Assembly: GCA_021773135.1 (NCBI GenBank)
Contig: JAJFKP010000005.1
Span: 1 to 64,000 of the forward strand
DNA: 64,000 nt
Origin: Woeseiaceae bacterium
GTDB lineage: Bacteria > Pseudomonadota > Gammaproteobacteria > Steroidobacterales > Woeseiaceae
Direction of reading: 5' to 3'
Below the pieces are notes generated by a model that worked only from the letters and a program-made list of their open reading frames with translations, was not told the origin of the DNA and did no database searches. This document shows positions 1-64,000 of this stretch, piece after piece. Each line of letters begins with the position of its first letter. Positions within the stretch are counted from its first letter, which is position 1. The translations under genes and the position numbers were made by a program.

Positions 1-1347
1 CGTGAGCGTGTCGCCGTCGGAATCTGTTGCTGTCGGCGTGAAGCTGTACCGGGAACCGACGGTTGCCTGGCTTCCAGGTGTACCACTGATTACGGGTGGG
101 GTATTCGTCGGAGCGACGCTTATCGTGAAGGCAGGTAACGAGGATGCCGCTGTAATATCCGCTACGGTGATGATGATTCCGGGTGCGCTACCAACGTCTC
201 CGGCCTGCGGGACGCCAGACAGTGTCCCGGTAACAGAGTCAATCGACAGCCATGCCGGCGCGTTCTGTACAGAAAACGAAATTGCGTCGCCGTCCGGATC
301 AGATGCAGTCGGCGTAAACGTGTAGTTCTGCCCTACGACGGCCTGGGTTCCAGGTGTGCCACTAATGTTAGGTGGGCTGTTGGTTGCGTTAACGTCAATC
401 GAAAACGTCGGTAGCGCTGCCGTTTGTTCTCCGTCCGTAACATCTATAATGATTCCTGCGAATGTGCCGGCATCGCCGGCCTGAGGAGCACCGGAGAGCG
501 CGCCGGTTTGTGTATCAAAGCTTGCCCAGCCAGGCATGTTCTGCACGGAGAATGTGAGTGCGTCGCCATCCGGATCGGTGGCAACCGGCACGAAACTATA
601 AGTCTGGCCGACGGTGATCTGGCTGTCAGGTGTGCCTGAAATTGACGGGGCTGCGTTCAGACCAATGACCTGGATTGAAAATGACGGCAGTGATGCGGTG
701 CTTATGTTATCGCTTACGGTAATGGATACGTTCGGGTAGGTGCCCTCATCACCGGCTTGCGGTGCTCCCGAGAGTGAGCCATTGACGGTGCTGAAAGTCG
801 CCCATGACGGAACGTTTTGAGCGGTGAATGACAGCAAGTCTCCATCCGGATCTGATGCGGCTGGCACAAATGAATAGTTATTGCCGATATTGACGCTGGC
901 GGCCGGCGCCCCGTCAATTTCCGGCGGCATGTTAGCTGCGTTGACCGGCTCAACTGTTATCGTGAACGGGGGTAAGGCTGTCGTCGACACGCCATCGCTA
1001 ACATTGATTTCAATTTCGGCATAGGTTCCTTCACTGCCAAGAAACGGTATTCCCGACAGGCGACCTGTTGCCTGATCGAATTCAGCCCATATCGGCATGT
1101 TCGCAACGCTGAACACCAGCGCATCGCCCTCCGGATCGGACGCTGTAGGCGTGAACACATAAGTAACGCCAGTCTTGATTGCCTGCGGTGGATTCCCGGA
1201 GATTACCGGCGCCCCATTTATGGTCTGCGTATTGCCTTCCGGCACAAAAGCGCTTGGTTCCACCGAGTCTGTAAGGCAACCACTTAATACAAAAGGGAAT
1301 ACCAGCGATACCAGCAGTGATCTTTTAATTCCATTTAAATGCGTCAT
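1..1347 (-). CDS. Surface lipoprotein with tandem putative-Ig/cadherin-like domains (partial)
   Basis: The reverse-strand frame opens at the ATG at 1347 and runs 449 codons without a stop off the left edge, so the C-terminus is missing. A basic then hydrophobic N-terminus ends in the lipobox LSGC (Cys about residue 24), indicating an outer-membrane lipoprotein. After it come four complete and one partial copy of a repeat of about 90 residues. Each copy begins with a P-x-I-x-G-x-P segment, has an acidic ASDPDGD-type loop (possible calcium site) and ends with a TGxLSGxPxxGD strand and a VSDG loop. This is the pattern of putative-Ig (He_PIG) and cadherin-like repeats, usually found in adhesins or matrix proteins. 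The repeats are very alike, which suggests recent duplication. The upstream c-di-GMP riboswitch supports a role in attachment or biofilm. The ligand is unknown. Confidence 0.85.
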   Translation of the reverse strand, partial: MTHLNGIKRSLLVSLVFPFVLSGCLTDSVEPSAFVPEGNTQTINGAPVISGNPPQAIKTGVTYVFTPTASDPEGDALVFSVANMPIWAEFDQATGRLSGIPFLGSEGTYAEIEINVSDGVSTTALPPFTITVEPVNAANMPPEIDGAPAASVNIGNNYSFVPAASDPDGDLLSFTAQNVPSWATFSTVNGSLSGAPQAGDEGTYPNVSITVSDNISTASLPSFSIQVIGLNAAPSISGTPDSQITVGQTYSFVPVATDPDGDALTFSVQNMPGWASFDTQTGALSGAPQAGDAGTFAGIIIDVTDGEQTAALPTFSIDVNATNSPPNISGTPGTQAVVGQNYTFTPTASDPDGDAISFSVQNAPAWLSIDSVTGTLSGVPQAGDVGSAPGIIITVADITAASSLPAFTISVAPTNTPPVISGTPGSQATVGSRYSFTPTATDSDGDTLT

Positions 1348-1491
1348 GCGTTCCGTTCATCCGTTGTCAAGATCAGTGGCAAACGCTGCGCACCCGTATA
1401 ACTACTATGACTCTAAATGAGTCGAAACCAATGAATAGCTGGAGGCCTGCCCGACGGGACACATCTGGTGCGGACTGCACCTGGTTTGTCT

Positions 1492-1565
1492 GGCGGCCCC
1501 GCTGTCCTAGGTTAAACCCGTAGACCGGAAGCTTTGCGTCCCTGCCTTTCGACAGGTTTGCCGTT
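1492..1565 (-). promoter_or_regulatory. Cyclic-di-GMP-I (GEMM-I) riboswitch aptamer
   Basis: Read on the reverse strand, this leader has the hallmarks of GEMM-I. There is a P1 strand followed by CAAACC, then a stem CCTGTC/GGCAGG closed by a GAAA tetraloop (1541-1556). Next comes the highly conserved ACGCAAAGC (1531-1539), then CCGGTC, a second hairpin arm, and a 3' GCGGGGCCGCC that can re-pair with the 5' CGGC. The aptamer ends about 145 nt before the start codon of the Ig-repeat lipoprotein. A small hairpin GGTGC/GCACC (1467-1481) lies in the expression platform, but it has no U-tract, so control may be translational or Rho-dependent. A TATAAG at 1581-1586 (reverse) is a possible -10 box. 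The family assignment rests on recognised motifs and not on a covariance search. Confidence 0.88.
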
Positions 1566-1809
1566 TTCAGTTGTAGAGTTCTTATAGCAGCAAATATTTA
1601 TGCAAAGACAGGGATTTTCCATAACGAATCAAAATTCATGAAAAACCTGAAAACATAGGCGAATCGGCATATTGCAATGTTCGATTCGTTCGACCAGGTC
1701 TCATTTTGGGGCCGCTAATCGACACGGAATCTTAGTTACAAGTTGTTCGCCACGAATGCTCAGTGTTTCTTATGTTCGAATTCGCTCGTCGTGCGACTAA
1801 GCGGCGAAA

Positions 1810-2217
1810 TCAGTCAACGTTGTGCAACGTCAGGAACATCGCTTTGTCCAGCACTGCGAAAAAGTCCTGGTATGCAAGCGGATCTTCGACCGGGGTTTCA
1901 TTAAACCGGGCGTTCGCCCTGACATCTAGCCGCTCGCCGTTTCGCTCCCTGACGGTGACGGTCATTCTTATCTGGTAATCCTGGAGTTTTGTCGCGGATA
2001 TGGTGGCGAGTTCGTAGTCAGCTTTGTCTATTACAAAGCCCAGGTCTTGTAACGTGGCTAGCACGGATCGAAGCGTGTCACGTTTATCAAGTGTGTCATA
2101 GGTGCGAGTCTGTATCTGCCGCACCTTGACCTGGCTGCCACCCTCGGTGATTACCGAGTTGTTCGAAGCACAGGCGGCCAGCAATATCAGCACGCATGCA
2201 ACGGCGGCGTTCTTCAT
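1810..2217 (-). CDS. Small lipoprotein, paralogue of its upstream neighbour
   Basis: 135 residues. A signal peptide ends at LLAACAS, a type II lipobox with Cys near residue 16, so the product is a lipid-anchored periplasmic or outer-membrane protein. The mature part has a QTRTYDT segment, then an LATLQDLGFVIDKADYE stretch and an alternating beta-rich C-terminus. The same QTR-x-Y and LQDLG-(Y/F)-x-ID signatures occur in the gene just upstream, so the two are probably diverged tandem duplicates. The ATG overlaps the upstream stop by one base (TGATG), which implies translational coupling. It is the last gene of a three-lipoprotein operon. I do not recognise a characterised family. Confidence 0.8.
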   Translation of the reverse strand: MKNAAVACVLILLAACASNNSVITEGGSQVKVRQIQTRTYDTLDKRDTLRSVLATLQDLGFVIDKADYELATISATKLQDYQIRMTVTVRERNGERLDVRANARFNETPVEDPLAYQDFFAVLDKAMFLTLHNVD

Positions 2218-2774
2218 CAGACGCCCTCCTGCTCGAGAAACACCGCTTTGGACATCTTGTCGAAAAAAGATGCGTAGACAGAATCATCGATTACCGTCTG
2301 CTGCTCGGATAATCGTCCTTTCTTATCCCAGATAACTCGCTGAATCGTAATTCGAACAATAACGTTATTCTCATTGTTGAGCTGTGGTCGGGAAATCAAT
2401 GTAAGCCGAATATCCTGAACATCATCAAGTTTGCTGTAGTTTTTTCCATCACAGGCACGCAGAAAACTGAAAATGCACTTCGCCCCATCCATCGCGAGCG
2501 ATCCCACCGCCTTAATACCGCTTGTCGCATCCGCCCGTTTTGATGCCGAGAGAACGCCCAGCGGTTCTTCAATTTCGTCAATTGCATAGCCCAAGTCCTG
2601 CAATACTGCGGTGGACGCGGACAAAATCTGAACATCCGACATCGACCCGTATTCACGAGTCTGCATTTCCCGGGTAGCGAGCGCCGACTCAGAAAGTCGA
2701 AATGCGTCGCGTGGCAAAGTTTGGCATGCCGCGACCAGAATTAGTGGGAGCAGTAGCAGTGCTCGAAATGCCAT
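2217..2774 (-). CDS. Lipoprotein of the same duplicated family
   Basis: 185 residues with a clear lipoprotein signal peptide (LLLPLILVAACQT). The mature protein contains QTREYGS and AVLQDLGYAIDEIEEPLG, matching the downstream paralogue, followed by an inserted segment with a Cys pair (KCIFSFLRAC), then a beta-rich region like that of the paralogue. It is the middle gene of the operon. It starts 12 nt after the BamE-like gene and overlaps the next gene by one base. The shared QTR-x-Y motif suggests both bind the same partner, perhaps at the outer membrane. The function is not known to me. Confidence 0.8.
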   Translation of the reverse strand: MAFRALLLLPLILVAACQTLPRDAFRLSESALATREMQTREYGSMSDVQILSASTAVLQDLGYAIDEIEEPLGVLSASKRADATSGIKAVGSLAMDGAKCIFSFLRACDGKNYSKLDDVQDIRLTLISRPQLNNENNVIVRITIQRVIWDKKGRLSEQQTVIDDSVYASFFDKMSKAVFLEQEGV

Positions 2775-2786
2775 TTATCGTCCGAC

Positions 2787-3188
2787 TCAGAAGCGTGAAG
2801 TATGGTATGCAAAGTCGTTGACCTGACCGAACTCGTCAAACTTGATAATGACGGTCAATGTGCGTTGACTGCTCGACTTCGTATTGGACTTGGACGTTGC
2901 TGCGATAGGGCCCCAGACATCCAGGTAACGGATCGACCCCGTGGCGCCTCGTGTTTCGGATTCTGAAACCCGCGTCGAAATCTTGTCGTATATCCAGGTT
3001 TCGTTTCGATACTCGTCTGTAGTGACGATATTCGGGGAACCGAGTGCCTGCGCAACTTCAGCCCCGGACATGCCAATATAGACTTGGCTCTGCACGCTGC
3101 CGACGGTCAGGTCGCGATCACCACCACCCGGAAAAGTTGCACAGCCTGAAAACAGTGTGGCGACGACAAGCGTGATCAAATGGCGCAT
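2787..3188 (-). CDS. BamE/SmpA-like (OmlA fold) lipoprotein
   Basis: 133 residues. The signal peptide ends LFSGCATF, a lipobox. The mature part begins VQSQVYIGMSGAEVAQALG and continues with a tryptophan-containing WIYDK strand and a C-terminal LTVIIKFDEFGQV segment. This is the layout of the SmpA/OmlA (BamE-type) fold: a G-M-s-x-x-E/Q-V-x-x-x-L-G helix, then a three-stranded sheet. BamE itself is an outer-membrane assembly factor. Here the gene leads an operon with two other lipoproteins and not the usual bamE context, so it is more likely a paralogue with its own role. The start is supported by the lipoprotein signal. It is transcribed divergently from the gene at 3408. Confidence 0.75.
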   Translation of the reverse strand: MRHLITLVVATLFSGCATFPGGGDRDLTVGSVQSQVYIGMSGAEVAQALGSPNIVTTDEYRNETWIYDKISTRVSESETRGATGSIRYLDVWGPIAATSKSNTKSSSQRTLTVIIKFDEFGQVNDFAYHTSRF

Positions 3189-3407
3189 AACAGGAACCTC
3201 GATACAGCAGGCAATCTGAACGCCCGCTTAATGGCGTTGTAAGCCCTTGTTTGTACGCGTTTCCTGCAGTCAGTAAAGGTATCCGATCACTATTTTTTGC
3301 GAGCCTTGCGGAAGTGTGACCGAAGCCGCCTTTTGACATCTGCTATTCTAAGAGCCGTCGATCCGATGGCATGCTTCAAATAACACTAAAAAGTGAAGGA
3401 GAGCCTC

Positions 3408-3980
3408 ATGACTCTAAGCATTATGGACCTGTGGTTACCCATTATTCTCGGAACATTCCTGGCCTGGATGGCCAGCGGTCTAATTCACATGCTTCTCAAG
3501 TATCACAATTCGGATTACCAAAAGCTTGCGAATGAAGACGAAGTTACGGCTGCAGTGCGGAAAGGTTCGCCGTCTCCTGGCGTGCATTCCTATCCCTATT
3601 GCATTGACATGAATGAAATGAAAGACGAGAAAGTTCAGCAGCGTTTCAAGGATGGACCGGTAGGGTTCGTCACGGTGATGCCGAATGGCATGCCGCCAAT
3701 GGGCAAGTTGATGGGCCAGCAAATCGGCTTCTTTCTTGTCGGTAGCGTTCTGGTCGCCTACTGCGCGGTGCTGGCGCTCGAGCCCGGTGCGCAGTACATG
3801 GCAGTGTTTCGTTTTGTTGGTACCGTCGGATTCCTGACTTTCGGCTGGGCCGTAATTCCGTTTAGCATTTGGTACGGACACCTGTGGTCGACCACAGCAA
3901 AATACCTATTGGATGCACTTATCTATGGGTTGGTTATTGCAGGTGCGTTCGCCTGGCTATGGCCCGCGGCCGCTGCTTAG
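3408..3980 (+). CDS. Integral membrane protein of unknown function
   Basis: 190 residues from the ATG at 3408, preceded by a good GAAGGA ribosome site (3395-3400). An earlier in-frame GTG at 3393 overlaps that site and is less likely. The protein has one N-terminal membrane segment (LWLPIILGTFLAWMASGLIH), a soluble central part of about 80 residues containing a PGVHSYPY motif, and three more membrane segments towards the C-terminus. The family appears in marine Gammaproteobacteria as a conserved hypothetical, but I cannot name it. It stands alone between divergent and convergent neighbours. Confidence 0.7.
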   Translation: MTLSIMDLWLPIILGTFLAWMASGLIHMLLKYHNSDYQKLANEDEVTAAVRKGSPSPGVHSYPYCIDMNEMKDEKVQQRFKDGPVGFVTVMPNGMPPMGKLMGQQIGFFLVGSVLVAYCAVLALEPGAQYMAVFRFVGTVGFLTFGWAVIPFSIWYGHLWSTTAKYLLDALIYGLVIAGAFAWLWPAAAA

Positions 3981-4042
3981 CTCTCGGTTCAGGCTGCGTT
4001 TACTTGAACGCTTAAGGTTGCGCGCGCGAGCGCATAGCACTA

Positions 4043-4798
4043 TCACTCCAGCAACGTGATCCATTGTTCGCGCCGCAGCCTTTGCATCTGGGTGACTATC
4101 CAGCGTTGCCGGTCGCGCAGGTACTGTGTAGGCTGATCCGCACGAAATTGCTTCGGGTTTGGCAGGACCGCGGCCAGTAGTGCCGCTTCACTGTCGCTGA
4201 GTGCCGCCGGAATTTTGCCGAAATAGAATTCGCTCGCGGCGGTCACCCCATAGATTCCGGAACCAAACTCGGCAATGTTGAGGTAGATTTCGAGTGTACG
4301 TTGCTTCGACCAGGTCGCCTCAATCAACAGCGTAAACCAGGCTTCGATGCCCTTGCGCAGGAAGCTTTTCCCGGGCCATAGATACATGTTCTTGGCGACT
4401 TGCTGGGTAATGGTCGACGCACCGCGAAGCGTCGCGCCTTCGTTGAAATTGTCGACAGACTCCCGGATTGATTTGATATCGAAACCGAAATGACTCGCAA
4501 ACTTCTGATCTTCGGAGGCGACGACGGCGATTGGCATTACATCGCCGAAACCATTCCACGCAGTCCATTCGTGCAGCAGGGGGCTTCTGCCGCTACTGTC
4601 TTGCAACATAAACGAAGTAATTGGTGGGTCAATCCAGCGAAACGGCAGCACCGCTAACCAGCTCAATGCCGCAACGATCAGTACGACTAAGAGTAAGCGA
4701 TGCACGATCCAGCGCTTAACGCTGCCCGTTTTCTTCTTCTTGCTCTTTTTTCGCGGACGCCTGGCCCGGCCGATTCGATCTGACGCGTGTGCTCTCAT
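4043..4798 (-). CDS. mtgA: Monofunctional peptidoglycan glycosyltransferase
   Basis: 251 residues, the usual MtgA length. A basic N-terminus (RKKSKKKK) precedes a single membrane anchor at about residues 30-52. The GT51 domain follows, with the catalytic-glutamate motif VVASEDQKF, the GASTITQQVAKN motif that binds lipid II, and the LEIYLNIAEFGSGIYGV motif. It polymerises glycan chains from lipid II in the inner membrane without a transpeptidase domain. It lies 62 nt downstream of the thioredoxin-like gene on the same strand, with a strong hairpin between them. Confidence 0.95.
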   Translation of the reverse strand: MRAHASDRIGRARRPRKKSKKKKTGSVKRWIVHRLLLVVLIVAALSWLAVLPFRWIDPPITSFMLQDSSGRSPLLHEWTAWNGFGDVMPIAVVASEDQKFASHFGFDIKSIRESVDNFNEGATLRGASTITQQVAKNMYLWPGKSFLRKGIEAWFTLLIEATWSKQRTLEIYLNIAEFGSGIYGVTAASEFYFGKIPAALSDSEAALLAAVLPNPKQFRADQPTQYLRDRQRWIVTQMQRLRREQWITLLE

Positions 4799-4820
4799 GT
4801 CGTCCGGTCTGCTTCAGAAA

Positions 4821-4844
4821 TTGGCGCCGGCCCGTCGGCGCCAA
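4821..4844. terminator. Perfect 9-bp hairpin between thioredoxin-like gene and mtgA
   Basis: TTGGCGCCG and CGGCGCCAA form a perfect 9-bp stem around a 6-nt loop. It sits directly after the stop of the thioredoxin-like gene and before mtgA on the reverse strand. Only a short T run follows, so it may be a weak terminator, an attenuator or an RNA-stabilising hairpin. Confidence 0.5.
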
Positions 4845-4860
4845 TCCACAGGATAACCGG

Positions 4861-5367
4861 CTAAAGCATTTTGTCGAGCTGCTCTCTAACAACCGTATTC
4901 CAGAATTCACCGACTTTCCGGCCGGCCGGCAGATCGGTTGATTCACGTTTCCAGGCCATGCGTCCGTCGGCGTCTGCAATCATGAGGCCCGGAATGAAAT
5001 CAACGGTGTACGCATCGCCAATCGCATCGCCGTCCATAACGGCGGTTACCTTGAAGTCGAGCGCCTTGATATAGGCAACAGCGTCGCCTTCGCCCCGCTC
5101 CTTGTGATTGATCATGACGACGTTGATGTCATCGCCATAGTCTTTCTGGATTTGCTCAAGATAGGGCATGAATGCCTTGCAGTATGGGCACCACGTGGCC
5201 CAGAAGAACAGGATGGTCGGTTTTCCATCAATGACCTCCGGAAAGCTGACCTCGTTGCCGAATTCATCCAGACCGGCAAATGCGGGTGCGATCTCCCCCG
5301 TCTCAACGGCCATGACCGGACCCGACAGGACGGATGCTGCTACTACCAGCGCGATTGATTTGAACAT
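4861..5367 (-). CDS. Secreted TlpA-like thioredoxin-fold protein
   Basis: 168 residues from the ATG at 5367. This start gives a clean signal peptide (MFKSIALVVAASVLSGPVMA) and has a G-rich ribosome site upstream. Longer in-frame starts would bury the signal. The mature protein is a redoxin/TlpA fold with the active site FWATWCPYCKAFMPYL (CPYC), the VVMINHKERG strand and a cis-proline loop near DFIPGLMI. It likely acts as a periplasmic thiol-disulfide reductase or supplies electrons for cytochrome c maturation. The divergently transcribed sulfite dehydrogenase/cytochrome c pair fits a cytochrome-assembly role, but that is inference. Confidence 0.85.
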   Translation of the reverse strand: MFKSIALVVAASVLSGPVMAVETGEIAPAFAGLDEFGNEVSFPEVIDGKPTILFFWATWCPYCKAFMPYLEQIQKDYGDDINVVMINHKERGEGDAVAYIKALDFKVTAVMDGDAIGDAYTVDFIPGLMIADADGRMAWKRESTDLPAGRKVGEFWNTVVREQLDKML

Positions 5368-5530
5368 TGTTGGTTTCCCCCGGAAAACTTGATTGTCTCT
5401 CATAAGCAGACCGGATGGGCTCATTTTTATTACGTCGGGCCCCTTTAAATCCACAGGCTGCTCTGCGAGTATCGATGGCTCGACAGGCGTCGAAGGGGGC
5501 GATCACATGTACCAGGTTAAAGGGGGCACC

Positions 5531-6121
5531 ATGCCAGATCGAGCTGTGACGATGACATGGTTACTGGTGATATGCGTATGTGTCATGGCAGGCGCCACGT
5601 TTGCGGGTGAAGACGATGAAGAGGCCGTTGTCTATGGCTTTGGGCGCCCGGCCACTGCCGAGGAAATTGCAGCCTGGGACATCGATGTGCGGCCGGATGG
5701 AAAAGGCCTGCCAGCGGGCAGCGGCACGCCAGCGGAAGGAGCGGCTATCTACGTAGCGCAGTGCGCCGCCTGTCATGGTGCGCAAGGCGAAGGCGGCCTG
5801 AATGATCGCCTGGTTGTACATTCGGCTGACGAACCGTTTCCACTGGCAAGCGATGTAAATGCCGGACAGCACCGCACTATCGGCAACTATTGGCCGTACG
5901 CAACGACAGTATTTGACTACATTCGCCGCAGCATGCCATTTACTGCCCCGGGAACCCTGACGGCAAATGAGGTGTACTCGCTCACAGCGCATCTCCTGCA
6001 TCTTAACCATGTAATTCCCGAAGACGCCGAAATGAACGCGCAGACACTGCCGAAAGTCGTCATGCCCGCACACGGCAAATTTCGCCTGGATGACCGTCAG
6101 GACTTCAAGGAGGTTCACTAA
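5531..6121 (+). CDS. Monohaem cytochrome c subunit of sulfite dehydrogenase (SoxD/SorB-like)
   Basis: 196 residues from the ATG at 5531, which follows an AAAGGGGG ribosome site. A signal peptide ends near ATFAGE. A single CAACH haem-binding motif lies at about residues 79-83, with a distal RRSMPF methionine as the likely sixth ligand. The N-terminal VYGFGRPATAEEIAAWDIDV segment is characteristic of SoxD-type cytochromes that partner SoxC. The stop codon overlaps the start of soxC (TAATG), so the two are translationally coupled. The role is to take electrons from sulfite (or sulfane sulfur) oxidation in the periplasm. It is shorter than classic dihaem SoxD. Confidence 0.85.
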   Translation: MPDRAVTMTWLLVICVCVMAGATFAGEDDEEAVVYGFGRPATAEEIAAWDIDVRPDGKGLPAGSGTPAEGAAIYVAQCAACHGAQGEGGLNDRLVVHSADEPFPLASDVNAGQHRTIGNYWPYATTVFDYIRRSMPFTAPGTLTANEVYSLTAHLLHLNHVIPEDAEMNAQTLPKVVMPAHGKFRLDDRQDFKEVH

Positions 6122-7398
6122 TGGCGCAGGACGACGCAAAAAATAACGACAAGACCTCCGGCGAGAAACAACGCAACGTTACCCGGCGAGCCGCACTGGT
6201 TGGTATGGCGGGAGCAGCGGGTACGGTACTGGCGCGTGGTGCAGATGGCCAGGAGGTGCAGGTATCGAGTGGCAGCCGTCCGCAGGTGCCGCCTGATCCA
6301 ACAAAAGTGATTGGCAGGCTGGCGTCAGAATTCGGCGAACGGTCGCCTTTCGAGAGACTGGAGCGCGTTACTTCATTTTCCCGCAGCAGTTCTGAAACGC
6401 CGCTCCAAAACCTGCACGGCACGATTACGCCCGCTGCACTGCATTTTGAGCGGCATCATGCGGGAGTGCCGTCGATCGATCCTGACAAGCACAAGCTCAT
6501 CATTCACGGCATGGTGTCGCAACCGACGACCTTTTCTGTCAGCGACCTGAAGCGATTGCCCGCCGCCAGCCGCATCTGTTTCATCGAGTGTTCCGGAAAT
6601 CTCTTTCGCGATGCGCCCGAGCAAACTACGGCGCAGTTGATCGCCGGCATGACCAGCCAGAGCGAGTGGACCGGCGTCATGCTGTCGACCCTGTTAAGAG
6701 AGGTTGGCGCTGACCCGGGAGCGAGCTGGCTTCTCGCGGAAGGGGCAGATGCGGCCGTTTTGACGCGGAGCATTCCGAAAGCATTTTGGGATGAGGCCAT
6801 GGTCGTCTATGCGCAGAACGGCGAGGCAGTGAGGCCGGAAAACGGATATCCGATTCGTTTCCTGAATCCGGGCTGTGAGGGAAATACGTCCGTTAAGTGG
6901 CTGCGCCGGATCGAGGTGTCGGATCAACCTTTCATGACGCGAGAGGAAACGTCCAAGTACACGGAACCTGTCAAAGGTGGCGTATCAAGACAATTTAGCC
7001 TCGTGATGGATGCCCGCTCGATCATTACGTACCCCAGCTATCCGAACACCGTGGAAAAAGGCTGGATTGAAGTACAGGGAATTGCCTGGAGCGGGCGGGG
7101 AAAGATTGCCGCCGCCGAAGTCAGTACTGACGATGGCAAGACCTGGCAGCGGGCCGCATTACAAGATCCGATTCTGCCGAAAGCGCACGTCAGATTCCGG
7201 CACATGTTCAAGTGGGACGGCAAAGACACGGTAATCATGAGCCGGGCTATCGATGAGACTGGCTACATTCAACCGACGCGTGCGGCATTTATGCAGGCAC
7301 GTGGTCCCGGATCTGGGCCCTATCATCAGAATCCGATTACAGGATGGCGCCTTAAAGCAGGTGGTGACGTGGTCTATCGCGTGGAAGAGTGGGCCTAG
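6121..7398 (+). CDS. soxC: Molybdopterin sulfite dehydrogenase, SoxC family
   Basis: 425 residues. The N-terminus has a twin-arginine signal (TRRAALVGMAGAAGTVLA), expected for a periplasmic cofactor-loaded enzyme. The sulfite-oxidase fold follows: substrate and Moco-binding domain with the molybdenum-ligating cysteine in CFIECSGN, the LNPGCEGNTSVKWLRRIEV segment, then the C-terminal Mo-co dimerisation domain (about residues 290-410). Together with the cytochrome it would oxidise sulfite to sulfate. No soxXYZAB genes are nearby, so this looks like an orphan pair for sulfite detoxification or auxiliary energy gain and not a full Sox pathway. The annotation could equally read SorA-like. Confidence 0.88.
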   Translation: MAQDDAKNNDKTSGEKQRNVTRRAALVGMAGAAGTVLARGADGQEVQVSSGSRPQVPPDPTKVIGRLASEFGERSPFERLERVTSFSRSSSETPLQNLHGTITPAALHFERHHAGVPSIDPDKHKLIIHGMVSQPTTFSVSDLKRLPAASRICFIECSGNLFRDAPEQTTAQLIAGMTSQSEWTGVMLSTLLREVGADPGASWLLAEGADAAVLTRSIPKAFWDEAMVVYAQNGEAVRPENGYPIRFLNPGCEGNTSVKWLRRIEVSDQPFMTREETSKYTEPVKGGVSRQFSLVMDARSIITYPSYPNTVEKGWIEVQGIAWSGRGKIAAAEVSTDDGKTWQRAALQDPILPKAHVRFRHMFKWDGKDTVIMSRAIDETGYIQPTRAAFMQARGPGSGPYHQNPITGWRLKAGGDVVYRVEEWA

Positions 7399-7479
7399 CA
7401 ACAGTGCGGCAATGGACCGTGCACTACTGACGGCTCACGTCATATCGCCACAGAACAAACAATAACAACGAGCTCAACG

Positions 7480-8781
7480 ATGGCGCGAAAAGAGACTTTC
7501 TCATCGGGATTTGTGGCCGTGCTGACCATGATTGGTGTGGCTGTGGGTCTCGGCAACGTCTGGCGATTCCCGTACATGATGGGCGAGTATGGTGGTTCAG
7601 CGTTCCTGGTCGTCTACCTGCTGTTCACACTATTGCTCGGTATTCCGGCGATGACGGCTGAATGGTCACTGGGGCGGGAAACACGCAAGGGACCCATCGG
7701 TGCACTTTCAAAGGTGTGGGGGCAGACCTGGGGCAGACGCATAGGTGGCCTGCTCGTGTTCACGATGGTGGTGTCGACTTCCTACTACATCGTCGTTATC
7801 GGCAACATAGCTTTCACCGCCACTTATTCCGTCATCGCCGGGTTCAACGATTCGACTCTGCAGGAATTCGATGCGCAGTTCGCCAACGGCTGGCTTCAAT
7901 ACGGCTATTCATTGGGCGTGTTGTGCGTCGCCCTGTTTGTCCTCTACCGTGGGTTGCACAAGGGCATCGAGGCGGTCAGCCGATTGTTTGTGCCGTTCTT
8001 TGCGCTGGTAATCATCTACCTGGTCGTTAACGCATTGTTCCTCCCGGGCGCACCGGCAAAATTCGCCGCTTTCCTGCGACCCGATTTTTCGGTACTTGAG
8101 GCCGAGCACATTTTCGCAGCACTGGGGCAGGCGTTTTTCTCGCTCGGTCTCGCTGGCACCATCATGGTTATCTACGGTTCTTACATGGCCCCGGATCAGA
8201 ACCTGGTGCGTGCAGCCGGTATGACAGCATTGGGTGACGTCGGCGCGGCGTTTCTGGCGTCACTTTTTATCGTTCCAACCATCCTTGTATTTAATCTGGA
8301 CCTGGCACAGGGACCGACGCTGATTTTCTCAACCCTGCCCAAATTGTTCAGCGTCATGCCTGGCGGTCGGATTCTCGGCAGCGGGTTCCTGCTCGCACTT
8401 AGTCTGATTGCATTTTTATCTGCGATTGGTGCACTTGAGGCAATCGTGGGCAGCATAAGTGAAGAGATGCGAATCAATGCCGCGCGGTCGAGAGTCATCT
8501 TCGCGATTCTTTTTATTGAAGCATTGGTCATGCTGCCCAGCGCTTTGAATCCGGACATTGTCGGTACGCTGGATCTTATTTTCGGATCAGCAATGCAGAT
8601 GTTTGGCAGTACGATTGCGGTGATTACGGTGACCTGGGGTCTTGGCAGAATCACCACTAAGCTACAGATTTTTGGTGATCATAAAGCGGCCTGGTATGAC
8701 ACCTACTTCGCCTGGCTGAAATGGGTAGTACCGGTTGTCATGGCCACAGTGCTGGGCGGGTATATCATCAGCAATCTGTAA
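7480..8781 (+). CDS. Sodium-dependent transporter, NSS/SNF family
   Basis: 433 residues and about 11 membrane helices, the usual bacterial NSS size. TM1 carries the hallmark GVAVGLGNVWRFPY, the unwound sodium and substrate site, followed by ENGGSAF-like GEYGGSAFLVVY. The family (LeuT, MhsT, TnaT) imports amino acids or related compounds with Na+ through the inner membrane. The substrate cannot be read from sequence. It lies 80 nt after soxC on the same strand. Taurine or another sulfonate would fit sulfite production downstream, but that is only a guess. Confidence 0.9.
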   Translation: MARKETFSSGFVAVLTMIGVAVGLGNVWRFPYMMGEYGGSAFLVVYLLFTLLLGIPAMTAEWSLGRETRKGPIGALSKVWGQTWGRRIGGLLVFTMVVSTSYYIVVIGNIAFTATYSVIAGFNDSTLQEFDAQFANGWLQYGYSLGVLCVALFVLYRGLHKGIEAVSRLFVPFFALVIIYLVVNALFLPGAPAKFAAFLRPDFSVLEAEHIFAALGQAFFSLGLAGTIMVIYGSYMAPDQNLVRAAGMTALGDVGAAFLASLFIVPTILVFNLDLAQGPTLIFSTLPKLFSVMPGGRILGSGFLLALSLIAFLSAIGALEAIVGSISEEMRINAARSRVIFAILFIEALVMLPSALNPDIVGTLDLIFGSAMQMFGSTIAVITVTWGLGRITTKLQIFGDHKAAWYDTYFAWLKWVVPVVMATVLGGYIISNL

Positions 8782-8918
8782 TTTTACGCAAAAGATCTGC
8801 CGCACAGGTCTGTTCTCAACCCTGGCGGGGCAAACTTATCCGCCTGTCCGTCGGCCGCGAGGACAGCGCTGATGCCATCAAGAATCTCGAATTTGCGGTG
8901 GAGCACGCCTAGATTGCG

Positions 8919-8946
8919 TTGACGCATATACCGAGATCGGTACAAT
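8919..8946 (+). promoter_or_regulatory. Sigma-70 promoter for tRNA-Arg locus
   Basis: TTGACG (8919-8924) and TACAAT (8941-8946) are separated by 16 nt, a near-consensus sigma-70 promoter. The first tRNA-like bases begin about 50 nt downstream at 8998. The promoter thus faces the truncated tRNA copy first and the intact gene second. Confidence 0.65.
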
Positions 8947-8997
8947 CTCCGGCTCTCTAGCGTATTCTTAATGAACTAAGACACCGCACCGAATATA

Positions 8998-9016
8998 GCG
9001 CCCGTAGCTCAGCTGG
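8998..9016 (+). repeat. Duplicated 5' end of tRNA-Arg followed by a palindrome array
   Basis: The 19 nt at 8998-9016 are identical to the first 19 nt of the intact tRNA-Arg at 9179 (acceptor strand and D-stem). Homology then stops inside the D-loop. The next 160 nt hold a series of small hairpins, including GAAATTGC/GCAATTTC, GCCACG/CGTGGC and GCAGTGC/GCACTGC, before the intact gene starts. It looks like a tRNA copy split by a palindromic insert and is not a functional tRNA. Confidence 0.75.
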
Positions 9017-9178
9017 GTGAGGCGGCAAAGAAATTGCGACAGCAATTTCCCGACGAACGCCACGACCCTACCGGGGCGTGGCCGGGCCCGAGGGGCGAAG
9101 CGCCGAGGGGAGTACTTTGCAGTGCGCAGCACTGCTACTATGAATTAGCATAAGTTTTCAAAAGAACCACAAAACATT

Positions 9179-9255
9179 GCGCCCGTAGCTCAGCTGGATA
9201 GAGTACTTGGCTTCGAACCAAGTGGTCGGGAGTTCGAATCTCTCCGGGCGCGCCA
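9179..9255 (+). tRNA. tRNA-Arg (anticodon TCG)
   Basis: A 77-nt tRNA with encoded CCA. The acceptor stem is GCGCCCG/CGGGCGC with discriminator G. The D-arm is GCTCAGCTGGATAGAGT, and the anticodon stem CTTGG/CCAAG closes the 7-nt loop CTTCGAA with anticodon TCG (reads CGA). The T-arm is GGGAG-TTCGAAT-CTCTC. A strong terminator follows directly. Its 3' end is repeated at 20211-20237 and 31826-31852, which marks it as an insertion hot spot. Confidence 0.96.
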
Positions 9256-9294
9256 AAAACCAAAAGGTCCCGTCAGGGGCCTTTTTGTTTTTGG
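9253..9294 (+). terminator. Rho-independent terminator after tRNA-Arg
   Basis: The stem AAAAGGTCCC/GGGGCCTTTT around a GTCA loop (9262-9285) is flanked by the further complementary arms CCAAAAAC and GTTTTTGG. The T run gives a canonical terminator for the tRNA transcript. Confidence 0.85.
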
Positions 9295-9315
9295 TTTGCC
9301 TGGGTGAAGATGAAA

Positions 9316-9475
9316 GCTCCAGTTCGATAAAACGCGCCAGCGTTTTAGACGCCGCAGGCGCCCCGCAGGGGTGAAGATCGCCCAAAGCCGATCTGTGCCG
9401 AGACCGGCGTAGCCGGTCGACAGACGCCGCAGGCGAGGCAGCATAGCTGCCGCTCAATCAATCTCTCCGGAGTCG
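9316..9475. repeat. Palindrome array R1 ending in a degenerate tRNA-Arg 3' fragment
   Basis: The first half matches R2 (20137 on) and R3 (31764 on) closely. It runs CCAGTTCGATAAAACGC, then the hairpins AAACGC/GCGTTT, GCC/GGC, CCCC-GCA-GGGG and GATCG..GCCGAT. R1 carries additional hairpins, ACCGGC-GTA-GCCGGT and GGCAGC-ATA-GCTGCC, before ending AATCAATCTCTCCGG, the same tRNA-derived tail found in R2 and R3. Further small palindromes continue to about 9520. No gene is credible between 9256 and 9679. Reverse-strand reading frames across the tRNA are antisense artefacts. Confidence 0.75.
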
Positions 9476-9679
9476 CTCTCGCGCATCCATGCGCTTCGCG
9501 AAGCTTGTGCATCCTGCACATCGCGCGCCAAATTTGAGGTCGCGAACTCTAACCTGTGGAAGCTTCGCTTTGAAACTTGCATTTCGCCAACCAGAGCTAT
9601 TGATTCTCCCGGGGTGACGTCCGACCTAGAATGAATCGAGTCGTGTTAAGCGACTAAATCGGAAAGAGAGATCTTAGCG

Positions 9680-10828
9680 TTAGCGTCTTTGAACCCAAAA
9701 AACACCAGGTAATGCAACAACTGTAATAGCAAGCAATGTCGTTGCCAGCAATACGCTCGGCTCAGCGTCAACTCTCGCAGCAAAACCTGCGACTATTGCC
9801 GCCATGAGCATTTTCGAACCGCCAACCACGGCCGCGGACATAGAGGATGAAGCAGCGTCGTTCCGCATGGCCAGAATCGTCGCGTTCGGCATCGCTGTAC
9901 CAGCAAACAACGCGAAAAACAGCATTCCGGAAAACAAGACATAGTCGTATGCGTGCAATAGTAGAATCGATGGGCCAACCAACAGCGAAAACAAGACAGA
10001 TATAAGAAGTACTTTTTCGCTCTTAAATCGATGCAACAGGACCCGACTTAAGCCTCCACCAACGGCGTACGCCGCAGAAAGTGCCGTTACCAGTACCGAA
10101 ATGCGAGCAACGCGAGATGAATTGTCGCTAACCAAATCGCTTGTTAATGCGAGGCATAAAAAGAAACCGCCAAACATAAGCATTGCCGATATGACGCCAC
10201 ACCAAAAAGCAGAATTGCTGGTCAGTTCCACAACTCTCTTGCTCAGCGGACGGGTCCCTGCGGGCATTTCAAACCATTGCGAATTGGCTCGGTTCACCGC
10301 CAGAAAGGCACAAATACCGTACGTACTCAATGCGAAGTAAACAGTACGCCAACCAATTGAGTCAGCTAAAATACCCGCAATTACAGGCGCAATGACGGGT
10401 GCCCATGCAAAAATAGCAGATGCGCTCGACATTGTTTTCGCAGATTCTTCAAACGTGCCAGCATTTCGAATGATTGATCGTCCAATAATTGGACACGCGC
10501 TCGCGAAAAGTCCTTGCACAAATCGTGATACCAATAGCATATCTTGCGATTGCGCCAGGCCTGCGATTAGAGATGCGATGGAGAAGCCGGCTAGTGAAAG
10601 ACTCAACAGCTTTTTCCGGTCGATATGATCAGCTGTCAGGCCAATAGCAAAGTGACCGATAGCGTAACCAAATGCGAAGACGCCAATTATGTTGGCACCT
10701 ACTCCTTTCATAAGCTGAAATTCGGCCTCTATTCCAACCGCACTGGGAATTGCACCATTGGTTCCGATCGAGCCAGTCGCGACAACTAATGCGACAAAGA
10801 ACAGACTCAGCTTAATTCTGTCGTTCAT
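9680..10828 (-). CDS. MFS transporter, drug:H+ antiporter-1 (Bcr/CflA-like)
   Basis: 382 residues from the ATG at 10828, with 12 predicted membrane segments. The first loop between TM2 and TM3 has the MFS motif A form GLTADHIDRKKLLSLSL, and TM5 contains APVIAPVIAGILAD, a motif-C-like glycine/proline pattern typical of DHA1 exporters such as Bcr/CflA. It is probably an exporter of a small hydrophobic compound in the inner membrane. The start overlaps the end of the LysR gene by 17 nt, so the two form an operon. Alternative upstream starts exist. The codon use is more AT-rich than the core genes to the left, in keeping with an acquired block. Confidence 0.85.
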   Translation of the reverse strand: MNDRIKLSLFFVALVVATGSIGTNGAIPSAVGIEAEFQLMKGVGANIIGVFAFGYAIGHFAIGLTADHIDRKKLLSLSLAGFSIASLIAGLAQSQDMLLVSRFVQGLFASACPIIGRSIIRNAGTFEESAKTMSSASAIFAWAPVIAPVIAGILADSIGWRTVYFALSTYGICAFLAVNRANSQWFEMPAGTRPLSKRVVELTSNSAFWCGVISAMLMFGGFFLCLALTSDLVSDNSSRVARISVLVTALSAAYAVGGGLSRVLLHRFKSEKVLLISVLFSLLVGPSILLLHAYDYVLFSGMLFFALFAGTAMPNATILAMRNDAASSSMSAAVVGGSKMLMAAIVAGFAARVDAEPSVLLATTLLAITVVALPGVFWVQRR

Positions 10829-11774
10829 GCGGCAATACATTTGGTTCGGTTGCGTCGCGAGACAATACAGTACCCCGCCATTTGCCTTCCTTGTGAGCAA
10901 TTGTCGTGGCATCTAAAACAAGGTCGTGGACCATTCTTGCGGCAGTCGTCATTGCCGGGCTTCTACGGTGCAGGAGGAACGCAGTTCGTGTGATGCCAGG
11001 CTCCAGAATTTTCCTTGCTGATAGTTTGCCCGCTGCGACCCTATCGTAAATCATCGACCAGGGAGCAATTGCATATCCTAGTCCGGCTTCCAGTAAAGAC
11101 AGCAAAGGATGCACTGCGGCACTGGCAGGTATTCGGTTGAGAGTGATGCCGAGCTGCGCTTCGTACTCGGAAATTGCGCGACCCATTGCATGTTCCTTGC
11201 TGGGCAAGAACATCGGGTAGTTTCCAAGTTCCTTGAAACGAATGGATTGATTGATGTCGAGATTCGCGCCGGTTAAAAAAAGATCTTCCCGAAACAACGG
11301 TTTTGAGTCGAATTCGCTTAAAGGCTCGACGTCGAAATCGATCATGAGGTCAATGTGTCCCGAACGTAGCCACCGAATCAGATGACCAGTGAGGCCCTCT
11401 TCAAACACGAGATGAATCTTCTCGTATCTTGTGCGTACGGCCTCGAAAAGGGGCCGTGTTAGAACGTTTGCAACACTCGCGGGCAATGCAATACCTACCC
11501 GACCGGTTGGATTCGCATCGACCTCTCGAACAGCGACTTTTGCCGATTCGAGTTGCTCCAGAATTGGCTGCGACCTCTCGAGCAATATCGAGCCTGCCTC
11601 CGTTAATTCAACGCCTCGCGGGTGGCGATCGAACAATTTGACGCCCAGCTCTTCTTCGAGGGTTGCGATGGCGTGACTTAGTGCGGGCTGAGCAATATTG
11701 AGCCGTTTCGCGGCTTCGGTGATCGTGCCCGCGTGGGCGACAGCCGTAAATTGAATCAATATGCGCGTATTCAT
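10812..11774 (-). CDS. LysR-family transcriptional regulator
   Basis: 320 residues from the ATG at 11774. The N-terminal winged helix-turn-helix is classic: ITEAAKRLNIAQPALSHAIATLEEELGVKLFDRH at about residues 17-50. The C-terminal periplasmic-binding-like effector domain covers residues 90-295. It is divergent from the esterase/phosphatase/TonB cluster and in operon with the MFS exporter, the usual LysR arrangement in which it controls the divergent genes. A perfect 10-bp inverted repeat in the shared upstream region is the likely binding site. The inducer is unknown. Confidence 0.92.
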   Translation of the reverse strand: MNTRILIQFTAVAHAGTITEAAKRLNIAQPALSHAIATLEEELGVKLFDRHPRGVELTEAGSILLERSQPILEQLESAKVAVREVDANPTGRVGIALPASVANVLTRPLFEAVRTRYEKIHLVFEEGLTGHLIRWLRSGHIDLMIDFDVEPLSEFDSKPLFREDLFLTGANLDINQSIRFKELGNYPMFLPSKEHAMGRAISEYEAQLGITLNRIPASAAVHPLLSLLEAGLGYAIAPWSMIYDRVAAGKLSARKILEPGITRTAFLLHRRSPAMTTAARMVHDLVLDATTIAHKEGKWRGTVLSRDATEPNVLPHERQN

Positions 11775-11793
11775 CGTGAATCGAATATATATC

Positions 11794-11829
11794 AAAAATA
11801 TATGGCAACCAAACAAAGTATATATTTTT
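11794..11829. promoter_or_regulatory. Candidate LysR operator: perfect 10-bp inverted repeat
   Basis: AAAAATATAT (11794-11803) and ATATATTTTT (11820-11829) are exact reverse complements separated by 16 nt. They lie 20 nt upstream of the LysR start and about 100 nt before the divergent esterase gene. The surrounding 60 nt are strikingly AT-rich. LysR proteins usually bind dyads of this kind. Confidence 0.6.
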
Positions 11830-11926
11830 CAAATGACTTGGCACTCGTTAGGATTGCGAATCGAATATGCCATTCAAGCAGCGTCGGATCTGATCGCACG
11901 GGGATGGGCATTTCGAGGGGGGATAA

Positions 11927-12946
11927 GTGAAGTTTCGCTATTGCACGCTCGCAATTGTCGTTCTGTTTGTCATAGGGCGACCCACTATGGCGGACGCCGT
12001 TGCAATCGGTTCCGTTTCCTACTTTTACGTGGGCGGCGAAAAAATACGCAAGGATGACGTGCAGAGTGTCGGTCGCGATCCCGTCTCGGGCTCATTTATC
12101 GTCGATCAGATCGGGGTGTTAAAGCTCGAACCGAGCCCAATCGATGACGCAAGGCCGCCCGTAATTCTGACACCGGGATTCGGCTTGGCAGGACACATCT
12201 ATTTAACGACCGCGGACGGTCGTCCAGGCTGGGCGTACTCGTTCCTTAGAGAAGGGCACACGGTTTACATCATTGATCGCTCACATACTGTGCGCACCGG
12301 CTTCGATGCATTTGCGTTTAACGAAGTGAGAAGTGGGAAAGCACAACCGAAGAGCCAGCCATCATTTGTATTGTGGCTGGAAGAAAGAATCTGGACACGA
12401 TGGGGATTGGGCCCAGCGTTCGGGGAGCAATTTGATGATGGCAAGTTCCCCCTTGATGCGATTGACCAACTGGTCGGTGCGTTTGTGCCGGTCCTCAGCG
12501 AAAACATGCCATTGCGGGACCAGGCGATCGGAAATGCCGAAGGATTGATTATGCTTCTGGATAAAACCGGGCCGGGTATTCTGGTCACGCATTCGGCATC
12601 CGGATTAGATGGTTTCAAAGTCGCAATGCAACGACCAGATCTTGTTCGAGCTGTTGTTTCAATCGAACCTGTCGGCTGCGATCCCGATCAGGCAGAGCAA
12701 TTGCGAGAAATTCCGACGTTGACAGTGTTTGGTGATCATTTGGATATACGACCTCAAATGATTCCCAGGCGCGACGAATGCATGGAACTCGCAAAAGAAC
12801 GGACAGCTCTCGGAAAGCGTGGCGCGGTGCTGTCTCTTCCTGATGTAGGTGTAAACGGAAACTCTCACATCATGATGAGTGATACGAATAGCAACGAGAT
12901 TGCATACAGAATAATTGAGTGGTTAAAAAATGAGCAAGAAAAGTAG
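11927..12946 (+). CDS. Secreted alpha/beta hydrolase, esterase-713-like
   Basis: 339 residues with a GTG start at 11927 after a GAGGGGGG ribosome site. A signal peptide ends near TMADA. The protein has an oxyanion-type HxGxG-like TPGFGLAGHIY segment, an ADGRPGWAYSFLREGHTVYIID stretch and the nucleophile elbow THSASG (Ser about residue 222), then a late Asp (FGDH) and a His near NSHIM. The TPDGR-GW-x-x-F-L-R-x-G-Y signature is typical of the bacterial esterase 713 group. It probably hydrolyses an ester in the periplasm. It overlaps phoD by 17 nt and leads the phoD/TonB receptor cluster. Confidence 0.8.
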   Translation: MKFRYCTLAIVVLFVIGRPTMADAVAIGSVSYFYVGGEKIRKDDVQSVGRDPVSGSFIVDQIGVLKLEPSPIDDARPPVILTPGFGLAGHIYLTTADGRPGWAYSFLREGHTVYIIDRSHTVRTGFDAFAFNEVRSGKAQPKSQPSFVLWLEERIWTRWGLGPAFGEQFDDGKFPLDAIDQLVGAFVPVLSENMPLRDQAIGNAEGLIMLLDKTGPGILVTHSASGLDGFKVAMQRPDLVRAVVSIEPVGCDPDQAEQLREIPTLTVFGDHLDIRPQMIPRRDECMELAKERTALGKRGAVLSLPDVGVNGNSHIMMSDTNSNEIAYRIIEWLKNEQEK

Positions 12947-15074
12947 TGACATAAATAAATCAATTGCAGAGGAATATTCGCGCCGCGATATATTGCGCTA
13001 TTTTGCGACCTCCGCAGGCTGTTTTATCGTTCCGGCGTCGGCAACGGTTTTGATGGCAACGACCAGGCCCGCCGCCGCTCAATCGAACTTTACATTCCCG
13101 CAGGGCGTGGCATCAGCGGATCCGCAATCAGATGCCATTGTCCTGTGGACGCGAGTCGCTGGAACTAAAGGACCAACGTCACTCGTTACTCAGGTTGCAC
13201 GCGACGCTGACTTCACAGAAATAATCGCCGAGTCAACCACGACCGCGCGCCCTGAATTCGATCACACGGTGCGAGTACTGGTCACACAGTTGGACCCGGA
13301 TCGTCACTACTACTATCGGTTTATCGCACCCGATGGTCTTGCAAGCCGACAAGGGCGCACACGAACGGCGCCGTCGCCAGACGCCGATCGGCCATTGAAG
13401 GTGGCAGTCTTCTCTTGCCAGGACTACGAGCTTGGCTATTTCACTGCGTATCGACGCATGTTGCTTGATGACGAAAATGGCAGCGAAACGAATAGTATCG
13501 ATTTCGTCATCCATCTTGGCGATTTTATTTATGAGACCGCTCGTCGCCCGGAATCGATGCAGGGAGGGAACCGGGGAGACGGGCGAACGTATTTGAGGAA
13601 TCGGGATGGTAGCCGTCGCAGTTGCACACCCTTGCCATCGGGTGGCGAACAGGCGGGTCGAGTCTGGGTGGTTCCAGCGGATCTGCCTGACTATCGAGCG
13701 CTGTACAAAGCCTATCTGGCAGATGCGGACCTTCAGGATGCGCGTGCGAATTACCCGTTTGTACAAACCTGGGACGATCACGAATTCAAAAACGATTCCT
13801 GGCAAAGCTATTACGACGAAAGCTCTAGTCCGGAGCTCAAGGTGGCGGCAAACCAGGCCTGGTTTGAATTCATTCCCGCCGCGCTCGCGATGGGTGGACG
13901 GGACGTAGAAAACCATCAGGCCGCAGATTTCGAGCAGGTTGACGTTTCCGATCGACCACCTGAGGCGTTTGATAATCACTACCTTAGCCTCGAGGACAAC
14001 AACGTCGCTGCAATTAATTCGATGACCATCTACCGCACCCTGAAGTGGGGACAGATGGCTGAGATTTTCATGACTGATGCACGCAGCTATCGTGGTCCAC
14101 GTGGGTTTCCGCAAGAGCTGCTAACTGTCGGCAATCATCCCTATCCACCGGCCCCGATTGATCCAAAGCTTATCGACGTTCTGAACGCAGGTAGAACTGC
14201 GCTGAACGGCAATCCGCCGAATGAGATTGACTACCTGGGCCAGAGAATGCCGAATCCGAGGAAGAACGCCCCATTCGGTTCCATGCTGGGTAGCCAACAG
14301 AAAGCCTGGCTTCGCGATCAATTATCCGGTAGCTCGGCCCGCTGGAAATTGCTCGGTTTGAGCGTCGGTCTAATGAGATACGGCTTCGACAGCAGTTTCC
14401 GCGACGACGGTTTTGCTGACGGAATTCTCTGGACGGATGGATGGGATGGTTATCCAGTTGAGCGGAAGGAATTGACCCGCTTTATTCGGGAGCAACGCAT
14501 AAGCAACGTCGTATCACTAACCGCTGATCGTCACATTCATATGGCTGGTGTCGTCATGGATGACTTTGATAGCGAAAACGCATCGCCCGTTATCGCAGAA
14601 TTTGCAGCAGGCGCCATTTGCGCGCCGGTTCGGCTAACTATCCAGAATCGAATCGTGTCCCATGATGCGGAGTTAGCGGCGTTGGTTCAGTTTGATGGAA
14701 CGGCGCATGGTTATGAAAAATCGGTCATGCCTTCAATGAATGCATGGATGCTTTACGGCGCTGCCAGCGCTCGCGCGCTTCATGACGGAAAAACCGAACA
14801 GGAAGCGAAAAAGCTCGAAAATAAACTCGTCAACCGTCATCTGAGCTACGCAGATGCAGACGCGCACGGATACTTCGTCGCAATGTTTGACGATGAGCAG
14901 TGCAATGTCGAGTTTGTTGCGATTCAGGAACCAGTGGAACTGCCGCCGGAAGGTACGGCACCGATTCGTCGGCGCGTAAAATTTTCTGTTGACGCCTGGG
15001 CGGACGGCGATAAACCCGTTTTGAAAACCACGGAGTTGATCGGTGAACGTCCACTTTGCGGACTTCGAACGTGA
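12930..15074 (+). CDS. phoD: PhoD-type alkaline phosphatase/phosphodiesterase
   Basis: 714 residues. A twin-arginine signal (YSRRDILRYFATSAG) lies at about residues 17-31, followed by the PhoD N-terminal domain (FPQGVASADPQSDAIVLWTRV). The metallophosphatase core follows, with the metal-binding residues visible as VFSCQDYELGYF, FVIHLGDFIYE, TWDDHEFKND and the late LTADRHIHMAG. PhoD enzymes are periplasmic, use Fe3+/Ca2+ and release phosphate from mono- and diesters. The gene is coupled to the esterase upstream, and the TonB receptor follows within 40 nt. That suggests the three take up and cleave one class of phospho-compound. Confidence 0.92.
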   Translation: MSKKSSDINKSIAEEYSRRDILRYFATSAGCFIVPASATVLMATTRPAAAQSNFTFPQGVASADPQSDAIVLWTRVAGTKGPTSLVTQVARDADFTEIIAESTTTARPEFDHTVRVLVTQLDPDRHYYYRFIAPDGLASRQGRTRTAPSPDADRPLKVAVFSCQDYELGYFTAYRRMLLDDENGSETNSIDFVIHLGDFIYETARRPESMQGGNRGDGRTYLRNRDGSRRSCTPLPSGGEQAGRVWVVPADLPDYRALYKAYLADADLQDARANYPFVQTWDDHEFKNDSWQSYYDESSSPELKVAANQAWFEFIPAALAMGGRDVENHQAADFEQVDVSDRPPEAFDNHYLSLEDNNVAAINSMTIYRTLKWGQMAEIFMTDARSYRGPRGFPQELLTVGNHPYPPAPIDPKLIDVLNAGRTALNGNPPNEIDYLGQRMPNPRKNAPFGSMLGSQQKAWLRDQLSGSSARWKLLGLSVGLMRYGFDSSFRDDGFADGILWTDGWDGYPVERKELTRFIREQRISNVVSLTADRHIHMAGVVMDDFDSENASPVIAEFAAGAICAPVRLTIQNRIVSHDAELAALVQFDGTAHGYEKSVMPSMNAWMLYGAASARALHDGKTEQEAKKLENKLVNRHLSYADADAHGYFVAMFDDEQCNVEFVAIQEPVELPPEGTAPIRRRVKFSVDAWADGDKPVLKTTELIGERPLCGLRT

Positions 15075-15105
15075 ATACCAAATAAATAGGATAGGGGAGA
15101 TGGTC

Positions 15106-17532
15106 ATGCGATATCTTTTTAGAAGAACAATTTGGAGAGGGCTGCTCGTGTTGCTACTGCCATCTCTTCCGGCGTTCGGACAAGAAACACTCGAGGAAAT
15201 TACCGTTACCGCAGAGAGGCGGGAAGCGGGGCTTCAGGACACTGCACTATCAGTTGTTGCCTACACAGGTGATCGACTCGAGGAACTGGGGATCAATGAT
15301 CCACAAGCCATGGCTGATTTCACGCCAAATATCAGTATTGGCGACGGTACTGGTAGGGGCTCCGGCGGTACGTCCGTGTCGATTCGAGGAATTAATGAGG
15401 CGCGCGTGAGCCCTGTTCTGGATCCTGCAGTCGGTATATATGTTGATGATGTCTACTATGGGCGTCCACAAACGGCATTCTTGAGATTGCTCGATGTTGA
15501 GCGGGTCGAAGTACTTCGAGGCCCTCAGGGAACGCTCTTTGGCAAGAATAGCGTCGGCGGTGCAATCCGCTATATCACAAAGAAACCTGAGTTTGATGAC
15601 ATCAATGGTTATGCCAAGCTCGCTGTCGGCGATTTTAACCGGTTTGACTTGAAAGGCGCCATTAACGTTCCTCTATCAGATACCGCAGCACTCCGTTTGT
15701 CCGCAGCGTCGCTAAAGCGTGATGGATACGTGGATCGGCTGGCGGACGGCGGAGCGCTGGGCAATGACGATACAATTTTTGGCATGGCTCAATTGCGATT
15801 TCGACCTAACGACCGACTGGATGTGAACATCCGTATGGATTACACGGAACGTGATACAGATGATGGGCCAACAAAACTAATCGACTATTATCGGTTCAAC
15901 AACACGACAGATACGACGCCCGGTGGGCCAAATTCTAACGGTGGCGGAGCTGCTGCCACAGCGGCCTGGAATGCTTATTGGGGGTCCACATCGCGAGTCT
16001 ACAACGCGGCGATTCCAGCGAGTCTCTATCAAGTTGCGGGCACTGGCAGACCTACGGAATTGACCAGCGAATCATTTGGTGCAGGCATCGATCTGACCTG
16101 GACGGTATCGGACAATCTGTCCATTCGCTCGATAACAGGCTATCGCAAAGTTGATGAGTTTTCGATGCGTGATCCGGACGATCAGGCCAACGCGTTTTCG
16201 TTTTTCGATGATATCGCTGAAGAAGGTGTTGATTTTTGGTCCCAGGAGTTTCAGTTAAATGGCACCAGCAGTAACGGTCGCCTTAACTGGGTTGGCGGCT
16301 TGTACTACTCGGTCGAAGAACCCTATCGCCGCGACATCGAGGATCGAGATGCTCGTAGTCCCTCGAGGCGCGGTTTGCTTATTCTCAATGATTCCGCCGT
16401 GCAGGAAACGAAAAGCGTCGGCGTCTACTTGCAAGGCGATTTCGACGTAACAGACAAACTTGGCTTGACGCTCGGCGTTCGTTATACGGAAGACGATAAA
16501 ACTTACAACATTTCGCAAACCGCATTGTGGGACAGCGCATTAGCCGCAGAAGCTGCCACAGCGGGACTCGCACCACAGACGCCACCAAACTACAACGGTT
16601 GCGATCCGTCGCTCGCAACGTCTTGCGTATCCGTTGCTCCACTGACCGGCGGTGATACGTTTGATGACGTGACTCCACGTATAGCGCTGCAGTATCACTT
16701 CAGTGATGACGTAATGGGCTTTGTCTCTGCGAGCAAGGGATTCAAAGCCGGGGGCACAAATGACACAGTTGCAGACATCAATACTCCGTTCGAGCCTGAA
16801 CAGCTGTGGACGTATGAGGCTGGTATCAGGACAGAGTTCGCTGACGGCCGGGGGCGATTTAATGCGACCTATTACACGTCGGACTACGAGGACAAACAGA
16901 TTACGGTGACGACGTCGCCTCTGTGCTTCAATCGTTGTACAACTAATGTTGGCGAAGCAACAATCCAGGGTATCGAGATTGACGCCGTAGCACTCGTATC
17001 GGACGGTTTGCAGTTAAGTGTTGGTCTTGGAACTATTGACGCAGAGTGGGACACAATTGATAACCCGTCTGCGGGTGTCGGGTTGAATTCCAAGTTTGGT
17101 CGCGCGCCGGAATTGTCTTACAGACTCGGTGCCCGGTATACGGCGGATCTCTCGGGTGGCGCCCAGATTGTTGCTTCCGCAGACTACGCATACACCGATG
17201 ATCAAAACTCATCACCGCAGGATTCGACGACGATTTTTATCGACGACTACAGTTTGCTGAATTTGCGATTTAGCTATATGGCCGAAAACGGCAACTGGGA
17301 GGCGGGCCTTTTTTGTTCGAACTGCGCGGACGAAGAGTATTACTTCGGCGGTGCCGCCTGGGGCGCTGCGAGCGACAATACACCGTTTCCCGGTGTGAAG
17401 CCTGCGAGCAGTTACATATTTGTTGATAATGGATTTAATCCAAATGGCGTCGCACCGCCGGGAATTACAATTGTCAATGTCGGTGCGCCGAGGATGTGGG
17501 GTGTGGATTTCCGTTACAACTTTGGAAATTGA
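15106..17532 (+). CDS. TonB-dependent outer-membrane receptor
   Basis: 808 residues from the ATG at 15106, preceded by AGGGGAG. An ATG at 15100 is also possible. The signal peptide ends at LPAFGQ, and a TonB box EEITVTAER follows at once. The plug domain has SVSIRGINEAR and VEVLRGPQGTLFGKNSVGGAI, and the 22-strand barrel ends in a terminal aromatic-rich strand (MWGVDFRYNFGN). This is the large family of receptors from sphingomonads and marine gammaproteobacteria that take up organic compounds and not only siderophores. Its place after the esterase and phoD suggests that it imports their substrate. Confidence 0.93.
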   Translation: MRYLFRRTIWRGLLVLLLPSLPAFGQETLEEITVTAERREAGLQDTALSVVAYTGDRLEELGINDPQAMADFTPNISIGDGTGRGSGGTSVSIRGINEARVSPVLDPAVGIYVDDVYYGRPQTAFLRLLDVERVEVLRGPQGTLFGKNSVGGAIRYITKKPEFDDINGYAKLAVGDFNRFDLKGAINVPLSDTAALRLSAASLKRDGYVDRLADGGALGNDDTIFGMAQLRFRPNDRLDVNIRMDYTERDTDDGPTKLIDYYRFNNTTDTTPGGPNSNGGGAAATAAWNAYWGSTSRVYNAAIPASLYQVAGTGRPTELTSESFGAGIDLTWTVSDNLSIRSITGYRKVDEFSMRDPDDQANAFSFFDDIAEEGVDFWSQEFQLNGTSSNGRLNWVGGLYYSVEEPYRRDIEDRDARSPSRRGLLILNDSAVQETKSVGVYLQGDFDVTDKLGLTLGVRYTEDDKTYNISQTALWDSALAAEAATAGLAPQTPPNYNGCDPSLATSCVSVAPLTGGDTFDDVTPRIALQYHFSDDVMGFVSASKGFKAGGTNDTVADINTPFEPEQLWTYEAGIRTEFADGRGRFNATYYTSDYEDKQITVTTSPLCFNRCTTNVGEATIQGIEIDAVALVSDGLQLSVGLGTIDAEWDTIDNPSAGVGLNSKFGRAPELSYRLGARYTADLSGGAQIVASADYAYTDDQNSSPQDSTTIFIDDYSLLNLRFSYMAENGNWEAGLFCSNCADEEYYFGGAAWGAASDNTPFPGVKPASSYIFVDNGFNPNGVAPPGITIVNVGAPRMWGVDFRYNFGN

Positions 17533-17598
17533 TGTCTGGCTGCATCGCGGGGTAGTAAAGCGATGCTACCCGGCGCTTCAGATCATGTGGAAATTTTG

Positions 17599-18657
17599 AT
17601 GAGCGACAGCTTGATGGGCAGAATGAAGCGCAATTTCGAAACCCGTTATCCAGGTTCTCCGGCGAATTGGGGCGTTTGTTCCCTGATATTATTACTTGCC
17701 AATTCGGCCAGTGCGCATCACTCCCACTCGAGCCTTGATCGCAACAATATTCAAACCCATCGTGGCACAGTGACGAAATATGACTGGCGCATGCCGCACG
17801 TATTCATCAAAGTTATGGCGCCAAACAATTCGGGCGATGTAGTTGAATACAGTATCGAAGTGCTACATCCGCCGGCCATGATGCAGCGCGGCTGGCGCAA
17901 GGACTCCCTGAAACCCGGCGATCAAATTACCTGGGAAGGTGCCGCAGACAAGAACCCCGATCGTGCCTATTCGGGACTGAATTGGTTAGAAAAATCCGAT
18001 GGAACCCGGCTGGAAATGGACAAGAAGTCTGTCGCCGTCGAGCCATCCACCGACTTCACCGGGCTATGGGTCAGAGATTTGCGTGGGGATAAGCCACATT
18101 ACAGGCCGCCTGAAAATTGGCCTTATACGAACGTCGCGCAGAAGATAGTGGACAATTTTCACGAAAGTCAGAATCCACAGGTTTCCTGCCAGAACCCTGG
18201 TCCGCCGAAAGCGACATTGCTGCCTTATCCGATGATGATTAGTCGGCCCAACAATCAAACTATCGTGCTGAATTACGAATTACGGGATACACCAAGAGTC
18301 ATTTATCTTGACCGCGATCATCCCGCTGGTGAGCCGAGTGAGATCGGCCACTCCGTTGGTTGGTTTGAGGGAGATACACTGGTTGTGGAAACTACAAACT
18401 TTGTCGCCGATAAGTGGGGAATACACACGGGGGTTGATTCGAGTGATCAAAAGCATTTGATGGAACGATTTTCTCTGTCAGAAGATGGCTTCGCGCTGCA
18501 GATTCAAATGGTTGTTACAGATCCAGTTTACTTGTCCGAGCCCGTGGCGATCGACTATTACATGTCAAAGCTCGCTGATCGTCAGCTTGTCAATATTGAC
18601 TGCACACTGGAAAACGCCCGGTTGTATCTAGAAGCTGGCCTTACGACGGATCGCTGA
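17599..18657 (+). CDS. DUF6152-family secreted protein
   Basis: 352 residues if started at 17599, which has a GTGGA ribosome site. An in-frame ATG at 17563 sits inside a GCATCGC/GCGATGC inverted repeat and is less likely. A signal peptide ends in ANSASAHHSHSSLD, the HH-S start of the mature protein being the DUF6152 signature, as is the region on salt and medium effects (TKYDWRMPHVFIKV). The C-terminal half repeats motifs seen in the next gene, such as GDTLVVETTNF. DUF6152 proteins commonly sit beside TonB receptors and hydrolases. Their molecular role is not established. It is probably periplasmic. Confidence 0.75.
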   Translation: MSDSLMGRMKRNFETRYPGSPANWGVCSLILLLANSASAHHSHSSLDRNNIQTHRGTVTKYDWRMPHVFIKVMAPNNSGDVVEYSIEVLHPPAMMQRGWRKDSLKPGDQITWEGAADKNPDRAYSGLNWLEKSDGTRLEMDKKSVAVEPSTDFTGLWVRDLRGDKPHYRPPENWPYTNVAQKIVDNFHESQNPQVSCQNPGPPKATLLPYPMMISRPNNQTIVLNYELRDTPRVIYLDRDHPAGEPSEIGHSVGWFEGDTLVVETTNFVADKWGIHTGVDSSDQKHLMERFSLSEDGFALQIQMVVTDPVYLSEPVAIDYYMSKLADRQLVNIDCTLENARLYLEAGLTTDR

Positions 18658-18735
18658 TTACGCACTAAGCAAGAATATAGGCATTGCGCTGGCAAAGATT
18701 TCATAACGATTTAGGTTATTCAGGAGAGTCCATTA

Positions 18736-19968
18736 ATGCATTCATTTAAGTACGCGTTGATTCTAGTGGCGGTCATTGTGTTAGCGACTGGAACAACGAT
18801 GGCCCATCATTCGGCAGTCGTTTTTGACGAGAATGCATCAGTGCAAAAAACGGGTGAGGTGACACAATTCATATATCGCAACCCGCATATGATAATTACG
18901 ATGGATGTTGATAATGAAGGCAGAACCGAAGAGTGGAAAATAGAAGGTCAAAGTATCGCGGCAATGCGCCAGCATGGATTTGACCGCAGCTCATTGAAAG
19001 TAGGTGATGTCATTACCGTGAAAATGCACCCATTGAAGACGGGTAGAACTGGTGGATTGATTCAAGGAATGATCGGGGCGGATGGGAAGTCTTACTCAAT
19101 GGATGGTTCGGAGTATCCGGCGCCCACGCGCCAAGTGTATCCGGCGCTGATGCCCTGGGAGCCGCCGCCAGCTGGCGAAACATGGCAAATGCGGGAGAAG
19201 AAAACGCGTCCATCGGTATTGCCAATCGTCTCTGACGGTACAGCTGCGGGAGACGGGTCGGCGACAGGCGTCACGGCCGGCGCACTCGACCCGGACAATC
19301 TTTCGAAAAAGCGACCACCGGCGCCGTTCGACATGACCGGTGTCTGGCAATATCGTGGCGAAGATGAGTGGCGTGCGAATTACGGCTCGTTCGAGTTCAA
19401 GCCAGGCCCAGAAGAGTTAACAGCGAAAGGAAAGGCGTTCCATGACGCATATATGGAGGCGTCAAAAAAGGGTGAGCGATTTGGCGATCCAACCGCGCAA
19501 TGTTATCCAGCCGGAATGCCGCGACTAATGACCCGATACGGTTCAATGATGATGATCCAGTTTCCCACCGCAATCTACATGGTGTCCCGATTAAACAACG
19601 AGTATCGAACGATCTTCCTCGACGGCCGAGAGCGCGTACCGAGTGAAAAGTTGGATCGAAACTGGGGCGGAGAATCACTGGGCCATTGGGATGGCAGTAC
19701 GTTGGTCGTCGAAACCACGGGATTTACGGATGAAAACCATCTTATTCAGGCAGGCTATGTGACGGGAAGTCAGTTGAGGATCGTTGAGCGAATGCAAATG
19801 ATCAATGACGGGAACACGCTCGTCACTGAGTTCACGTTCACAGATCCAGAACATTGGGTCGGCGAGTGGAAGCACGTGAAATTTCGTGATCGCGTTTTAC
19901 GGTCGGATATTCGCGAGGCGAACTGCATTTACAAAGATAACCTTTCATTGCCCGGCATGGGCAATTAG
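18736..19968 (+). CDS. DUF6152-family secreted protein, paralogue
   Basis: 410 residues with a CAGGAGAG ribosome site before the ATG. A signal peptide ends TTMAHHSAVVFDE, and the mature N-terminus reads as DUF6152 (VTQFIYRNPHMIITM, WKIEGQS). The C-terminal half contains WDGSTLVVETTGFTDENH and a YRTIFLDGR segment. Both correspond to segments in the previous gene, so the two are tandem paralogues. This is the last gene of accessory block 1. Repeat R2 with the tRNA-Arg tail follows 100 nt later. Function unknown. Confidence 0.75.
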   Translation: MHSFKYALILVAVIVLATGTTMAHHSAVVFDENASVQKTGEVTQFIYRNPHMIITMDVDNEGRTEEWKIEGQSIAAMRQHGFDRSSLKVGDVITVKMHPLKTGRTGGLIQGMIGADGKSYSMDGSEYPAPTRQVYPALMPWEPPPAGETWQMREKKTRPSVLPIVSDGTAAGDGSATGVTAGALDPDNLSKKRPPAPFDMTGVWQYRGEDEWRANYGSFEFKPGPEELTAKGKAFHDAYMEASKKGERFGDPTAQCYPAGMPRLMTRYGSMMMIQFPTAIYMVSRLNNEYRTIFLDGRERVPSEKLDRNWGGESLGHWDGSTLVVETTGFTDENHLIQAGYVTGSQLRIVERMQMINDGNTLVTEFTFTDPEHWVGEWKHVKFRDRVLRSDIREANCIYKDNLSLPGMGN

Positions 19969-20067
19969 GTCGGCAGACACCGTGACAGGGAAGTCTAACG
20001 ACGCGACTTGCAATGTAAAATCGACACGTAAGAGTAAGTCATTTAGTAGTAGATAGGCATTTGGGAA

Positions 20068-20237
20068 ATTGCGGGAGTGTTGCGTACTTGAGTCCAGAGG
20101 CGTCATGCATCGTCGGGCAATTTGTGGAACGAGCGCCCCAGTTCGATAAAACGCGCAAGCGTTTTAGACGCGGCAGGCGCCCCGCAGGGGTGAGGATCGG
20201 CCAAAGCCGATTCGAATCAATCTCTCCGGGCGCGCCA
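20068..20237. repeat. Repeat R2: palindrome array with tRNA-Arg 3' end
   Basis: From TTGCGGGAGTGTTGCG at 20068 to GCGCGCCA at 20237 this block matches R3 (31573-31852) over nearly its whole length. It contains AAACGC-GCAA-GCGTTT, CCCC-GCA-GGGG and ATCGGC-CAAA-GCCGAT hairpins. It ends TTCGAATCAATCTCTCCGGG-CGCGCCA (20211-20237), the tRNA-Arg T-arm and acceptor strand with two extra bases. It closes accessory block 1. Confidence 0.8.
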
Positions 20238-20555
20238 TTTCCCCATTTCAAACTGTTGCCGTGCGTGAAATTGGCGGGTCAAGCGCCCAGGATGGGTTAT
20301 TCCGTTTTGGCTACGCAAAATGCACGTAGCGACTTCAGTATCACATCTGATTTCGTGAAGAACTACCTGGTGACGAGCCAGGTCGTCGTTGGTCACAAAA
20401 CGAAAGCCTCGCTCTTGCTCATCCTCGAAGGACCTGGCCGAAAACTTGATACGTTCGGTGGCGGTGAACAAACTGTCCTAGAAAGACTGGATCTTATTCT
20501 TGATCGTCGAGCAAGTTTGTTCGAAGCCTACCAATTAAGATGATTGTCAGAATGG
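20238..20555. other. Gap between repeat R2 and EamA gene
   Basis: Some open frames cross this stretch in both directions, but none has a ribosome site, a recognisable domain or a start outside the repeat. I see no gene here. Confidence 0.5.
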
Positions 20556-21401
20556 CTATCGGTTGTACCGCAACAGAATTGCCCCAAACAATGTAAGGAA
20601 GGTAGAAAAGACCTTTGCTATGTTGAGCTTCTCGTTCAAAAAGAACACACCGATTAGCAACGCAAACACTATGCTCGTCTCGCGTAGCGCCGTAACCAAA
20701 GCAATCGGCGCCTGAGTAAACGCCCATACGACTATACTATAGGCGACGAAAGACGAACCGCCACCCAGCAAGGCCGCTTTCGTACCTTTTGTTGCAACGT
20801 TGCGCAATACGCCAGGTTTCACAAAATGGATAACTAGAGAAAATACAATTGTGTTAATTATCGACAACCATCCGAAAAAGCCGAGTGCAGTTTGTGCTTG
20901 ACGCGCCCCGTAACCGTCGACCAGTGAGTATCCAGCTATGAAGCAGCCTGTAATTAAAGCCATGATTGCTGCGTTCTGATTCTGCAAACCGTCACTGTTA
21001 CGAACGAATACAAGGCTTATGATGCCAATTCCGATAGCCAAGATTGCAATCATTTCAGCAGCTGTCAGTTGTACACCCAAGAAAACGACCGAAATAGCGG
21101 CAACTAACATCGGCGCAATTCCACGAGCAATCGGGTAAACGTGTGAGAGGTCACCGGTCCGATACGATTGCAAAAGAAACAGTTGATAACCAACATGCAG
21201 GGCCGCGCCAGCCAGAATTAGCCACCAGCTTGAGCTGTCAGGTAAAGGAGCGTATGTAGCTGCGACGCATGCAAACGGAAAATGGCCTAAAACGACTGCA
21301 GTCATACTGAAATACTGATCTTCAGAATTCTTAACCAATGCGTTCCAAGATGCATGTAGAGCAGCGGCTATCAAAACTGCAGCAAAAACTATTGGCGTCA
21401 A
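20556..21401 (-). CDS. EamA/DMT-superfamily permease
   Basis: 281 residues with ten predicted membrane helices arranged as two EamA repeats. The first begins FAAVLIAAALHASWNALVKNS, and a YPIARGIAPMLVA motif at the end of repeat one is typical of the drug/metabolite transporter superfamily. Such proteins move metabolites or amino acids through the inner membrane. The substrate is not readable. It is divergent from the HIT gene. Confidence 0.88.
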   Translation of the reverse strand: MTPIVFAAVLIAAALHASWNALVKNSEDQYFSMTAVVLGHFPFACVAATYAPLPDSSSWWLILAGAALHVGYQLFLLQSYRTGDLSHVYPIARGIAPMLVAAISVVFLGVQLTAAEMIAILAIGIGIISLVFVRNSDGLQNQNAAIMALITGCFIAGYSLVDGYGARQAQTALGFFGWLSIINTIVFSLVIHFVKPGVLRNVATKGTKAALLGGGSSFVAYSIVVWAFTQAPIALVTALRETSIVFALLIGVFFLNEKLNIAKVFSTFLTLFGAILLRYNR

Positions 21402-21491
21402 GTTATTTCCATTAATCGTTAAAATTTCTCAGTACACTATATCAAAGACCAACTACTCTTTATTGATCGCCTAAGGCCCGAGAATACAGCA

Positions 21492-21920
21492 ATGCCAAAT
21501 CAAACCATGACCCGTTTCGGTTACCCTAATACCCTAATTCGAGAGTACGAACATTGGGTGGTTCTCTTGCGAGAGCAACAAGTTACACTTGGATCGCTCG
21601 TTTTGTGTTCAATATCCGAGGAGACAGCATTCGCTAACCTTTCTACTGAATCATTCACGGAAATGAGTGTTGTGATTGGAGATATCGAACGTGCACTAGG
21701 CGAAGAATTCGAATACGACAAGATCAACTACCTCATGTTCATGATGATAGACCCTAACGTTCACTTTCACGTCATTCCTCGTTATAAGTCGGAGAGAAGT
21801 CTGGGCGGGTTGACAGTCGTTGATCAGGGATGGCCAGGGGTGCCGATGCTGGATGCGTTTGAGGAATTGACACCGTCCGAACGAGACAATCTGCGCATGC
21901 GCCTCATTGATATCTGGTGA
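21492..21920 (+). CDS. HIT-family protein
   Basis: 142 residues. The HIT signature is visible as DPNVHFHVIPRYKSE (His-x-His, the last histidine of H-phi-H-phi-H-phi-phi replaced by Pro/Arg as in the divergent branch). The preceding region NYLMFMMIDP matches the usual strand before the histidine triad. An N-terminal LGSLVLCS segment fits the LGHxLV-like strand. HIT proteins hydrolyse nucleoside phosphoramidates or dinucleoside polyphosphates. Because the triad is incomplete, activity may differ. It stands alone in the accessory block. Confidence 0.78.
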   Translation: MPNQTMTRFGYPNTLIREYEHWVVLLREQQVTLGSLVLCSISEETAFANLSTESFTEMSVVIGDIERALGEEFEYDKINYLMFMMIDPNVHFHVIPRYKSERSLGGLTVVDQGWPGVPMLDAFEELTPSERDNLRMRLIDIW

Positions 21921-22220
21921 GAGAGAACCCGCAACTATTACGCATGACTTTGGGAGGTAATACGGCTAAATAGCTAAACAACAAGGTTTGTAACTTTGTT
22001 GTCAATATATGCTGCATACGGACTTGCGGGGTTTCGTGGGACGGACCTTTGCCGCATACAACAGAACTCTCGGATACGATTCATGAAACCCGAGCAACAG
22101 ACGAAATCCACCACCAATGCGCGGATCGCCCATAGCCGTTTTTTGGTACGGGACGACACCGAACTAAAAAAGAAATGTTTAGTTTGTAGTAGCCGCCGCG
22201 CTCTGTGGAGCAATCATGAA

Positions 22221-22562
22221 TCACGACCGCGTCCTACCCTTGAGGTCTCTCATTAGCAATTGTTCGGGTGTTCGATCTGCAACTGTCCGAGCCGAGAACT
22301 CATCGATCGTCCCCTCTGATAGCTGTTTTGCCTTATGGTCGGACGATAGTCTGTCTGCGAGGTATTTCAGAATAAAGCGTTCTAATCTGAACACCGGCTT
22401 AGTGTAGAACGCGAATACATATTCGGCGAGCGTGATTGGTCTGTCAAAATTGACCAGATAGCAATCCGTGTATGTGTCAACGTCTTGATGTGACGATTTG
22501 TGATGCTTGTAAATAATTGCGTTCTCGGGAAGAGGGCAGCTTGCTATCGGAAACACATTCAC
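22221..22562 (-). CDS. Hypothetical protein, apparently truncated by a nonsense codon
   Basis: 113 residues beginning MNVFPIASCPLPENAI, with YVFAFYTKPVFRLERFILKY and ending RDLKGRTRS. This resembles the DUF2867-like group of small proteins whose C-terminus continues R-T-R-S-W. Here the next codon is TGA where TGG would be expected. The same frame then continues FMIAPQSAAATTN to a second stop at 22179. I infer a premature stop that removes about 14 residues. It overlaps the upstream lipoprotein gene by 4 nt (ATGA). The function is unknown. Confidence 0.6.
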   Translation of the reverse strand: MNVFPIASCPLPENAIIYKHHKSSHQDVDTYTDCYLVNFDRPITLAEYVFAFYTKPVFRLERFILKYLADRLSSDHKAKQLSEGTIDEFSARTVADRTPEQLLMRDLKGRTRS

Positions 22563-23272
22563 TCCACTGCGTTGCCGAGCCAGGTAACAGCTGCGCTGTT
22601 AGCAGTACGCACTTGCTGGTTGACGTTATTTCCGTAATAACCGACATGCGATGATCCGGTAGCTGATCCCGTTAACGTACCACCAAGCATCATTCTCAGG
22701 ATGACGCGAGAAGAACCGGCAAGATCGACATTGGCTGCCGGCAGTGCCGATATGTGTTGTAACGACAGATTGCTCGAACCATCCAGGGTCGCGGAGATTA
22801 GGTCGAAATGACAATTGGCTACTTCAATATGGGATGAGCCGGTTTCCGAGATTTGTAAATAGGACTGTGTAAAGCCGGCCACATCGACGACCGCTGAGCC
22901 GCTCGATGCAATGACGTCAAGGATCGGCAATGTGATGATTCCAATAGCAGTATGCGCGTGTATGTCGCCGCGAAACTCCGGATCAAAGCCGACGCTTAGG
23001 CGAACGCCATTCTGGCTGACATGGACCAGGTCGCTGAACTGATCATCCACGGTTACCTCGATAGAGAAGCGGTCGCCATACTGAACGATAAAGGCAAACG
23101 AATTTCTAATCTCAAGTTCTGTAAAGTTCGAGTTTTGGAAAATCAGGGTCTTCGTCTGGGCACTTGCAGTCTGCGGAATCGCTTCGGCGGGACCGGATCC
23201 GCCACCGCCGCAAGCAGAGATGACACTCGCTACTAACGCGACAATAAGGGCCTTTTCTATTTTGTAATTCAC
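22559..23272 (-). CDS. GIN-domain (DUF2807) lipoprotein
   Basis: 237 residues with a GTG start at 23272, which has an AAGAGGAG ribosome site 8 nt away. It gives a clean lipoprotein signal (VALVASVISACGGGG). The mature part is a right-handed beta-helix-like GIN domain: repeating short strands with SSGSAVVDV, ISETGSSHIEV, LDGSSNLSL, LAGSSRVIL and ATGSSHV, an s-G-S-S-x-(V/L/I) pattern spaced about 20 residues. DUF2807 proteins are exposed or periplasmic. Their role is unclear, though some are called auto-transporter adhesin heads. It is divergent from the serine hydrolase at 23486, and the shared 213-nt region should carry both promoters. Confidence 0.82.
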   Translation of the reverse strand: MNYKIEKALIVALVASVISACGGGGSGPAEAIPQTASAQTKTLIFQNSNFTELEIRNSFAFIVQYGDRFSIEVTVDDQFSDLVHVSQNGVRLSVGFDPEFRGDIHAHTAIGIITLPILDVIASSGSAVVDVAGFTQSYLQISETGSSHIEVANCHFDLISATLDGSSNLSLQHISALPAANVDLAGSSRVILRMMLGGTLTGSATGSSHVGYYGNNVNQQVRTANSAAVTWLGNAVE

Positions 23273-23485
23273 TTGATCGCTCCTCTTGGGTTGCATGTAA
23301 GAGGAATCTGGGCGCGGCAATCCTTCGATCCTCAGCGAATAGAATTCGAATTATCCCAAACTCGCGATAAAGCTAGCGCGGATGCTACTGGCGATCCGTT
23401 CGCGCAGATACTCCATTTTCAATATCGAAGGATATTTGTTTCCCGCGCCCTCTCCTCTGTTGCAAATATCTATCAGGAGAGAAAA

Positions 23486-24673
23486 GTGAAATCCAAATTC
23501 AAGAATGCCGTATTCGTTGCAACGGTGACTTTTCTGGTTGCCTGTGGCGACGGCGGAAACGGTGCGTCCAATGTTCCATTGCGCCCAGTCGCATCACCAC
23601 CGCCAGAATCCGGCGTCGTTGGCGATGGGCGCCTTGATGAACTCGCCGAGTGGGCTCGAGCATCACAAGGTGTCCCCGCAGTCGCCGTTGTGCTGGTCAC
23701 GAACGGACAGGTCGCCGAAATTGCAGCGGTTGGTGATCGCTCCGCAACGGAATCCGTCGCTGTTTCTGTTGATGACAAATGGCATCTTGGTTCCCTGACT
23801 AAGAGCATGACGGCAACACTTGCCGGGGTTCTCGTCGATCAGTCGGTGATCTCCTGGGACACGACACCCCTGGACATCTGGCCGGAACTTTCGGCAATGA
23901 TTCACCCTTCGTTCCGCGACATAACGATGAGACAACTTCTGTCGCACTCGTCCGGAATGAGACGTTCAGATGTGACGCCATTCGAATTCGACCAAAGCGC
24001 GCCAGGCTCTGCGATGGAACGGCGACGGCGCTATGCGGCCGTTTTACTGGCAGAGCCACCCATCGGACCGGCCGGTTCAGATAGCTACTCCAACGGCGGC
24101 TACATCGTTGCTGGCGCCATGATGGAAACGATCATGTCGACACCCTGGGAGGAGCTTCTTACCCAGCAGGTTTTCGGGCCCTTGGGCATGATTGATAGCG
24201 CCTTTGGCGCACCAGGATCACCGGATGTTACCGATCAACCCTGGGGTCATTGGGATCGCAGTACACATTTCGAACCGGTTCCGCCGGGTCCGGATGCCGA
24301 CAATCCGGACACCATGGGTCCGGCAGGCACCGTTCATACAACACTGGATGACTATGGCCGGTTCATGCTCGCGCATATCGCAGGTGCCAGAGGCATACCG
24401 GGATTACTGACGGAATCGACTTTCGAGGTAATGCATGCGCCGGTCGCGAGCGGGTCCGCATTGGGCTGGGGTGTCATTCCTTATGAGCCGTGGGCGCAGG
24501 GTCCGGTTCTTGCTCACGCAGGTAGTAACCTGCGGTGGTTTGCCGTGGTCCGCTTGGCGCCCACGCTGGATGCCGGACTGATGATCGTTGTCAACGCCGG
24601 CGATGGTCGCGCCGAGGCAACAATCGGTTTACTTGATGATTTGATTCTTGAGCGATTCGAGGCGAGTCAATAA
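23486..24673 (+). CDS. Serine beta-lactamase-like hydrolase, lipoprotein
   Basis: 395 residues with a GTG start at 23486 preceded by CAGGAGAG. A lipoprotein signal ends FLVACGDGG. The beta-lactamase class C/esterase fold is shown by the SxxK motif LGSLTKSMTATL, the YxN motif DSYSNGGYIVAGAMME and the HxG motif LAHAGSN. The family covers AmpC-like lactamases, D-aminopeptidases and esterases. The lipid anchor and lack of an ampR neighbour argue for a peptidase or esterase and against a resistance enzyme. It is probably periplasmic at the outer membrane. Confidence 0.88.
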   Translation: MKSKFKNAVFVATVTFLVACGDGGNGASNVPLRPVASPPPESGVVGDGRLDELAEWARASQGVPAVAVVLVTNGQVAEIAAVGDRSATESVAVSVDDKWHLGSLTKSMTATLAGVLVDQSVISWDTTPLDIWPELSAMIHPSFRDITMRQLLSHSSGMRRSDVTPFEFDQSAPGSAMERRRRYAAVLLAEPPIGPAGSDSYSNGGYIVAGAMMETIMSTPWEELLTQQVFGPLGMIDSAFGAPGSPDVTDQPWGHWDRSTHFEPVPPGPDADNPDTMGPAGTVHTTLDDYGRFMLAHIAGARGIPGLLTESTFEVMHAPVASGSALGWGVIPYEPWAQGPVLAHAGSNLRWFAVVRLAPTLDAGLMIVVNAGDGRAEATIGLLDDLILERFEASQ

Positions 24674-24732
24674 ACGGCGGGCCGGGCACAAGTGGGACGC
24701 CCTGGGGTTTCTGCTCTTCTGTGAAGACAACA

Positions 24733-25083
24733 ATGCGAATCACTACGCTATTGAGATTCCTCGCAGGTCCCATATTGGCCGTCGTCTTTCTGCTCTCTGT
24801 TGATGCGGATCGTTACGAAACAGACCTGGTTACCTGGATGTCGATGACGCCTCAGATCTCCGTTGCGTCTCGGGCTGGCATTCCCTTGCGAATTACTGCG
24901 TTCAAATTTCTCTCTGAAAAACAGATGGATACGGCTTGCAGACAGAACATGGATTCAGACAGACGGACATTCGCCAGTGTTGGCATTGGCTTTGCGATTA
25001 CCCGAATATCTCTTCGACCAGAACCTGTCGCAGTAGAATGTTGGTATGTGGGCATCCGGATTGATCTGGATGTTGTCAAATAG
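24733..25083 (+). CDS. Hypothetical secreted protein
   Basis: 116 residues from the ATG at 24733 (an in-frame GTG lies at 24721). An N-terminal hydrophobic stretch (LLRFLAGPILAVVFLLSVDA) is a signal peptide or anchor. The remainder has two cysteines in the region TACRQN...VECWY, possibly a disulfide. There is no recognised domain. It sits between the serine hydrolase and the ECF sigma gene on the same strand. Confidence 0.5.
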   Translation: MRITTLLRFLAGPILAVVFLLSVDADRYETDLVTWMSMTPQISVASRAGIPLRITAFKFLSEKQMDTACRQNMDSDRRTFASVGIGFAITRISLRPEPVAVECWYVGIRIDLDVVK

Positions 25084-25164
25084 ATCAGGAAAAACCGAAA
25101 TTGGCGAAGGATATCCAGGACTCGATCCCTCTTTCCTATAGAGAATGCTCAAGACAGGCTACCG

Positions 25165-25797
25165 ATGAAGGAAAATGCAGACAAGAAGCTTGCGAAGCGA
25201 TTGCTGGACGGCGATCGAAAGTCGTTTGACGCTTTCTTCAACAGCTATTTTCCTCGGCTATACCGGTTTGCCCTTGTGCGGGTGGACTACGATCACAACC
25301 TTGCCGACGAAACGGCGCAGATTGTGCTTTGCCAGGCTATTTCCAAGATGTCGACATACCGGGGGGAAGCCTCGCTCTTTGGCTGGTTATGTACGTTCTG
25401 TCGTTATGAGATTTCCAAACAGCTAAAAGCACGGGGACGAGCACAGGGCGATACACCGCTTAGCGAGGATGATCCATCTGTCCGGGCGGCGCTTGAGTCG
25501 CTCCTTTCGGTTTCCGCCAATGACCCCGATGCAGCCGTCTACCAGGGAGAAATTTCACGCCTGGTGAAAGTTGCCCTCGACCAGTTGCCGGCGATTTACG
25601 CGGATTCACTGGAGAGCAAATACGTTCATGGTCTGTCAGTTCAGGAAATCGGCGACCGAATTGGCAAGAGCACGAAGGCAACAGAGTCGATTCTGACTCG
25701 CGCGCGTTCGGCATTCCGGGAGTGTTTTCGGACACTCATACGGGCTGAAAAGGAATGGCAATCCGAAAGCCAACAACTGGCTTCAATTTTCGAGTGA
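25165..25797 (+). CDS. ECF-type RNA polymerase sigma factor
   Basis: 210 residues. Region 2 reads FFNSYFPRLYRFALVRV...NLADETAQIVLCQAISKMSTYRGEASLFGWLCTFCRYE, the core-binding and -10 recognition part. Region 4 has LPAIYADSLESKYVHGLSVQEIGDRIGKSTKATESILTRAR, the -35 helix-turn-helix. No region 3 is present, as expected for ECF factors. The FecR-like gene and STN-type TonB receptor follow directly, so the sigma factor should respond to a ligand bound at the outer membrane. Confidence 0.92.
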   Translation: MKENADKKLAKRLLDGDRKSFDAFFNSYFPRLYRFALVRVDYDHNLADETAQIVLCQAISKMSTYRGEASLFGWLCTFCRYEISKQLKARGRAQGDTPLSEDDPSVRAALESLLSVSANDPDAAVYQGEISRLVKVALDQLPAIYADSLESKYVHGLSVQEIGDRIGKSTKATESILTRARSAFRECFRTLIRAEKEWQSESQQLASIFE

Positions 25798-25843
25798 CAC
25801 AATGCATAAATCATCAAAAGAACAGATTGAAGGAGCAGGCGAC

Positions 25844-26803
25844 ATGGATGACGTAGGCCGACTTATTCAACATGCCGGAGCTCGTGAGGACGTTGCTCCC
25901 GATCGTATGAAGAACGCGCACAATAACGTTGCTGCACATTGGGAATCCGTGGTCGAAGACCGCCAGACCAACAAACGAGCCGCACGGCATCGCTATGCAG
26001 CAATTGCGGCGAGCATTGTTGCAGTCGCCGGCTTGTCAATCGTATTCCTACAATCGACCAACGCGCCGCCGGTGCCTCATCTGGCGCAGGTTGAAAGAGT
26101 TCTGGGTGATGTAGTGGTCACAGGTCTCCGTGCGACCACACAAAGTGAAATCGGCGCAGGCACCGTTATTGAGACAGGCTCTGCCAGCCGTATTGCAATC
26201 AGGCTGGCAGGTGGTCAGTCATTGCGCCTGGATGAGGACAGCAGGCTGGTTGTACATGCAGCGGATCGCGTGACGCTGGATGCCGGCGGTGTGTATATCG
26301 ACACTGCTAACGCTGGAGGGCTGTCGCCCGTGCTGGTATCGACACCTTTGGGTACTGCGTGGGACGTCGGCACTCAATTTCAGGTTCGGCTCACGAACTC
26401 GCTGCTGATAGTTGGCGTACGTGACGGCATTGTCGAAGTCACGCCACAAGGTCAGGCAAGTTTGTCGGTCAACAAAGGTCGATACCTGGAGCTCGGACAA
26501 TTCGGTCAAAAGAAAGAGCGCGACATTGAGTTAGATGATTCGAGCTGGGATTGGGTTGAGACCGTTGTTCCGGCATTTGTGATCGAAGGCAAATCGCTAA
26601 AGGACTTTTTGTTGTGGTATGCAAATGAGCGTGGCGTATCGCTTCTCTGGGATGACCGCGCGTCAGAAACGAAAGCTGCCAATGCCATGCTGACCGGATC
26701 CGTTAGCGGCGCAACACTGGGCGAAGGATTGGAAATTGTTCGTAGGATCGCTCCTTTCGAATACAGGATCGACGGAGAGGAATTGTGGGTCAGAGTAAAT
26801 TAA
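25844..26803 (+). CDS. FecR-like transmembrane anti-sigma/regulator
   Basis: 319 residues from the ATG at 25844, which has a GAAGGAG ribosome site 8 nt upstream. A longer ATG start at 25802 lacks one. A short cytoplasmic N-terminus is followed by one membrane helix (IAASIVAVAGLSIVFL). The FecR domain follows: a GDVVVTG and TVIETGSASRIAIRLAGGQSLRLDEDSRL region, then VSTPLGTAWDVGTQFQVR and VGVRDGIVEV. The C-terminal 80 residues (IEGKSLKDFLLWYANERGVSLLWDD) resemble an STN module. It should hold the sigma factor inactive until the TonB receptor signals. Its end overlaps the receptor start by 19 nt. Confidence 0.9.
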   Translation: MDDVGRLIQHAGAREDVAPDRMKNAHNNVAAHWESVVEDRQTNKRAARHRYAAIAASIVAVAGLSIVFLQSTNAPPVPHLAQVERVLGDVVVTGLRATTQSEIGAGTVIETGSASRIAIRLAGGQSLRLDEDSRLVVHAADRVTLDAGGVYIDTANAGGLSPVLVSTPLGTAWDVGTQFQVRLTNSLLIVGVRDGIVEVTPQGQASLSVNKGRYLELGQFGQKKERDIELDDSSWDWVETVVPAFVIEGKSLKDFLLWYANERGVSLLWDDRASETKAANAMLTGSVSGATLGEGLEIVRRIAPFEYRIDGEELWVRVN

Positions 26804-29361
26804 GCCCTGTTCTTCGGTTCGTCGCGATCGCGCTCCTTTGCTGTTCGCTAGCCGGCGTCTCCGGTGCCGCCGAAATCAACGACCGCATGTCAATTGTGGA
26901 CGCGATTCAGTCTGTCAGGGATCTAGGTTTGGACGTTTCCTATTCCAGTCTCCTGGTCGAACCATGGATGCGCGTTCGCTTTACACCGAAAGACACGGAT
27001 CCGCTGCACGCACTACAACAGGTTCTCGCAGAGTACGGTCTCGCCTTGGAGGAAAGTCGTGGAGCTGGATGGCTAGTTGTTCGAGTCGAGCGACCGGTCA
27101 CCGCACGCACCTTCGCAGTTCGCGGTCGAATTGTCGACGCAGATACAGGGACGTCCATTGCGGCTGCCCGGGTCACCGTCAATGGCCGCCAGGTCACAAC
27201 TGGAGCTGACGGTGAGTTCGAGATTACGGATCTTTCCGGCAGCAACCGCAATCTGCAGATTGTCGCTGATGGATACGTTAGCTTGCAGCGTGAGCTCGCA
27301 ACTGACGACACTGCCTCTGAATATGTGTTCGACCTCGAGCCAGTTGCACTGCCTAATCTGGAAGAGATTACGATCGTCGCAAGTCGACACTCGATGTTTG
27401 ATCGGACCGTAGGTACAGATCACTTCCTGACGGCGGAGGCTATTCAACTAATGCCACACGCCGCGGACGACGCATTTCGAGCCTTTCACAGACTGCCTGG
27501 AGTCGCTGCAAGTGACTTCTCCGCGCCTATGAATTTACGAGGTGGCAGAGGGGACGAGGTCCAAGTCGTGCTTGACGGCATTGAGATATTCGAGCCATAT
27601 CACATGCGGACTTTATTTAGCCCATTGAGCATTGTTGATGCCGGCATCATTGAAACGGCGGAGGTATATTCGGGAGGTTTCACGGCGGAAAATGGCGATT
27701 ACTCAAGCGGCGTAATCGATATATCCAGCGAGATACCGGGCTCGCAACGCAGGCACGAAGTCGGCCTGAGCTTCACCAGTACATTTGCTCGAACTAGCGG
27801 TCAGTTTGATTCCGGAAAAGGCAAATATCTTTTTTCCGCGCGTCGCGGCTTCCTGGATTTAATCGCGGACAAACTCTCAGATGAAAATGAAAAACTGACA
27901 CCTCGATACGGTGATTTTTTTGGAAAAATCAGCCATCGTCCTAATGACGCATTTGAAGCGCGTGTTGGCGTGTTGTTCGCATCAGATGACGTCTCTTTCA
28001 TGGACAATGAAAATGGCGAGGATTCTGGCGGCGATAGTTCACAACGCTATGCTTGGGTCAATACCAGTTACGACCCTAGTGACAACCTGAGTATCGGAAC
28101 TACACTTTTTTCCGGCCGTGTTAAGAACGCTGAGATCGGAATGCTTCACGACGCACCGGAGACTTTTATCGATCGCGAAAACTTTCGGAAGGTAAGCATC
28201 AACGGATTGCAAAGCTTACTTAGTTGGCGTCCCAGTCAGAGTCGCTTGGTCAAAATAGGGATGCGGTATCGAGATTTGGCATCCGACTTTGATTATCAGA
28301 TAAATTCGTTTCGACAATCGATCTTTTTTAACAATAGTGCTCCCCTGGAAGTACAACGAGACATTGTCAAATCTGTGCGAGGTGAAGATATGGGCGTGTT
28401 TGCTGCGTACCGTCATCAGTTCTTGCCGAGTATCATCGGCGAAATTGGAGTCCGATGGGACAAGCAAACTTACATAAATACAGTCGGCGAATCTCAGATA
28501 AGCCCTCGGCTAAATGCGCTTTTCCGACTATCCGACAGAACCGAATTGAAAATCGGTGTTGGGGAGTTTTACCAGCCCCAAGCAATTCAGAACCTACAAA
28601 TTCAGGATGGAATTGAAGAGTATCATCCTGCACAGGTTGCAACTCATTATGTCGTGGGATTGAATCACCAATTCAAATCCGGATTGGAAATGAAGGTGGA
28701 TTTGTACAGCAAACGCTATCGACGACTACAGCCCTTGTTCGAGAACTCATTCGATATATTGGAATTCGCAGCCGAAAGCAACTTCGATCGCGTTCGAATC
28801 AATGCCGATCGGGCCAACGCCCGGGGGCTGGAGATGACACTGCGGAATCGAGGAAACGACTCAGTCGATTGGTGGCTCAATTATTCTCTTTCGAGCGCTG
28901 ACGATGAAGCTGATGGAGTCAAAATTCCTCGCAGCTGGGATCAAGAAAACTCACTGACAGGAAGTGTTGTTTGGCATGGCAATTATTGGACGTTCAGCGC
29001 TGTCGCTCGGTATCGAAGCGGCTGGCCGAGAACAAATTTGGTAACAACCCCGATTTTCGATGATGCAGGAAATGTCATCGGCTTCGATAGCGACTTCTCA
29101 AGTCGCAACCAAAAGCGATACAAGGACTATAGTCGCCTGGATGTGCGTCTGTCACGAGCCGTTCCGCTTCGACGTAGTGAGTTCACCTATTACTTCGAGA
29201 TCCTAAATGTGCTAAATACCAAGAACGAGTGCTGCGTACCAGATTTCGTTCTGGATGACGGAGCAGTAGTTTCAGTTTCGCCCAATATCAATGATTTCCT
29301 GCCATTCTTCCCATCATTTGGATTCGTCTGGACTTTCGGCCCCGGTGCCGGCGATGAATGA
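26785..29361 (+). CDS. STN-domain TonB-dependent receptor/transducer
   Basis: 858 residues with a GTG start at 26785 after GGAGAGG. A signal peptide ends GVSGAAE. The N-terminal STN signalling domain (residues 30-105, MSIVDAIQSVRDLGLDVSYS) contacts FecR in the periplasm. A carboxypeptidase-regulatory-like beta-sandwich comes next (RGRIVDADTGTSIAAARVTV). The plug carries LEEITIVASR, MNLRGGRGDEVQVVLDG and VYSGGFTAENGDYSSGVIDI, and a long barrel ends FGFVWTFGPG. This is a FecA-like transducer built on a SusC-like N-terminus. It completes a sigma/anti-sigma/receptor cell-surface signalling set. The ligand is unknown. Confidence 0.92.
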   Translation: MGQSKLSPVLRFVAIALLCCSLAGVSGAAEINDRMSIVDAIQSVRDLGLDVSYSSLLVEPWMRVRFTPKDTDPLHALQQVLAEYGLALEESRGAGWLVVRVERPVTARTFAVRGRIVDADTGTSIAAARVTVNGRQVTTGADGEFEITDLSGSNRNLQIVADGYVSLQRELATDDTASEYVFDLEPVALPNLEEITIVASRHSMFDRTVGTDHFLTAEAIQLMPHAADDAFRAFHRLPGVAASDFSAPMNLRGGRGDEVQVVLDGIEIFEPYHMRTLFSPLSIVDAGIIETAEVYSGGFTAENGDYSSGVIDISSEIPGSQRRHEVGLSFTSTFARTSGQFDSGKGKYLFSARRGFLDLIADKLSDENEKLTPRYGDFFGKISHRPNDAFEARVGVLFASDDVSFMDNENGEDSGGDSSQRYAWVNTSYDPSDNLSIGTTLFSGRVKNAEIGMLHDAPETFIDRENFRKVSINGLQSLLSWRPSQSRLVKIGMRYRDLASDFDYQINSFRQSIFFNNSAPLEVQRDIVKSVRGEDMGVFAAYRHQFLPSIIGEIGVRWDKQTYINTVGESQISPRLNALFRLSDRTELKIGVGEFYQPQAIQNLQIQDGIEEYHPAQVATHYVVGLNHQFKSGLEMKVDLYSKRYRRLQPLFENSFDILEFAAESNFDRVRINADRANARGLEMTLRNRGNDSVDWWLNYSLSSADDEADGVKIPRSWDQENSLTGSVVWHGNYWTFSAVARYRSGWPRTNLVTTPIFDDAGNVIGFDSDFSSRNQKRYKDYSRLDVRLSRAVPLRRSEFTYYFEILNVLNTKNECCVPDFVLDDGAVVSVSPNINDFLPFFPSFGFVWTFGPGAGDE

Positions 29362-29391
29362 ATGCAGCGACTGAAGTCGAGGGTCAACCTC

Positions 29392-29670
29392 ATGAAAAAA
29401 CACTTTGCGTTATTCTACGCTCGCGGGCCGAACTGGCTCCCGGGAAAGCCGTTACCGGATCAACCGTTGCGGGACCACCTCAATTACATGCGGACGCTAA
29501 AGTCTGATGGCATTGTCAAAATGGGCGGCCCATTTGAAGATGGTTCAGGCGGTCTGGGCGTGGTCGAGGCGGACGCCGTCGAAGACGTGCATGAGTTGAT
29601 TGACCGGGATCCTGCAATTCGCAGCGGAGTGCTTACCGTTGAGTTTTTCGCTTGGGATCGAATCGTATGA
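29392..29670 (+). CDS. YCII-related domain protein
   Basis: 92 residues from the ATG at 29392, which has a GAGGG site 8 nt upstream. An ATG right after the receptor stop at 29362 is possible. The sequence MKKHFALFYARGPNW...RDHLNYMRTLKSDGIVKMGGPF...VVEADAVEDVHELIDRDPA has the YCII pattern with a conserved His and Asp in a dimeric alpha+beta fold. Some members are chlorohydrolases, and most have no known function. It is the last gene in the signalling operon, or just follows it. Confidence 0.75.
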   Translation: MKKHFALFYARGPNWLPGKPLPDQPLRDHLNYMRTLKSDGIVKMGGPFEDGSGGLGVVEADAVEDVHELIDRDPAIRSGVLTVEFFAWDRIV

Positions 29671-29778
29671 GAAAAAGTTGCCTGATGCATTTTCTAAAAT
29701 TCTACAGCCTATCTTGAGCGCCTGGCGCACAGGCAGGCACCCGATTCTCCGGTTAATCTGTTTTTGGAATCTGTAAGC

Positions 29779-30285
29779 ATGGGAATAGAGAATATCGCGG
29801 CGAAGTTTTTCCAAATGTCTGATGGAGTATGGGCGCGACACGCCAACCCGTGGAGTGTCTGGACCCGTTATCTTTGTCTGCCACTATTAGCACTGGCAGT
29901 TTGGTCTCGGGTTTGGATTGGCTGGATGAGTGTGCTGCTGTTTGCCTTGGTCTGCCTTTGGATCTGGTTTAATCCAAGGGTATTCGGCAAGCCCCGCTCT
30001 ACCCATCATTGGGCATCGAGGGCGGTGCTCGGCGAACGCGTACTGTTGAAACACCCAAAGACAGATGTCCCTGCCCACCATCAAAGAGCCATTAGCGCCC
30101 TCAACTTCCTCACCTTTAGCGGCTTCGCCATGGCGATATACGGCCTGGTTGAGTTAAATGCTGCAGCGACTGTGTTCGGAACTATAGTGACGATGCTTGG
30201 GAAGACATGGTTTCTGGACCGCATGGTTTGGTTGTATCAGGAACTGGCTGCCGAAAACGCCGAATATTCTAGCTGGCTCTACTGA
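29779..30285 (+). CDS. DUF6653-like membrane protein
   Basis: 168 residues from the ATG at 29779. A charged N-terminus with MSDGVWARHANPWSVWTRY leads into two adjacent membrane segments, a soluble loop WFNPRVFGKPRSTHHWASRAVLGE, and two more membrane segments. The HxNPxSxWxR and NPRxF...W...R motifs are those of the DUF6653 family. Its stop lies 11 nt before the NADH dehydrogenase start, so the two are co-transcribed. Function unknown, perhaps an accessory to the dehydrogenase. Confidence 0.72.
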   Translation: MGIENIAAKFFQMSDGVWARHANPWSVWTRYLCLPLLALAVWSRVWIGWMSVLLFALVCLWIWFNPRVFGKPRSTHHWASRAVLGERVLLKHPKTDVPAHHQRAISALNFLTFSGFAMAIYGLVELNAAATVFGTIVTMLGKTWFLDRMVWLYQELAAENAEYSSWLY

Positions 30286-30295
30286 AGGTCGAATC

Positions 30296-31570
30296 GTGGG
30301 TGCAAATAGACGGCAGCGAGTTGTGATTGTAGGCGCAGGTTTCGCCGGTCTTTTTGCCGCGCGGGGTCTACGTCGCGTGGATGTCGAGGTCACACTCATC
30401 GATCGACACAACTATCATTTATTTCAGCCCCTACTCTACCAGGTAGCAACAGCCGGGCTCGCGCCGTCAGATATCGCGTGGCCAATCCGTGGAATTTTGA
30501 GCAAACAGAAGAACGTTACTGTGTTGCTCGATCAAGTGACAGGCGTTGATAAAACTACCGGGGAAGCACTCATAGGTGATAGCAAAATTCGATATGATTA
30601 TCTGGTTTTGGCGACAGGAGCACGACATGCATACTTCGGGCACGAGGATTGGGAGCCGTATGCGCCAGGCTTAAAGAGTATCGATGATGCAACCGAGATT
30701 CGACGTCGTATCCTTGTAGCCTTCGAGCGCGCCGAGATGACGACGGATGTCGACGAACGCACACGTTTGTTAAATTTCGTCATCGTAGGTGCAGGTCCGA
30801 CAGGTGTCGAGTTGGCGGGCACCGTTGCTGAACTCGCTCGGCGGACGCTTGCTGCAGACTTTCGGCGCATAGATTCCCGCAGTGCACGAGTAATTCTTGT
30901 AGAGGCCGGACCCCGGGTGTTGCCCGCATTCTCTGAAAAAATGTCATCGTATGCACAAAAGGCGCTAACCAGGCTGGGTGTCGAGGTACTGCTTGAAAAC
31001 GCGGTCACGCAATGTGGGGTCGATGGGGTTGTCGTAGACGGGCAAGATATTCCCTCTGCAACGGTACTGTGGGCGGCAGGTGTTGCAGCGTCGCCTGCCG
31101 GTGACTGGGTGGGCGCGACCGTGGACCGAGCTGGTCGAGTGTTCGTAGAAGCCGACTTATCTGTCTCCAATCACCCGAATATATTCGTCGCCGGTGACAC
31201 AGCCGTCGTGTACGACTCGAAAGGGCAAGTCGTGCCCGGTATCGCTCCCGCGGCCAAACAGCAGGGCCGCTATATCGCGAAAGTAATTCAATCCAGAGTG
31301 GACGGCACGGCCCCGCCCCGTGCATTCCAATATCGGCACACTGGAAATCTGGCGACAATCGGTCGAAAATCTGCAGTCATGGAGCTGCCGTTTATGCGAA
31401 TGACTGGACTGGTCGCATGGTGGGGATGGGGAATCGCACACATCTATTTTCTCATCGGCGTTCGAAGCCCCCTTACTGTCGCGATTAACTGGCTTTGGCA
31501 GTATGTGACATACAGTCGCGGCGCCCGTTTGATTACGGGCGGCCGGCCTGGCGGCGCGGATAGCGAATGA
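30296..31570 (+). CDS. ndh: Type II NADH dehydrogenase (FAD-dependent)
   Basis: 424 residues with a GTG start at 30296 after GAAGG, leaving a short N-terminus before the first Rossmann motif. The FAD motif is VVIVGAGFAGLFAARGLRR, and the NADH motif is FVIVGAGPTGVELAGTVAEL. The loop HNYHLFQPLLYQVATAGL is diagnostic of NDH-2, as are LWAAGVAASP and the second FAD site IFVAGDTAVV. C-terminal hydrophobic and aromatic segments (GLVAWWGWGIAHIYFLIGVR) attach it to the inner membrane. It passes electrons from NADH to quinone without pumping protons. A core-type second copy may exist elsewhere. Confidence 0.92.
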   Translation: MGANRRQRVVIVGAGFAGLFAARGLRRVDVEVTLIDRHNYHLFQPLLYQVATAGLAPSDIAWPIRGILSKQKNVTVLLDQVTGVDKTTGEALIGDSKIRYDYLVLATGARHAYFGHEDWEPYAPGLKSIDDATEIRRRILVAFERAEMTTDVDERTRLLNFVIVGAGPTGVELAGTVAELARRTLAADFRRIDSRSARVILVEAGPRVLPAFSEKMSSYAQKALTRLGVEVLLENAVTQCGVDGVVVDGQDIPSATVLWAAGVAASPAGDWVGATVDRAGRVFVEADLSVSNHPNIFVAGDTAVVYDSKGQVVPGIAPAAKQQGRYIAKVIQSRVDGTAPPRAFQYRHTGNLATIGRKSAVMELPFMRMTGLVAWWGWGIAHIYFLIGVRSPLTVAINWLWQYVTYSRGARLITGGRPGGADSE

Positions 31571-31572
31571 TT

Positions 31573-31852
31573 CTTGCGGGAGTTTTGCGTGATTGAGTCC
31601 TGCACAGTTGTGCATGGTCAGGCAAGTCGTGCAACGGGCGCCCCAACAACTGCTTAATAATTACAATAACTTACGGTTCGACGGTCTCACTTCGAACCCC
31701 GTTATTACTGGGCGTAACGTGAGCCTGCCGGCGTGCAGTTACTGGTTCGGTCGGGAGTTCAAAAAACGCGCGAGCGTTCTAGACGCCGCAGGCGCCCCGC
31801 AGGGGTGAAAATCGGCCAAAGCCGATTCGAATCAATCTCTCCGGGCGTGCCA
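31573..31852. repeat. Repeat R3: palindrome array inside a tRNA-Arg T-arm remnant
   Basis: The left part (31573-31645) matches the left part of R2. GGTCGGGAGTTC at 31749-31760 is identical to the tRNA-Arg variable region and T-stem. The palindrome array (AAACGCGCGAGCGTT, CCCC-GCA-GGGG, ATCGGC-CAAA-GCCGAT) follows. TTCGAATCAATCTCTCCGGG-CGTGCCA at 31826-31852 is the other half of the T-arm plus acceptor strand. It thus reads as a tRNA 3' half split in the T-loop. It closes accessory block 2. About 270 nt to the next gene hold no credible feature. Confidence 0.8.
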
Positions 31853-32122
31853 TTCGTTTAAACCTCCCGCGTGTCTGCTTATCTGCCATGAGGAAAACAG
31901 CGACACAAACTTGGTGATGAGCAGGATGGTCCCTGGCGAATCAAATTTTTCGCTGGTCGCTGGAAGATCGAAATGACTCGCAAGCTGCCTTTCGAATGCT
32001 AGTATCCGATGACCACCAAATTACTGCCTGCAACACAAAGCCAACAGTTTCGTGAGCGAGTACTTTTGTTTTCTGCTGTGTGATAAATAGACATGTACCA
32101 GGACAGTCAGCTGAGGATACAG

Positions 32123-33838
32123 ATGCATTTTCGATTATTTTTTATCACGACGATAACGCTTGCGGCCGCAGGATGTTCACAGGAGGCGTCCAAGCCCGCA
32201 CCGTCTCAGTACGCGGATACCCTGTTCATTAATGGCTCGGTCTACACAATGGACGCAACTCGTTCATGGGCAGATGCGGTCGGGTTGCGTGATAACAATA
32301 TAATTTACGTGGGAATGGACAATGACGCCGATAGGTTGCGAGGCCCGGACACGCGCGTCATCGATCTTGGCGGAAAGATGCTGATGCCCGCATTTCAGGA
32401 CGCTCACATTCATCCTATGGGCGCCGGAAAAGAAGCCCTGACCGTCGATCTGAATGGCTTGGGTTCGCAGGCAGCATATATTGCGGCAGTAAAAGCATAT
32501 GCAGATGCTAATCCAGAGGAGCCCTGGATACTTGGCGGTGGATGGTCGATGGCGGAATTCGGCCCCGGAGCACGAGCCAGTAAGAAACTGCTTGATGAAG
32601 TGGTGTCAGATCGACCGGTGTATCTTACATCCCAGGACGGTCACACAGGCTGGGCCAACAGCGCCGCCCTAAAGGCGGCAGGCATTGACGAAGACACACC
32701 CGACCCCGCGAGCGGCACAGTCGATCGCGATGAACTCACAGGTGAAATCATTGGAAGTTTACAGGAGGGCGCAATGGAGTTGCTGACTGCGCACATTCCG
32801 CCGTCCTCACCCGAGTTTGATCAAAACGGCATGAAGTATTCGATAGATCTTTTGAACAGCTGGGGTATTACCGCAGTTAACGATGCCAGCGTCCTGCGAC
32901 CGGAATTGAACGCCTATCGTGCGTTGGATCAACGTGACGAGCTTTCGCTGCACGTGGTTGGATCACTTTGGTGGGAGCGAACGTTGGGGCTGGAGCAAGT
33001 TGATGAACTGAAGCGACTTCGGGATGAGTACAGCAGCGGCAACGTCAATGCTCGTGCCGTCAAGATCATGCAAGATGGCGTAATGGAAAACTTCACAGCT
33101 GCCATGTCGGAACCGTATTTCGTCGATGGTGATCCGACCGGTATCCCGATGCTCGAGCCAGAGCACCTGAAAGATGTCGTTATCGCATTGGATGCCGAGG
33201 GCTTTCAGGTGCACTTTCACGCTATTGGAGATGCGGCTGTGTCGCAGAGCCTGGATGCCGTCGCAGCTGCCCTCGCCACAAATGGCAATTCCCATCGCCG
33301 ACACCACATCTCGCATTTACAGGCAATCCACCCGAAAGATCTCCCTCGGTTTCGCGAACTTGACGTAATTGCCAACTTTCAGCCACTGTGGGCGTATGCT
33401 GATAGTTACATCACTGACCTGACGATCCCCTTCATCGGTGAAGAACGTGCAAATTGGCTTTATACGATTCGTTCAGTTATCAATTCGGGCGGGATGATTG
33501 CTTTTGGCAGCGACTGGTCAGTTTCTACTGCAAATCCTTTCCCGCAAATCGAAACGGCAGTAACTCGAACAGATGCCGACGGCGATGACGATACGTTTAT
33601 GCCGCAGGAGACAATCGATCTGGCAACCGCACTCGCCGCTTTCACAATAAATTCAGCGTACGTCAATGGCCTGGACGAAATTAGCGGTTCGATCGAAGTT
33701 GGCAAGCTCGCAGATCTGATCGTCCTCGATAGAAATCTATTCGACATACCAGCGAAGCAAATATCAGAAACTAAAGTACTCTTGACCTTGTTTGGCGGGC
33801 GCCCAGTACACGGAGAGTGGCAGACGCTTCTGCAATAA
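32123..33838 (+). CDS. Amidohydrolase-3 (YtcJ-like) lipoprotein
   Basis: 571 residues from the ATG at 32123 with a GAGGA site upstream. A lipoprotein signal ends LAAAGCSQEA. The metal-dependent hydrolase barrel shows DTLFINGSVYTMD at the N-terminus, then the metal motif MPAFQDAHIHPMGAG (HxH), HFHAIGDAAVSQSLDAV, HHISHLQAI, and the last acid in IAFGSDWSVS. A cap domain and the ADLIVLDRNLFDIP tail complete the YtcJ type. The substrate is unknown, often amides or cyclic compounds. The lipid anchor places it in the periplasm, unusual for cytoplasmic relatives. A second lipoprotein amidohydrolase lies at 35385. Confidence 0.9.
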   Translation: MHFRLFFITTITLAAAGCSQEASKPAPSQYADTLFINGSVYTMDATRSWADAVGLRDNNIIYVGMDNDADRLRGPDTRVIDLGGKMLMPAFQDAHIHPMGAGKEALTVDLNGLGSQAAYIAAVKAYADANPEEPWILGGGWSMAEFGPGARASKKLLDEVVSDRPVYLTSQDGHTGWANSAALKAAGIDEDTPDPASGTVDRDELTGEIIGSLQEGAMELLTAHIPPSSPEFDQNGMKYSIDLLNSWGITAVNDASVLRPELNAYRALDQRDELSLHVVGSLWWERTLGLEQVDELKRLRDEYSSGNVNARAVKIMQDGVMENFTAAMSEPYFVDGDPTGIPMLEPEHLKDVVIALDAEGFQVHFHAIGDAAVSQSLDAVAAALATNGNSHRRHHISHLQAIHPKDLPRFRELDVIANFQPLWAYADSYITDLTIPFIGEERANWLYTIRSVINSGGMIAFGSDWSVSTANPFPQIETAVTRTDADGDDDTFMPQETIDLATALAAFTINSAYVNGLDEISGSIEVGKLADLIVLDRNLFDIPAKQISETKVLLTLFGGRPVHGEWQTLLQ

Positions 33839-34202
33839 TAATGTCTTGCCTGAAAACGGCATTTCAATCCGGCGGATTGTACAATTCATGATTGGTCTGA
33901 TAATAGCTGAGCCGATCTCAAGCCCGTATCATTTGCTATTGGAGCGCCTTGTGGCTCTTGATCTGGCGAAACCGCTCGGCAGATGAATTGCAGAAGGGCG
34001 GCATTCGGCAGAAAGCGAAGTGGCTCGGGCTGACAAGACACGCTGCACGACATCTGCAGTGCGAAGTTTTTTTTAGAGATACATGACGGCACGGCACTTG
34101 TATTGTGTACGGAGATATTGACAGCCGTGCGCGCGTGGAGCACTGTCGGACAACAAACTAATGCCTGTGACAACTCGGCAACAAGAATAGGGGATTGAGA
34201 AT
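33839..34202. other. Intergenic region without a supported gene
   Basis: Reading frames on either strand lack ribosome sites and recognisable protein features. The region should hold the promoter of the zinc-ribbon gene. I see no other structure. Confidence 0.5.
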
Positions 34203-34577
34203 ATGCAGTGTCCAAAATGTAATGACGCCATGCAAACGGTCGCCTATGACGGTATCGAAGTCGAGCGCTGCGACGGTTGCAAGGGGCTCTGGTTTGACAT
34301 GTTGGACCATGTACATTTGGCCGCTATCGAAGGCTCCGAGGCGATCGATATAGGCAGCGCTGAGATCGGAAAGCGTTTTAACAAAGTAGACGACATCAAA
34401 TGTCCAGACTGTCGTTGCTCGATGCTAAAGATGGTTGATGTCCGGCAACCGCATATATGGTACGAGTCGTGCCCGAGTTGTTATGGCGTGTACTTCGACG
34501 CCGGTGAGTTTAGCGATTACAAGGAAAAGACTATCATGGACTTCTTTCGCGAACTTTTCGCCAAAGAGAGACTGTAG
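34203..34577 (+). CDS. TFIIB-type zinc-ribbon protein
   Basis: 124 residues with two zf-TFIIB modules. The first is MQCPKCNDAMQTV...VERCDGCKGLWFD (C-x2-C ... C-x2-C-x3-W-F/L-D), and the second is IKCPDCRCSML...YESCPSCYGVYFDAGEF. Each ends in the aromatic-Asp-x-x-E/D motif of the family. These small cytoplasmic proteins bind zinc, but their function is unknown. A MITE-like element starts 75 nt after the stop. Confidence 0.85.
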   Translation: MQCPKCNDAMQTVAYDGIEVERCDGCKGLWFDMLDHVHLAAIEGSEAIDIGSAEIGKRFNKVDDIKCPDCRCSMLKMVDVRQPHIWYESCPSCYGVYFDAGEFSDYKEKTIMDFFRELFAKERL

Positions 34578-34652
34578 GCGCGTCGACGAAATCGCCACTG
34601 CGAGCAAGTGGGCGCGTTAAAACTGACGCTGCGAAAACGGGTCAAAAAAAAA

Positions 34653-34999
34653 GGGGTCGAACCGAATTAGTCGATGAAAGTAAGGGGTCGAACCGATTTA
34701 GATGAAAATAAGGGGTCGAACCGATTTAAACGGCCCATTTCGAGATTTAGGCGACAATTCAGAGCTGCCCGTTCGAAAGACATTTCATCGACGCTACGCC
34801 AATCCGGACACTCTTGAAAGGTCTTGCACGACCTGACTGGCGCGACATTTGTTAACGAGAGTTCGGCAGTACGCCAACGCCTACGTTGTGATTGATGATA
34901 ATCGGGTCAGGGAGCTAACATGAACAGTGTTTGGCGGCGCCGTGCCGACTGGCAAGCGTAGCCTACCAAAGCTGGTTAGCTGAAAATCGGTTCGACCCC
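34653..34999. mobile_element. MITE-like element E1
   Basis: 347 bp between GGGGTCGAACCGA (34653-34665) and its exact reverse complement TCGGTTCGACCCC (34987-34999). The left end is present three times in a row (34653, 34684, 34712) with spacings of 31 and 28 bp. The interior includes GTTAACGAGAGTTCGG, also found in slightly altered form in E3 and E4. No transposase is encoded, so it is a non-autonomous or decayed element. Confidence 0.75.
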
Positions 35000-35384
35000 T
35001 TTACCGCACTTCGCGATCGAAACCATACGAGCGACCTGGATGATGATGACCCTCCCTTAGTTGATGTAGCGGAGGGTAGCGTCGGCGATCTCGATCGTGA
35101 TCCCGGATAGGCATCGTGCATGACCGCTGTCTAGAGTCAGATTGGCGAAGTTAAATACCCAGAGTGGCTAATTCGGCAGTTCAAACTCAGCGCATTGGCG
35201 GTATATGAAAGAAGATTCGCCCCGCGAAAGGGCGTGAATCCTGGCAGATGTGAGAAAATCTTCACCGGTAACCTCCAGACTCGCGAGGATGGGCAAAGAA
35301 GTCTAGGCTGAAGGTGGTTTCGATTGAACGGACCACAAAAATATCAGAATTATTTTGCGCCAAATGATTGGGAGGCGGGAAAAC
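35000..35384. other. Leader region of the D-aminoacylase-like gene
   Basis: There is no supported gene. A strong hairpin GATTCGCCC/GGGCGTGAATC lies near 35215-35242, about 150 nt before the start codon, and might act in the transcript leader or end transcription from E1. I could not match it to a known riboswitch. Confidence 0.4.
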
Positions 35385-37022
35385 ATGTACACGAGAAACC
35401 TGACACTCAGCTTGATTATCGTCGCTTTAACGAGCAGCTGTAGCGAGTCGCAACCAGTCGATTACGATATCGTGATCCGCGGCGGCACGGTCTTCGACGG
35501 AAGTGGTAGTCCGGGCGTGGTCGGCGATGTAGGTATCCGCGGTGATCGCATCGTGGCAATGGGTGATATCGATGGAAGAGGCACACGCACAATTGACGCA
35601 GGCGGCTTGTACGTGACGCCGGGTTTTATCGACATGCACAGCCATTCGGAAACCTACCGATTACTCAATGGCGGGCAAGGCCCTTCCTTCGCTCTCCAGG
35701 GTTTCACTACTGAGATCTACGGCGAAACCGAGTCGATGGGCCCGCTCGGCGGACTCCACCTGAATGAGCTGCCGGATGAATTATTGGGTAAGTGGGAAAC
35801 GTTCGGCGAGTTTCTCGATTACATGGAAGAAGTAGGCATCTCGATTAACGTCGCCTCCTACGTGGGTTCCGGCGGGCTCAGGGCGATGGTCATGGGCTAC
35901 GATGATCGCCCGCCAACCGACGATGAACTTGAGCAAATGCTAGAGCTTGTGCGCAAGTCCATGCGTGAAGGTGCTTTGGGTGTGTCTGCCGGCATGAGCT
36001 ATGTACCAAACGTCTACATGACCACCGATGAGCTGGCTACCATCGTGCGTGCGGGTGCCGAAATGGGCGGTATTTTCGCGAATCACGCCCGCACCATGAA
36101 CGGTACTGATTCTGATGCGATTCGTGAAGCCATCGCTGTCGGCGAAAAGGCAGGTGCTCCGATACATTTTTTTCATCTCAATTCGACATCATCGACTGAA
36201 GCAGATTCATTCCTCGCAATCATTGACGATGCCCGGGCGCGGGGGCTAAAAGTTACCGGTGATAGCTACACCTATACCTGGGGAATTACCGGACTGCGCG
36301 ATTATATTCCGGCCTGGGCCCACGACGGAGGGTTGGAAAAATTGCTCGAGCGTTTGCGCGACCCGGTGGAGCGAGAACGCATCGCCGCAACATTTTTAAC
36401 CGAGCCGCCGTACTTCGCGAACGTCGGCTGGCACCATATTCGACTGGGTGTCGATGACTCTGAAGTCAATGGCAAGCTCGTGTCCGAAGTTGCGAGTCTT
36501 CGGGAGCAAGCACCGGAAGAAGCATTCATGGACGTGGTTCTTGACCAGGAAGGTCGCGGCATTGTTATCGACTGGAACAACGAAGAAGACACGTTAAGAC
36601 AGGTCTTGGTACAGCCGTACGTCGCCGGGGGAACTGATGGTAGTGCCCTCGATCTGGATTCCGAGAATCTGCCGCCGCTGATCCATCCAAGGCACATAGG
36701 AACAATTCCGCGATTGCTCGGCACCTATGTTCGGGAACAAGGCCTGTTAACCTGGGAGGAGGCGATTCGAAAACTGACCTCTTTTCCTGCCGATATTATT
36801 GGCCTCAAGGACCGTGGAACGCTGGCGGAAGGATTCATGGCAGACATCGTCATCTTCGATCCGGAAACAATTAAAGACAATGCTACTTTTGAAGACCCGT
36901 TTCATTATCCTGATGGAATGAAATACGTCTTTGTTAACGGCACAGCTGTGGTTGACGATGGCGAATACACACGTTCGCTGCCGGGTCGTGCGCTACGAGG
37001 ACCAGCGTACAGCATGCAGTAG
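35385..37022 (+). CDS. N-acyl-D-amino-acid deacylase family lipoprotein
   Basis: 545 residues from the ATG at 35385, which has a GGGAGGCGGG site. A lipoprotein signal ends VALTSSCSES. The D-aminoacylase pattern is clear: YDIVIRGGTVFDGSG, the metal-binding VTPGFIDMHSHSE, GFTTEIYGETESMGP, the long GALGVSAGMSYVPN helix, IFANHARTMN, HFFHLNSTSS, then TDGSALD and the C-terminal GLKDRGTLAEGFMADIVIFDP. Relatives remove acyl groups from D-amino acids or act on dihydropyrimidine-like amides. A periplasmic lipid-anchored form suggests a role in peptidoglycan fragment or D-peptide use. Substrate not known. Confidence 0.88.
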   Translation: MYTRNLTLSLIIVALTSSCSESQPVDYDIVIRGGTVFDGSGSPGVVGDVGIRGDRIVAMGDIDGRGTRTIDAGGLYVTPGFIDMHSHSETYRLLNGGQGPSFALQGFTTEIYGETESMGPLGGLHLNELPDELLGKWETFGEFLDYMEEVGISINVASYVGSGGLRAMVMGYDDRPPTDDELEQMLELVRKSMREGALGVSAGMSYVPNVYMTTDELATIVRAGAEMGGIFANHARTMNGTDSDAIREAIAVGEKAGAPIHFFHLNSTSSTEADSFLAIIDDARARGLKVTGDSYTYTWGITGLRDYIPAWAHDGGLEKLLERLRDPVERERIAATFLTEPPYFANVGWHHIRLGVDDSEVNGKLVSEVASLREQAPEEAFMDVVLDQEGRGIVIDWNNEEDTLRQVLVQPYVAGGTDGSALDLDSENLPPLIHPRHIGTIPRLLGTYVREQGLLTWEEAIRKLTSFPADIIGLKDRGTLAEGFMADIVIFDPETIKDNATFEDPFHYPDGMKYVFVNGTAVVDDGEYTRSLPGRALRGPAYSMQ

Positions 37023-37149
37023 GATTGGACTTCGGAGAAACAAGTCGACGACACTCACCTGTCTCTTTATCTTCGGCAGACAGTACAGCAAACAATTTTA
37101 CGTTCCACTGCTTTTAGTGCGCGAATTCCTGGCAGAAAAAAGGAAAAAA

Positions 37150-37340
37150 GGGGTCGAACCGAATTAGTCGACGTTTTCCATGATGCTGGGTACAGGCTGC
37201 TGCTACCCCCTGAAAGACATCCGGTCAATGTTACGCGGTTATAAATACTTCATCTCTGCATTCCGAACCTTGTAATTAAGCGCCGCGTGCATCGCCAAAC
37301 CGCATTTTCCGCGAGTCAGATGGAAAATCGGTTCGACCCC
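37150..37340. mobile_element. MITE-like element E2 (short form)
   Basis: 191 bp bounded by GGGGTCGAACCGA (37150-37162) and TCGGTTCGACCCC (37328-37340). After the left end it reads ATTAGTCGACGTTTTCC, close to the start of E1 and E3, but most of the shared interior is deleted. No coding content. Confidence 0.75.
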
Positions 37341-37412
37341 TCTTTCGGCGAGACCCGTTACCACCCTCCGAATTCGCGAATTCTGCCAACCTTTAACTTA
37401 CTTACAACCGCA

Positions 37413-37961
37413 CTATTTGGGGATGGGGCAACCATTTTCATCGCAATCGTTAGCCAACCTGGAATCGCTGGATGGCACCTGGCGTGCGGCATCATTCTCG
37501 GCAATAAGTTCGCTAATCTGAGCGCCCAGAACCAGGTCTTCTTCACGCCCAAAATGTTGCCTTCGAACAAGCCCTTCGGCATCGATAAGTATCATGGTCG
37601 GCGTTCCTTCCATCTGGTACGTCGACATTGTGCTGGGAATGCGGGAATCACCCATTTGACGGTCAATGCCGACCGGGAAACCGATTCTATACTCGTGCAG
37701 AAAGGCCTTGAGGGCTGCTTCTGTTCCCTGCGCTTCCTTGTGTTCGAACACAGTGTGTAAGCCAAGTACGACCACATCAGACTGGCGAAAATGTGTGGCG
37801 ACCCGCTTGGCCTGAGGCAGGCTATGGGAGACACATCCTGGACACAGCATTTGAAAAGCCTCAACAAGAACCACTCGCCCACGCAGAGACGCCAACGTAA
37901 CAGGCCCTTGGGAATTTAGCCAAGTGGATACGTCTAACTCAGGTGCGGGTCTCATTAGCAT
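37413..37961 (-). CDS. Redoxin/TlpA-like thioredoxin-fold protein
   Basis: 182 residues from the ATG at 37961. A TTG at 37985, just 5 nt after the upstream stop, is an alternative start. There is no signal peptide. The fold reads VTLASLRGRVVLVEAFQMLCPGCVSHSLPQA, with the redox motif CPGC, then VVVLGLHTVFEHKEAQ and the cis-proline EGTPTMILIDAEG. The C-terminus adds a second cysteine pair, CDENGCPIPK, not usual in the family, perhaps a metal site or resolving cysteines. It lies downstream of a secreted protein gene, divergent from the cysteine-rich MarR regulator, so a redox-responsive unit is plausible. Confidence 0.83.
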   Translation of the reverse strand: MLMRPAPELDVSTWLNSQGPVTLASLRGRVVLVEAFQMLCPGCVSHSLPQAKRVATHFRQSDVVVLGLHTVFEHKEAQGTEAALKAFLHEYRIGFPVGIDRQMGDSRIPSTMSTYQMEGTPTMILIDAEGLVRRQHFGREEDLVLGAQISELIAENDAARQVPSSDSRLANDCDENGCPIPK

Positions 37962-37989
37962 TGGTCGCTCGCCAGTCTCGTTCAAATTG

Positions 37990-38703
37990 TCACTCGGATA
38001 CTACTCGCCCAGGCAATGATAAATCACCTGATGCAACGTCATGCACACCGGTTACGCAAAGCAATGGCACCTCGCTTTTTTCGTTGACCTGCAATTCTGC
38101 CGTTACTGCATCGAATGAAACATTTTCGGTGGCGCTTACCGGAACCGTGATTTTGGCGATTCGTCCGTCAAGAATCGGGCTCATCCCGGGGCTGTCCAAG
38201 GCAATCGGCAGGTACGGCGCGGTTGCGGGCAACAAATCAACGCCGGGCGACACGTCGCGTACCTTGAGACCTGCACTGCAGGCCGTGTCCTCGACCAGCA
38301 CCACCCAGTGAGAATGCCAGTCAGCACCGTCGTTGGCTGGGTCACCATCCTGGTCTTCGTCGAACAGCGGTGTGTCGTCAAAATCGGGGTGCGCGGTAAT
38401 GGCCAATGACAGAATGCCTGACCCCTTGTCAAAGCCGACAACCTGAGGATCCAGGCTCGTTGGCCAGACGTAAGCCTGGACCTTGGCGCCGGCCAATTGC
38501 CCTAAGGGCTTCGGCTTGATGCTGCCCGCCGTACCAACCATTTCCATGGCAAACGTTGTCAATCGACCATCGGTTGTTGCACCGGCTTTGGTAATGTCAA
38601 AGGCTGGCGACTTTTCAGCGTCGATCGGACTGACGATTTCATGGGCGGCTATGACTCCTGTGGCAAGTCCTGCAAACAGTAGGGCGACAAGTAAGCGTTT
38701 CAT
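37990..38703 (-). CDS. Secreted protein of unknown function
   Basis: 237 residues. The signal peptide ends GLATGVIAAHE. The mature protein has a run VYP-like KVQAYVWPTS, then DDTPLFDEDQDGDPANDGADWHSHWVVLV, an Asp-rich and His-containing stretch that could bind calcium or another metal, and a single later CysAla pair. It ends in a beta-rich domain. The family is not one I can name. The start is next to a palindromic operator that matches one in front of the divergent MarR gene, so the two are probably co-regulated with the redoxin gene. Confidence 0.75.
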   Translation of the reverse strand: MKRLLVALLFAGLATGVIAAHEIVSPIDAEKSPAFDITKAGATTDGRLTTFAMEMVGTAGSIKPKPLGQLAGAKVQAYVWPTSLDPQVVGFDKGSGILSLAITAHPDFDDTPLFDEDQDGDPANDGADWHSHWVVLVEDTACSAGLKVRDVSPGVDLLPATAPYLPIALDSPGMSPILDGRIAKITVPVSATENVSFDAVTAELQVNEKSEVPLLCVTGVHDVASGDLSLPGRVVSE

Positions 38704-38716
38704 GGTTATATTCCTT

Positions 38717-38735
38717 TAGTATCGAGTCGAAACTA
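38717..38735. promoter_or_regulatory. Candidate MarR operator, left copy
   Basis: TAGTATCGAGTCGAAACTA is an imperfect 19-bp palindrome (TAGT-w-TCGA-s-TCGA-w-ACTA), 13 nt before the start of the secreted-protein gene. A near-identical palindrome in the other orientation lies at 38773, consistent with two dimers bound on one regulatory region. Confidence 0.7.
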
Positions 38736-38772
38736 GTATTAGCATATCGAGGCATTTCGTGAATTGCAAGAG

Positions 38773-38791
38773 TAGTTTTGAGTCGATACTA
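38773..38791. promoter_or_regulatory. Candidate MarR operator, right copy
   Basis: TAGTTTTGAGTCGATACTA is the inverted partner of the left operator with three mismatches. It ends 7 nt before the MarR start codon and would block translation or transcription start, suggesting autorepression. Confidence 0.7.
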
Positions 38792-38798
38792 TAGAAAC

Positions 38799-39362
38799 AT
38801 GAAGAAAGAGCGTCATACGCATATCTTCGCGCTGCTTGAACGAATCGGTCGCCTGCTCACTATGGAAGCGCATGCCGAAGGCTTGTTGCCGGTGCATTGG
38901 GAGGCGCTGCGCTATTTGCAGCGCGCCAACCGATTTTCAATGACCGCGGCAGCCCTGACGGCCTATCTTGGCTCGACTAAGGGCACCGTTTCGCAGACGT
39001 TGAAGGCGCTGGAATCAAAGGGACTGGTTAAAAAACGTGTAAAAACAAATGATCGCCGCAGCAACCACCTGTCGTTGACCGCAAAGGGTCGAAACTTGCT
39101 TCGTCGTGACCCACTGTCTGATACCGTTAAAGCGATCGAACAGCTGGGCACCTCTACGCAAACCGAGTTAAATAACGGCCTCGAGGACTTGCTGTCGGCA
39201 CGGCTTGCGATGCAGAATCGGCAGCCTTTTGGGCAATGTCGGGATTGCCGTTACTTCGCAAAACGCCATCCGGACGGCGAACCCCACTATTGTCTGTTAC
39301 TGAAAGAAACTATTGCCGAGTCAGAGACCGACTCTATTTGTTTTGAGCAACAGCCTGGTTGA
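38799..39362 (+). CDS. MarR-family regulator with C-terminal cysteine cluster
   Basis: 187 residues from the ATG at 38799. The winged-helix domain reads LLPVHWEALRYLQRANRFSMTAAALTAYLGSTKGTVSQTLKALESKGLVKKRVKTNDRRSNHLSLTAKG, the standard MarR recognition helix and wing. Beyond the dimer helices the C-terminus adds GQCRDCRYFAKR...HYCLLLKET...SICFEQ, four cysteines as C-x2-C-x14-C-x14-C, able to bind zinc or an iron-sulfur cluster. A redox or metal signal is therefore likely. It sits opposite a secreted protein and a thioredoxin-like gene, with two matching palindromes between them. Confidence 0.88.
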   Translation: MKKERHTHIFALLERIGRLLTMEAHAEGLLPVHWEALRYLQRANRFSMTAAALTAYLGSTKGTVSQTLKALESKGLVKKRVKTNDRRSNHLSLTAKGRNLLRRDPLSDTVKAIEQLGTSTQTELNNGLEDLLSARLAMQNRQPFGQCRDCRYFAKRHPDGEPHYCLLLKETIAESETDSICFEQQPG

Positions 39363-39418
39363 TGCCAGCGCTGCGTGAAAAAAACGTCGGTCAAGATCCG
39401 GAGCAGAATTGGTGCCGT

Positions 39419-39529
39419 ATGACGCTTGAAATAGAAGATGTTTGCAAAAGCTTTTGCGACCGGGCCAGGTATTGCATTCGTAGTTCATCCAACCCGAACT
39501 GGACAGTTCACGTCGAGACAGGCCTTTAA
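39419..39529 (+). CDS. Possible short leader ORF coupled to MFS gene
   Basis: A 36-codon frame starts at ATG 39419 (MTLEIEDVCKSFCDRARYC) and ends with a TAA that overlaps the MFS start by one base (TAATG). It has three cysteines and no recognised domain or strong ribosome site. The overlap hints at translational coupling. It could equally be chance. Confidence 0.3.
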   Translation: MTLEIEDVCKSFCDRARYCIRSSSNPNWTVHVETGL

Positions 39530-40782
39530 TGAAAAACACACTGACGAAAGTGGCTGCGTTGCTGTTCGGTGTGGCCATTCTTCTAACCGGTCAAGGCCTC
39601 CAGGGCACACTAGTCCCAACTCGGGCGGCGCTGGAGAATTTTTCGACCGAAACGATTGGCGTAATCGGTGCGTCATACTTCCTGGGTTTCACGATCGGTT
39701 GTCTGCGCAGCGGCGAACTCATTCGCGCCGTAGGTCATGTCCGGGTATTCGCCGCCATGACAGCGGCGGCGTCAGCTGCTCCTTTGATTCTCGGTCTGTG
39801 GGCAGAACCATGGACATGGGGCGTATTGCGTTTCCTGACCGGCTTTTGTTTTGCCGTGCTCTACGTGGCCATCGAGAGTTGGCTGAATGGATGTACCACC
39901 AACGAGACCCGCGGCGGCGTGTTTTCGGTTTACGTTTTCATTACCCTGACAGTGATGGCGTTAGGCCAGCTGATGATGCTCATGTACGATCCGCGCGAAC
40001 TGGAACTGTTCGTCGTCGCCTCAATACTTGTTTCAACAGCGCTAATTCCGGTCGTCCTGTCGCGATCAGATACACCGGAGAAACCGCAGGTTGTCCGGCT
40101 TGATTTGCGTCGATTGTTCGAGATCTCGCCGTCCGGTGCAACAAGCTGTTTTGCAGCGGGGCTCACCAATGGTTCGTTCTGGGCGATATCAGCCATATTT
40201 GCCACACAAGTCACGGGCGACACTGATTGGGCCGCGTGGTACATGACCAGCGGTGTGATCGGCGGTGCAATTCTTCAGTGGCCGCTCGGTCTGCTGTCCG
40301 ATCGCCTGGACCGCCGGAGAATGTTGGCCGCTATGGCGCTCGGCGCAGGCCTTGTCGGCGCGGCAATTGCCCTGGTTGGACCAAGCTTGCCCGAGATCGC
40401 ATTGATGCTGGTCGGTGCGCTATGGGGCGGCATGGCATTCCCGTTGTACTCGGTAGCAGTGGCGCTGACCAACGATCATGCAGGGCAGGACGAATACGTA
40501 CAGGTCTCGAGCGGTTTGTTGTTGCTTTACGGAATCGGCGCCATCGCAGGGCCACTGCTTGCAGCAGTGGCAATGGGTGCGGTTGGGCCGCGTGGGCTTT
40601 ACGTATTCAGCGGCGCTGTTCACCTGTCACTGTTTGTCTATGTCGGCGTGCGTGCATTGACGCCTCTTCCCATTCCGACCGAGCAGCGCAGCGAATTTGG
40701 TGATGCACTTGCCAGCGTGCAAACGGCGTCGGCAGTTTATGAACCCGACGATGATAACGAAGGCTTGCCCGACCCCACTTGA
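39529..40782 (+). CDS. MFS transporter (YcaD/UMF-like)
   Basis: 417 residues with 12 predicted membrane helices. The N-terminal half has GLQGTLVPTRAALENFSTETIGVIGASYFLGFTIGC, and TM5 has the ESWLNGCTTNETRGG loop, which are typical of the YcaD-like MFS subgroup. The second motif A is LLSDRLDRRRMLAAM. The C-terminus ends in an acidic tail (EPDDDNEGLPD). The substrate is unknown. The MarR gene ends 166 nt upstream on the same strand, so co-expression is possible. Confidence 0.88.
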   Translation: MKNTLTKVAALLFGVAILLTGQGLQGTLVPTRAALENFSTETIGVIGASYFLGFTIGCLRSGELIRAVGHVRVFAAMTAAASAAPLILGLWAEPWTWGVLRFLTGFCFAVLYVAIESWLNGCTTNETRGGVFSVYVFITLTVMALGQLMMLMYDPRELELFVVASILVSTALIPVVLSRSDTPEKPQVVRLDLRRLFEISPSGATSCFAAGLTNGSFWAISAIFATQVTGDTDWAAWYMTSGVIGGAILQWPLGLLSDRLDRRRMLAAMALGAGLVGAAIALVGPSLPEIALMLVGALWGGMAFPLYSVAVALTNDHAGQDEYVQVSSGLLLLYGIGAIAGPLLAAVAMGAVGPRGLYVFSGAVHLSLFVYVGVRALTPLPIPTEQRSEFGDALASVQTASAVYEPDDDNEGLPDPT

Positions 40783-40858
40783 TGGCAAAAACTGCTGATA
40801 TGGTGTGTAGTGATTATCCTCTTAATCGAAAAGTGGTGCGACAAAGCGTGAGCGCTCT

Positions 40859-41527
40859 GTGAGCGAACTGGACGCCGCGACCAAGATCAAGCGATGGATT
40901 GTTTTCATTATCGTCACGATAATGGCGATCGACTTGATTGTCGTCGTTTCCGAAGGGCTGTGGCTCAGTGGGTTTCTCATACTGACCATCGCCTTGCTGA
41001 TTCTCCTCGTAACGGTATTCAGCGACCGACTTGCGGTGCAGATTCCGGCCGAATTCCAGGTGCTGGCGCTGGTGTTCGTTTTCTCCGCCCTGTTTCTCGG
41101 AGAAGTTCGAAGTTACTACACCAGGATCTGGTGGTGGGACATTGCGCTGCATAGCACGTCCGGTTTGCTCATGGGAATTCTCGGCTTTCTGTTGGTCTAT
41201 GTACTCAACGCAAGCGAGAAAATCGCCTTCTCCATGACGCCAAGATTCGTAGCGTTTTTTGCATTCATGTTTGCGGTCGCTGTCGGTGCTATTTGGGAAA
41301 TTTTCGAATATTCGATGGACGTTCTCTTCGGTGCAAACATGCAAAAGGCAATGTTCAACGATCCTTCAGGCCTGACGGATACAATGTGGGACATGATAGT
41401 GAACGCTATCGGCGCAGCATTCATCAGTATTCTGGGTTGGTGGTACATGATACGCGATCGGCGATCTTTTATCGATATCTGGATCCACAAATTCATACAA
41501 CGAAATCCGAGCTGGTTTGAGTCATGA
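40859..41527 (+). CDS. DUF2238-like integral membrane protein
   Basis: 222 residues with a GTG start at 40859. About six membrane segments are visible. The motif WWWDIALHSTSGLLMG in the middle and AVGAIWEIFEYSMD near TM5, followed by GLTDTMWDMIVNAIGA, match the YjdF/DUF2238 family (D-x-x-H, W-E-x-x-E and D-T-x-x-D elements). Those conserved polar residues inside membrane helices suggest a metal or catalytic site, but the function is unknown. Confidence 0.8.
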   Translation: MSELDAATKIKRWIVFIIVTIMAIDLIVVVSEGLWLSGFLILTIALLILLVTVFSDRLAVQIPAEFQVLALVFVFSALFLGEVRSYYTRIWWWDIALHSTSGLLMGILGFLLVYVLNASEKIAFSMTPRFVAFFAFMFAVAVGAIWEIFEYSMDVLFGANMQKAMFNDPSGLTDTMWDMIVNAIGAAFISILGWWYMIRDRRSFIDIWIHKFIQRNPSWFES

Positions 41528-42078
41528 ATGAGCAACACGCACATTAAATCCGTTTCAACATAGCCTCGTACTGCAGAGCAACGACGGGCTGGCCACAATT
41601 ATCTCCGTTCGGACCGAATTGAAAATTCAATTGAACACACTCATACTGCGCGCTCAAAATGAACAAAGATCTTGTGGTGCTGCAACGTGGGATCGCGCTA
41701 CGAAACATCCACAAGAACAACGCCCTGGTTTTCGCGCAACGCCTCGCGACGTCCGGCATTGGCGGCCAACTGCATTGTCGCAAGCCCGTCGTTAACCACA
41801 TCAAATCCGTTTTCGAGACAGTCAATCGGAAAAAAAATTTGCTATCGGGCACAAGGCCACCAGCCATCCCCGCGCTATCGCTTGCTTTTCAGTCGTTCCC
41901 GGTTGATTCGCCTCAATAAAGCATCTTTCGGTGTTTGGTGCCTGAACTTGAAAGGATCGGCCTGATCCCACCGAACCAATGTAGAATCGGAGCACGAGAG
42001 CTACTTCGTTCATGAGGAGGCTGAAGAATCGGTTTGCGGTGTCGAATAATAAAATTAGAGAGCATTGCAGGCGCGATC
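41528..42078. other. Gap with a possible gene remnant
   Basis: There is no intact gene. On the reverse strand, 41698-41827 encodes a protein-like stretch (DCLENGFDVVNDGLATMQL continuing AANAGRREALRENQGVVLVDVS, then stop) preceded by a T8 run and a stop. It may be the remains of a decayed gene that suffered a slippage frameshift. I cannot assign a family. Confidence 0.35.
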
Positions 42079-43230
42079 ATGCGTTACCTGACTTGCGTTT
42101 TTCTCGGTGCGGCACTTGCGGGTTGCGCAACCGGTAAGACTACAGAAGTGCAGGAGGAAGTGCAGGATGAAGTGCAGGAGGAAGCACTGGAGGAAGTACA
42201 GGGGCGAGTAAAGGAGAAAGTTCAAGAGCAAGTTCAGGAGAGAGTGCGAGAGGAAGCGCAGGAGGAAGCCCAGGCGGAAGCGCAGGAGGAAGCGCAGGGG
42301 GAAGCGCAGGGGGAAGTGAAGGACAAGGTCCCGCTCCTGGATCGAACCCAACGAGCGGTCTATGGGATAACTTCCGGCGCAGCACAACGAATCGACAGTT
42401 TTTTTGGTTCAGCGGATGTCGAGGAACAGGCGACGGTTTCCCGCGGTCGTTTATCTGCCGGGGGGCAGTGGGATGAGAGAGAGGGCTTGAGGAAGCGCTT
42501 TCGTCTAAAGGCCCGCGTAGCACTGCCTGCTATCAATGAACGCACCAGTTTGATATTCGGCCGAGGCGAGGCGGATGAGCTGGTTGACGGGTCAGGTGAT
42601 GACATTATCGATTCATTGCCAACCCGCTTTAATGATTTTGAAGACGACGATTGGTTGCTTGGTGTCGGCTACACTCGCGACGGTAATTTGAAGCGGGGCT
42701 GGTCGTTTGGCACCGGCGTAAAGCTAGCGTCACCGTTAGAACCGTTTGTGAGGGCGACCTATCGCTGGAACAAGAATATAGGTGATGACTGGCTGTGGCG
42801 TGTCGAACCACGGGTCTTTGTGCAAAGCCAGAGGGGCGCCGGCCTGTCCCTGACGAACACGATCGATCACGCGTTGAATCAAGACTGGCTGCTTCGTTCC
42901 TGGTCAGTTGCAGTCGTCGAGGAGGATGTCGAAGGCGTGGCATGGACGAGTAAGCTCATCGCCTATCAGAATCTCGTCAACAACAGCGCAATGTCGTATG
43001 CGATTTACAGCACCGGTGAAACTGATGCTGATGTGCCAGTCAGGGACTACGGTATCGAGTTGCGATACCGTCGCAAGATATTGCGAGAGTGGTTGTTCAT
43101 TGAATACCTGGCCTACCTGAGCTGGCCCCGCGAATTTCTGATCGAAGAGCGGGAACCGGTGGTCGGCGTGGGAATAGAGTTCGAGATGCAGTTCGGCAGT
43201 TGGCCCGGCAGGCCGCAAACAACGAAGTAG
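42079..43230 (+). CDS. Lipoprotein with tetrapeptide-repeat stalk and beta-barrel-like C-terminus
   Basis: 383 residues from the ATG at 42079. A lipobox signal ends LAGCATGKT. Residues 23-82 are fifteen consecutive four-residue units of the type E-V-Q-E / E-A-Q-E / V-K-E, highly charged and helical, probably an extended rod or coiled stalk. The C-terminal 280 residues alternate short aromatic strands (WLLGVGYTRDGNL, FVRATYRWNKN, LWRVEPRVFVQ, YGIELRYRRK, GVGIEFEMQFG), as in outer-membrane barrels or DUF3570-like proteins. A lipid anchor, stalk and barrel together are unusual. No function is assigned. The neighbouring FMN reductase gene is a pseudogene. Confidence 0.8.
   Translation: MRYLTCVFLGAALAGCATGKTTEVQEEVQDEVQEEALEEVQGRVKEKVQEQVQERVREEAQEEAQAEAQEEAQGEAQGEVKDKVPLLDRTQRAVYGITSGAAQRIDSFFGSADVEEQATVSRGRLSAGGQWDEREGLRKRFRLKARVALPAINERTSLIFGRGEADELVDGSGDDIIDSLPTRFNDFEDDDWLLGVGYTRDGNLKRGWSFGTGVKLASPLEPFVRATYRWNKNIGDDWLWRVEPRVFVQSQRGAGLSLTNTIDHALNQDWLLRSWSVAVVEEDVEGVAWTSKLIAYQNLVNNSAMSYAIYSTGETDADVPVRDYGIELRYRRKILREWLFIEYLAYLSWPREFLIEEREPVVGVGIEFEMQFGSWPGRPQTTK
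42145..42324 (+). repeat. Minisatellite: fifteen 12-bp units
   Basis: Exactly 180 bp made of fifteen 12-bp units with consensus GAAGYGCAGGAG, no indels between units. It encodes the tetrapeptide stalk of the lipoprotein. The last six units are most alike (GAAGCGCAGGAG/GGG), suggesting recent expansion and possible length variation between strains. Confidence 0.9.
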
Positions 43231-43310
43231 AATGCCCCGCGACGCGTCCTGAACTTAGTCCGCACCATAATCTTCAAAAACAACACCCACAGAATAGTTG
43301 GGAGCATCTC

Positions 43311-43871
43311 ATATCCAGGAAATACAAGGTTGCTGTAATCGTTGGCAGCCTGCGCAAGGATTCCGTCAATCGCAAAGGAGCGGAAGCGCTGGTCCGACCT
43401 GCACCTCCCAATTTGCATTTGGACTTCGTCGGGATAGAGGGTATGCCGTCGTACGATGAAGATGTAGTGACAGCAGACGCGCCTGCATCCTGGAGACGTT
43501 TTCGTGAGGACGTTTCGGGTGCTGATGCGGTGTTGTTCGTCGCTTCCGAATACAATCGTTCTGTCCCCGGCGCACTCAATAATGCCATCGATGTGGGCTC
43601 CCGGCCCTGTGGCGAGAGCGCATAGGCGTAGAAGCCTGCCGCCGTGGTAAGCACTTCGCCAGGCGGTATCGGCGGTTTCGGTGCCAACCATCACCTGCGC
43701 CAGTCGCTCGTCTGTCTGGATATGCCGGTCCTGCAACAGCCCGAAGCCTAGATCGGCGGAGGCTTCGACCGGTTCGACGACACGGGCGAATTCAAAAACG
43801 ACGATACCCGCGCGTTCTTCAAAAGCATCATAGATGCATTTGGCCTGTGGATTGAACGCATTGCGCAGTGA
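43311..43871 (+). pseudogene. NADPH-dependent FMN reductase pseudogene
   Basis: The frame reads SRKYKVAVIVGSLRKDSVNRKGAEALV, ASWRRFREDVSGADAVLFVASEYNRSVPGALNNAIDVGSRP and, further on, GGIGGFGANHHLRQSLVCLDMPVLQQPEA and FFKSIIDAFGLWIERIAQ. This is a complete flavodoxin-like NADPH:FMN/chromate reductase of about 186 codons. Three in-frame TAG codons interrupt it (43623, 43629, 43749), the first and third at sites that are usually Trp and Tyr in the family. The expected ATG is ATA (43311), although a GGGAG ribosome site remains. There are no frameshifts, so decay is recent. Other genes here end normally in TAG, so recoding is not likely. Confidence 0.85.
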
Positions 43872-43955
43872 TGCAGGCACGCGGATGCAGTCAATGGACC
43901 TGCCCGTCTCCCCTCTCAAGACAAAGATAATTCAGTGTTCGTTAACGGAGAATAT

Positions 43956-44105
43956 ATGACGCATCCGGTATGGCCTGCGCTGCCGTACAAAAACTGGGAA
44001 AACACTTCCGGCCCGTTACACCTTTGGTGCCAAATTATTGGCAAATACCGGTTGTCGCATACTGTCCGTCATCGAACAAATGGAACGGACGTAGCAATTA
44101 TTTAA
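43956..44105 (+). pseudogene. DUF5996 gene fragment cut at the IS
   Basis: An ATG at 43956 with a GGAG site 5 nt upstream opens THPVWPALPYKNWENTSGPLHLWCQIIGKYRLSHT. The start W-P-x-L-P-x-x-x-W-x-x-T-x-x-x-L-H-x-W-x-Q-I-x-G-K matches the N-terminus of DUF5996 proteins (normally about 300 residues). After HT the frame shifts. Another frame resumes PSSNKWNG, and the IS3-type element begins within 40 nt. Only about 50 codons remain. No continuation was seen on the far side of the IS. Confidence 0.75.
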
Positions 44106-44132
44106 TGGAGAGTTTTGTTGCTCGTTGTCATG

Positions 44133-45074
44133 TTACGCGGCGTGCCGTTGATCGTGCAAACGACGTTTCGCGAGGGTCCTTTTCTTGATCGTCTCTCGTT
44201 TTGCCAGTATTAATTGCCCACAACCGAGGTAAACATCAGCCGGCGTCAGGTTTTTCAAGCTCTCATGGTATCGCTGATGATTGTAGTGATCGACGATGGC
44301 CTCGATCTGTTTCTCAAGGTCGCCGGGTAAGAAGCAATCCTCCAGCAATATCCGGTTCTTCGAGATCTGGTGCCAGCGTTCGATCTTGCCCTGCGTTTGC
44401 GGATGATATGGCGCACCGCGAACATGACTCATCTCATTGTCAGTAATCCAGTCGGCGAGATCATTTGAGATATAGCTCGAACCGTTGCCCGAGACCAGGC
44501 GCGGCTTGTGAACGACATCGGCCTGATCGCAACCCGATGCTTGCAAAACGAGTTCCGGTGTCTCAGTGACATCACGGCTGGTCATGCCTGAGCAAAGCTT
44601 CCAGGCAACGACGTAGCACGAGAAGTCATCCAGTATCGTCGACAGATACATCCAGCCCCAGCCGATGATCTTCAGGTAGGTGAAATCCGTCTGCCACATT
44701 TGATTGATGGCCGTGATCTTGTCTTTGAACTCACTGGCGGCCTTCATGACGATGAACGCGCGACTCGTGATCAGGTCGTAAGCCTGAAGCAGGCGGCAGA
44801 CTGAGCTCTCCGAGACAAAATAGCCCTCGGTATCGGTGAATGTGACGGCCAGCTCGCGTGGACTCAGTTCCGGCCGATCGGGCGCCAGCGTGATTAACCG
44901 TTCCCGGACAGTATTTGCAGTGCGGTTCCAGATTCGTGCCGGCTGCGGCGCTTTGTCCTGCAGCCGATCCTGCTCACCAAGTCGATAGTGTCCGTACCAG
45001 CGGTAGAGCATGGTGCGTGGTATGCCGAGCTTATCGAGCGTCTTTTTGGCCGTAAGGTGTGACCGCTCGACCAA
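44133..45074 (-). CDS. IS3-family transposase OrfB with a mutated DDE residue
   Basis: 313 residues. The N-terminal helix-turn-helix-like region is followed by the rve integrase core. The first Asp is in WQTDFTYLKIIGWGWMYLST, and the Glu is in HPQTQGKIERWHQ. The motif that normally reads S-D-N-G-S here reads LVSGNGSSYI, so the second catalytic Asp is replaced by Gly (GGC instead of GAC). The protein is full length otherwise. It would normally join OrfA by -1 frameshifting to give the active transposase. With the D-to-G change the enzyme should not cut DNA. Confidence 0.9.
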   Translation of the reverse strand: MVERSHLTAKKTLDKLGIPRTMLYRWYGHYRLGEQDRLQDKAPQPARIWNRTANTVRERLITLAPDRPELSPRELAVTFTDTEGYFVSESSVCRLLQAYDLITSRAFIVMKAASEFKDKITAINQMWQTDFTYLKIIGWGWMYLSTILDDFSCYVVAWKLCSGMTSRDVTETPELVLQASGCDQADVVHKPRLVSGNGSSYISNDLADWITDNEMSHVRGAPYHPQTQGKIERWHQISKNRILLEDCFLPGDLEKQIEAIVDHYNHQRYHESLKNLTPADVYLGCGQLILAKRETIKKRTLAKRRLHDQRHAA

Positions 45075-45084
45075 CCGGATGATC

Positions 45085-45481
45085 TCAAGCTTCCCAGAAG
45101 CGGGTTATCTCATTCTGGGTCGCCCCCATCTCCGAGCGTGCTTTTATGAGCAGCCGCAGCTCAAGAGTCTGTTCGGCGACCACTTCTTTGAGATCTCGGG
45201 CTTCACGACGCAGTTCGGTAACTTGGCTGCTGTTGGCCTGACGCACAATATCCCCGGCCAGGCGCTTCTTGCAGGCTTCCATGAAGTCCGTGGACCACTT
45301 GTAGTACAAGTTCTGGACGAGGCCTTCGTCGGCACAGCTCGGCAATGCTCTCCTCACCACGCAGGCGATCCAGCACAATACGTATCTTCTCCTCCGCATT
45401 GTATCGCTTGCGCGTCTTGCGTTTGATGTCCCGAATGATCTGTTCTGACGACGATGAACATCCTGCTGGTTTCTGTCTCAT
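45085..45481 (-). pseudogene. IS3-family OrfA, frameshifted
   Basis: The start reads KRKTRKRYNAEEKIRIVLDRLRGEESIAELCRR, the helix-turn-helix of OrfA. The expected continuation EGLVQNLYYKWSTDFMEACKKRLAGD is present but in a different frame, so a small indel near 45330 (CGACGAAGG) breaks the gene. The second part continues to VTELRREARDLKEVVAEQTLELRLLIK, the leucine-zipper region. No functional OrfA can be made without ribosomal slippage at that site. Confidence 0.85.
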
Positions 45482-45635
45482 CTCTGCTCCTCACATTAGG
45501 ATGAACAAGAACCCTCTTTTAAACCAGTGCAATATTTGCCCCGTACGCTGACGGCACAACTTTGGCGCTGGCGATGGTGCGCTGGATGTTCACGGCATAG
45601 GCGCCGAAAGATTTAGCCTCATATACGCATCTTGT

Positions 45636-46040
45636 TTGCTCTTAGCGACTCTGATTTGGTCTACGGCGGTTCTTTACAGACAGCGCGACTTAAAGTACGT
45701 GGGTGCCGTCGGTGCGGTTGCAAGTCTAATCCCGCTGGCTTTAATTATCGCAGGTCACTTGTTCATCGGCTTTAGCGCCTATTTTGGCCTGTCGACACTA
45801 ATTGATTTATCACCTGGCAGCGCACGATTGGGTGCTACTCCACCTAATATCATTGAGGCAATGTTCCTGCTTTGGGCCGCCGCAACAGCTGTTCTTCTTT
45901 GGAAAGAGAGAATGCATTGGAAAAATACTTACTGGCTCGGTGCGCTGTCCGGACAGAACGGGGCAACGTATCAATCGTCTGATGCTGGCCGAAAACGGTC
46001 CCTGGGCTGTCAAACTAGAGACAGACGGCTACTGACCTGA
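45636..46040 (+). pseudogene. Membrane protein fragment next to the IS
   Basis: The frame encodes LLLATLIWSTAVLY, VGAVGAVASLIPLALIIAGHLFIGFSAYFGL and IIEAMFLLWAAATAVLLWKERMHW, about three to four membrane helices. It has no ribosome site, and the frame opens upstream in the sequence beside the IS. The last 20 codons run into a 65-bp repeat copy. I infer the remnant of a membrane protein truncated at both ends. The family is not identified. Confidence 0.45.
45984..46039 (+). repeat. 65-bp repeat family, copy B1
   Basis: TGGCCGAAAACGGTCCCTGG, GCTGTCAAACTAGAG and GACGGCTACTGACC match the consensus of this dispersed family: TGGCCGAAACCAGCCGCTGG, GCTGYTAAACTACTG, then a GGCCGCTTYTGACCCAA-type end. 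Confidence 0.6.
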
Positions 46041-46054
46041 AGAGGTTGTTTTTT

Positions 46055-46786
46055 CTACTGCTCATCTGCAACTGCCTTGGCCATTTCACCCATTGAGAAG
46101 AAGTGGAAATCGATGTCAGGCCGTTCGGGCACTTCCTCAATAGCGCCCCAACTACCTGACTCCGATAGTCGCTGGCGGTCTATCCACGCGTTTGCCAATC
46201 CGAATGTATTTGCAGGTACGTGATCGTGAAAGAGACTCTGTGCAGTGTGGAGAGTGTCGCTCTTCTGCAGGCCGAGGTCACTATTCAGATGCTCAAGCAA
46301 ATATTCGAAATTGGTGAGTGTCGGCTTGTATGAGCCAATTGTCTCTGCTGTATAGATTGCATCAAATTCGACACCCAGCTTGCGATTAGATGCGGCAAAT
46401 CCCTCATTGTGAATATTTGACAGTATCACCAGTTTGAATTGATTTTTTAGATACCTTAGCGCATCCGCTGTATCCGGAAACGCTGGCCAAAGAGGTAACG
46501 ACTCACCGAAAGCGCAATCCAGATTCTCATCGGTTTGCAGGTTAAACTGCTGAGCCAACTGTCGGTGGACATTAGTTAACACTTCCGAGTAAATCATCCC
46601 TGGCGTCTCTGCTACCTGTCTGTTTTCCAATATTCCGTACGCTTGCAACGCTTTATCTCGTGAAATATCGGTTAAGTTGTTACACATCAGAAGCGGCTGC
46701 AGAGCATCCCAAAGGCCTGATTCCCAGTCGATAAGAGTTCCGTAGCAGTCGAATGTTAGGACTTTGTAGTCAGTCAGCTTTGCCAT
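46055..46786 (-). CDS. Haloacid dehalogenase-like hydrolase, type II
   Basis: 243 residues from the ATG at 46786. An open frame extends further upstream but without a HAD feature. Motif I is VLTFDCYGTLIDWESG (nucleophile Asp and the DCYGTLIDWE signature of L-2-haloacid dehalogenases), motif II is VILSNIHN, and the IYTAETIGSYKPTLTNFEYLL region holds the motif III lysine. The C-terminal DFHFFSMGEMAKAV is typical of the type II subfamily. It probably hydrolyses a 2-haloacid or a phosphoester in the cytoplasm. The substrate is not certain. Confidence 0.88.
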   Translation of the reverse strand: MAKLTDYKVLTFDCYGTLIDWESGLWDALQPLLMCNNLTDISRDKALQAYGILENRQVAETPGMIYSEVLTNVHRQLAQQFNLQTDENLDCAFGESLPLWPAFPDTADALRYLKNQFKLVILSNIHNEGFAASNRKLGVEFDAIYTAETIGSYKPTLTNFEYLLEHLNSDLGLQKSDTLHTAQSLFHDHVPANTFGLANAWIDRQRLSESGSWGAIEEVPERPDIDFHFFSMGEMAKAVADEQ

Positions 46787-47017
46787 GATTTGAAGTGCCC
46801 GTGGTGCCAAGTGTTCGTTGGATCGGGATTTTGCCACAAATATCCGCTTGTGGCGGAAAGCAGAAATTCGGGTGTCAGACTTCTGAGAGTCCGCTGCTGA
46901 CCCGAAGCAGTCGGGGGAGAATACTGTCATGCGACGGCTTTGTCAGGGGGAATTTGCATGAACTAACGACGGCTATTGAGTTCTAATATCGTCCAGTTCC
47001 CAACGACGAGTTCCAAG

Positions 47018-47821
47018 ATGCACAATAGAATTGGCAGCGTGCTTCCGATGTATCGCTTGAATATTAATATTTGCCGTTGCAAATTCCGTATTCTAATATT
47101 AATTCTGTCATTCTGGCTCGTCATTCAACATGCAAGTGCCCAGGTATCGACCGGTCTACAGGGAGATCCTGAAGCCATCACAGAGGCACAGGCAATGGTT
47201 GAGACGATGGGAGGAATGGATATATGGCGTGAGCTTGAAAGTGTTCACTTTGTTCACGAATGGGATCTTGCACACCGTGCAGACAGATACTTAGAAAACG
47301 AAATTCTAGATCTGACGGGACCACGCTCCTACGTAACCATGGAGAGTGAGACGTACAGCCGCATTCGGGCCTACAGTTCTGAAAATCGCTACTGGAACAT
47401 AATCAACGGCGAGTTTGCGTTTACGGATGATCAAGCTCTCGCTAATGCAATGGAACGGGCGCCATACAGTATTTATCGTCTAGCTAGAGCAATCGCCATA
47501 GGAGATGAATCATTAACTCTAAGCTTTGGCGCAATGAGAGATGTTCCTGATCAGCAGGCGATCCAGTTTCGTGGTCCGGATAATGAGATCCACGCATGGA
47601 TAGTGTTAAACGTAAGAAGAGAGCCAGTCGTTTGGGCTACGACTCAATACAAGTACACATTTGGCCCCTTGAAACGCTTCGGAAACCTGTATGTTCCAAA
47701 TTGGGCCACAAGTAACAACGGTCTTGTCAGATACGAAATGGTGTCGCTGACTGGAAGCAATCAAAAGCCTGATAGTTCGCTATTTGAAGTGCCACCGGAA
47801 TACCGGACCGATCCCAGGTAG
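47018..47821 (+). CDS. Secreted protein of unknown function
   Basis: 267 residues if started at ATG 47018. An ATG at 47048 is possible. A signal peptide (FRILILILSFWLVIQHASA) ends before QVSTGLQGD. The mature part begins AITEAQAMVETMGGMDIWRELESVHFVHEWD, with a mostly beta-strand remainder and an acidic DDQALANAMERAPYSIYRLARA helix. The layout (G-G-x-x-x-W-x-x-x-x-x-x-x, then a beta-fold) resembles LolA-like lipoprotein-carrier folds, but I cannot confirm it. Confidence 0.65.
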   Translation: MHNRIGSVLPMYRLNINICRCKFRILILILSFWLVIQHASAQVSTGLQGDPEAITEAQAMVETMGGMDIWRELESVHFVHEWDLAHRADRYLENEILDLTGPRSYVTMESETYSRIRAYSSENRYWNIINGEFAFTDDQALANAMERAPYSIYRLARAIAIGDESLTLSFGAMRDVPDQQAIQFRGPDNEIHAWIVLNVRREPVVWATTQYKYTFGPLKRFGNLYVPNWATSNNGLVRYEMVSLTGSNQKPDSSLFEVPPEYRTDPR

Positions 47822-48009
47822 TTTGAATCTCTTGCCCGCTTTGCGCCAAAAACGGGCATCTCCGCATGTTTGTTGTGCCCGGTTACCAATACTTAACGCG
47901 GCGTAGCGATCATGCTCCCAAACGCCAGTTAGTGCATTGCTTGTAAGAGCTGGAACTTTGGGAGTGCAGTTTAGTCAGTTGAATAAGTCGCTGACGGGGA
48001 CCTTTACTC

Positions 48010-48483
48010 ATGAATAAAAAGACAAGAATCCTGAGCTCAACAGTTGCCGTACTACTCCTCGTATTCTCCCTACAACAGTCGACCTACGGTCAGACAGCTC
48101 GAGTTGCACTGGAAACATATGATGAGGGGCCGGTGTGGCAGATCATGACCTTCAGGTCAGCTCCAGGCAAGACAGAGCTCTTTCTAAAAAATATTGCTAC
48201 GGTGTGGGAACATCAGTTGAAGCTGGCGGTTGAAAAGAAAGTACTGAATGACTACAAGGTCCTGACGAAATGGTCGGCCAGCCCGGATGACTGGAATATC
48301 ATGGTGATTGAGATCTTCCCTAACATGGCATCCTATGACACGTTTTGGAAAGACTGGGCAGAAATTGACCAGGAAACGGTAGAACAGCCTGAATTTCTGC
48401 AACGATTCGATGACCTGGAAGAGACTGGGACAGAATTTCTAGGAACAGTTTTCGCTCGGGAAGTCCATCTTAAGCCTCGATAA
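48010..48483 (+). CDS. Small secreted protein, possible alpha+beta barrel
   Basis: 157 residues with a signal peptide (STVAVLLLVFSLQQSTYG-QT). The mature protein has EGPVWQIMTFRSAPGKTELFLKNIATVWEHQL and DDWNIMVIEIFPNMASYDTFWKDW, a strand-helix-strand pattern like dimeric alpha+beta-barrel (ferredoxin-like) proteins. No catalytic motif is recognised. It stands alone between intergenic stretches. Confidence 0.65.
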   Translation: MNKKTRILSSTVAVLLLVFSLQQSTYGQTARVALETYDEGPVWQIMTFRSAPGKTELFLKNIATVWEHQLKLAVEKKVLNDYKVLTKWSASPDDWNIMVIEIFPNMASYDTFWKDWAEIDQETVEQPEFLQRFDDLEETGTEFLGTVFAREVHLKPR

Positions 48484-48802
48484 GACTTTGTCGGGTATAG
48501 CGGTGCCTTAAGACAGCAATGGGATGAATGATACTCCGCAACCCTTGCTTGCTGAAACCAATCCAACTTCCGAATCTGGCCTTTAGCGGATTGTCTTTTT
48601 CACTGAAATCTCGTTGCTGGTACGGCTGCGTATGGTGACAACGGATGTCAGACCCGGCGACTATTTCTCGGCCGACAATCGACCGTCTCTAATGGCGGCT
48701 TTACGCTCGAAGAGATCGTTTCATTCAATGCATTGATGGGCTGTTAACTGCCGGCCAGTAGGGCCTTTCACGTACGGACCTATAAGTATTCTCAAATTGG
48801 GT
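48484..48802. other. Intergenic stretch without a supported feature
   Basis: No coding frame, RNA or repeat was recognised. It contains CTCGGCCGACAATCGACC and GGCGGCTTTA, a distant echo of the 65-bp repeat family. Confidence 0.4.
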
Positions 48803-49066
48803 ATGAAAATGAGGCTTCGCGCATTCATGATGGCTACGGCCACATTAGGTATTTTTTCAGGAGTCCAAGCCGACGACCAAATAATCGATAACAGTTGCCC
48901 GAAGCCGTACCTGATCATTGATATTGAATACCAGACACAGATGCAGATGCTTGATCGTGATTTCATATCATACGAAGCAAGCGTTAAAGAAAATGCAATT
49001 GCGGTGTCGGAGAAGGTGGTTGCGCAAAAGGCGACTCTTGAAAATGCAGTTCCGGAAAAGTCATGA
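48803..49066 (+). CDS. Small secreted protein
   Basis: 87 residues from the ATG at 48803 (or 48809). A signal peptide ends GIFSGVQADD. The mature chain of about 65 residues has one Cys and a predicted helix QTQMQMLDRDFISYEASVKENAIAVSEKVVAQKATLENA. No family known. Confidence 0.5.
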   Translation: MKMRLRAFMMATATLGIFSGVQADDQIIDNSCPKPYLIIDIEYQTQMQMLDRDFISYEASVKENAIAVSEKVVAQKATLENAVPEKS

Positions 49067-49215
49067 CGCTTTCCAAAAGCAACGATCGCTGCTGGGAATT
49101 CTGGAATTTCTATGTACTCAAACCTGGAAACGATGTGAAAAGCGTTATCTCGTTTTGTGCGCCGAAAACGGCCATCGGAGTGATATCAATTGGCGTAATC
49201 CTGATGGGCACGTGA
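49063..49215 (+). CDS. Possible 50-residue ORF overlapping the previous gene
   Basis: ATG at 49063 overlaps the previous stop as ATGA. The frame encodes MTLSKSNDRCWEFWNFYVLK and ends in a hydrophobic SVISFCAPKTAIGVISIGVI stretch that could be a membrane helix. There is no other support. Confidence 0.25.
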   Translation: MTLSKSNDRCWEFWNFYVLKPGNDVKSVISFCAPKTAIGVISIGVILMGT

Positions 49216-49489
49216 CGTTTCTGGAAAAACTTCAGGAGCTGGTGAACGCCGACAGTAGATCATCGAAAACTCACGTTTCCGGTGATCTAAAACCGGCTAT
49301 TGGTGAGAGAGGGCACTGACTGATTTAGACAAGGTCGCTTTATTACCGCAAGTCGAATGAGAGGAACTCCAGACGTCGTATAGTTGGATTCGAACACATT
49401 CCCACTAAATTTGGTGTGCTCCGAGTAGTTGCAGTCTTCCTCTCCAATAAGCGTTTGGACGCACAATCAGGTTATAAAGCTTCTCGGTC

Positions 49490-49999
49490 TCAGTCTCGAC
49501 CCAGGAAAGAAGACATAGTACCGAGGAACGCTGTGGCGGCAGCAAACAACAAACTTACAAGGCAGAAAGCGTATGGTGCAACGGAGTTGTCGTAGGCGAA
49601 ACCAGTTGCGCCTAACATTAACAACACAACACCAACTACGACCGTTGCAAAATTCGTTATGTTCGTTTTGTTAATGGGACGATTTGGTGCGACAAGTCTG
49701 CGTTCTCGGAAGTACCACAGCTGACTAACCACGATCAAAAGTGCCATTGCGGTGTTACAAATTCGCCATAACCACGATCCGACCATTCCGAGCATGTTAA
49801 GCAAAATCGGTAGCAACGACATGAACAATGCGGAGAAACCGCAAAGTGCGAATAGTTGCACAACAAGTAGTTGAAACGGCGACAGACTGCCACCGACGAC
49901 CTGGCGCAAGACCACGACGATAGTGGTGAATGCGATTAGTGCGATGGAAACTTCTGCAATAACATACATGAATGCGGATCCGCTCAACATTTCGTACAA
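49490..49999 (-). CDS. Small membrane protein with about five helices
   Basis: 169 residues. Hydrophobic segments are at about 10-30 (FMYVIAEVSIALIAFTTIVVV), 40-60, 63-83, 87-103 (ICNTAMALLIVVSQLWYF), 117-137 and 142-163. A short conserved-looking FRERRLVAPNR loop lies between the halves. I recognise no family. It is convergent with nothing nearby and lies about 170 nt left of the TPR gene, on the same strand. Confidence 0.65.
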   Translation of the reverse strand: MYEMLSGSAFMYVIAEVSIALIAFTTIVVVLRQVVGGSLSPFQLLVVQLFALCGFSALFMSLLPILLNMLGMVGSWLWRICNTAMALLIVVSQLWYFRERRLVAPNRPINKTNITNFATVVVGVVLLMLGATGFAYDNSVAPYAFCLVSLLFAAATAFLGTMSSFLGRD

Positions 50000-50167
50000 C
50001 TCAGAAAATTTGCCGAAAGGACACTTGTGGCCGTTATTTGCCGCTCGTATTTTCCCGCGGTGCTAATAGTAGTGTCTGCTGCCGGATGGGTAGAATACCG
50101 ACCCCACCACCCGACATAAAATGGCTGACTAGGGTGGTAAGGCCGGAATATAAGACGTTTGCGATGT

Positions 50168-51865
50168 TTAGCCTTTCGGTTCTACAGCCCCGGGGTTCGT
50201 CACAGATGTATCCGCGTAGGTCCATGCCTTCGCAAATTCGGCGCTTACTGAAATTGCCTCAATGGATTTACCCTGCGCCCTTAGCGATGTTGCCAGACCA
50301 TGCAGAGACCAGCCATTCTTCGGGAAATGTTGCAGATCTTCGCGGAAGGCCTGCTCCGCATCGCCGTATCGCTCCGCAAGAAGGAGTATGTCACCCAAAT
50401 CCTGACGGGCCGGCATTGTCCATTCGGGTGGCTCACCGTAGTTGAGTGCGTCTTCAAGCCTCACGGCTTCATATAGATGATCTGCTGCCGAGACCAGCTT
50501 CCCTGACGCCGCTTCCACCCAACCTGCCAGTACGTTTTCCGCAACGGCCAACACGTCGACGGACAGATTGAATTCCAACCTCATATCTTTCAGTGCCGGC
50601 GACGCAGCAATGGCACGCAGTTTGTCCAACTCGAGCGCCGCAGCTTCGCTGTCTTGCAGAGCTGCGAACGCACGACCGCGAGCGTAATGCCAGATTGCCG
50701 TGGCGTGAGGCTGAGATACGGGTGGCGCGGCAGTAGTCAGCAGTTCCTCCCAACGCGCAAAACGAACTCGAATCAGCAACGGCCGCATGGAATAGTGTTG
50801 GAGAAAGTCCATTCCCGGTGCCCCTAACAGCTCACCAGGGATCAGGCGCGATACCTTTTCTGCAGCCTGGATTGAATCGTTGCTTTGACCAATCATCATG
50901 GTCGCAAACGCCATAAAATCGTAGTTGTGCGGGTAATAGCCTGCGGTGTACATGCCCATCGCAGGGTTCTGGTCCTGAATGTAGGTTTCATCTGCATGAA
51001 TGGCGTGCTTGTTGGCATTGACCGCGTCCAGGTAACGCCCGACTCTTATGTATATGTGTCCGGGCATATGCACCAGGTGACCGGCACCTGGCATCAGGTT
51101 CGCCAAACGCTCGGCACAGTCAATGGCACGTTCCGGGTAAAGCTTTTCAACTGCGTGAATGAAAAAGTGACACGCACCGGGGTGCTTTTCGTTTACAGCG
51201 ATAACTGAGTTGAGACTGGCCAGCGCATCAGCGATGCCGGGATTCGGGCTACCATCTTCTGCCCAATAGTCCCAGGGTCTGAGATCCATTAGGGATTCGG
51301 CGTATAGAACCGCGACCTCCTGGTTATCAGGATAACGAGCAGCAACGCCAGCCATTGCGTCAGAGTATGCTTGGTCGAGGGAAGCGCGATCCGCCGGTGG
51401 CACGGGCGCATAACGCACAGCAAGTGCATTAATCAATTCCTGCTCGTGCTTCGACGCATATTCGAGCCGCGCGAGAGCACCCTGCACCGCGGCATAAGCC
51501 GCTATTCCGGACGGCTCATCCATTGGCATGTTGATGTTCGGTCCCCAGGCCATGGCTTCGCCCCACCAGCACATAGCACAGTTGGCATCCAGTCGCTGCG
51601 CCTCTTTGAATGCACGGACAGCTTCGGCGTGGTTAAACGCGTAGTACAAACGCACGCCCTGATCAAAATAGTTCTGGGCTACGGCACTGTCTGTAGCGAT
51701 CTGAACGTGGTGATCACCCAAATCGTCGTACAGTGGCACAGAATCAGTTGTTTGCGCCGATGTGTGTTCCATCGCGTCGTGCTTGGACTGGGCATCGCTT
51801 TGGTCAACCGTTAGAAACAACATGGCAACCAGGAAGGCGATGATAAAGCGGATGTTACTAAACAT
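50168..51865 (-). CDS. Secreted TPR-repeat protein
   Basis: 565 residues from the ATG at 51865, giving a signal peptide (IRFIIAFLVAMLFLTVDQSDA). The mature protein starts with the TPR-like unit AVAQNYFDQGVRLYYAFNHAEAVRAFKEAQRLDANCAMCWWGEAMAWGPNIN, followed by further alpha-helical repeats and late TPRs (GDILLLAERYGDAEQAFREDL). Distinctive motifs HPGACHFFIHAVE and HLVHMPGHIYIRVGRY are shared by a wide family of bacterial TPR proteins of unknown role. The conserved histidines and the Cys pair (NCAMC) suggest a metal or haem site. It is probably periplasmic. Confidence 0.85.
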   Translation of the reverse strand: MFSNIRFIIAFLVAMLFLTVDQSDAQSKHDAMEHTSAQTTDSVPLYDDLGDHHVQIATDSAVAQNYFDQGVRLYYAFNHAEAVRAFKEAQRLDANCAMCWWGEAMAWGPNINMPMDEPSGIAAYAAVQGALARLEYASKHEQELINALAVRYAPVPPADRASLDQAYSDAMAGVAARYPDNQEVAVLYAESLMDLRPWDYWAEDGSPNPGIADALASLNSVIAVNEKHPGACHFFIHAVEKLYPERAIDCAERLANLMPGAGHLVHMPGHIYIRVGRYLDAVNANKHAIHADETYIQDQNPAMGMYTAGYYPHNYDFMAFATMMIGQSNDSIQAAEKVSRLIPGELLGAPGMDFLQHYSMRPLLIRVRFARWEELLTTAAPPVSQPHATAIWHYARGRAFAALQDSEAAALELDKLRAIAASPALKDMRLEFNLSVDVLAVAENVLAGWVEAASGKLVSAADHLYEAVRLEDALNYGEPPEWTMPARQDLGDILLLAERYGDAEQAFREDLQHFPKNGWSLHGLATSLRAQGKSIEAISVSAEFAKAWTYADTSVTNPGAVEPKG

Positions 51866-52044
51866 TGTGGTTACTCCAAAATTCAAAATGGCCGCGTCGA
51901 AGCCCATGCTGTCAGGCCAATTTCTCTCGCGACCTTCTATCTTGACAGCGCTTCCGAAAGAATTAGGCAGGCGACCGCAGTGGTCGACGCGTTTTAGTCG
52001 CTGCAGAATAGGCGACTATCGTGTGAACACCCGTTTACAGGAGC

Positions 52045-52245
52045 GTGGAAATTACCGGTGATGAGTCTCTTTTTTTGGTGAATGGACTCCCTCTGTGGCA
52101 CGCTCAGTTCGAAATGCGACGGATGATCGCAATTCCGCTAGGGCTCGCTGCGGTTACAATGGTCCTGGGTCTTGTCAGACGCAGGAATGCCACGGCTCCG
52201 GGGAGGGCGTGGAACAGGCAAGCTAGTGGTGACGAGAAGCGGTAG
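52045..52245 (+). CDS. Possible small membrane protein
   Basis: 66 residues from a GTG at 52045, ending 6 nt before the BTAD-hydrolase gene. It has one hydrophobic stretch (IAIPLGLAAVTMVLGLV) followed by a basic tail. The position suggests coupling with the regulator, but there is no homology that I recognise. Confidence 0.3.
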   Translation: MEITGDESLFLVNGLPLWHAQFEMRRMIAIPLGLAAVTMVLGLVRRRNATAPGRAWNRQASGDEKR

Positions 52246-52251
52246 GCACGC

Positions 52252-53841
52252 ATGGCTAAACTGAGAATCAATACATTGGGCGAACTGGCAGTCTTTCGCG
52301 ACGACCAGCCATTGACTTTACCTGCTTCAAAACGCGCACGCGCGCTGCTCGCCTATCTTGCATTGACCGCGCGGCCGCACCGAAGAGATCGATTGTGCGA
52401 GGTGTTTTGGGAGATTCCCGACGACCCTCGCGGCGCGTTGCGTTGGGCACTGAGCAAGATTCGCAGCGTGGTAAATGAGGAGGCCACCGATCGTCTGACG
52501 GCCGATCGCGAGCGCGTCGCGCTCGAAACGGCGAGTATCGACATTGATATCAATCTCTTAATATCAGCATTGAAAAATCCGGCGCTATCAGTCGAACGAC
52601 TACAGGTGATAGCAAGCCATTTGCGGGAGCCAATGCTCACAGGTATCGACTTACCAGATCAGGCGCTTTTTCAACAATGGTTGACGGCTGAACGGGAGGA
52701 CGCTAAACGGCTGCTTGCCAAAACATTGAGCCGACTCGCATGTAATCCTGATCATCCACCCAACAAGGCAATTGCCTGGGCACGCGAGTGGCTGGAGCTT
52801 GAGCCATTTGACACTGATGCGGCAACGCAATTGGTGACGCAACTCGAGCAACTCGGCGAATCACAGGAGTTGGAAAGATTGACTCGGGAATTGACGATGC
52901 GATTTCGCAATGCCGCTATCAGTTGGTCTCCGACCAAGAGGGCCGATACGCGATCACCAGCTGAGGACCACGTCAACACAGTCGAGGTCCGGCAGCTGCT
53001 GGCGCGACAGAAGGTCCAGTTCTGCACAGCGGCCGATGGAGTCCGCATTGCATATGCATCAGTCGGGCAGGGAGCGCCGATCGTCAAGGCTGCAAACTGG
53101 TTGAGTCACCTTGAGTTGGACTGGGACGCACCAATCTGGAGCCCGTTGTTTCGAGAGCTCGCGCGCGATCACTTTTTCATACGTTACGACGAACGCGGCA
53201 ACGGATTGTCAGATTGGGATGTTGGCGAACTCTCGCAGGAAGTGTTTGTTGCAGACCTTGAAACCGTGGTCGAGGCCAGCGAACTGGAGCGTTTCGCGTT
53301 GCTCGGCATTTCGCAGGGGGCTGCTGTGTCTATTGAATACGCGGTCCGACATCCACAACGAGTTTCCCACTTGATTCTGTTTGGCGGTTACGCGGCTGGC
53401 TGGAGGATTGGTGCAACTCAGGAAACCATCAAGGAGCGGGAAGCGATCATGACGCTAACATCCACCGGATGGGGTCAAGATAATCCCGCGTACCGACAGA
53501 TCTTTTCTTCGACTTTCATGCCAAATGCAACCGCGGAAGAACTCAGTTGGTTTAACGAATTTCAACGACGAACCACATCGCCGGAAAACGCGGTCCGGTT
53601 TTTGTCAGCCTTTGGTGATATCGACGTACGTGATCGATTGGCAAAAGTATCAGTGCCAACCTTGGTCATTCACTCCCTGGGCGATCGACGGATACCGATC
53701 ACAATCGGCCGTGACATCGCCGCCGCTATTCCGAACGCCGAGTTTTGTGGTCTGGAGAGCGATGGCCACCTGCTTCTGGGGCGGGAACCCGCATCGAAGG
53801 CATTCGTGGATGCCGTGCGGGAATTTATAGAGCGCACATAA
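52252..53841 (+). CDS. BTAD (SARP-like) transcriptional regulator fused to an alpha/beta hydrolase
   Basis: 529 residues. The N-terminus is an OmpR-type winged helix (LRINTLGELAVFRDDQPL...ALLAYLALTARPHRRDRLCEVFW...ALRWALSKIR, about residues 4-75), followed by a helical BTAD domain (about 95-225). From residue 255 the chain is an alpha/beta hydrolase starting FCTAADGVRIAYASVGQG. It has the nucleophile elbow LGISQGAAVS (Ser354), acid Asp478 (HSLGDRRIP) and His506 (SDGHLLLG). All triad residues are present, so the enzyme may be active or may bind a small molecule that controls DNA binding. The fusion points to a one-component sensor of an ester, lactone or similar compound. The target genes are unknown. 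Confidence 0.88.
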   Translation: MAKLRINTLGELAVFRDDQPLTLPASKRARALLAYLALTARPHRRDRLCEVFWEIPDDPRGALRWALSKIRSVVNEEATDRLTADRERVALETASIDIDINLLISALKNPALSVERLQVIASHLREPMLTGIDLPDQALFQQWLTAEREDAKRLLAKTLSRLACNPDHPPNKAIAWAREWLELEPFDTDAATQLVTQLEQLGESQELERLTRELTMRFRNAAISWSPTKRADTRSPAEDHVNTVEVRQLLARQKVQFCTAADGVRIAYASVGQGAPIVKAANWLSHLELDWDAPIWSPLFRELARDHFFIRYDERGNGLSDWDVGELSQEVFVADLETVVEASELERFALLGISQGAAVSIEYAVRHPQRVSHLILFGGYAAGWRIGATQETIKEREAIMTLTSTGWGQDNPAYRQIFSSTFMPNATAEELSWFNEFQRRTTSPENAVRFLSAFGDIDVRDRLAKVSVPTLVIHSLGDRRIPITIGRDIAAAIPNAEFCGLESDGHLLLGREPASKAFVDAVREFIERT

Positions 53842-53966
53842 AATAATTGTTTTTCCACGTTTGACACAACGCTCGGTTCAACGATCACGTCCTAACATTC
53901 CTTCCAAGTTACATTACAGCCGGCTGCTGCCGCCTCGTTCTCAGTTTGGATTAAGGAATCTTCCCA

Positions 53967-54920
53967 ATGTCTATCTATCGTAAGCAACTGCCCCAAACCG
54001 AGGGTGGTATTTTCCTGACCGACGCGGGCCTTGAGACGGATTTAATTTTCAATCGCGGCATCGATATTCGCGAATTCGCCGCTCACACATTGCTGGAATC
54101 GGCAGAGGGCCGCTTCGCGTTAGCACAGTATTTTCGTGGCTTCCTCACGCTCGCCGACCAACACAATGTGGGCTTTATTTTCGACAGCCCGACTTGGAGG
54201 GCGCACACACATTGGTCGAAGGCACTTGGGTCGAGCGCCACAGCATTAGCTGAGATCAACCGTGCGGCGATTGACTTCATTGCTGATTTGCGCGATGAAT
54301 TCGCCGCAAATCGTGGACCGATAATACTAAATGCCCCAATCGGCCCTTGTGGCGATGCCTATGCACCCGAATTGATGGTTTCAGCCGATGAGGCTGCGCT
54401 TCATCACGCCCAACAGATCGCCTGGCTCGCCGAAACGGAAGTCGACATGGTGACAGCGCTGACTTTTACGCAGTCCTCTGAAGCAATCGGCATTGTTCGA
54501 GCGGCAAATGACGCAAAGCTGCCGATCATTGTGTCATTCACAGTGGAGACGGACGGGAGCCTACCCACGGGCCAGCCCATTGGTGATGCCATTGTCGAGG
54601 TCGACGCTGCGACTAGCCAGGGACCCGAGTATTTCATGATCAACTGTGCCCATCCCGACCACTTCCGCGAGGCATTGCACGACGAAGAATGGCTTCGCCG
54701 CATTCGCGGTTTTCGCTGCAATGCCTCGCGTTGTAGCCATGCAGAACTTGATGAGGCCGAAACACTTGATGCCGGTGATCCAACCGAACTCTCGCGACAA
54801 TATGGGGAACTGGCAATGACTATGCCATGGGCCAACGTCTTTGGCGGCTGCTGCGGCTCCGACCTTCGTCATGTGGCAGCTATTGCGGACAGTGTAATTT
54901 CTAACTCAGCTGTATATTGA
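53967..54920 (+). CDS. Homocysteine S-methyltransferase family protein
   Basis: 317 residues. The barrel starts with FLTDAGLETDLIFNRG (the G-G-x-x-x-E-x-like motif). The zinc-binding cysteines are visible as MINCAHPDHF and, near the C-terminus, VFGGCCGSDLRHV. Relatives (MmuM, BHMT-like) transfer a methyl group from S-methylmethionine or betaine to homocysteine. The first motif differs from MmuM, so the methyl donor is uncertain. It follows the regulator fusion by 125 nt, with a 65-bp repeat after its stop. Confidence 0.85.
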   Translation: MSIYRKQLPQTEGGIFLTDAGLETDLIFNRGIDIREFAAHTLLESAEGRFALAQYFRGFLTLADQHNVGFIFDSPTWRAHTHWSKALGSSATALAEINRAAIDFIADLRDEFAANRGPIILNAPIGPCGDAYAPELMVSADEAALHHAQQIAWLAETEVDMVTALTFTQSSEAIGIVRAANDAKLPIIVSFTVETDGSLPTGQPIGDAIVEVDAATSQGPEYFMINCAHPDHFREALHDEEWLRRIRGFRCNASRCSHAELDEAETLDAGDPTELSRQYGELAMTMPWANVFGGCCGSDLRHVAAIADSVISNSAVY

Positions 54921-54933
54921 TGATTCGTGACCG

Positions 54934-55000
54934 TCCGCTCGTGGCCGAAACCAGCCGCTCGGCTGTTAAACTATAGAAAGGCGGCTTTTGACCCAACGCC
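54934..55000 (+). repeat. 65-bp repeat family, copy B2
   Basis: CCGCTCGTGGCCGAAACCAG, CCGCTCGGCTGTTAAACTA and GGCGGCTTTTGACCCAACGC: one of the best-preserved copies. It lies 14 nt after the methyltransferase stop and could form the CAGCC/GGCTG hairpin in the mRNA tail. Confidence 0.75.
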
Positions 55001-55110
55001 GAAGTTCGTGAGGCAGAATTTGAATAGTGCGTCGCAGACGGCGATAGTGGGAAGGTGCAATCGCGTGACTTGATCAATTCAAGTCGAGTACTAATTCAGT
55101 GGGCCGACGT

Positions 55111-55461
55111 ATGAGCGAGTTTGTCGAATATTTAGCAGAGGTATTTCAGGACTTCGGAGCCATTCGATCACGACGTATGTTTGGTGGTTATGGCATATAC
55201 CACGACAACCTGATGTTCGGCCTGGTGGCTGACGATGTCCTCTATCTAAAGGTCGATGCTCAATCGGCAACGCTGTTCGAGGACTTGGACCTCAAACCAT
55301 TCGAGTATATGAAAAACGGTAAATCAATGAAGATGTCGTACTATATGGCGCCAGAGGCCATCTTCGACGACCGCGATGTGGCGAAAGAATGGGCGCAGCA
55401 CGCGTTCGCAGCTGCTTTGCGTTCCGGGAAGCCGAAGAAACGAGCAAAAGGAACGGCCTGA
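55111..55461 (+). CDS. TfoX N-terminal domain protein
   Basis: 116 residues from the ATG at 55111 (a GTG at 55099 is possible). The sequence FGAIRSRRMFGGYGIYHDNLMFGLVADDVLYLKVD has the R-x-M-F-G-G-x-G-(I/L)-Y motif of the TfoX/Sxy N-terminal domain, followed by FEYMKNGKSMKMSYYMAPEAIFDD. The C-terminal TfoX domain is absent and the tail is basic (KPKKRAKG). Single-domain members are common and mostly of unknown role. Links to competence are not proven for them. Confidence 0.85.
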   Translation: MSEFVEYLAEVFQDFGAIRSRRMFGGYGIYHDNLMFGLVADDVLYLKVDAQSATLFEDLDLKPFEYMKNGKSMKMSYYMAPEAIFDDRDVAKEWAQHAFAAALRSGKPKKRAKGTA

Positions 55462-55651
55462 TATCCGTTAATGCCCGAAACCAGTCACTCGATCTTTCGC
55501 ACCTGATTAGCAGCTATACCCAGAGGAAGCCACTCAGCCGTCGCGCTTATCCTCCTGAGGAGAGGCGTTGGCAGAATCGAACAGATTCTCTTTGGATTCC
55601 AGAGCCCGTCACGTACAACAAGATTCAGTGATGGGCTGCTCCTTGACCCGG

Positions 55652-56641
55652 TTAAGATCCGAGGAACCTGATCAATTCCGCATTGAGTTTATCGGGCGCT
55701 TCTTCGTGGGGGTTGTGACCGACGTTCGGAATAAGAATCACCTCGCCATTTGGGAAGACGCTTGCAGCATGCCGGGCTTCTTCCGCATAGGTCGGATAGT
55801 CCTCTTGGCCGCCCAGGATCAGGGTTGGAGTCTTGATGTGCCGCCAGTCATTGACTACGGTATCCATGTTCCGCATATGTCCGGTTAAGCTGCTAATGTA
55901 GGCCATGCGTGGCCAGTCACCACTGAGCCGCTGACCGTAACGAATGCGCATGTGTTCCAGGTAATCCGGACTCCAGGTCACGTAATTGTCGTCCGCCCAT
56001 TTCAGTAAAGAGGCATAGACATCGTCCATGTCCGGATTGGAATCAATTTCGCCGGTTAGCGGTTGAAAGCCTCGACCCCCGCGACGATCTGTCAGGCCGA
56101 TCTGGTTTACGGTAACCAGGTGCGTTATCCGTCCAGGGAAGAGAAAGGCAAAGCGGGTGACCATCTGACCACCGATCGAATGGCCAACCAGGGCAGCCTG
56201 TTCGATACCAAGGTGATCCATCAGCCGCGCAGTGTTAGACGCCCACAGGTTGATGCTATAAGGGATTTCCGGCTTGGAAGACTTGCCCCATCCCAGGCGG
56301 TCCTTGGCGATGACCCGGTAACCTTCTTCACTTAGTGCTCTGATCTGGTCCTCCCAATACCAGCTGTAGTAGTAACCGCCATGATGGAAAATAACAGTGC
56401 GGCCGTTTGCCGGACCGGTTGGTGCAACGTCCATGTAGGCAACGCGCACGTCTTTTCCATAGACGCTGAAATTCAAGTACTCAACCGGGTAGGGATAGTC
56501 ATACTCCTCCAGGTTGATCGATATCGGGCCCCAGTCGGCGGGTGCCGAGGGCGGCGGAGCTGACTGGGCTGAGACCACGCTTGATGTGAAAACAGCGATC
56601 GCCGTAAGCAGGAAAAGCAAGCGAAAAGACCGAAGGCGCAT
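55652..56641 (-). CDS. Secreted alpha/beta hydrolase (epoxide-hydrolase/haloalkane-dehalogenase-like)
   Basis: 329 residues with a signal peptide ending SVVSAQSAP. The fold shows the oxyanion HG motif VIFHHGGYYYSWYWED, RVIAKDRLGWGKSSKP, the nucleophile elbow LVGHSIGGQM (Ser), an acid in LILGGQEDYPTYAEE and the final His in PNVGHNPHEEAP. The serine nucleophile excludes a true epoxide hydrolase or dehalogenase (which use Asp), so a peptidase or esterase is more likely. It is transcribed divergently from the methyltransferase. Confidence 0.87.
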   Translation of the reverse strand: MRLRSFRLLFLLTAIAVFTSSVVSAQSAPPPSAPADWGPISINLEEYDYPYPVEYLNFSVYGKDVRVAYMDVAPTGPANGRTVIFHHGGYYYSWYWEDQIRALSEEGYRVIAKDRLGWGKSSKPEIPYSINLWASNTARLMDHLGIEQAALVGHSIGGQMVTRFAFLFPGRITHLVTVNQIGLTDRRGGRGFQPLTGEIDSNPDMDDVYASLLKWADDNYVTWSPDYLEHMRIRYGQRLSGDWPRMAYISSLTGHMRNMDTVVNDWRHIKTPTLILGGQEDYPTYAEEARHAASVFPNGEVILIPNVGHNPHEEAPDKLNAELIRFLGS

Positions 56642-56820
56642 TATTGTGATTCCTCCTGATTTGAACTACATGATTGGAAAACAGGCCAGGTCAGAGAAAA
56701 AATACACTCACTATAGCTCTATTTCTAGCGATCTATGGATTCAGCCGGCGCCGAGCCTACGCTTGCGCCGAATGGGCCGCCACCCGCTGAGAATTAGCAG
56801 CTGCTATTGCGGGCAAGTCT

Positions 56821-56890
56821 AAGGCCGCTCGTGGCTGAGTTCAGACGCTGCCCTGCTAAACTACTGAGGCCCTGCTATTGACCCAAAACG
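56821..56890 (+). repeat. 65-bp repeat family, copy B3
   Basis: A diverged copy: CCGCTCGTGGCTGAGTTCAG, CCCTGCTAAACTACTGAGG, TGCTATTGACCCAAAACG. It ends about 20 nt before the methyltransferase start codon, so it is part of that gene's leader. Confidence 0.65.
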
Positions 56891-56912
56891 AACCTGGAAT
56901 GGTATATCAAAC

Positions 56913-57716
56913 ATGAATCAAGAGTATGTCCACGGCTACGAACCTAACGAGGCAGTACGTTTACAAGATCAGGCTGACACACTTGTCGAGCTTCTGCATT
57001 CGGACACACATTTTTCCGAAGGTTGTACAGTTCTCGAGGCCGGCTGTGGTGTTGGCGCCCAAACGATAACGCTTGCGCGGAACAGTTCGGGTGCGAAGAT
57101 AACGTCGGTAGATATCTCCGCGAGCTCTCTCGAACAGGCGGAAAGTCATGCACGCGCGGCAGGCATTGACAACGTCACATTTCAACAGGCAGATATTTTC
57201 TCACTGCCATTCCAGCCAGATTCATTTGATCATGTATTCATTTGCTTTGTGCTGGAACATCTACCCAGGCCCGCCGACGCACTTGCAAATCTTCGAGCCG
57301 TCTTAAGGCCGGGCGGAACGATCACGGTTATCGAAGGAGATCACGGATCGACATACTTCCATCCCGAAAATGAGGCTGCCGATGCGGCGATCCAATGTCA
57401 GGTTGAATTGCAGCGTATGGCTGGTGGAAATGCTCACATCGGTCGGCAACTCTATCCACTCCTATCTCAGTCAGGGTTCGATTCTGTTCGTGTATCACCG
57501 CGCATGGTGTATGCGGACGCCAGCAAACCCGATCTCGTCGACGGTTTCACCAAGAAAACATTTACTGCGATGATTGAGGGCACCCGCGGCTCTGCACTCG
57601 AAGCGGGCATTATCGAGCCTGCGGCTTTTGATGACGGAGTTCAGGCGCTATATCGAACTGCAGAACCGGATGGAACATTTTGCTACACCTTCTTCAAAGC
57701 AGTCGGCAAAAAATAG
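56913..57716 (+). CDS. Class I SAM-dependent methyltransferase
   Basis: 267 residues. Motif I is VLEAGCGVGAQTITLA, motif II is KITSVDISASSLEQAE, then NVTFQQADIFSLPFQPDSFDHVFICFVLEHL and the LRPGGTITVIEGDHGS strand: a Methyltransf_11/25 fold. The N-terminus NQEYVHGYEPNEAVRLQDQA and the long C-terminal arm are typical of a group near UbiE-like enzymes. The methyl acceptor is unknown. It is cytoplasmic. Confidence 0.9.
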   Translation: MNQEYVHGYEPNEAVRLQDQADTLVELLHSDTHFSEGCTVLEAGCGVGAQTITLARNSSGAKITSVDISASSLEQAESHARAAGIDNVTFQQADIFSLPFQPDSFDHVFICFVLEHLPRPADALANLRAVLRPGGTITVIEGDHGSTYFHPENEAADAAIQCQVELQRMAGGNAHIGRQLYPLLSQSGFDSVRVSPRMVYADASKPDLVDGFTKKTFTAMIEGTRGSALEAGIIEPAAFDDGVQALYRTAEPDGTFCYTFFKAVGKK

Positions 57717-58009
57717 CTGGTGACCTGTACCTGACTTCAGCACCCGAGATGTTCGCTCCTGTTCACAAATGGCCGCTCAACAAGTGCTGCACGCAGCGGT
57801 TGGTATTGTCTCGAAGCGGACACTATTGGGCGACGAAAATAAGCTTATTTCACACCAATGTCAGTAAGGTATCTTCACGGCAAAAATCGCCCCAGCCTAT
57901 TGAAGGCGCAGTTTGAACTACGCGAGGAGTATGTTGTTCTTTTGCGTCTGTCTAACAATGATGCCGTTGACATCCATGACCACGATTCCAGCCGAGCGTT
58001 TTTTTGCAG

Positions 58010-58144
58010 GAAAATGCCCGCCTGGCCGTGGGTGCGCCCACAGACATTGTTATCTACGCGAGTTCTCCGTTGCTTGATATCACCGCATTTTCTCGCGTGG
58101 CGTAAACGATCAAAGCTGGTCGCGTGCTGTTTCGGGGCGAATAG
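58010..58144 (+). pseudogene. Amidohydrolase C-terminal remnant
   Basis: The frame reads ENARLAVGAPTDIVIYASSP, then LLDITAFSRVA, a TAA stop, and TIKAGRVLFRGE before another stop. This is the conserved C-terminal segment of an amidohydrolase (G-x-x-A-D-(I/L)-V-(I/L) followed by V-x-x-T-I-K-x-G). An upstream stretch TTIPAERFFAGK lies in another frame, split by a run of seven T. The rest of the gene is missing. The remaining bases from 57717 to 58259 show nothing. Confidence 0.65.
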
Positions 58145-58259
58145 CTGATGCTCTGCTTTTGGTTGCGGTTTCAACTGCTGAACTTCGTAGAGGCGGATAA
58201 AGACCTTGAGCGACCTGCGGCTTCATTGACACTGGATAGATAGTTGATATCTTTTAACA

Positions 58260-58616
58260 ATGAAAACATACGATTCGTTCGCGGATTGGTATCGAGATCA
58301 ATCGACTTATCAGAAGCAGATTATCTCGAAGCTGCGCATGCTGGTTGGCGACACTGCGCCGAAACTGGTTGAATCCAGCAAATGGACGAATGGAGTTTGG
58401 CTAAAGGGTGACCTGCCAATAATCTACATTCATACAGAGCCCGATCATGTGCAATTTGGGTTCTTTGCCGGTGCCAATCTTGCCGATCCCGGAAAATTAC
58501 TGCGGGGAAAGGGCAAACATGTGCGCCATATTCGAGTGGAGAATATAGAGGATGTAGATAAAACTGCTTTTGCGACCATGATTCGCAAGGCAGTCAGAGC
58601 CCCATCCTACCGGTAG
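58260..58616 (+). CDS. DUF1801-family protein
   Basis: 118 residues. KTYDSFADWYRDQSTYQKQIISKLRMLVGDTAPKLVESSKWTNGVWLKGDLPIIYIHTEPDHVQFGFFAGANL matches the YdhG-like DUF1801 fold: helix, then E-x-x-K-W-x-x-x-x-(W/F), a central strand and the KHVRHIRV region. The family is small, cytoplasmic and of unknown function, and is often next to glyoxalase or regulator genes. No such context here. Confidence 0.82.
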   Translation: MKTYDSFADWYRDQSTYQKQIISKLRMLVGDTAPKLVESSKWTNGVWLKGDLPIIYIHTEPDHVQFGFFAGANLADPGKLLRGKGKHVRHIRVENIEDVDKTAFATMIRKAVRAPSYR

Positions 58617-58707
58617 AGCTGGGGAACCTGGGAATTGGCGATGTTCAAATCGCCCCAAACGAGCAACTCTGGGTGGCTCGCCTTAATGTGGTTCGCCGAC
58701 TGGTTGA

Positions 58708-58774
58708 AACTGCGACCGAAACCAGCAGCTGAGCTGCTAAACTGATCGGAGACCGCATTTGATCTAAAGCGGCC
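58708..58774 (+). repeat. 65-bp repeat family, copy B4
   Basis: GACCGAAACCAGCAGCTGAG, CTGCTAAACTGATCGGAGACC and GCATTTGATCTAAAGCGGCC. The inner hairpin is GCAGC-TGA-GCTGC, a compensatory change relative to CAGCC/GGCTG in other copies. Confidence 0.7.
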
Positions 58775-58885
58775 GTCAATCCTTTTGACGGGTCCTCATA
58801 CAGTTAGTCCGATGAATCGATGAGTTTTGTCAAACGCAATGTGTGCTGAACAGCAATTACTCAGAATCTTCGTGGAGTGAAAACA

Positions 58886-59701
58886 ATGAAATTCAGCTGT
58901 GCAGGCAGGATCAACGTCATGACACTGCTATTGATCGCATTGGTCACAGGCCTCAATGGCGCGATCGCAGCGAACCCTGTTGACTATCCCGATGGTCCGA
59001 TTGAAACAGTTGGCGCTGATGGTGTAGTGGTCTACGGAAATATCTACTTCGGCGAACTCGATCGCAGTGCGCCGCTTATCCTTTTGTTTCATCAAGGCGG
59101 TTCAAACGCTCGAGGAGAGTATGGGTCGTTAGCGCCGTGGTTGAACGAGCAGGGATTTCGGGCGATTGCATGGGACGCTCGAGCCGGGGGTGATTTGTAT
59201 GGCGCAACTAACCGCACGCAAGATACATTGTCGACAGGTACGCCTGACCACTATTGCGATGCATACAATGACCTGCAGGCCGCACTTGACTACGTGTTGA
59301 AGAACCAAATCGCTGAAAAGGCGATTGTCTGGGGCAGTTCCTATTCAGGAGCTTTGGTGTTTCGTTTGGCTGCCGATAATCCAGGCGCTATCAGCGGCGT
59401 GTTCGCGTTTTCTCCCGCATCCGGAGGCCCTATGGAAAATTGCCGCGCGAGACAATGGGTCGATAAGGTGGCCGCACCGAAAATCGTCTTTAAGCCGACC
59501 TCGGAAATGGAAAGAGAATCATCCATTGAGCAAAAGGCAATTCTCACTGATGCAGGCGCTGAGTTCTTTATCGTTGAAGATGGCATTCACGGCTCATCGA
59601 TGTTGGTTGATGAACGTACCGGTCATGAAATGTCGGAAACGAGAGAACTCGTAATCAAAAAATTACGCCAGGTATTCTCGCTACCTGGACGACCGCAATA
59701 A
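58886..59701 (+). CDS. Secreted dienelactone-hydrolase-like alpha/beta hydrolase
   Basis: 271 residues from the ATG at 58886, with TGGAG ten nt upstream. A signal peptide ends GLNGAIAANP. The fold shows ILLFHQGGSNARGEYGSLAPWLNEQGFRAIAWD, the nucleophile elbow VWGSSYSGALVF (Ser), and the late IHGSSML histidine. The single cysteines in HYCDA and MENCRAR may form a disulfide in the periplasm. It resembles DLH or PHA-depolymerase-like esterases. The substrate is unknown. The MITE-like element E3 starts one base after the stop codon. Confidence 0.83.
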   Translation: MKFSCAGRINVMTLLLIALVTGLNGAIAANPVDYPDGPIETVGADGVVVYGNIYFGELDRSAPLILLFHQGGSNARGEYGSLAPWLNEQGFRAIAWDARAGGDLYGATNRTQDTLSTGTPDHYCDAYNDLQAALDYVLKNQIAEKAIVWGSSYSGALVFRLAADNPGAISGVFAFSPASGGPMENCRARQWVDKVAAPKIVFKPTSEMERESSIEQKAILTDAGAEFFIVEDGIHGSSMLVDERTGHEMSETRELVIKKLRQVFSLPGRPQ

Positions 59702-59987
59702 GGGGTCGAACCGAATTAAACGACAGTTTTCGTGATTCTGGGTGTGGCTAACGGCGGCATAGTCGAAAGACAAATCGTCAACATCGCACTAATGCAGATA
59801 CTTACTGATAAGTTTTGCACGGCCTGAATGACACAGCGTCGTTGACGAAAGTTCGGAAAAGACCAATGCCTGCGGTGTTGCCAGCGATTATCCGCCCAAG
59901 GAGCAATCAAGACACTGTTGGGGCGTCCGGTGCCGATCGACAAATGTGGCCGACCAAAGCTGATGCGCTAAAAATCGGTTCGACCCC
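59702..59987. mobile_element. MITE-like element E3
   Basis: 286 bp with perfect inverted ends GGGGTCGAACCGA (59702-59714) and TCGGTTCGACCCC (59975-59987). The interior (TTTTCGTGATTCTGGG, GGCTAACGGCGGCA, ATGCAGATACTTACTG, TTGACGAAAGTTCGGAA) is shared with E4 and partly with E1. It abuts the stop codon of the upstream hydrolase, so it forms that transcript's 3' end. Confidence 0.75.
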
Positions 59988-60163
59988 TAACGGTTGCGCC
60001 CGAAATGGCAGTCGTTCGGGCTGCAATACCAATCTCCGCAGTTTCGGTTCTGGATCCATCGGCTCTGATGATTGCTTATGTGTTGAAGCGCCGGCGTCCG
60101 GAAAGACTCACACTTGCTCGCTGGTGCCGCTTGCAGCTGCTACTGGCCGAAAGTGGTCGCCTG

Positions 60164-60334
60164 CTAATAGGTAGGTGATTCACTTCCAAGTAATTGAAGA
60201 ACAACCAGACCGGCCATAATCATCATCGTGGCGATGAACATGAGATGCAGCGACTTGCGTGACCTGTCGAACCAAGTAATCAGGAACAAGATTACGCCCG
60301 CACCCAGCAGGAAGTATCCAAAGTATATGACCAT
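60164..60334 (-). CDS. Small two-helix membrane protein
   Basis: A 56-codon frame from ATG 60334 to TAG 60164 on the reverse strand. It encodes MVIYFGYFLLGAGVILFLIT, a short basic loop WFDRSRKSLH, and a second hydrophobic helix LMFIATMMIMAGLVVLQLLG, then a polar tail. Two membrane helices joined by a positively charged loop are a strong sign of a real small membrane protein, although no family is recognised. A GGA lies just before the ATG. Such genes are often missed by length cut-offs. Confidence 0.55.
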   Translation of the reverse strand: MVIYFGYFLLGAGVILFLITWFDRSRKSLHLMFIATMMIMAGLVVLQLLGSESPTY

Positions 60335-60363
60335 TTCCGGGCTATTCTACCGGACAATCTGTA

Positions 60364-60430
60364 TGGCTGCTTCTGGCCGAAACCAGCTCCTGGGCTGTTA
60401 AACTACTGATAGGACGCTACTGATCTAAAT
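60364..60430 (+). repeat. 65-bp repeat family, copy B5
   Basis: GGCTGCTTCTGGCCGAAACC, AGCTCCTGGGCTGTTAAACTACTG and GACGCTACTGATCTAAAT. It lies in the leader of the NTF2-like gene. A shorter relative (GCTACTGGCCGAAAGTGG) is at 60139. Confidence 0.75.
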
Positions 60431-60504
60431 TAGTCTTTCGTTCCCATCGCGTAGTATTGACGGTCGAGCAGTTGTTGGTGCAATTTGTGTCGAAGGAGAT
60501 AATC

Positions 60505-60978
60505 GTGAAATTCTTTGCCCCTTTGTTTTTTCTTGTTTCTCTATGGTCCGCAGATTGTGCGGCGCAAACCGAAGCTGATAAGACGGCAATCCTTCAAACG
60601 TTCGACTCCTGGAATGCAGGTTGGGCGGAGGCTGACGCTGATTTGGCTGTTCAAGACTATGCTGACGACTCGGACTGGACTAACGCTTTCGGCGATCGTT
60701 TCCAGGGAAAAGATTCATTGCGGGAAGGTCTCGCATACATCTTTAGTCTTGGATTCGTGATGGCTGGTGACTCCGCCGGCAACGAATACAACGATGTGAT
60801 TTTTCTCTCGCCAAACGTCGCAACGGTTCGCAGCAAATTAGTTCGTTCCGGACAGCAGACGTCTACTGGCGAGGTCATGTTGGATCGCCACGTCAATCAT
60901 CTGCGGGTTTACCAAAAACGAGACGGCCGCTGGCTAATCGTTAACCACATGATTTCTCAGGCCAAAGAAAAAGGCTAG
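60505..60978 (+). CDS. Secreted NTF2-like (SgcJ/DUF4440) protein
   Basis: 157 residues with a GTG start at 60505 after AAGGAG. The signal peptide ends WSADCAAQTE. The mature fold begins ADKTAILQTFDSWNAGWAEADADLAVQDYADDSDWTNAFGDRFQGKDSLREGLAYIF and continues to VNHLRVYQKRDGRWLIVNHMISQ, the cone-shaped NTF2-like domain of the SgcJ/EcaC/DUF4440 group. These bind small hydrophobic ligands or act as isomerase-like enzymes. The secreted form has no known role. Confidence 0.85.
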   Translation: MKFFAPLFFLVSLWSADCAAQTEADKTAILQTFDSWNAGWAEADADLAVQDYADDSDWTNAFGDRFQGKDSLREGLAYIFSLGFVMAGDSAGNEYNDVIFLSPNVATVRSKLVRSGQQTSTGEVMLDRHVNHLRVYQKRDGRWLIVNHMISQAKEKG

Positions 60979-60995
60979 ATACGCCGCGTTGAATA

Positions 60996-61065
60996 CGGCT
61001 ACTTCTGGCCGGACCCAGCCGCTGGGCCGCTAAACCACTGAGAGGCCGCTTCCGACCCAACGCGA
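60996..61065 (+). repeat. 65-bp repeat family, copy B6
   Basis: GGCTACTTCTGGCCGGACCC, AGCCGCTGGGCCGCTAAACCACTG and GGCCGCTTCCGACCCAACGCG. It follows the NTF2-like stop by about 20 nt. Confidence 0.75.
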
Positions 61066-61177
61066 CCAAAGAGACCTTTTCAACCAACCTGCTATGGCGG
61101 CTAAAATCCCGATATCCGTTTACAACTCATCAATTTGTCAAGCGCACGCTCAGATCCCTTTATTTTTGAGAACTGTC

Positions 61178-61897
61178 ATGTCAGCGCAGAAACTTAGTGA
61201 AAAGGCAGCTAAAACAGCATCCCCCCGCCAGTGGATCAGACTAGTTGTGGCGTATCTATTTATCCCGTTAATTTTATTGGCATGCGGTGGGGACCTTGGT
61301 TGGTGGCAGGCGTGGCTCTATTCCCTATTGATTCTTGCCGCTGGTGTAGGGGGGCGCCTATGGGCGGAGCAGCGACATCCCGGATTGATGGCCGAACGAC
61401 AAAATATCGAAAATATCAAAAACGCAAAATCCTGGGACAAAGTGCTTGCTCCTCTGATGGCCGTGAGTGTCGGGTATCTTATGGTCTTTGTAGCAGGGCT
61501 GGACCACCGCTATAACTGGTCCTCCGAATTTCCGCCAGGGATCAACCTTATTGGCTTCATCTTGATCTCGCTCGGATACGGCTTCGCTGCGTGGGCATTG
61601 GCAGAAAACCGTTATTTCTCCAGCGTGGTGCGCATTCAGACGGACCGAGGGCATGTAGTATGTGACAGTGGTCCGTACCGGTACGTGCGGCATCCAGGCT
61701 ATGCCGGTAATATTCTCGCACTGTTCGGAATTGTTCTTGCTCTGAGTTCGGTTTGGACGTTGATTCCTACGGCGGTGGCTTCAATCATCGCGGTGATTAG
61801 AACCGTACTTGAAGACCAGAGTTTACAGGAAGAGTTGCCAGGCTATCGAGACTATTCACGTCGCGTACGGTATCGGTTGATTCCTTGGATATATTGA
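61178..61897 (+). CDS. Isoprenylcysteine carboxyl methyltransferase-like membrane protein
   Basis: 239 residues from the ATG at 61178. An upstream in-frame ATG at 61094 is less likely. There are about five membrane segments. The C-terminal signature is clear: VRIQTDRGHVVCDSGPYRYVRHPGYAGN, then LEDQSLQEELPGYRDYSRRVRYRLIPWIY. The G-P-Y-x-x-x-R-H-P-x-Y motif and the E-E-x-x-L-x-x-x-x-P-G-Y-x-x-Y motif bind SAM in ICMT/PEMT-type enzymes. Bacterial members methylate unknown lipophilic substrates in the inner membrane. Confidence 0.9.
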   Translation: MSAQKLSEKAAKTASPRQWIRLVVAYLFIPLILLACGGDLGWWQAWLYSLLILAAGVGGRLWAEQRHPGLMAERQNIENIKNAKSWDKVLAPLMAVSVGYLMVFVAGLDHRYNWSSEFPPGINLIGFILISLGYGFAAWALAENRYFSSVVRIQTDRGHVVCDSGPYRYVRHPGYAGNILALFGIVLALSSVWTLIPTAVASIIAVIRTVLEDQSLQEELPGYRDYSRRVRYRLIPWIY

Positions 61898-62040
61898 GAA
61901 ACCGGAGTGATAAATTTTCCATATTAGAGATTGACCTCCAACCGAGAGAGTTACGCGCCGCCGAACAAGAGTGTTCAAGTTGCCCCAACGCCGTGAAACT
62001 TGTGCTCTTTGCATTGGTCCGCCTAACCGGCAACGTTAAT

Positions 62041-62108
62041 GTCCGCTCCTGGCCGAAATCAACCGCTAGGCTGCCAAATTCATCCGAGACTGCTCTTGAC
62101 TCAACTCC
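62041..62108 (+). repeat. 65-bp repeat family, copy B7
   Basis: GTCCGCTCCTGGCCGAAATC, AACCGCTAGGCTGCCAAATTC and GACTGCTCTTGACTCAACTC. A more diverged copy. Apart from it, 61898-62291 holds nothing I can support. Confidence 0.65.
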
Positions 62109-62291
62109 ATCGTTCGCGTTTTCTGGCGCTGATCCGTTTCTAGATTATGGGTCGAGGCGATTTATGAAGGAACAGTATCAGCAATTCGGTGCGACCTTTT
62201 CTTACAGTGCCCGGAATTATTCGACTAGTGATAGAATCGGGATAGAGTGAATTTCACGGACGCGTGATAATTTTTCGGGAGTCGGTTCGAA

Positions 62292-62525
62292 ATGTGGAAG
62301 TTCAAAAAGGGGAATGCCAGAGCCAGCATTGTCTTGTTCTCACTGTTCGCAATTTCCGCATGTGCGACGACGCCCGGAGATCAAAGAGCGAGGCGAGCTC
62401 CCACAAAACATTGCGGAGACAATCAAATGATGATCTGCACAGGTAAATCATTTTCCCACATCGCGGGTAACAGCAACCTGAATTGTCGCTGCCGAACAAT
62501 GGCAGAAGCCGCTCCCTGTTCCTAG
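62292..62525 (+). CDS. Small cysteine-rich lipoprotein
   Basis: 77 residues. The signal ends LFSLFAISACATTPGD, a lipobox, leaving a mature chain of about 53 residues with five cysteines besides the lipidated one (KHCGDNQMMICTG, NCRCRTMAEAAPCS). The cysteines suggest disulfides or metal binding. No family recognised. A MITE-like element begins 65 nt downstream. Confidence 0.65.
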   Translation: MWKFKKGNARASIVLFSLFAISACATTPGDQRARRAPTKHCGDNQMMICTGKSFSHIAGNSNLNCRCRTMAEAAPCS

Positions 62526-62589
62526 TCGCCGAATTGAGTTACCTGGTCCCGCGGACCGTCCCAAAAACGCACGTCGAACTCACAATTAC

Positions 62590-62860
62590 GGGTCGAGCCA
62601 AGTTAACCGACGGTTTTCGTGATTTTGGGCATGCCTAACGGCGGCACATTCGAAAGGCAATTTATCAATGCCACCCCAATGCAGATACTACTTAATAGGT
62701 CTTGCACGGTCGGATTGACGCAGCGTAGTTGACGAGAGATCGGAAGAAAGCCAACGCCTGCGATGTGGTTGGTGATAATCGGCTCAACGAGAAAATTGAA
62801 ACTGCGATTGGCCGTGCCACGCACGTCGGCAAGCCTGGCTGGTAGCCAAATCGTTTCGTA
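62590..62860. mobile_element. MITE-like element E4 (degenerate)
   Basis: About 270 bp. The left end GGGTCGAGCCAAGTTAA is a mutated GGGGTCGAACCGAATTA, and the right end AATCGTTTCG is a mutated AATCGGTTCG. The interior (TTTTCGTGATTTTGGG, CCTAACGGCGGCA, ATGCAGATAC, TTGACGAGAGATCGGAAG) is closely related to E3. No gene is supported from 62526 to 62957. Confidence 0.65.
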
Positions 62861-62957
62861 AAAAGATCAGCGCGATGTCAGTCGAAAAAAATTTCATCTA
62901 GCGGTGATGTCAGTGCTATCGGTGCAGCATAAGCACCACTCTCTCCCGCCGACACAC

Positions 62958-63728
62958 CTAACTTTCCACGACCATCAGAGCGCCTGCTGAAAGGCATCTC
63001 TGTAGCACCGATTGCAAGTCAAAATCGGATGAATGCGCCAGGCATTTCTCTACCGCTTCCCCAAGAACGTTCCTCGATACGAGGCATTCAAGGAACGTAG
63101 ATTCCGCAGGATTAAGTCGCCACAATTCGACATCCAGCTTGGGACGGACGACCAGAACTGAGTCGGGTCCCATGTCTAAGCTAACATTCTTGTCACCAAC
63201 GAAACTTTCTTGGTTGACTTTCCAGATACGAAATATTGGATACATCGAGTGAATCAATCGGCATGCTGGTCCCATACAAAGGCGGAGTTTCGGCCAGTCT
63301 TCAGCAGCAAACTGCTGAAGTGAGCTCGGTTCGAACCTTGGCGGGTCGGCCGCATGGAAAACAGTGTGATAATCCCACTCTAGTCGACTGACATCCGCCA
63401 GGTATGGAAGACTTGACACAGTTTGCAACCGACTCAGAAAACGTGGCATCGCTCGACCAAATTCGTGAATATCACCGGATCGCGACGGGTGTGCGCGTGT
63501 GTATTGATCCGCCATATATCGAAAAAAGTCTCTCCCGACCAACTGCTCTGTAACCGGATAGATTGCCGCCAATGCATCCGTTAAGGAAGACTGGAAATTA
63601 TTACGGTACACATTGAATCGCCGTGCCGCCGGCAAGTGATCGTCAAGCACCAGGCCCTGCAAATGATGCAGATCATCGCCCCAGAGATCGGCTGCAAATG
63701 CCCGCTGTAGATTATGCAGCGCTTTCAT
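62958..63728 (-). CDS. DUF2063 protein (HvfC/BufC-like, bufferin biosynthesis)
   Basis: 256 residues from the ATG at 63728 (63737 possible). The N-terminal DUF2063 domain reads LQRAFAADLWG...RRFNVYRNNFQSSLTDALAAIYPVTEQLVGRDFFRYMADQYTRAHPSRSGDIHEFGRAMPRFL, then the PYLADVSRLEWDYH motif. The C-terminal half has a winged-helix-like structure. Such proteins are the partner subunits of DUF692 enzymes and deliver the precursor peptide during modification. It overlaps the upstream DUF692 gene by 17 nt, a coupled pair as known from bufferin operons. Confidence 0.88.
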   Translation of the reverse strand: MKALHNLQRAFAADLWGDDLHHLQGLVLDDHLPAARRFNVYRNNFQSSLTDALAAIYPVTEQLVGRDFFRYMADQYTRAHPSRSGDIHEFGRAMPRFLSRLQTVSSLPYLADVSRLEWDYHTVFHAADPPRFEPSSLQQFAAEDWPKLRLCMGPACRLIHSMYPIFRIWKVNQESFVGDKNVSLDMGPDSVLVVRPKLDVELWRLNPAESTFLECLVSRNVLGEAVEKCLAHSSDFDLQSVLQRCLSAGALMVVES

Positions 63729-64000
63729 GCAGGTCACTGAGAATTCGGCCGGCGACCTCAGCTTCCGCGATCAGTTGATCCAGAGGTGGAAGATTGACAT
63801 CCCATTCGATAAGGGTTGGTTTGGCACCCATGAGATTCAGTGTTTCAGTGTAGAGTGACCAAACGGCGTCGCTTACAGGCGCGGCATGGTCATCGATGCG
63901 AATCTCTCCGTCCGAAAACTCCTTGAGTGTATGCCCCGCCAAATGAATCTCATCAACCAATTCGCCCGGCACATCGCTTAAATACTGGAGTGCGTCGAAG
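63712..64000 (-). CDS. DUF692 multinuclear iron oxidase (HvfB/BufB-like), C-terminal part
   Basis: The frame is open to the right edge, so only the last 96 codons are present (FDALQYLSDVPGELVDEIHLAGH...). The IHLAGH motif with the following ISDH-like IDDHAAPVSDAVWSLY and TLIEWDVNLPPLDQLIAEA are the C-terminal metal-ligand region of DUF692 enzymes. These barrel enzymes use a multi-iron centre to modify cysteines in small secreted peptides, making copper-binding bufferins with thiooxazole groups. The precursor gene is expected just to the right of the window. Confidence 0.88.
   Translation of the reverse strand, partial: FDALQYLSDVPGELVDEIHLAGHTLKEFSDGEIRIDDHAAPVSDAVWSLYTETLNLMGAKPTLIEWDVNLPPLDQLIAEAEVAGRILSDLHESAA

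Follow-up and report, generated by a model that had tools for sequence, protein, structure and literature searches.

Hairpin arrays in split tRNA copies of a Woeseiaceae genome: a divergent and widespread relative of the E. coli rtT repeat

What kind of element breaks the loops of tRNA copies with strings of short palindromes? The question is raised by a 64,000-nt stretch of a Woeseiaceae genome (the window), in which a first-pass annotation had reported palindrome arrays splitting tRNA-Arg sequences in the D-loop and the T-loop. Such arrays are present, at or near the positions reported; what they split are partial copies, the tRNA-Arg(TCG) gene itself (9179–9255; ARAGORN, Rfam 68.2 bits) being intact. 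All features described here lie on the + strand.

Upstream of this gene, its first 19 nt (the acceptor 5' strand and the start of the D-arm, 9179–9197) are repeated exactly at 8998–9016 and break off after CAGCTGG, in the D-loop. A hairpin array follows (9017–9109, delimited by sequence and fold), with a GNNA-loop hairpin at 9031–9048; tRNA-Arg sequence then resumes with the 8-nt piece GAGTACTT at 9110–9117, which matches 9201–9208. The basis of this D-loop split is 19 + 8 nt, together with parallels in other genomes; neither of our models, R1 or R2, matched the array at 9017–9109. An extra hairpin, GCAGTGC-GCA-GCACTGC, lies at 9119–9135. Downstream of the gene come a terminator-like hairpin with a T-run (9256–9290), the left arm of an outer stem, which from the pattern across copies is probably a diverged inverted copy of a tRNA 3' half (9291–9321), and array a (9322–9459), a four-hairpin core with extra hairpins that ends before AATCTCTCCGG (9460–9470).

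The other two arrays directly precede copies of the tRNA 3' end. Array b (20141–20222) reads GTTCG, four hairpins, CGAATC, AATC, and behind it stand the last 19 nt of tRNA-Arg, CCA included, as an exact copy (20219–20237). Array c (31757–31837) interrupts the T-loop in a 3' part of tRNA-Arg, as GGTCGGGAGTTC, array, AATCTCTCCGGGCG: GGGAGTTC occupies 31753–31760, the array follows, and then comes CGAATC-AATCTCTCCGGGCGTGCCA, with the last 19 nt of the tRNA, one mismatch among them, at 31834–31852. The TTCGA repeat that had been taken for a target duplication around T-loop inserts is found at 20141, where array b is flanked by GTTCGA...TTCGAATC, but not at 31757, where the flank reads GTTCAA. The left flank of array b is not tRNA sequence; directly to its left lies a 72-nt sequence (20069–20140), 78% shared with a second copy (31574–31645) some 110 nt to the left of array c. 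R1 gives array a 89.3 bits (at 9322–9403), array b 103.9 and array c 94.7, each of these sequences having itself been used in building R1; the three are the only matches of the models in the window at E ≤ 0.01. Array copies in the window are spaced about 11 kb apart.

The hairpin arrays are real, and their four hairpins covary strongly. Array b folds beyond shuffled sequence (z = −3.6 without flanks, −4.5 with them), and as DNA it folds into a five-way junction; with flanks, array c reaches z = −3.0 (4 of 200 shuffles fold equally well), and the D-loop array only −1.9 (8 of 200). Compensatory changes, with both sides altered, are found in 25 of 27 pairs; 367 double-change cells were observed against 73 in shuffles, a number that none of 500 shuffles reached. 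A search of the same genome and its relatives showed that related arrays occur beside other tRNAs too, and in genomes other than this one. It had been foreseen that the arrays might be simple decay products of one duplication, or that their stems might show no compensatory change; occurrence at other tRNAs and covariation rule this out.

With the source genome counted, the array unit was found in 37 of the 60 relatives; at class level the figure is 41 of 370 genomes, and at phylum level 50 of 397. Within the source genome, a DNA search with array b found six places (the query included), and a covariance model search 20 at E ≤ 1. The arrays are associated with tRNA genes: a same-strand tRNA or tmRNA lies within 400 nt of 48 of 65 scanned loci, where the tRNA density of the source genome predicts about 0.2 loci, the loci being the best model matches rather than a random draw and related copies not being independent. 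The same holds for 66 of 91 copies, in a tally confined to same-strand genes (opposite-strand neighbours, as at locus L077, are excluded). Serine tRNAs adjoin 32 of the 66 near copies and arginine tRNAs 14; Glu, Gln, Pro, His, Val, tmRNA and one Tyr also occur. Of 19 stretches fetched from outside the class, only 3 contain a tRNA or tmRNA, and in a genome of another class (G432) a repeat of about 200 bp that includes the array is present as dispersed copies. Neither homogenisation within a genome, as a sign of recent spread, nor grouping of arrays by tRNA isotype is seen: similarity is 0.664 within and 0.685 between genomes (four genomes), and 0.708 at the same and 0.717 at different isotypes; these values give no sign of recent hopping inside genomes or of simple locus-by-locus descent.

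The position of the insert is exact. Split points lie in T-, D- and anticodon loops, most commonly the T-loop and usually between TCG and A; the split loops belong to partial tRNA or tmRNA copies, and the native loop is restored when the core is skipped in reading. A unit consists of (often) a terminator, then an imperfect inverted 3' half of the neighbouring tRNA, GTTCG, four hairpins, CGARTC, AATC and a tRNA 3' end with CCA; tandem units in relatives measure about 165–190 bp (spacing is 164 nt in genome G004), a tandem spacing absent from the window. Left flanks resemble the inverted 3' half of the host tRNA in 38 of 39 comparable copies. A copy's own tRNA fits its left flank better than permuted tRNAs do (0 of 5000 permutations reach the observed fit), and its own left and right flanks pair more strongly than swapped ones (again 0 of 5000) in a test on 45 of 55 hits, ten having been excluded manually: array a, copies truncated at contig ends, array-adjacent copies, D- and anticodon-loop copies, and L076. 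For array a alone, the inverted tRNA copy is not above shuffles under a stricter alignment (300 of 500 reach it). Over 15 nt of right flank, at least 12 positions match the neighbouring tRNA in 25 of 64 copies, 8–11 in 14 and fewer than 8 in 25. For array c an empty site is also available for comparison: in two congeners the 72-nt sequence adjoins an uninterrupted T-arm, the 3' part of tRNA-Arg(ACG), with no array.

One way to understand the arrays is as a structured non-coding RNA or attenuator, co-transcribed with a tRNA operon like the rtT transcript that has been proposed to touch the stringent response. This account is possible rather than probable. The strong covariation of the stems speaks for it, as do the placement of 53 of the 66 near copies downstream of their tRNA, one copy (L113) that lies between tRNA-Tyr and tRNA-Gly inside a tRNA cluster, and the annotation of E. 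coli rtT as a small RNA, RttR; in PMC2965389, rtT is reported as a transcript and the rtT-like elements of Enterobacteria are proposed as attenuators. However, 23 of 38 comparable gaps between a tRNA and the copy close behind it contain a hairpin and T-run (by a simple script rule), and of the 8 dispersed copies fetched from G432, 7 come from stretches that lack a tRNA. The pairing statistics also weigh against RNA: in hairpins 1–4 of the main set, G-U is no commoner than A-C (17:17, against 61:1 in 90 tRNAs; p = 1e-8). In 58 further copies the ratio is 21:9, still unlike tRNA (p = 1e-4) and a weaker DNA signal than that of the main set; it is 9:4 in the 30 of these that come from AaHKsRNA22 loci and E. 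coli. GNA loops, which form extraordinarily stable minihairpins in DNA (Yoshizawa 1997, as cited in PMC6479982 and PMC7432603), close hairpin 2 in 59 of 89 copies and hairpin 3 in 82 of 89; GNA or GNNA loops close hairpin 1 in only 44 and hairpin 4 in only 23 of 89. The mutation pattern suggests that folded DNA, more than RNA, is the form in which the arrays work; the hairpin-forming RNA of the first-pass annotation keeps some plausibility, the pairing statistics fitting DNA better.

Another account takes the tRNA 3'-end copies that start at 20219 and 31834 as attachment-site scars, the right ends of two islands of about 11 kb at tRNA-Arg, with the arrays there by chance. The window does resemble tRNA-targeted islands in its duplicated tRNA 3' ends and common right end: the 19-nt tRNA 3' end stands in direct repeats, the 72-nt right-end sequence is common to both segments, and that sequence adjoins the tRNA-Arg(ACG) 3' part, without an array, in the two congeners. 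This would explain the islands but not the arrays: of the 91 copies, 39 follow a tRNA at 36–93 nt, a gap that holds no island and has no room for one. Moreover, a whole-genome search for PF00589 (tyrosine integrase) found four places, none of them on this contig; a scan of ten window proteins, for the tyrosine type only, found none either. The account is unlikely: it fails for the arrays alone, and survives only for the 11-kb spacing. Very unlikely is a third, that the arrays are repeats of the REP/BIME type, mobilised by a Y1 (RAYT) transposase. Y1_Tnp occurs in 33 of 60 genomes, the source genome included, and in 27 of 37 array-bearing genomes against 6 of 23 others (hand count); yet a Y1 match is missing from 10 array-bearing genomes, size and kinship confound the association because several small genomes have neither arrays nor Y1, and ten Y1 gene neighbourhoods held no convincing array (one match, 15.2 bits, E = 0.05). 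No mobilising enzyme or recombinase linked to the arrays was found in these ten neighbourhoods or in the genome-wide search for tyrosine integrases. Of the mini-mobile element first suggested, there stands an element seated in tRNA loops; exact sites, one empty site and dispersed copies in another class argue indirectly for its mobility.

The reading preferred here, at a probability of roughly 0.55, is that the arrays are a divergent rtT-type DNA hairpin repeat of tRNA loci, multiplied locally. The core sits at a precise point, usually between TCG and A, of the T-loop, more rarely of the D- or anticodon loop. The hairpins would owe their conservation more to a folded DNA form, single-stranded or cruciform, than to RNA; units would be multiplied on the spot by template switching in replication, by unequal exchange or by a hypothetical recombinase that recognises hairpins; and any RNA or termination effect would be secondary. 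Counted against this reading are the 21:9 and 9:4 ratios, the rtT transcript and RttR annotation, the loops of hairpins 1 and 4, the lack of likeness within genomes or isotypes, the lack of a linked recombinase, the 25 of 64 poorly matching right flanks and the scarcity of tRNAs outside the class (3 of 19). A bolder form of it, rather doubtful, would have a non-coding mobile element insert as folded single-stranded DNA between TTCG and A in tRNA-shaped loops (T, D and anticodon; the T-arm of tmRNA). If true, this would be an integron-like folded-DNA system with the universal tRNA loop as its target; rtT, AaHKsRNA22 and the repeats dispersed in another class would then belong together, and what has been taken for an RNA gene in rtT would in truth be a DNA element. 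The findings join a little-studied E. coli repeat and an unlinked Rfam sRNA into one broad family, which is tied to tRNA loci and has an exact insertion site. Comparing G-U with A-C gives a simple way to ask from sequence whether a conserved hairpin repeat in bacteria acts as RNA or as DNA, and the answer matters for how many of the small RNAs now annotated are in fact DNA elements.

The first-pass annotation knew of no element class like these arrays. They are a distant, divergent and widespread member of the rtT kind, exemplified in the tyrT operon of E. coli (RF00391), to which RF02902 (AaHKsRNA22, Aggregatibacter sRNA 22) belongs as well; Rfam RtT, AaHKsRNA22 and the arrays are one superfamily. 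R2, built from 91 copies with the enterics left out, found 4 of 4 tyrT rtT copies in 50 kb of E. coli and nothing else there up to E = 10, and had no match in 40 kb elsewhere in that genome; the core structure is homologous. Rfam's own RtT model has no match in the window and none at E ≤ 10 in the source genome, and among 40 genomes it clears its cut-off in 2; among the matches listed, 5 of 54 RtT places overlap R1 places, all five below the RtT cut-off. For AaHKsRNA22 the overlap is 9 of 32 among the matches listed, R2 hit the same place in 21 of the 24 loci fetched, and a weak match lies in the window at 9317–9411 (29.4 bits, under the gathering cut-off of 39.8). In the literature covered, which does not extend to the original rtT papers, no description of the family outside Enterobacteria was found, a result that does not establish absence from print; new here are the spread, the insertion sites, the inverted half-tRNA outer stem, the empty-site comparison and the DNA-like pairing.

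How, then, do the arrays compare with known repeats? With REP/BIME elements they share the clustering of intergenic palindromes, and differ in sequence and in their four-hairpin layout. The intergenic sequences of the E. coli BIME loci used for comparison resemble, by eye, what we take to be REP units. R2 matched none of these loci, which are named in PMC2965389 where it links rtT-like elements to BIMEs, and the arrays are not BIMEs on this evidence. AaHKsRNA22 has the identical hairpin order and linkers; it differs in that its ten strongest matches all fall in one genome (G279), where 3 of 4 fetched loci lack a tRNA and R2 gives no match at E ≤ 0.01 or only a weak one. rtT (RttR) and the arrays are alike in several ways: both are tandem repeats beside tRNA genes (in relatives, for the arrays), both end in the 3' end of the neighbouring tRNA with CCA, as in the window at 20219–20237 and 31834–31852, and both have the order GTTCGA, four hairpins, GAGTAATC, with GGATGAGAA at the left. 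Unlike rtT at E. coli tyrT, the arrays lie mostly at Ser and Arg tRNAs, with one at Tyr; they often have a terminator-like hairpin before the unit, and they are also inserted in D-loops and anticodon loops.

In its genome of 4.5 Mb, the window (contig C35) carries an intact tRNA-Arg(TCG) gene at 9179-9255. Hairpins interrupt the D-loop of a 19-nt copy of the 5' end of this gene (8998-9016), and behind them the tRNA-Arg piece resumes from 9110 with GAGTACTT. Copies of the last 19 nt of tRNA-Arg lie at 20219 and, with one mismatch, at 31834, each with an array of about 80 nt directly before it (array b, 20141-20222; array c, 31757-31837); a third array (a) starts at 9322 (9322-9459). The core of four hairpins has, roughly, the consensus GTTCG-[AAAACGC GNNA GCGTTTT]-RGA-[CGCC GNA GGCG]-[CCCC GNA GGGG]-YGAR-[hairpin]-CGARTC-AATC; when the core is omitted from the reading, a native T-arm is recovered, GTTCG joined to AATC.

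The spacing of the arrays has its own explanation. Two segments of ~11 kb, lying between tRNA 3' ends, look like tRNA-Arg islands: they have a common 72-nt right-end sequence (20069-20140 and 31574-31645), found also in two congeners (loci L196 and L197) beside the 3' part of tRNA-Arg(ACG), and probably the end of a tRNA-Arg island family with TonB receptors and hydrolases. No tyrosine integrase was found on the window's contig, and none among ten window proteins scanned. These islands account for where the arrays stand in the window, not for the arrays themselves. The window also contains a c-di-GMP-I-GGC riboswitch aptamer at 1488-1571 on the minus strand (69.4 bits).

Insertion points were judged by flank alignment. 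Clear cases from the 38 copies examined lie between positions 58 and 59 in the T-loop of tRNA-Arg(ACG) (L132), between 36 and 37 in the anticodon loop of tRNA-Ser(CGA) (L126), between 21 and 22 in the D-loop of tRNA-Ser(GCT) (L122, with a weak right side; L089 shows the left side too), and after TTGG in the anticodon loop of tRNA-Ser(GGA) (L063). For most of the remaining copies the left flank matched tRNA only weakly, since in downstream copies it is occupied by an inverted tRNA 3'-half. In 39 copies standing 36-110 nt behind a tRNA, the left flanks look like that tRNA's 3' half in reverse complement; for 38 of them, no more than 5% of letter shuffles did as well. Scores were 31.5 against their own tRNAs and 23.7 (sd 0.69) against permuted ones; none of 5000 permutations reached the former. 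In a test that took 45 of 55 hits, left and right flanks of the same copy paired at -12.9 kcal/mol, against -11.3 with those of other copies (0/5000 reaching the own value). Array a by itself gave no signal of an inverted 3'-half copy under stricter scoring.

Model R1, built from six copies, found 20 places in this genome at E<=1, several near tRNA-Ser, -Glu or -Gln or behind tmRNA. Among 60 relatives it had matches in 37, and among 370 genomes of the class in 41; R2, built from 91 copies, matched 50 of 397 genomes of the phylum (own genome counted in each figure). One congener contig (C61) has arrays at 4820, 6926 and 7090. Of the loci fetched, each up to ~3 kb long, 18/29 from relatives, 25/28 from the class search and 4/7 from the phylum search contained a tRNA. 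A same-strand tRNA or tmRNA lay within 400 nt in 48 of 65 loci, these being the best model matches and not a random draw. The host tRNAs of 66 near copies were Ser (32), Arg (14), Glu (7), Gln (5) and others (8), and 39 copies stood 36-93 nt downstream of a tRNA. Arrays follow tmRNA genes in this and two other genomes (L087, L155, L219); the copy behind the tmRNA here bears the tmRNA T-arm. Outside the class only 3 of 19 fetched stretches (L206-L224) had a tRNA or tmRNA, so the tie is loose there. Elsewhere in this genome, tandem tRNA-Met-like pseudogenes hold an array in the T-loop, on a contig that stops inside the repeat (L086, C63:1-400). The first 19 nt of a tRNA-Arg form the very end of a 4.45-kb contig (L084, C36:1-19), which suggests a second tRNA-Arg locus that the assembly broke at this repeat.

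In the 91-copy alignment, whose fitting to the model biases it towards structure, 96.9% of cells are paired, 25 of 27 pairs show change on both sides, and double-change cells number 367; shuffles gave 73 and slid controls 20-70. Among 89 copies, GNA loops close hairpin 3 in 82 and hairpin 2 in 59; hairpin 1 has GNNA in 36 and GNA in 8, hairpin 4 GNNA in 14 and GNA in 9. Under DNA folding parameters the expected five-way junction forms in array b (20141), but only partly in array c (31757). Such structure might be kept as RNA or as folded DNA. Selection on RNA is expected to tolerate G-U far more than A-C, and 90 tRNAs of the fetched loci show this in their acceptor, T and anticodon stems (G-U 61, A-C 1). 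For 89 distinct array copies, hairpins 1-4 together have 17 of each among 1814 cells. Such symmetry argues for DNA, or for palindromes being restored by some process at the DNA level. The ratio was 21:9 in 58 copies outside the main set, weaker yet still unlike tRNA, and 9:4 in 30 copies from AaHKsRNA22 loci and E. coli. The evidence better supports a hairpin repeat at the DNA level, its function and mover being putative.

Mobility of such a repeat is favored by exact insertion sites, the use of several tRNAs and loops, tandem cores, a dispersed repeat in a genome of another class (G432) and one empty site. The last is the counterpart of array c in two congeners, where the same right-end sequence adjoins an uninterrupted tRNA-Arg 3' part and the array is absent; on this sequence comparison it is an empty site for array c, although the array c locus also has about 50 extra nt next to the array. 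G432 has 11 scattered model matches; the eight fetched (L206-L213) have a ~200-bp repeat in common, seven had no tRNA in the stretch, and four have a common flank, which in L209 encodes an IS110-type transposase. The repeat may be an IS110 target. Against mobility, copies are not homogenized within genomes or grouped by tRNA isotype, and no recombinase was found linked to the arrays.

The nearest known relatives of the arrays are rtT, the repeat of the E. coli tyrT operon (Rfam RF00391, RtT), and AaHKsRNA22 (RF02902), neither of which was given a clan in the Rfam results examined. RF00391 had no match in this genome; across 40 genomes it matched 27 at E<=10, two above cut-off, and five of 54 listed places coincided with R1 places, all five below cut-off. 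RF02902 matched 14 of 370 genomes at E<=0.01, one above cut-off, and 9 of 32 listed places were R1 places; R2 matched 21 of 24 fetched RF02902 loci. At tyrT of E. coli K-12, which has four RtT matches, R1 found one of the four in 3 kb (E=0.007). R2, built without enterics, found all four, both in 3 kb and in 50 kb, with no further match in the 50 kb up to E=10 and none in 40 kb elsewhere in E. coli. The arrays are a real, broad and under-described family of the rtT kind.
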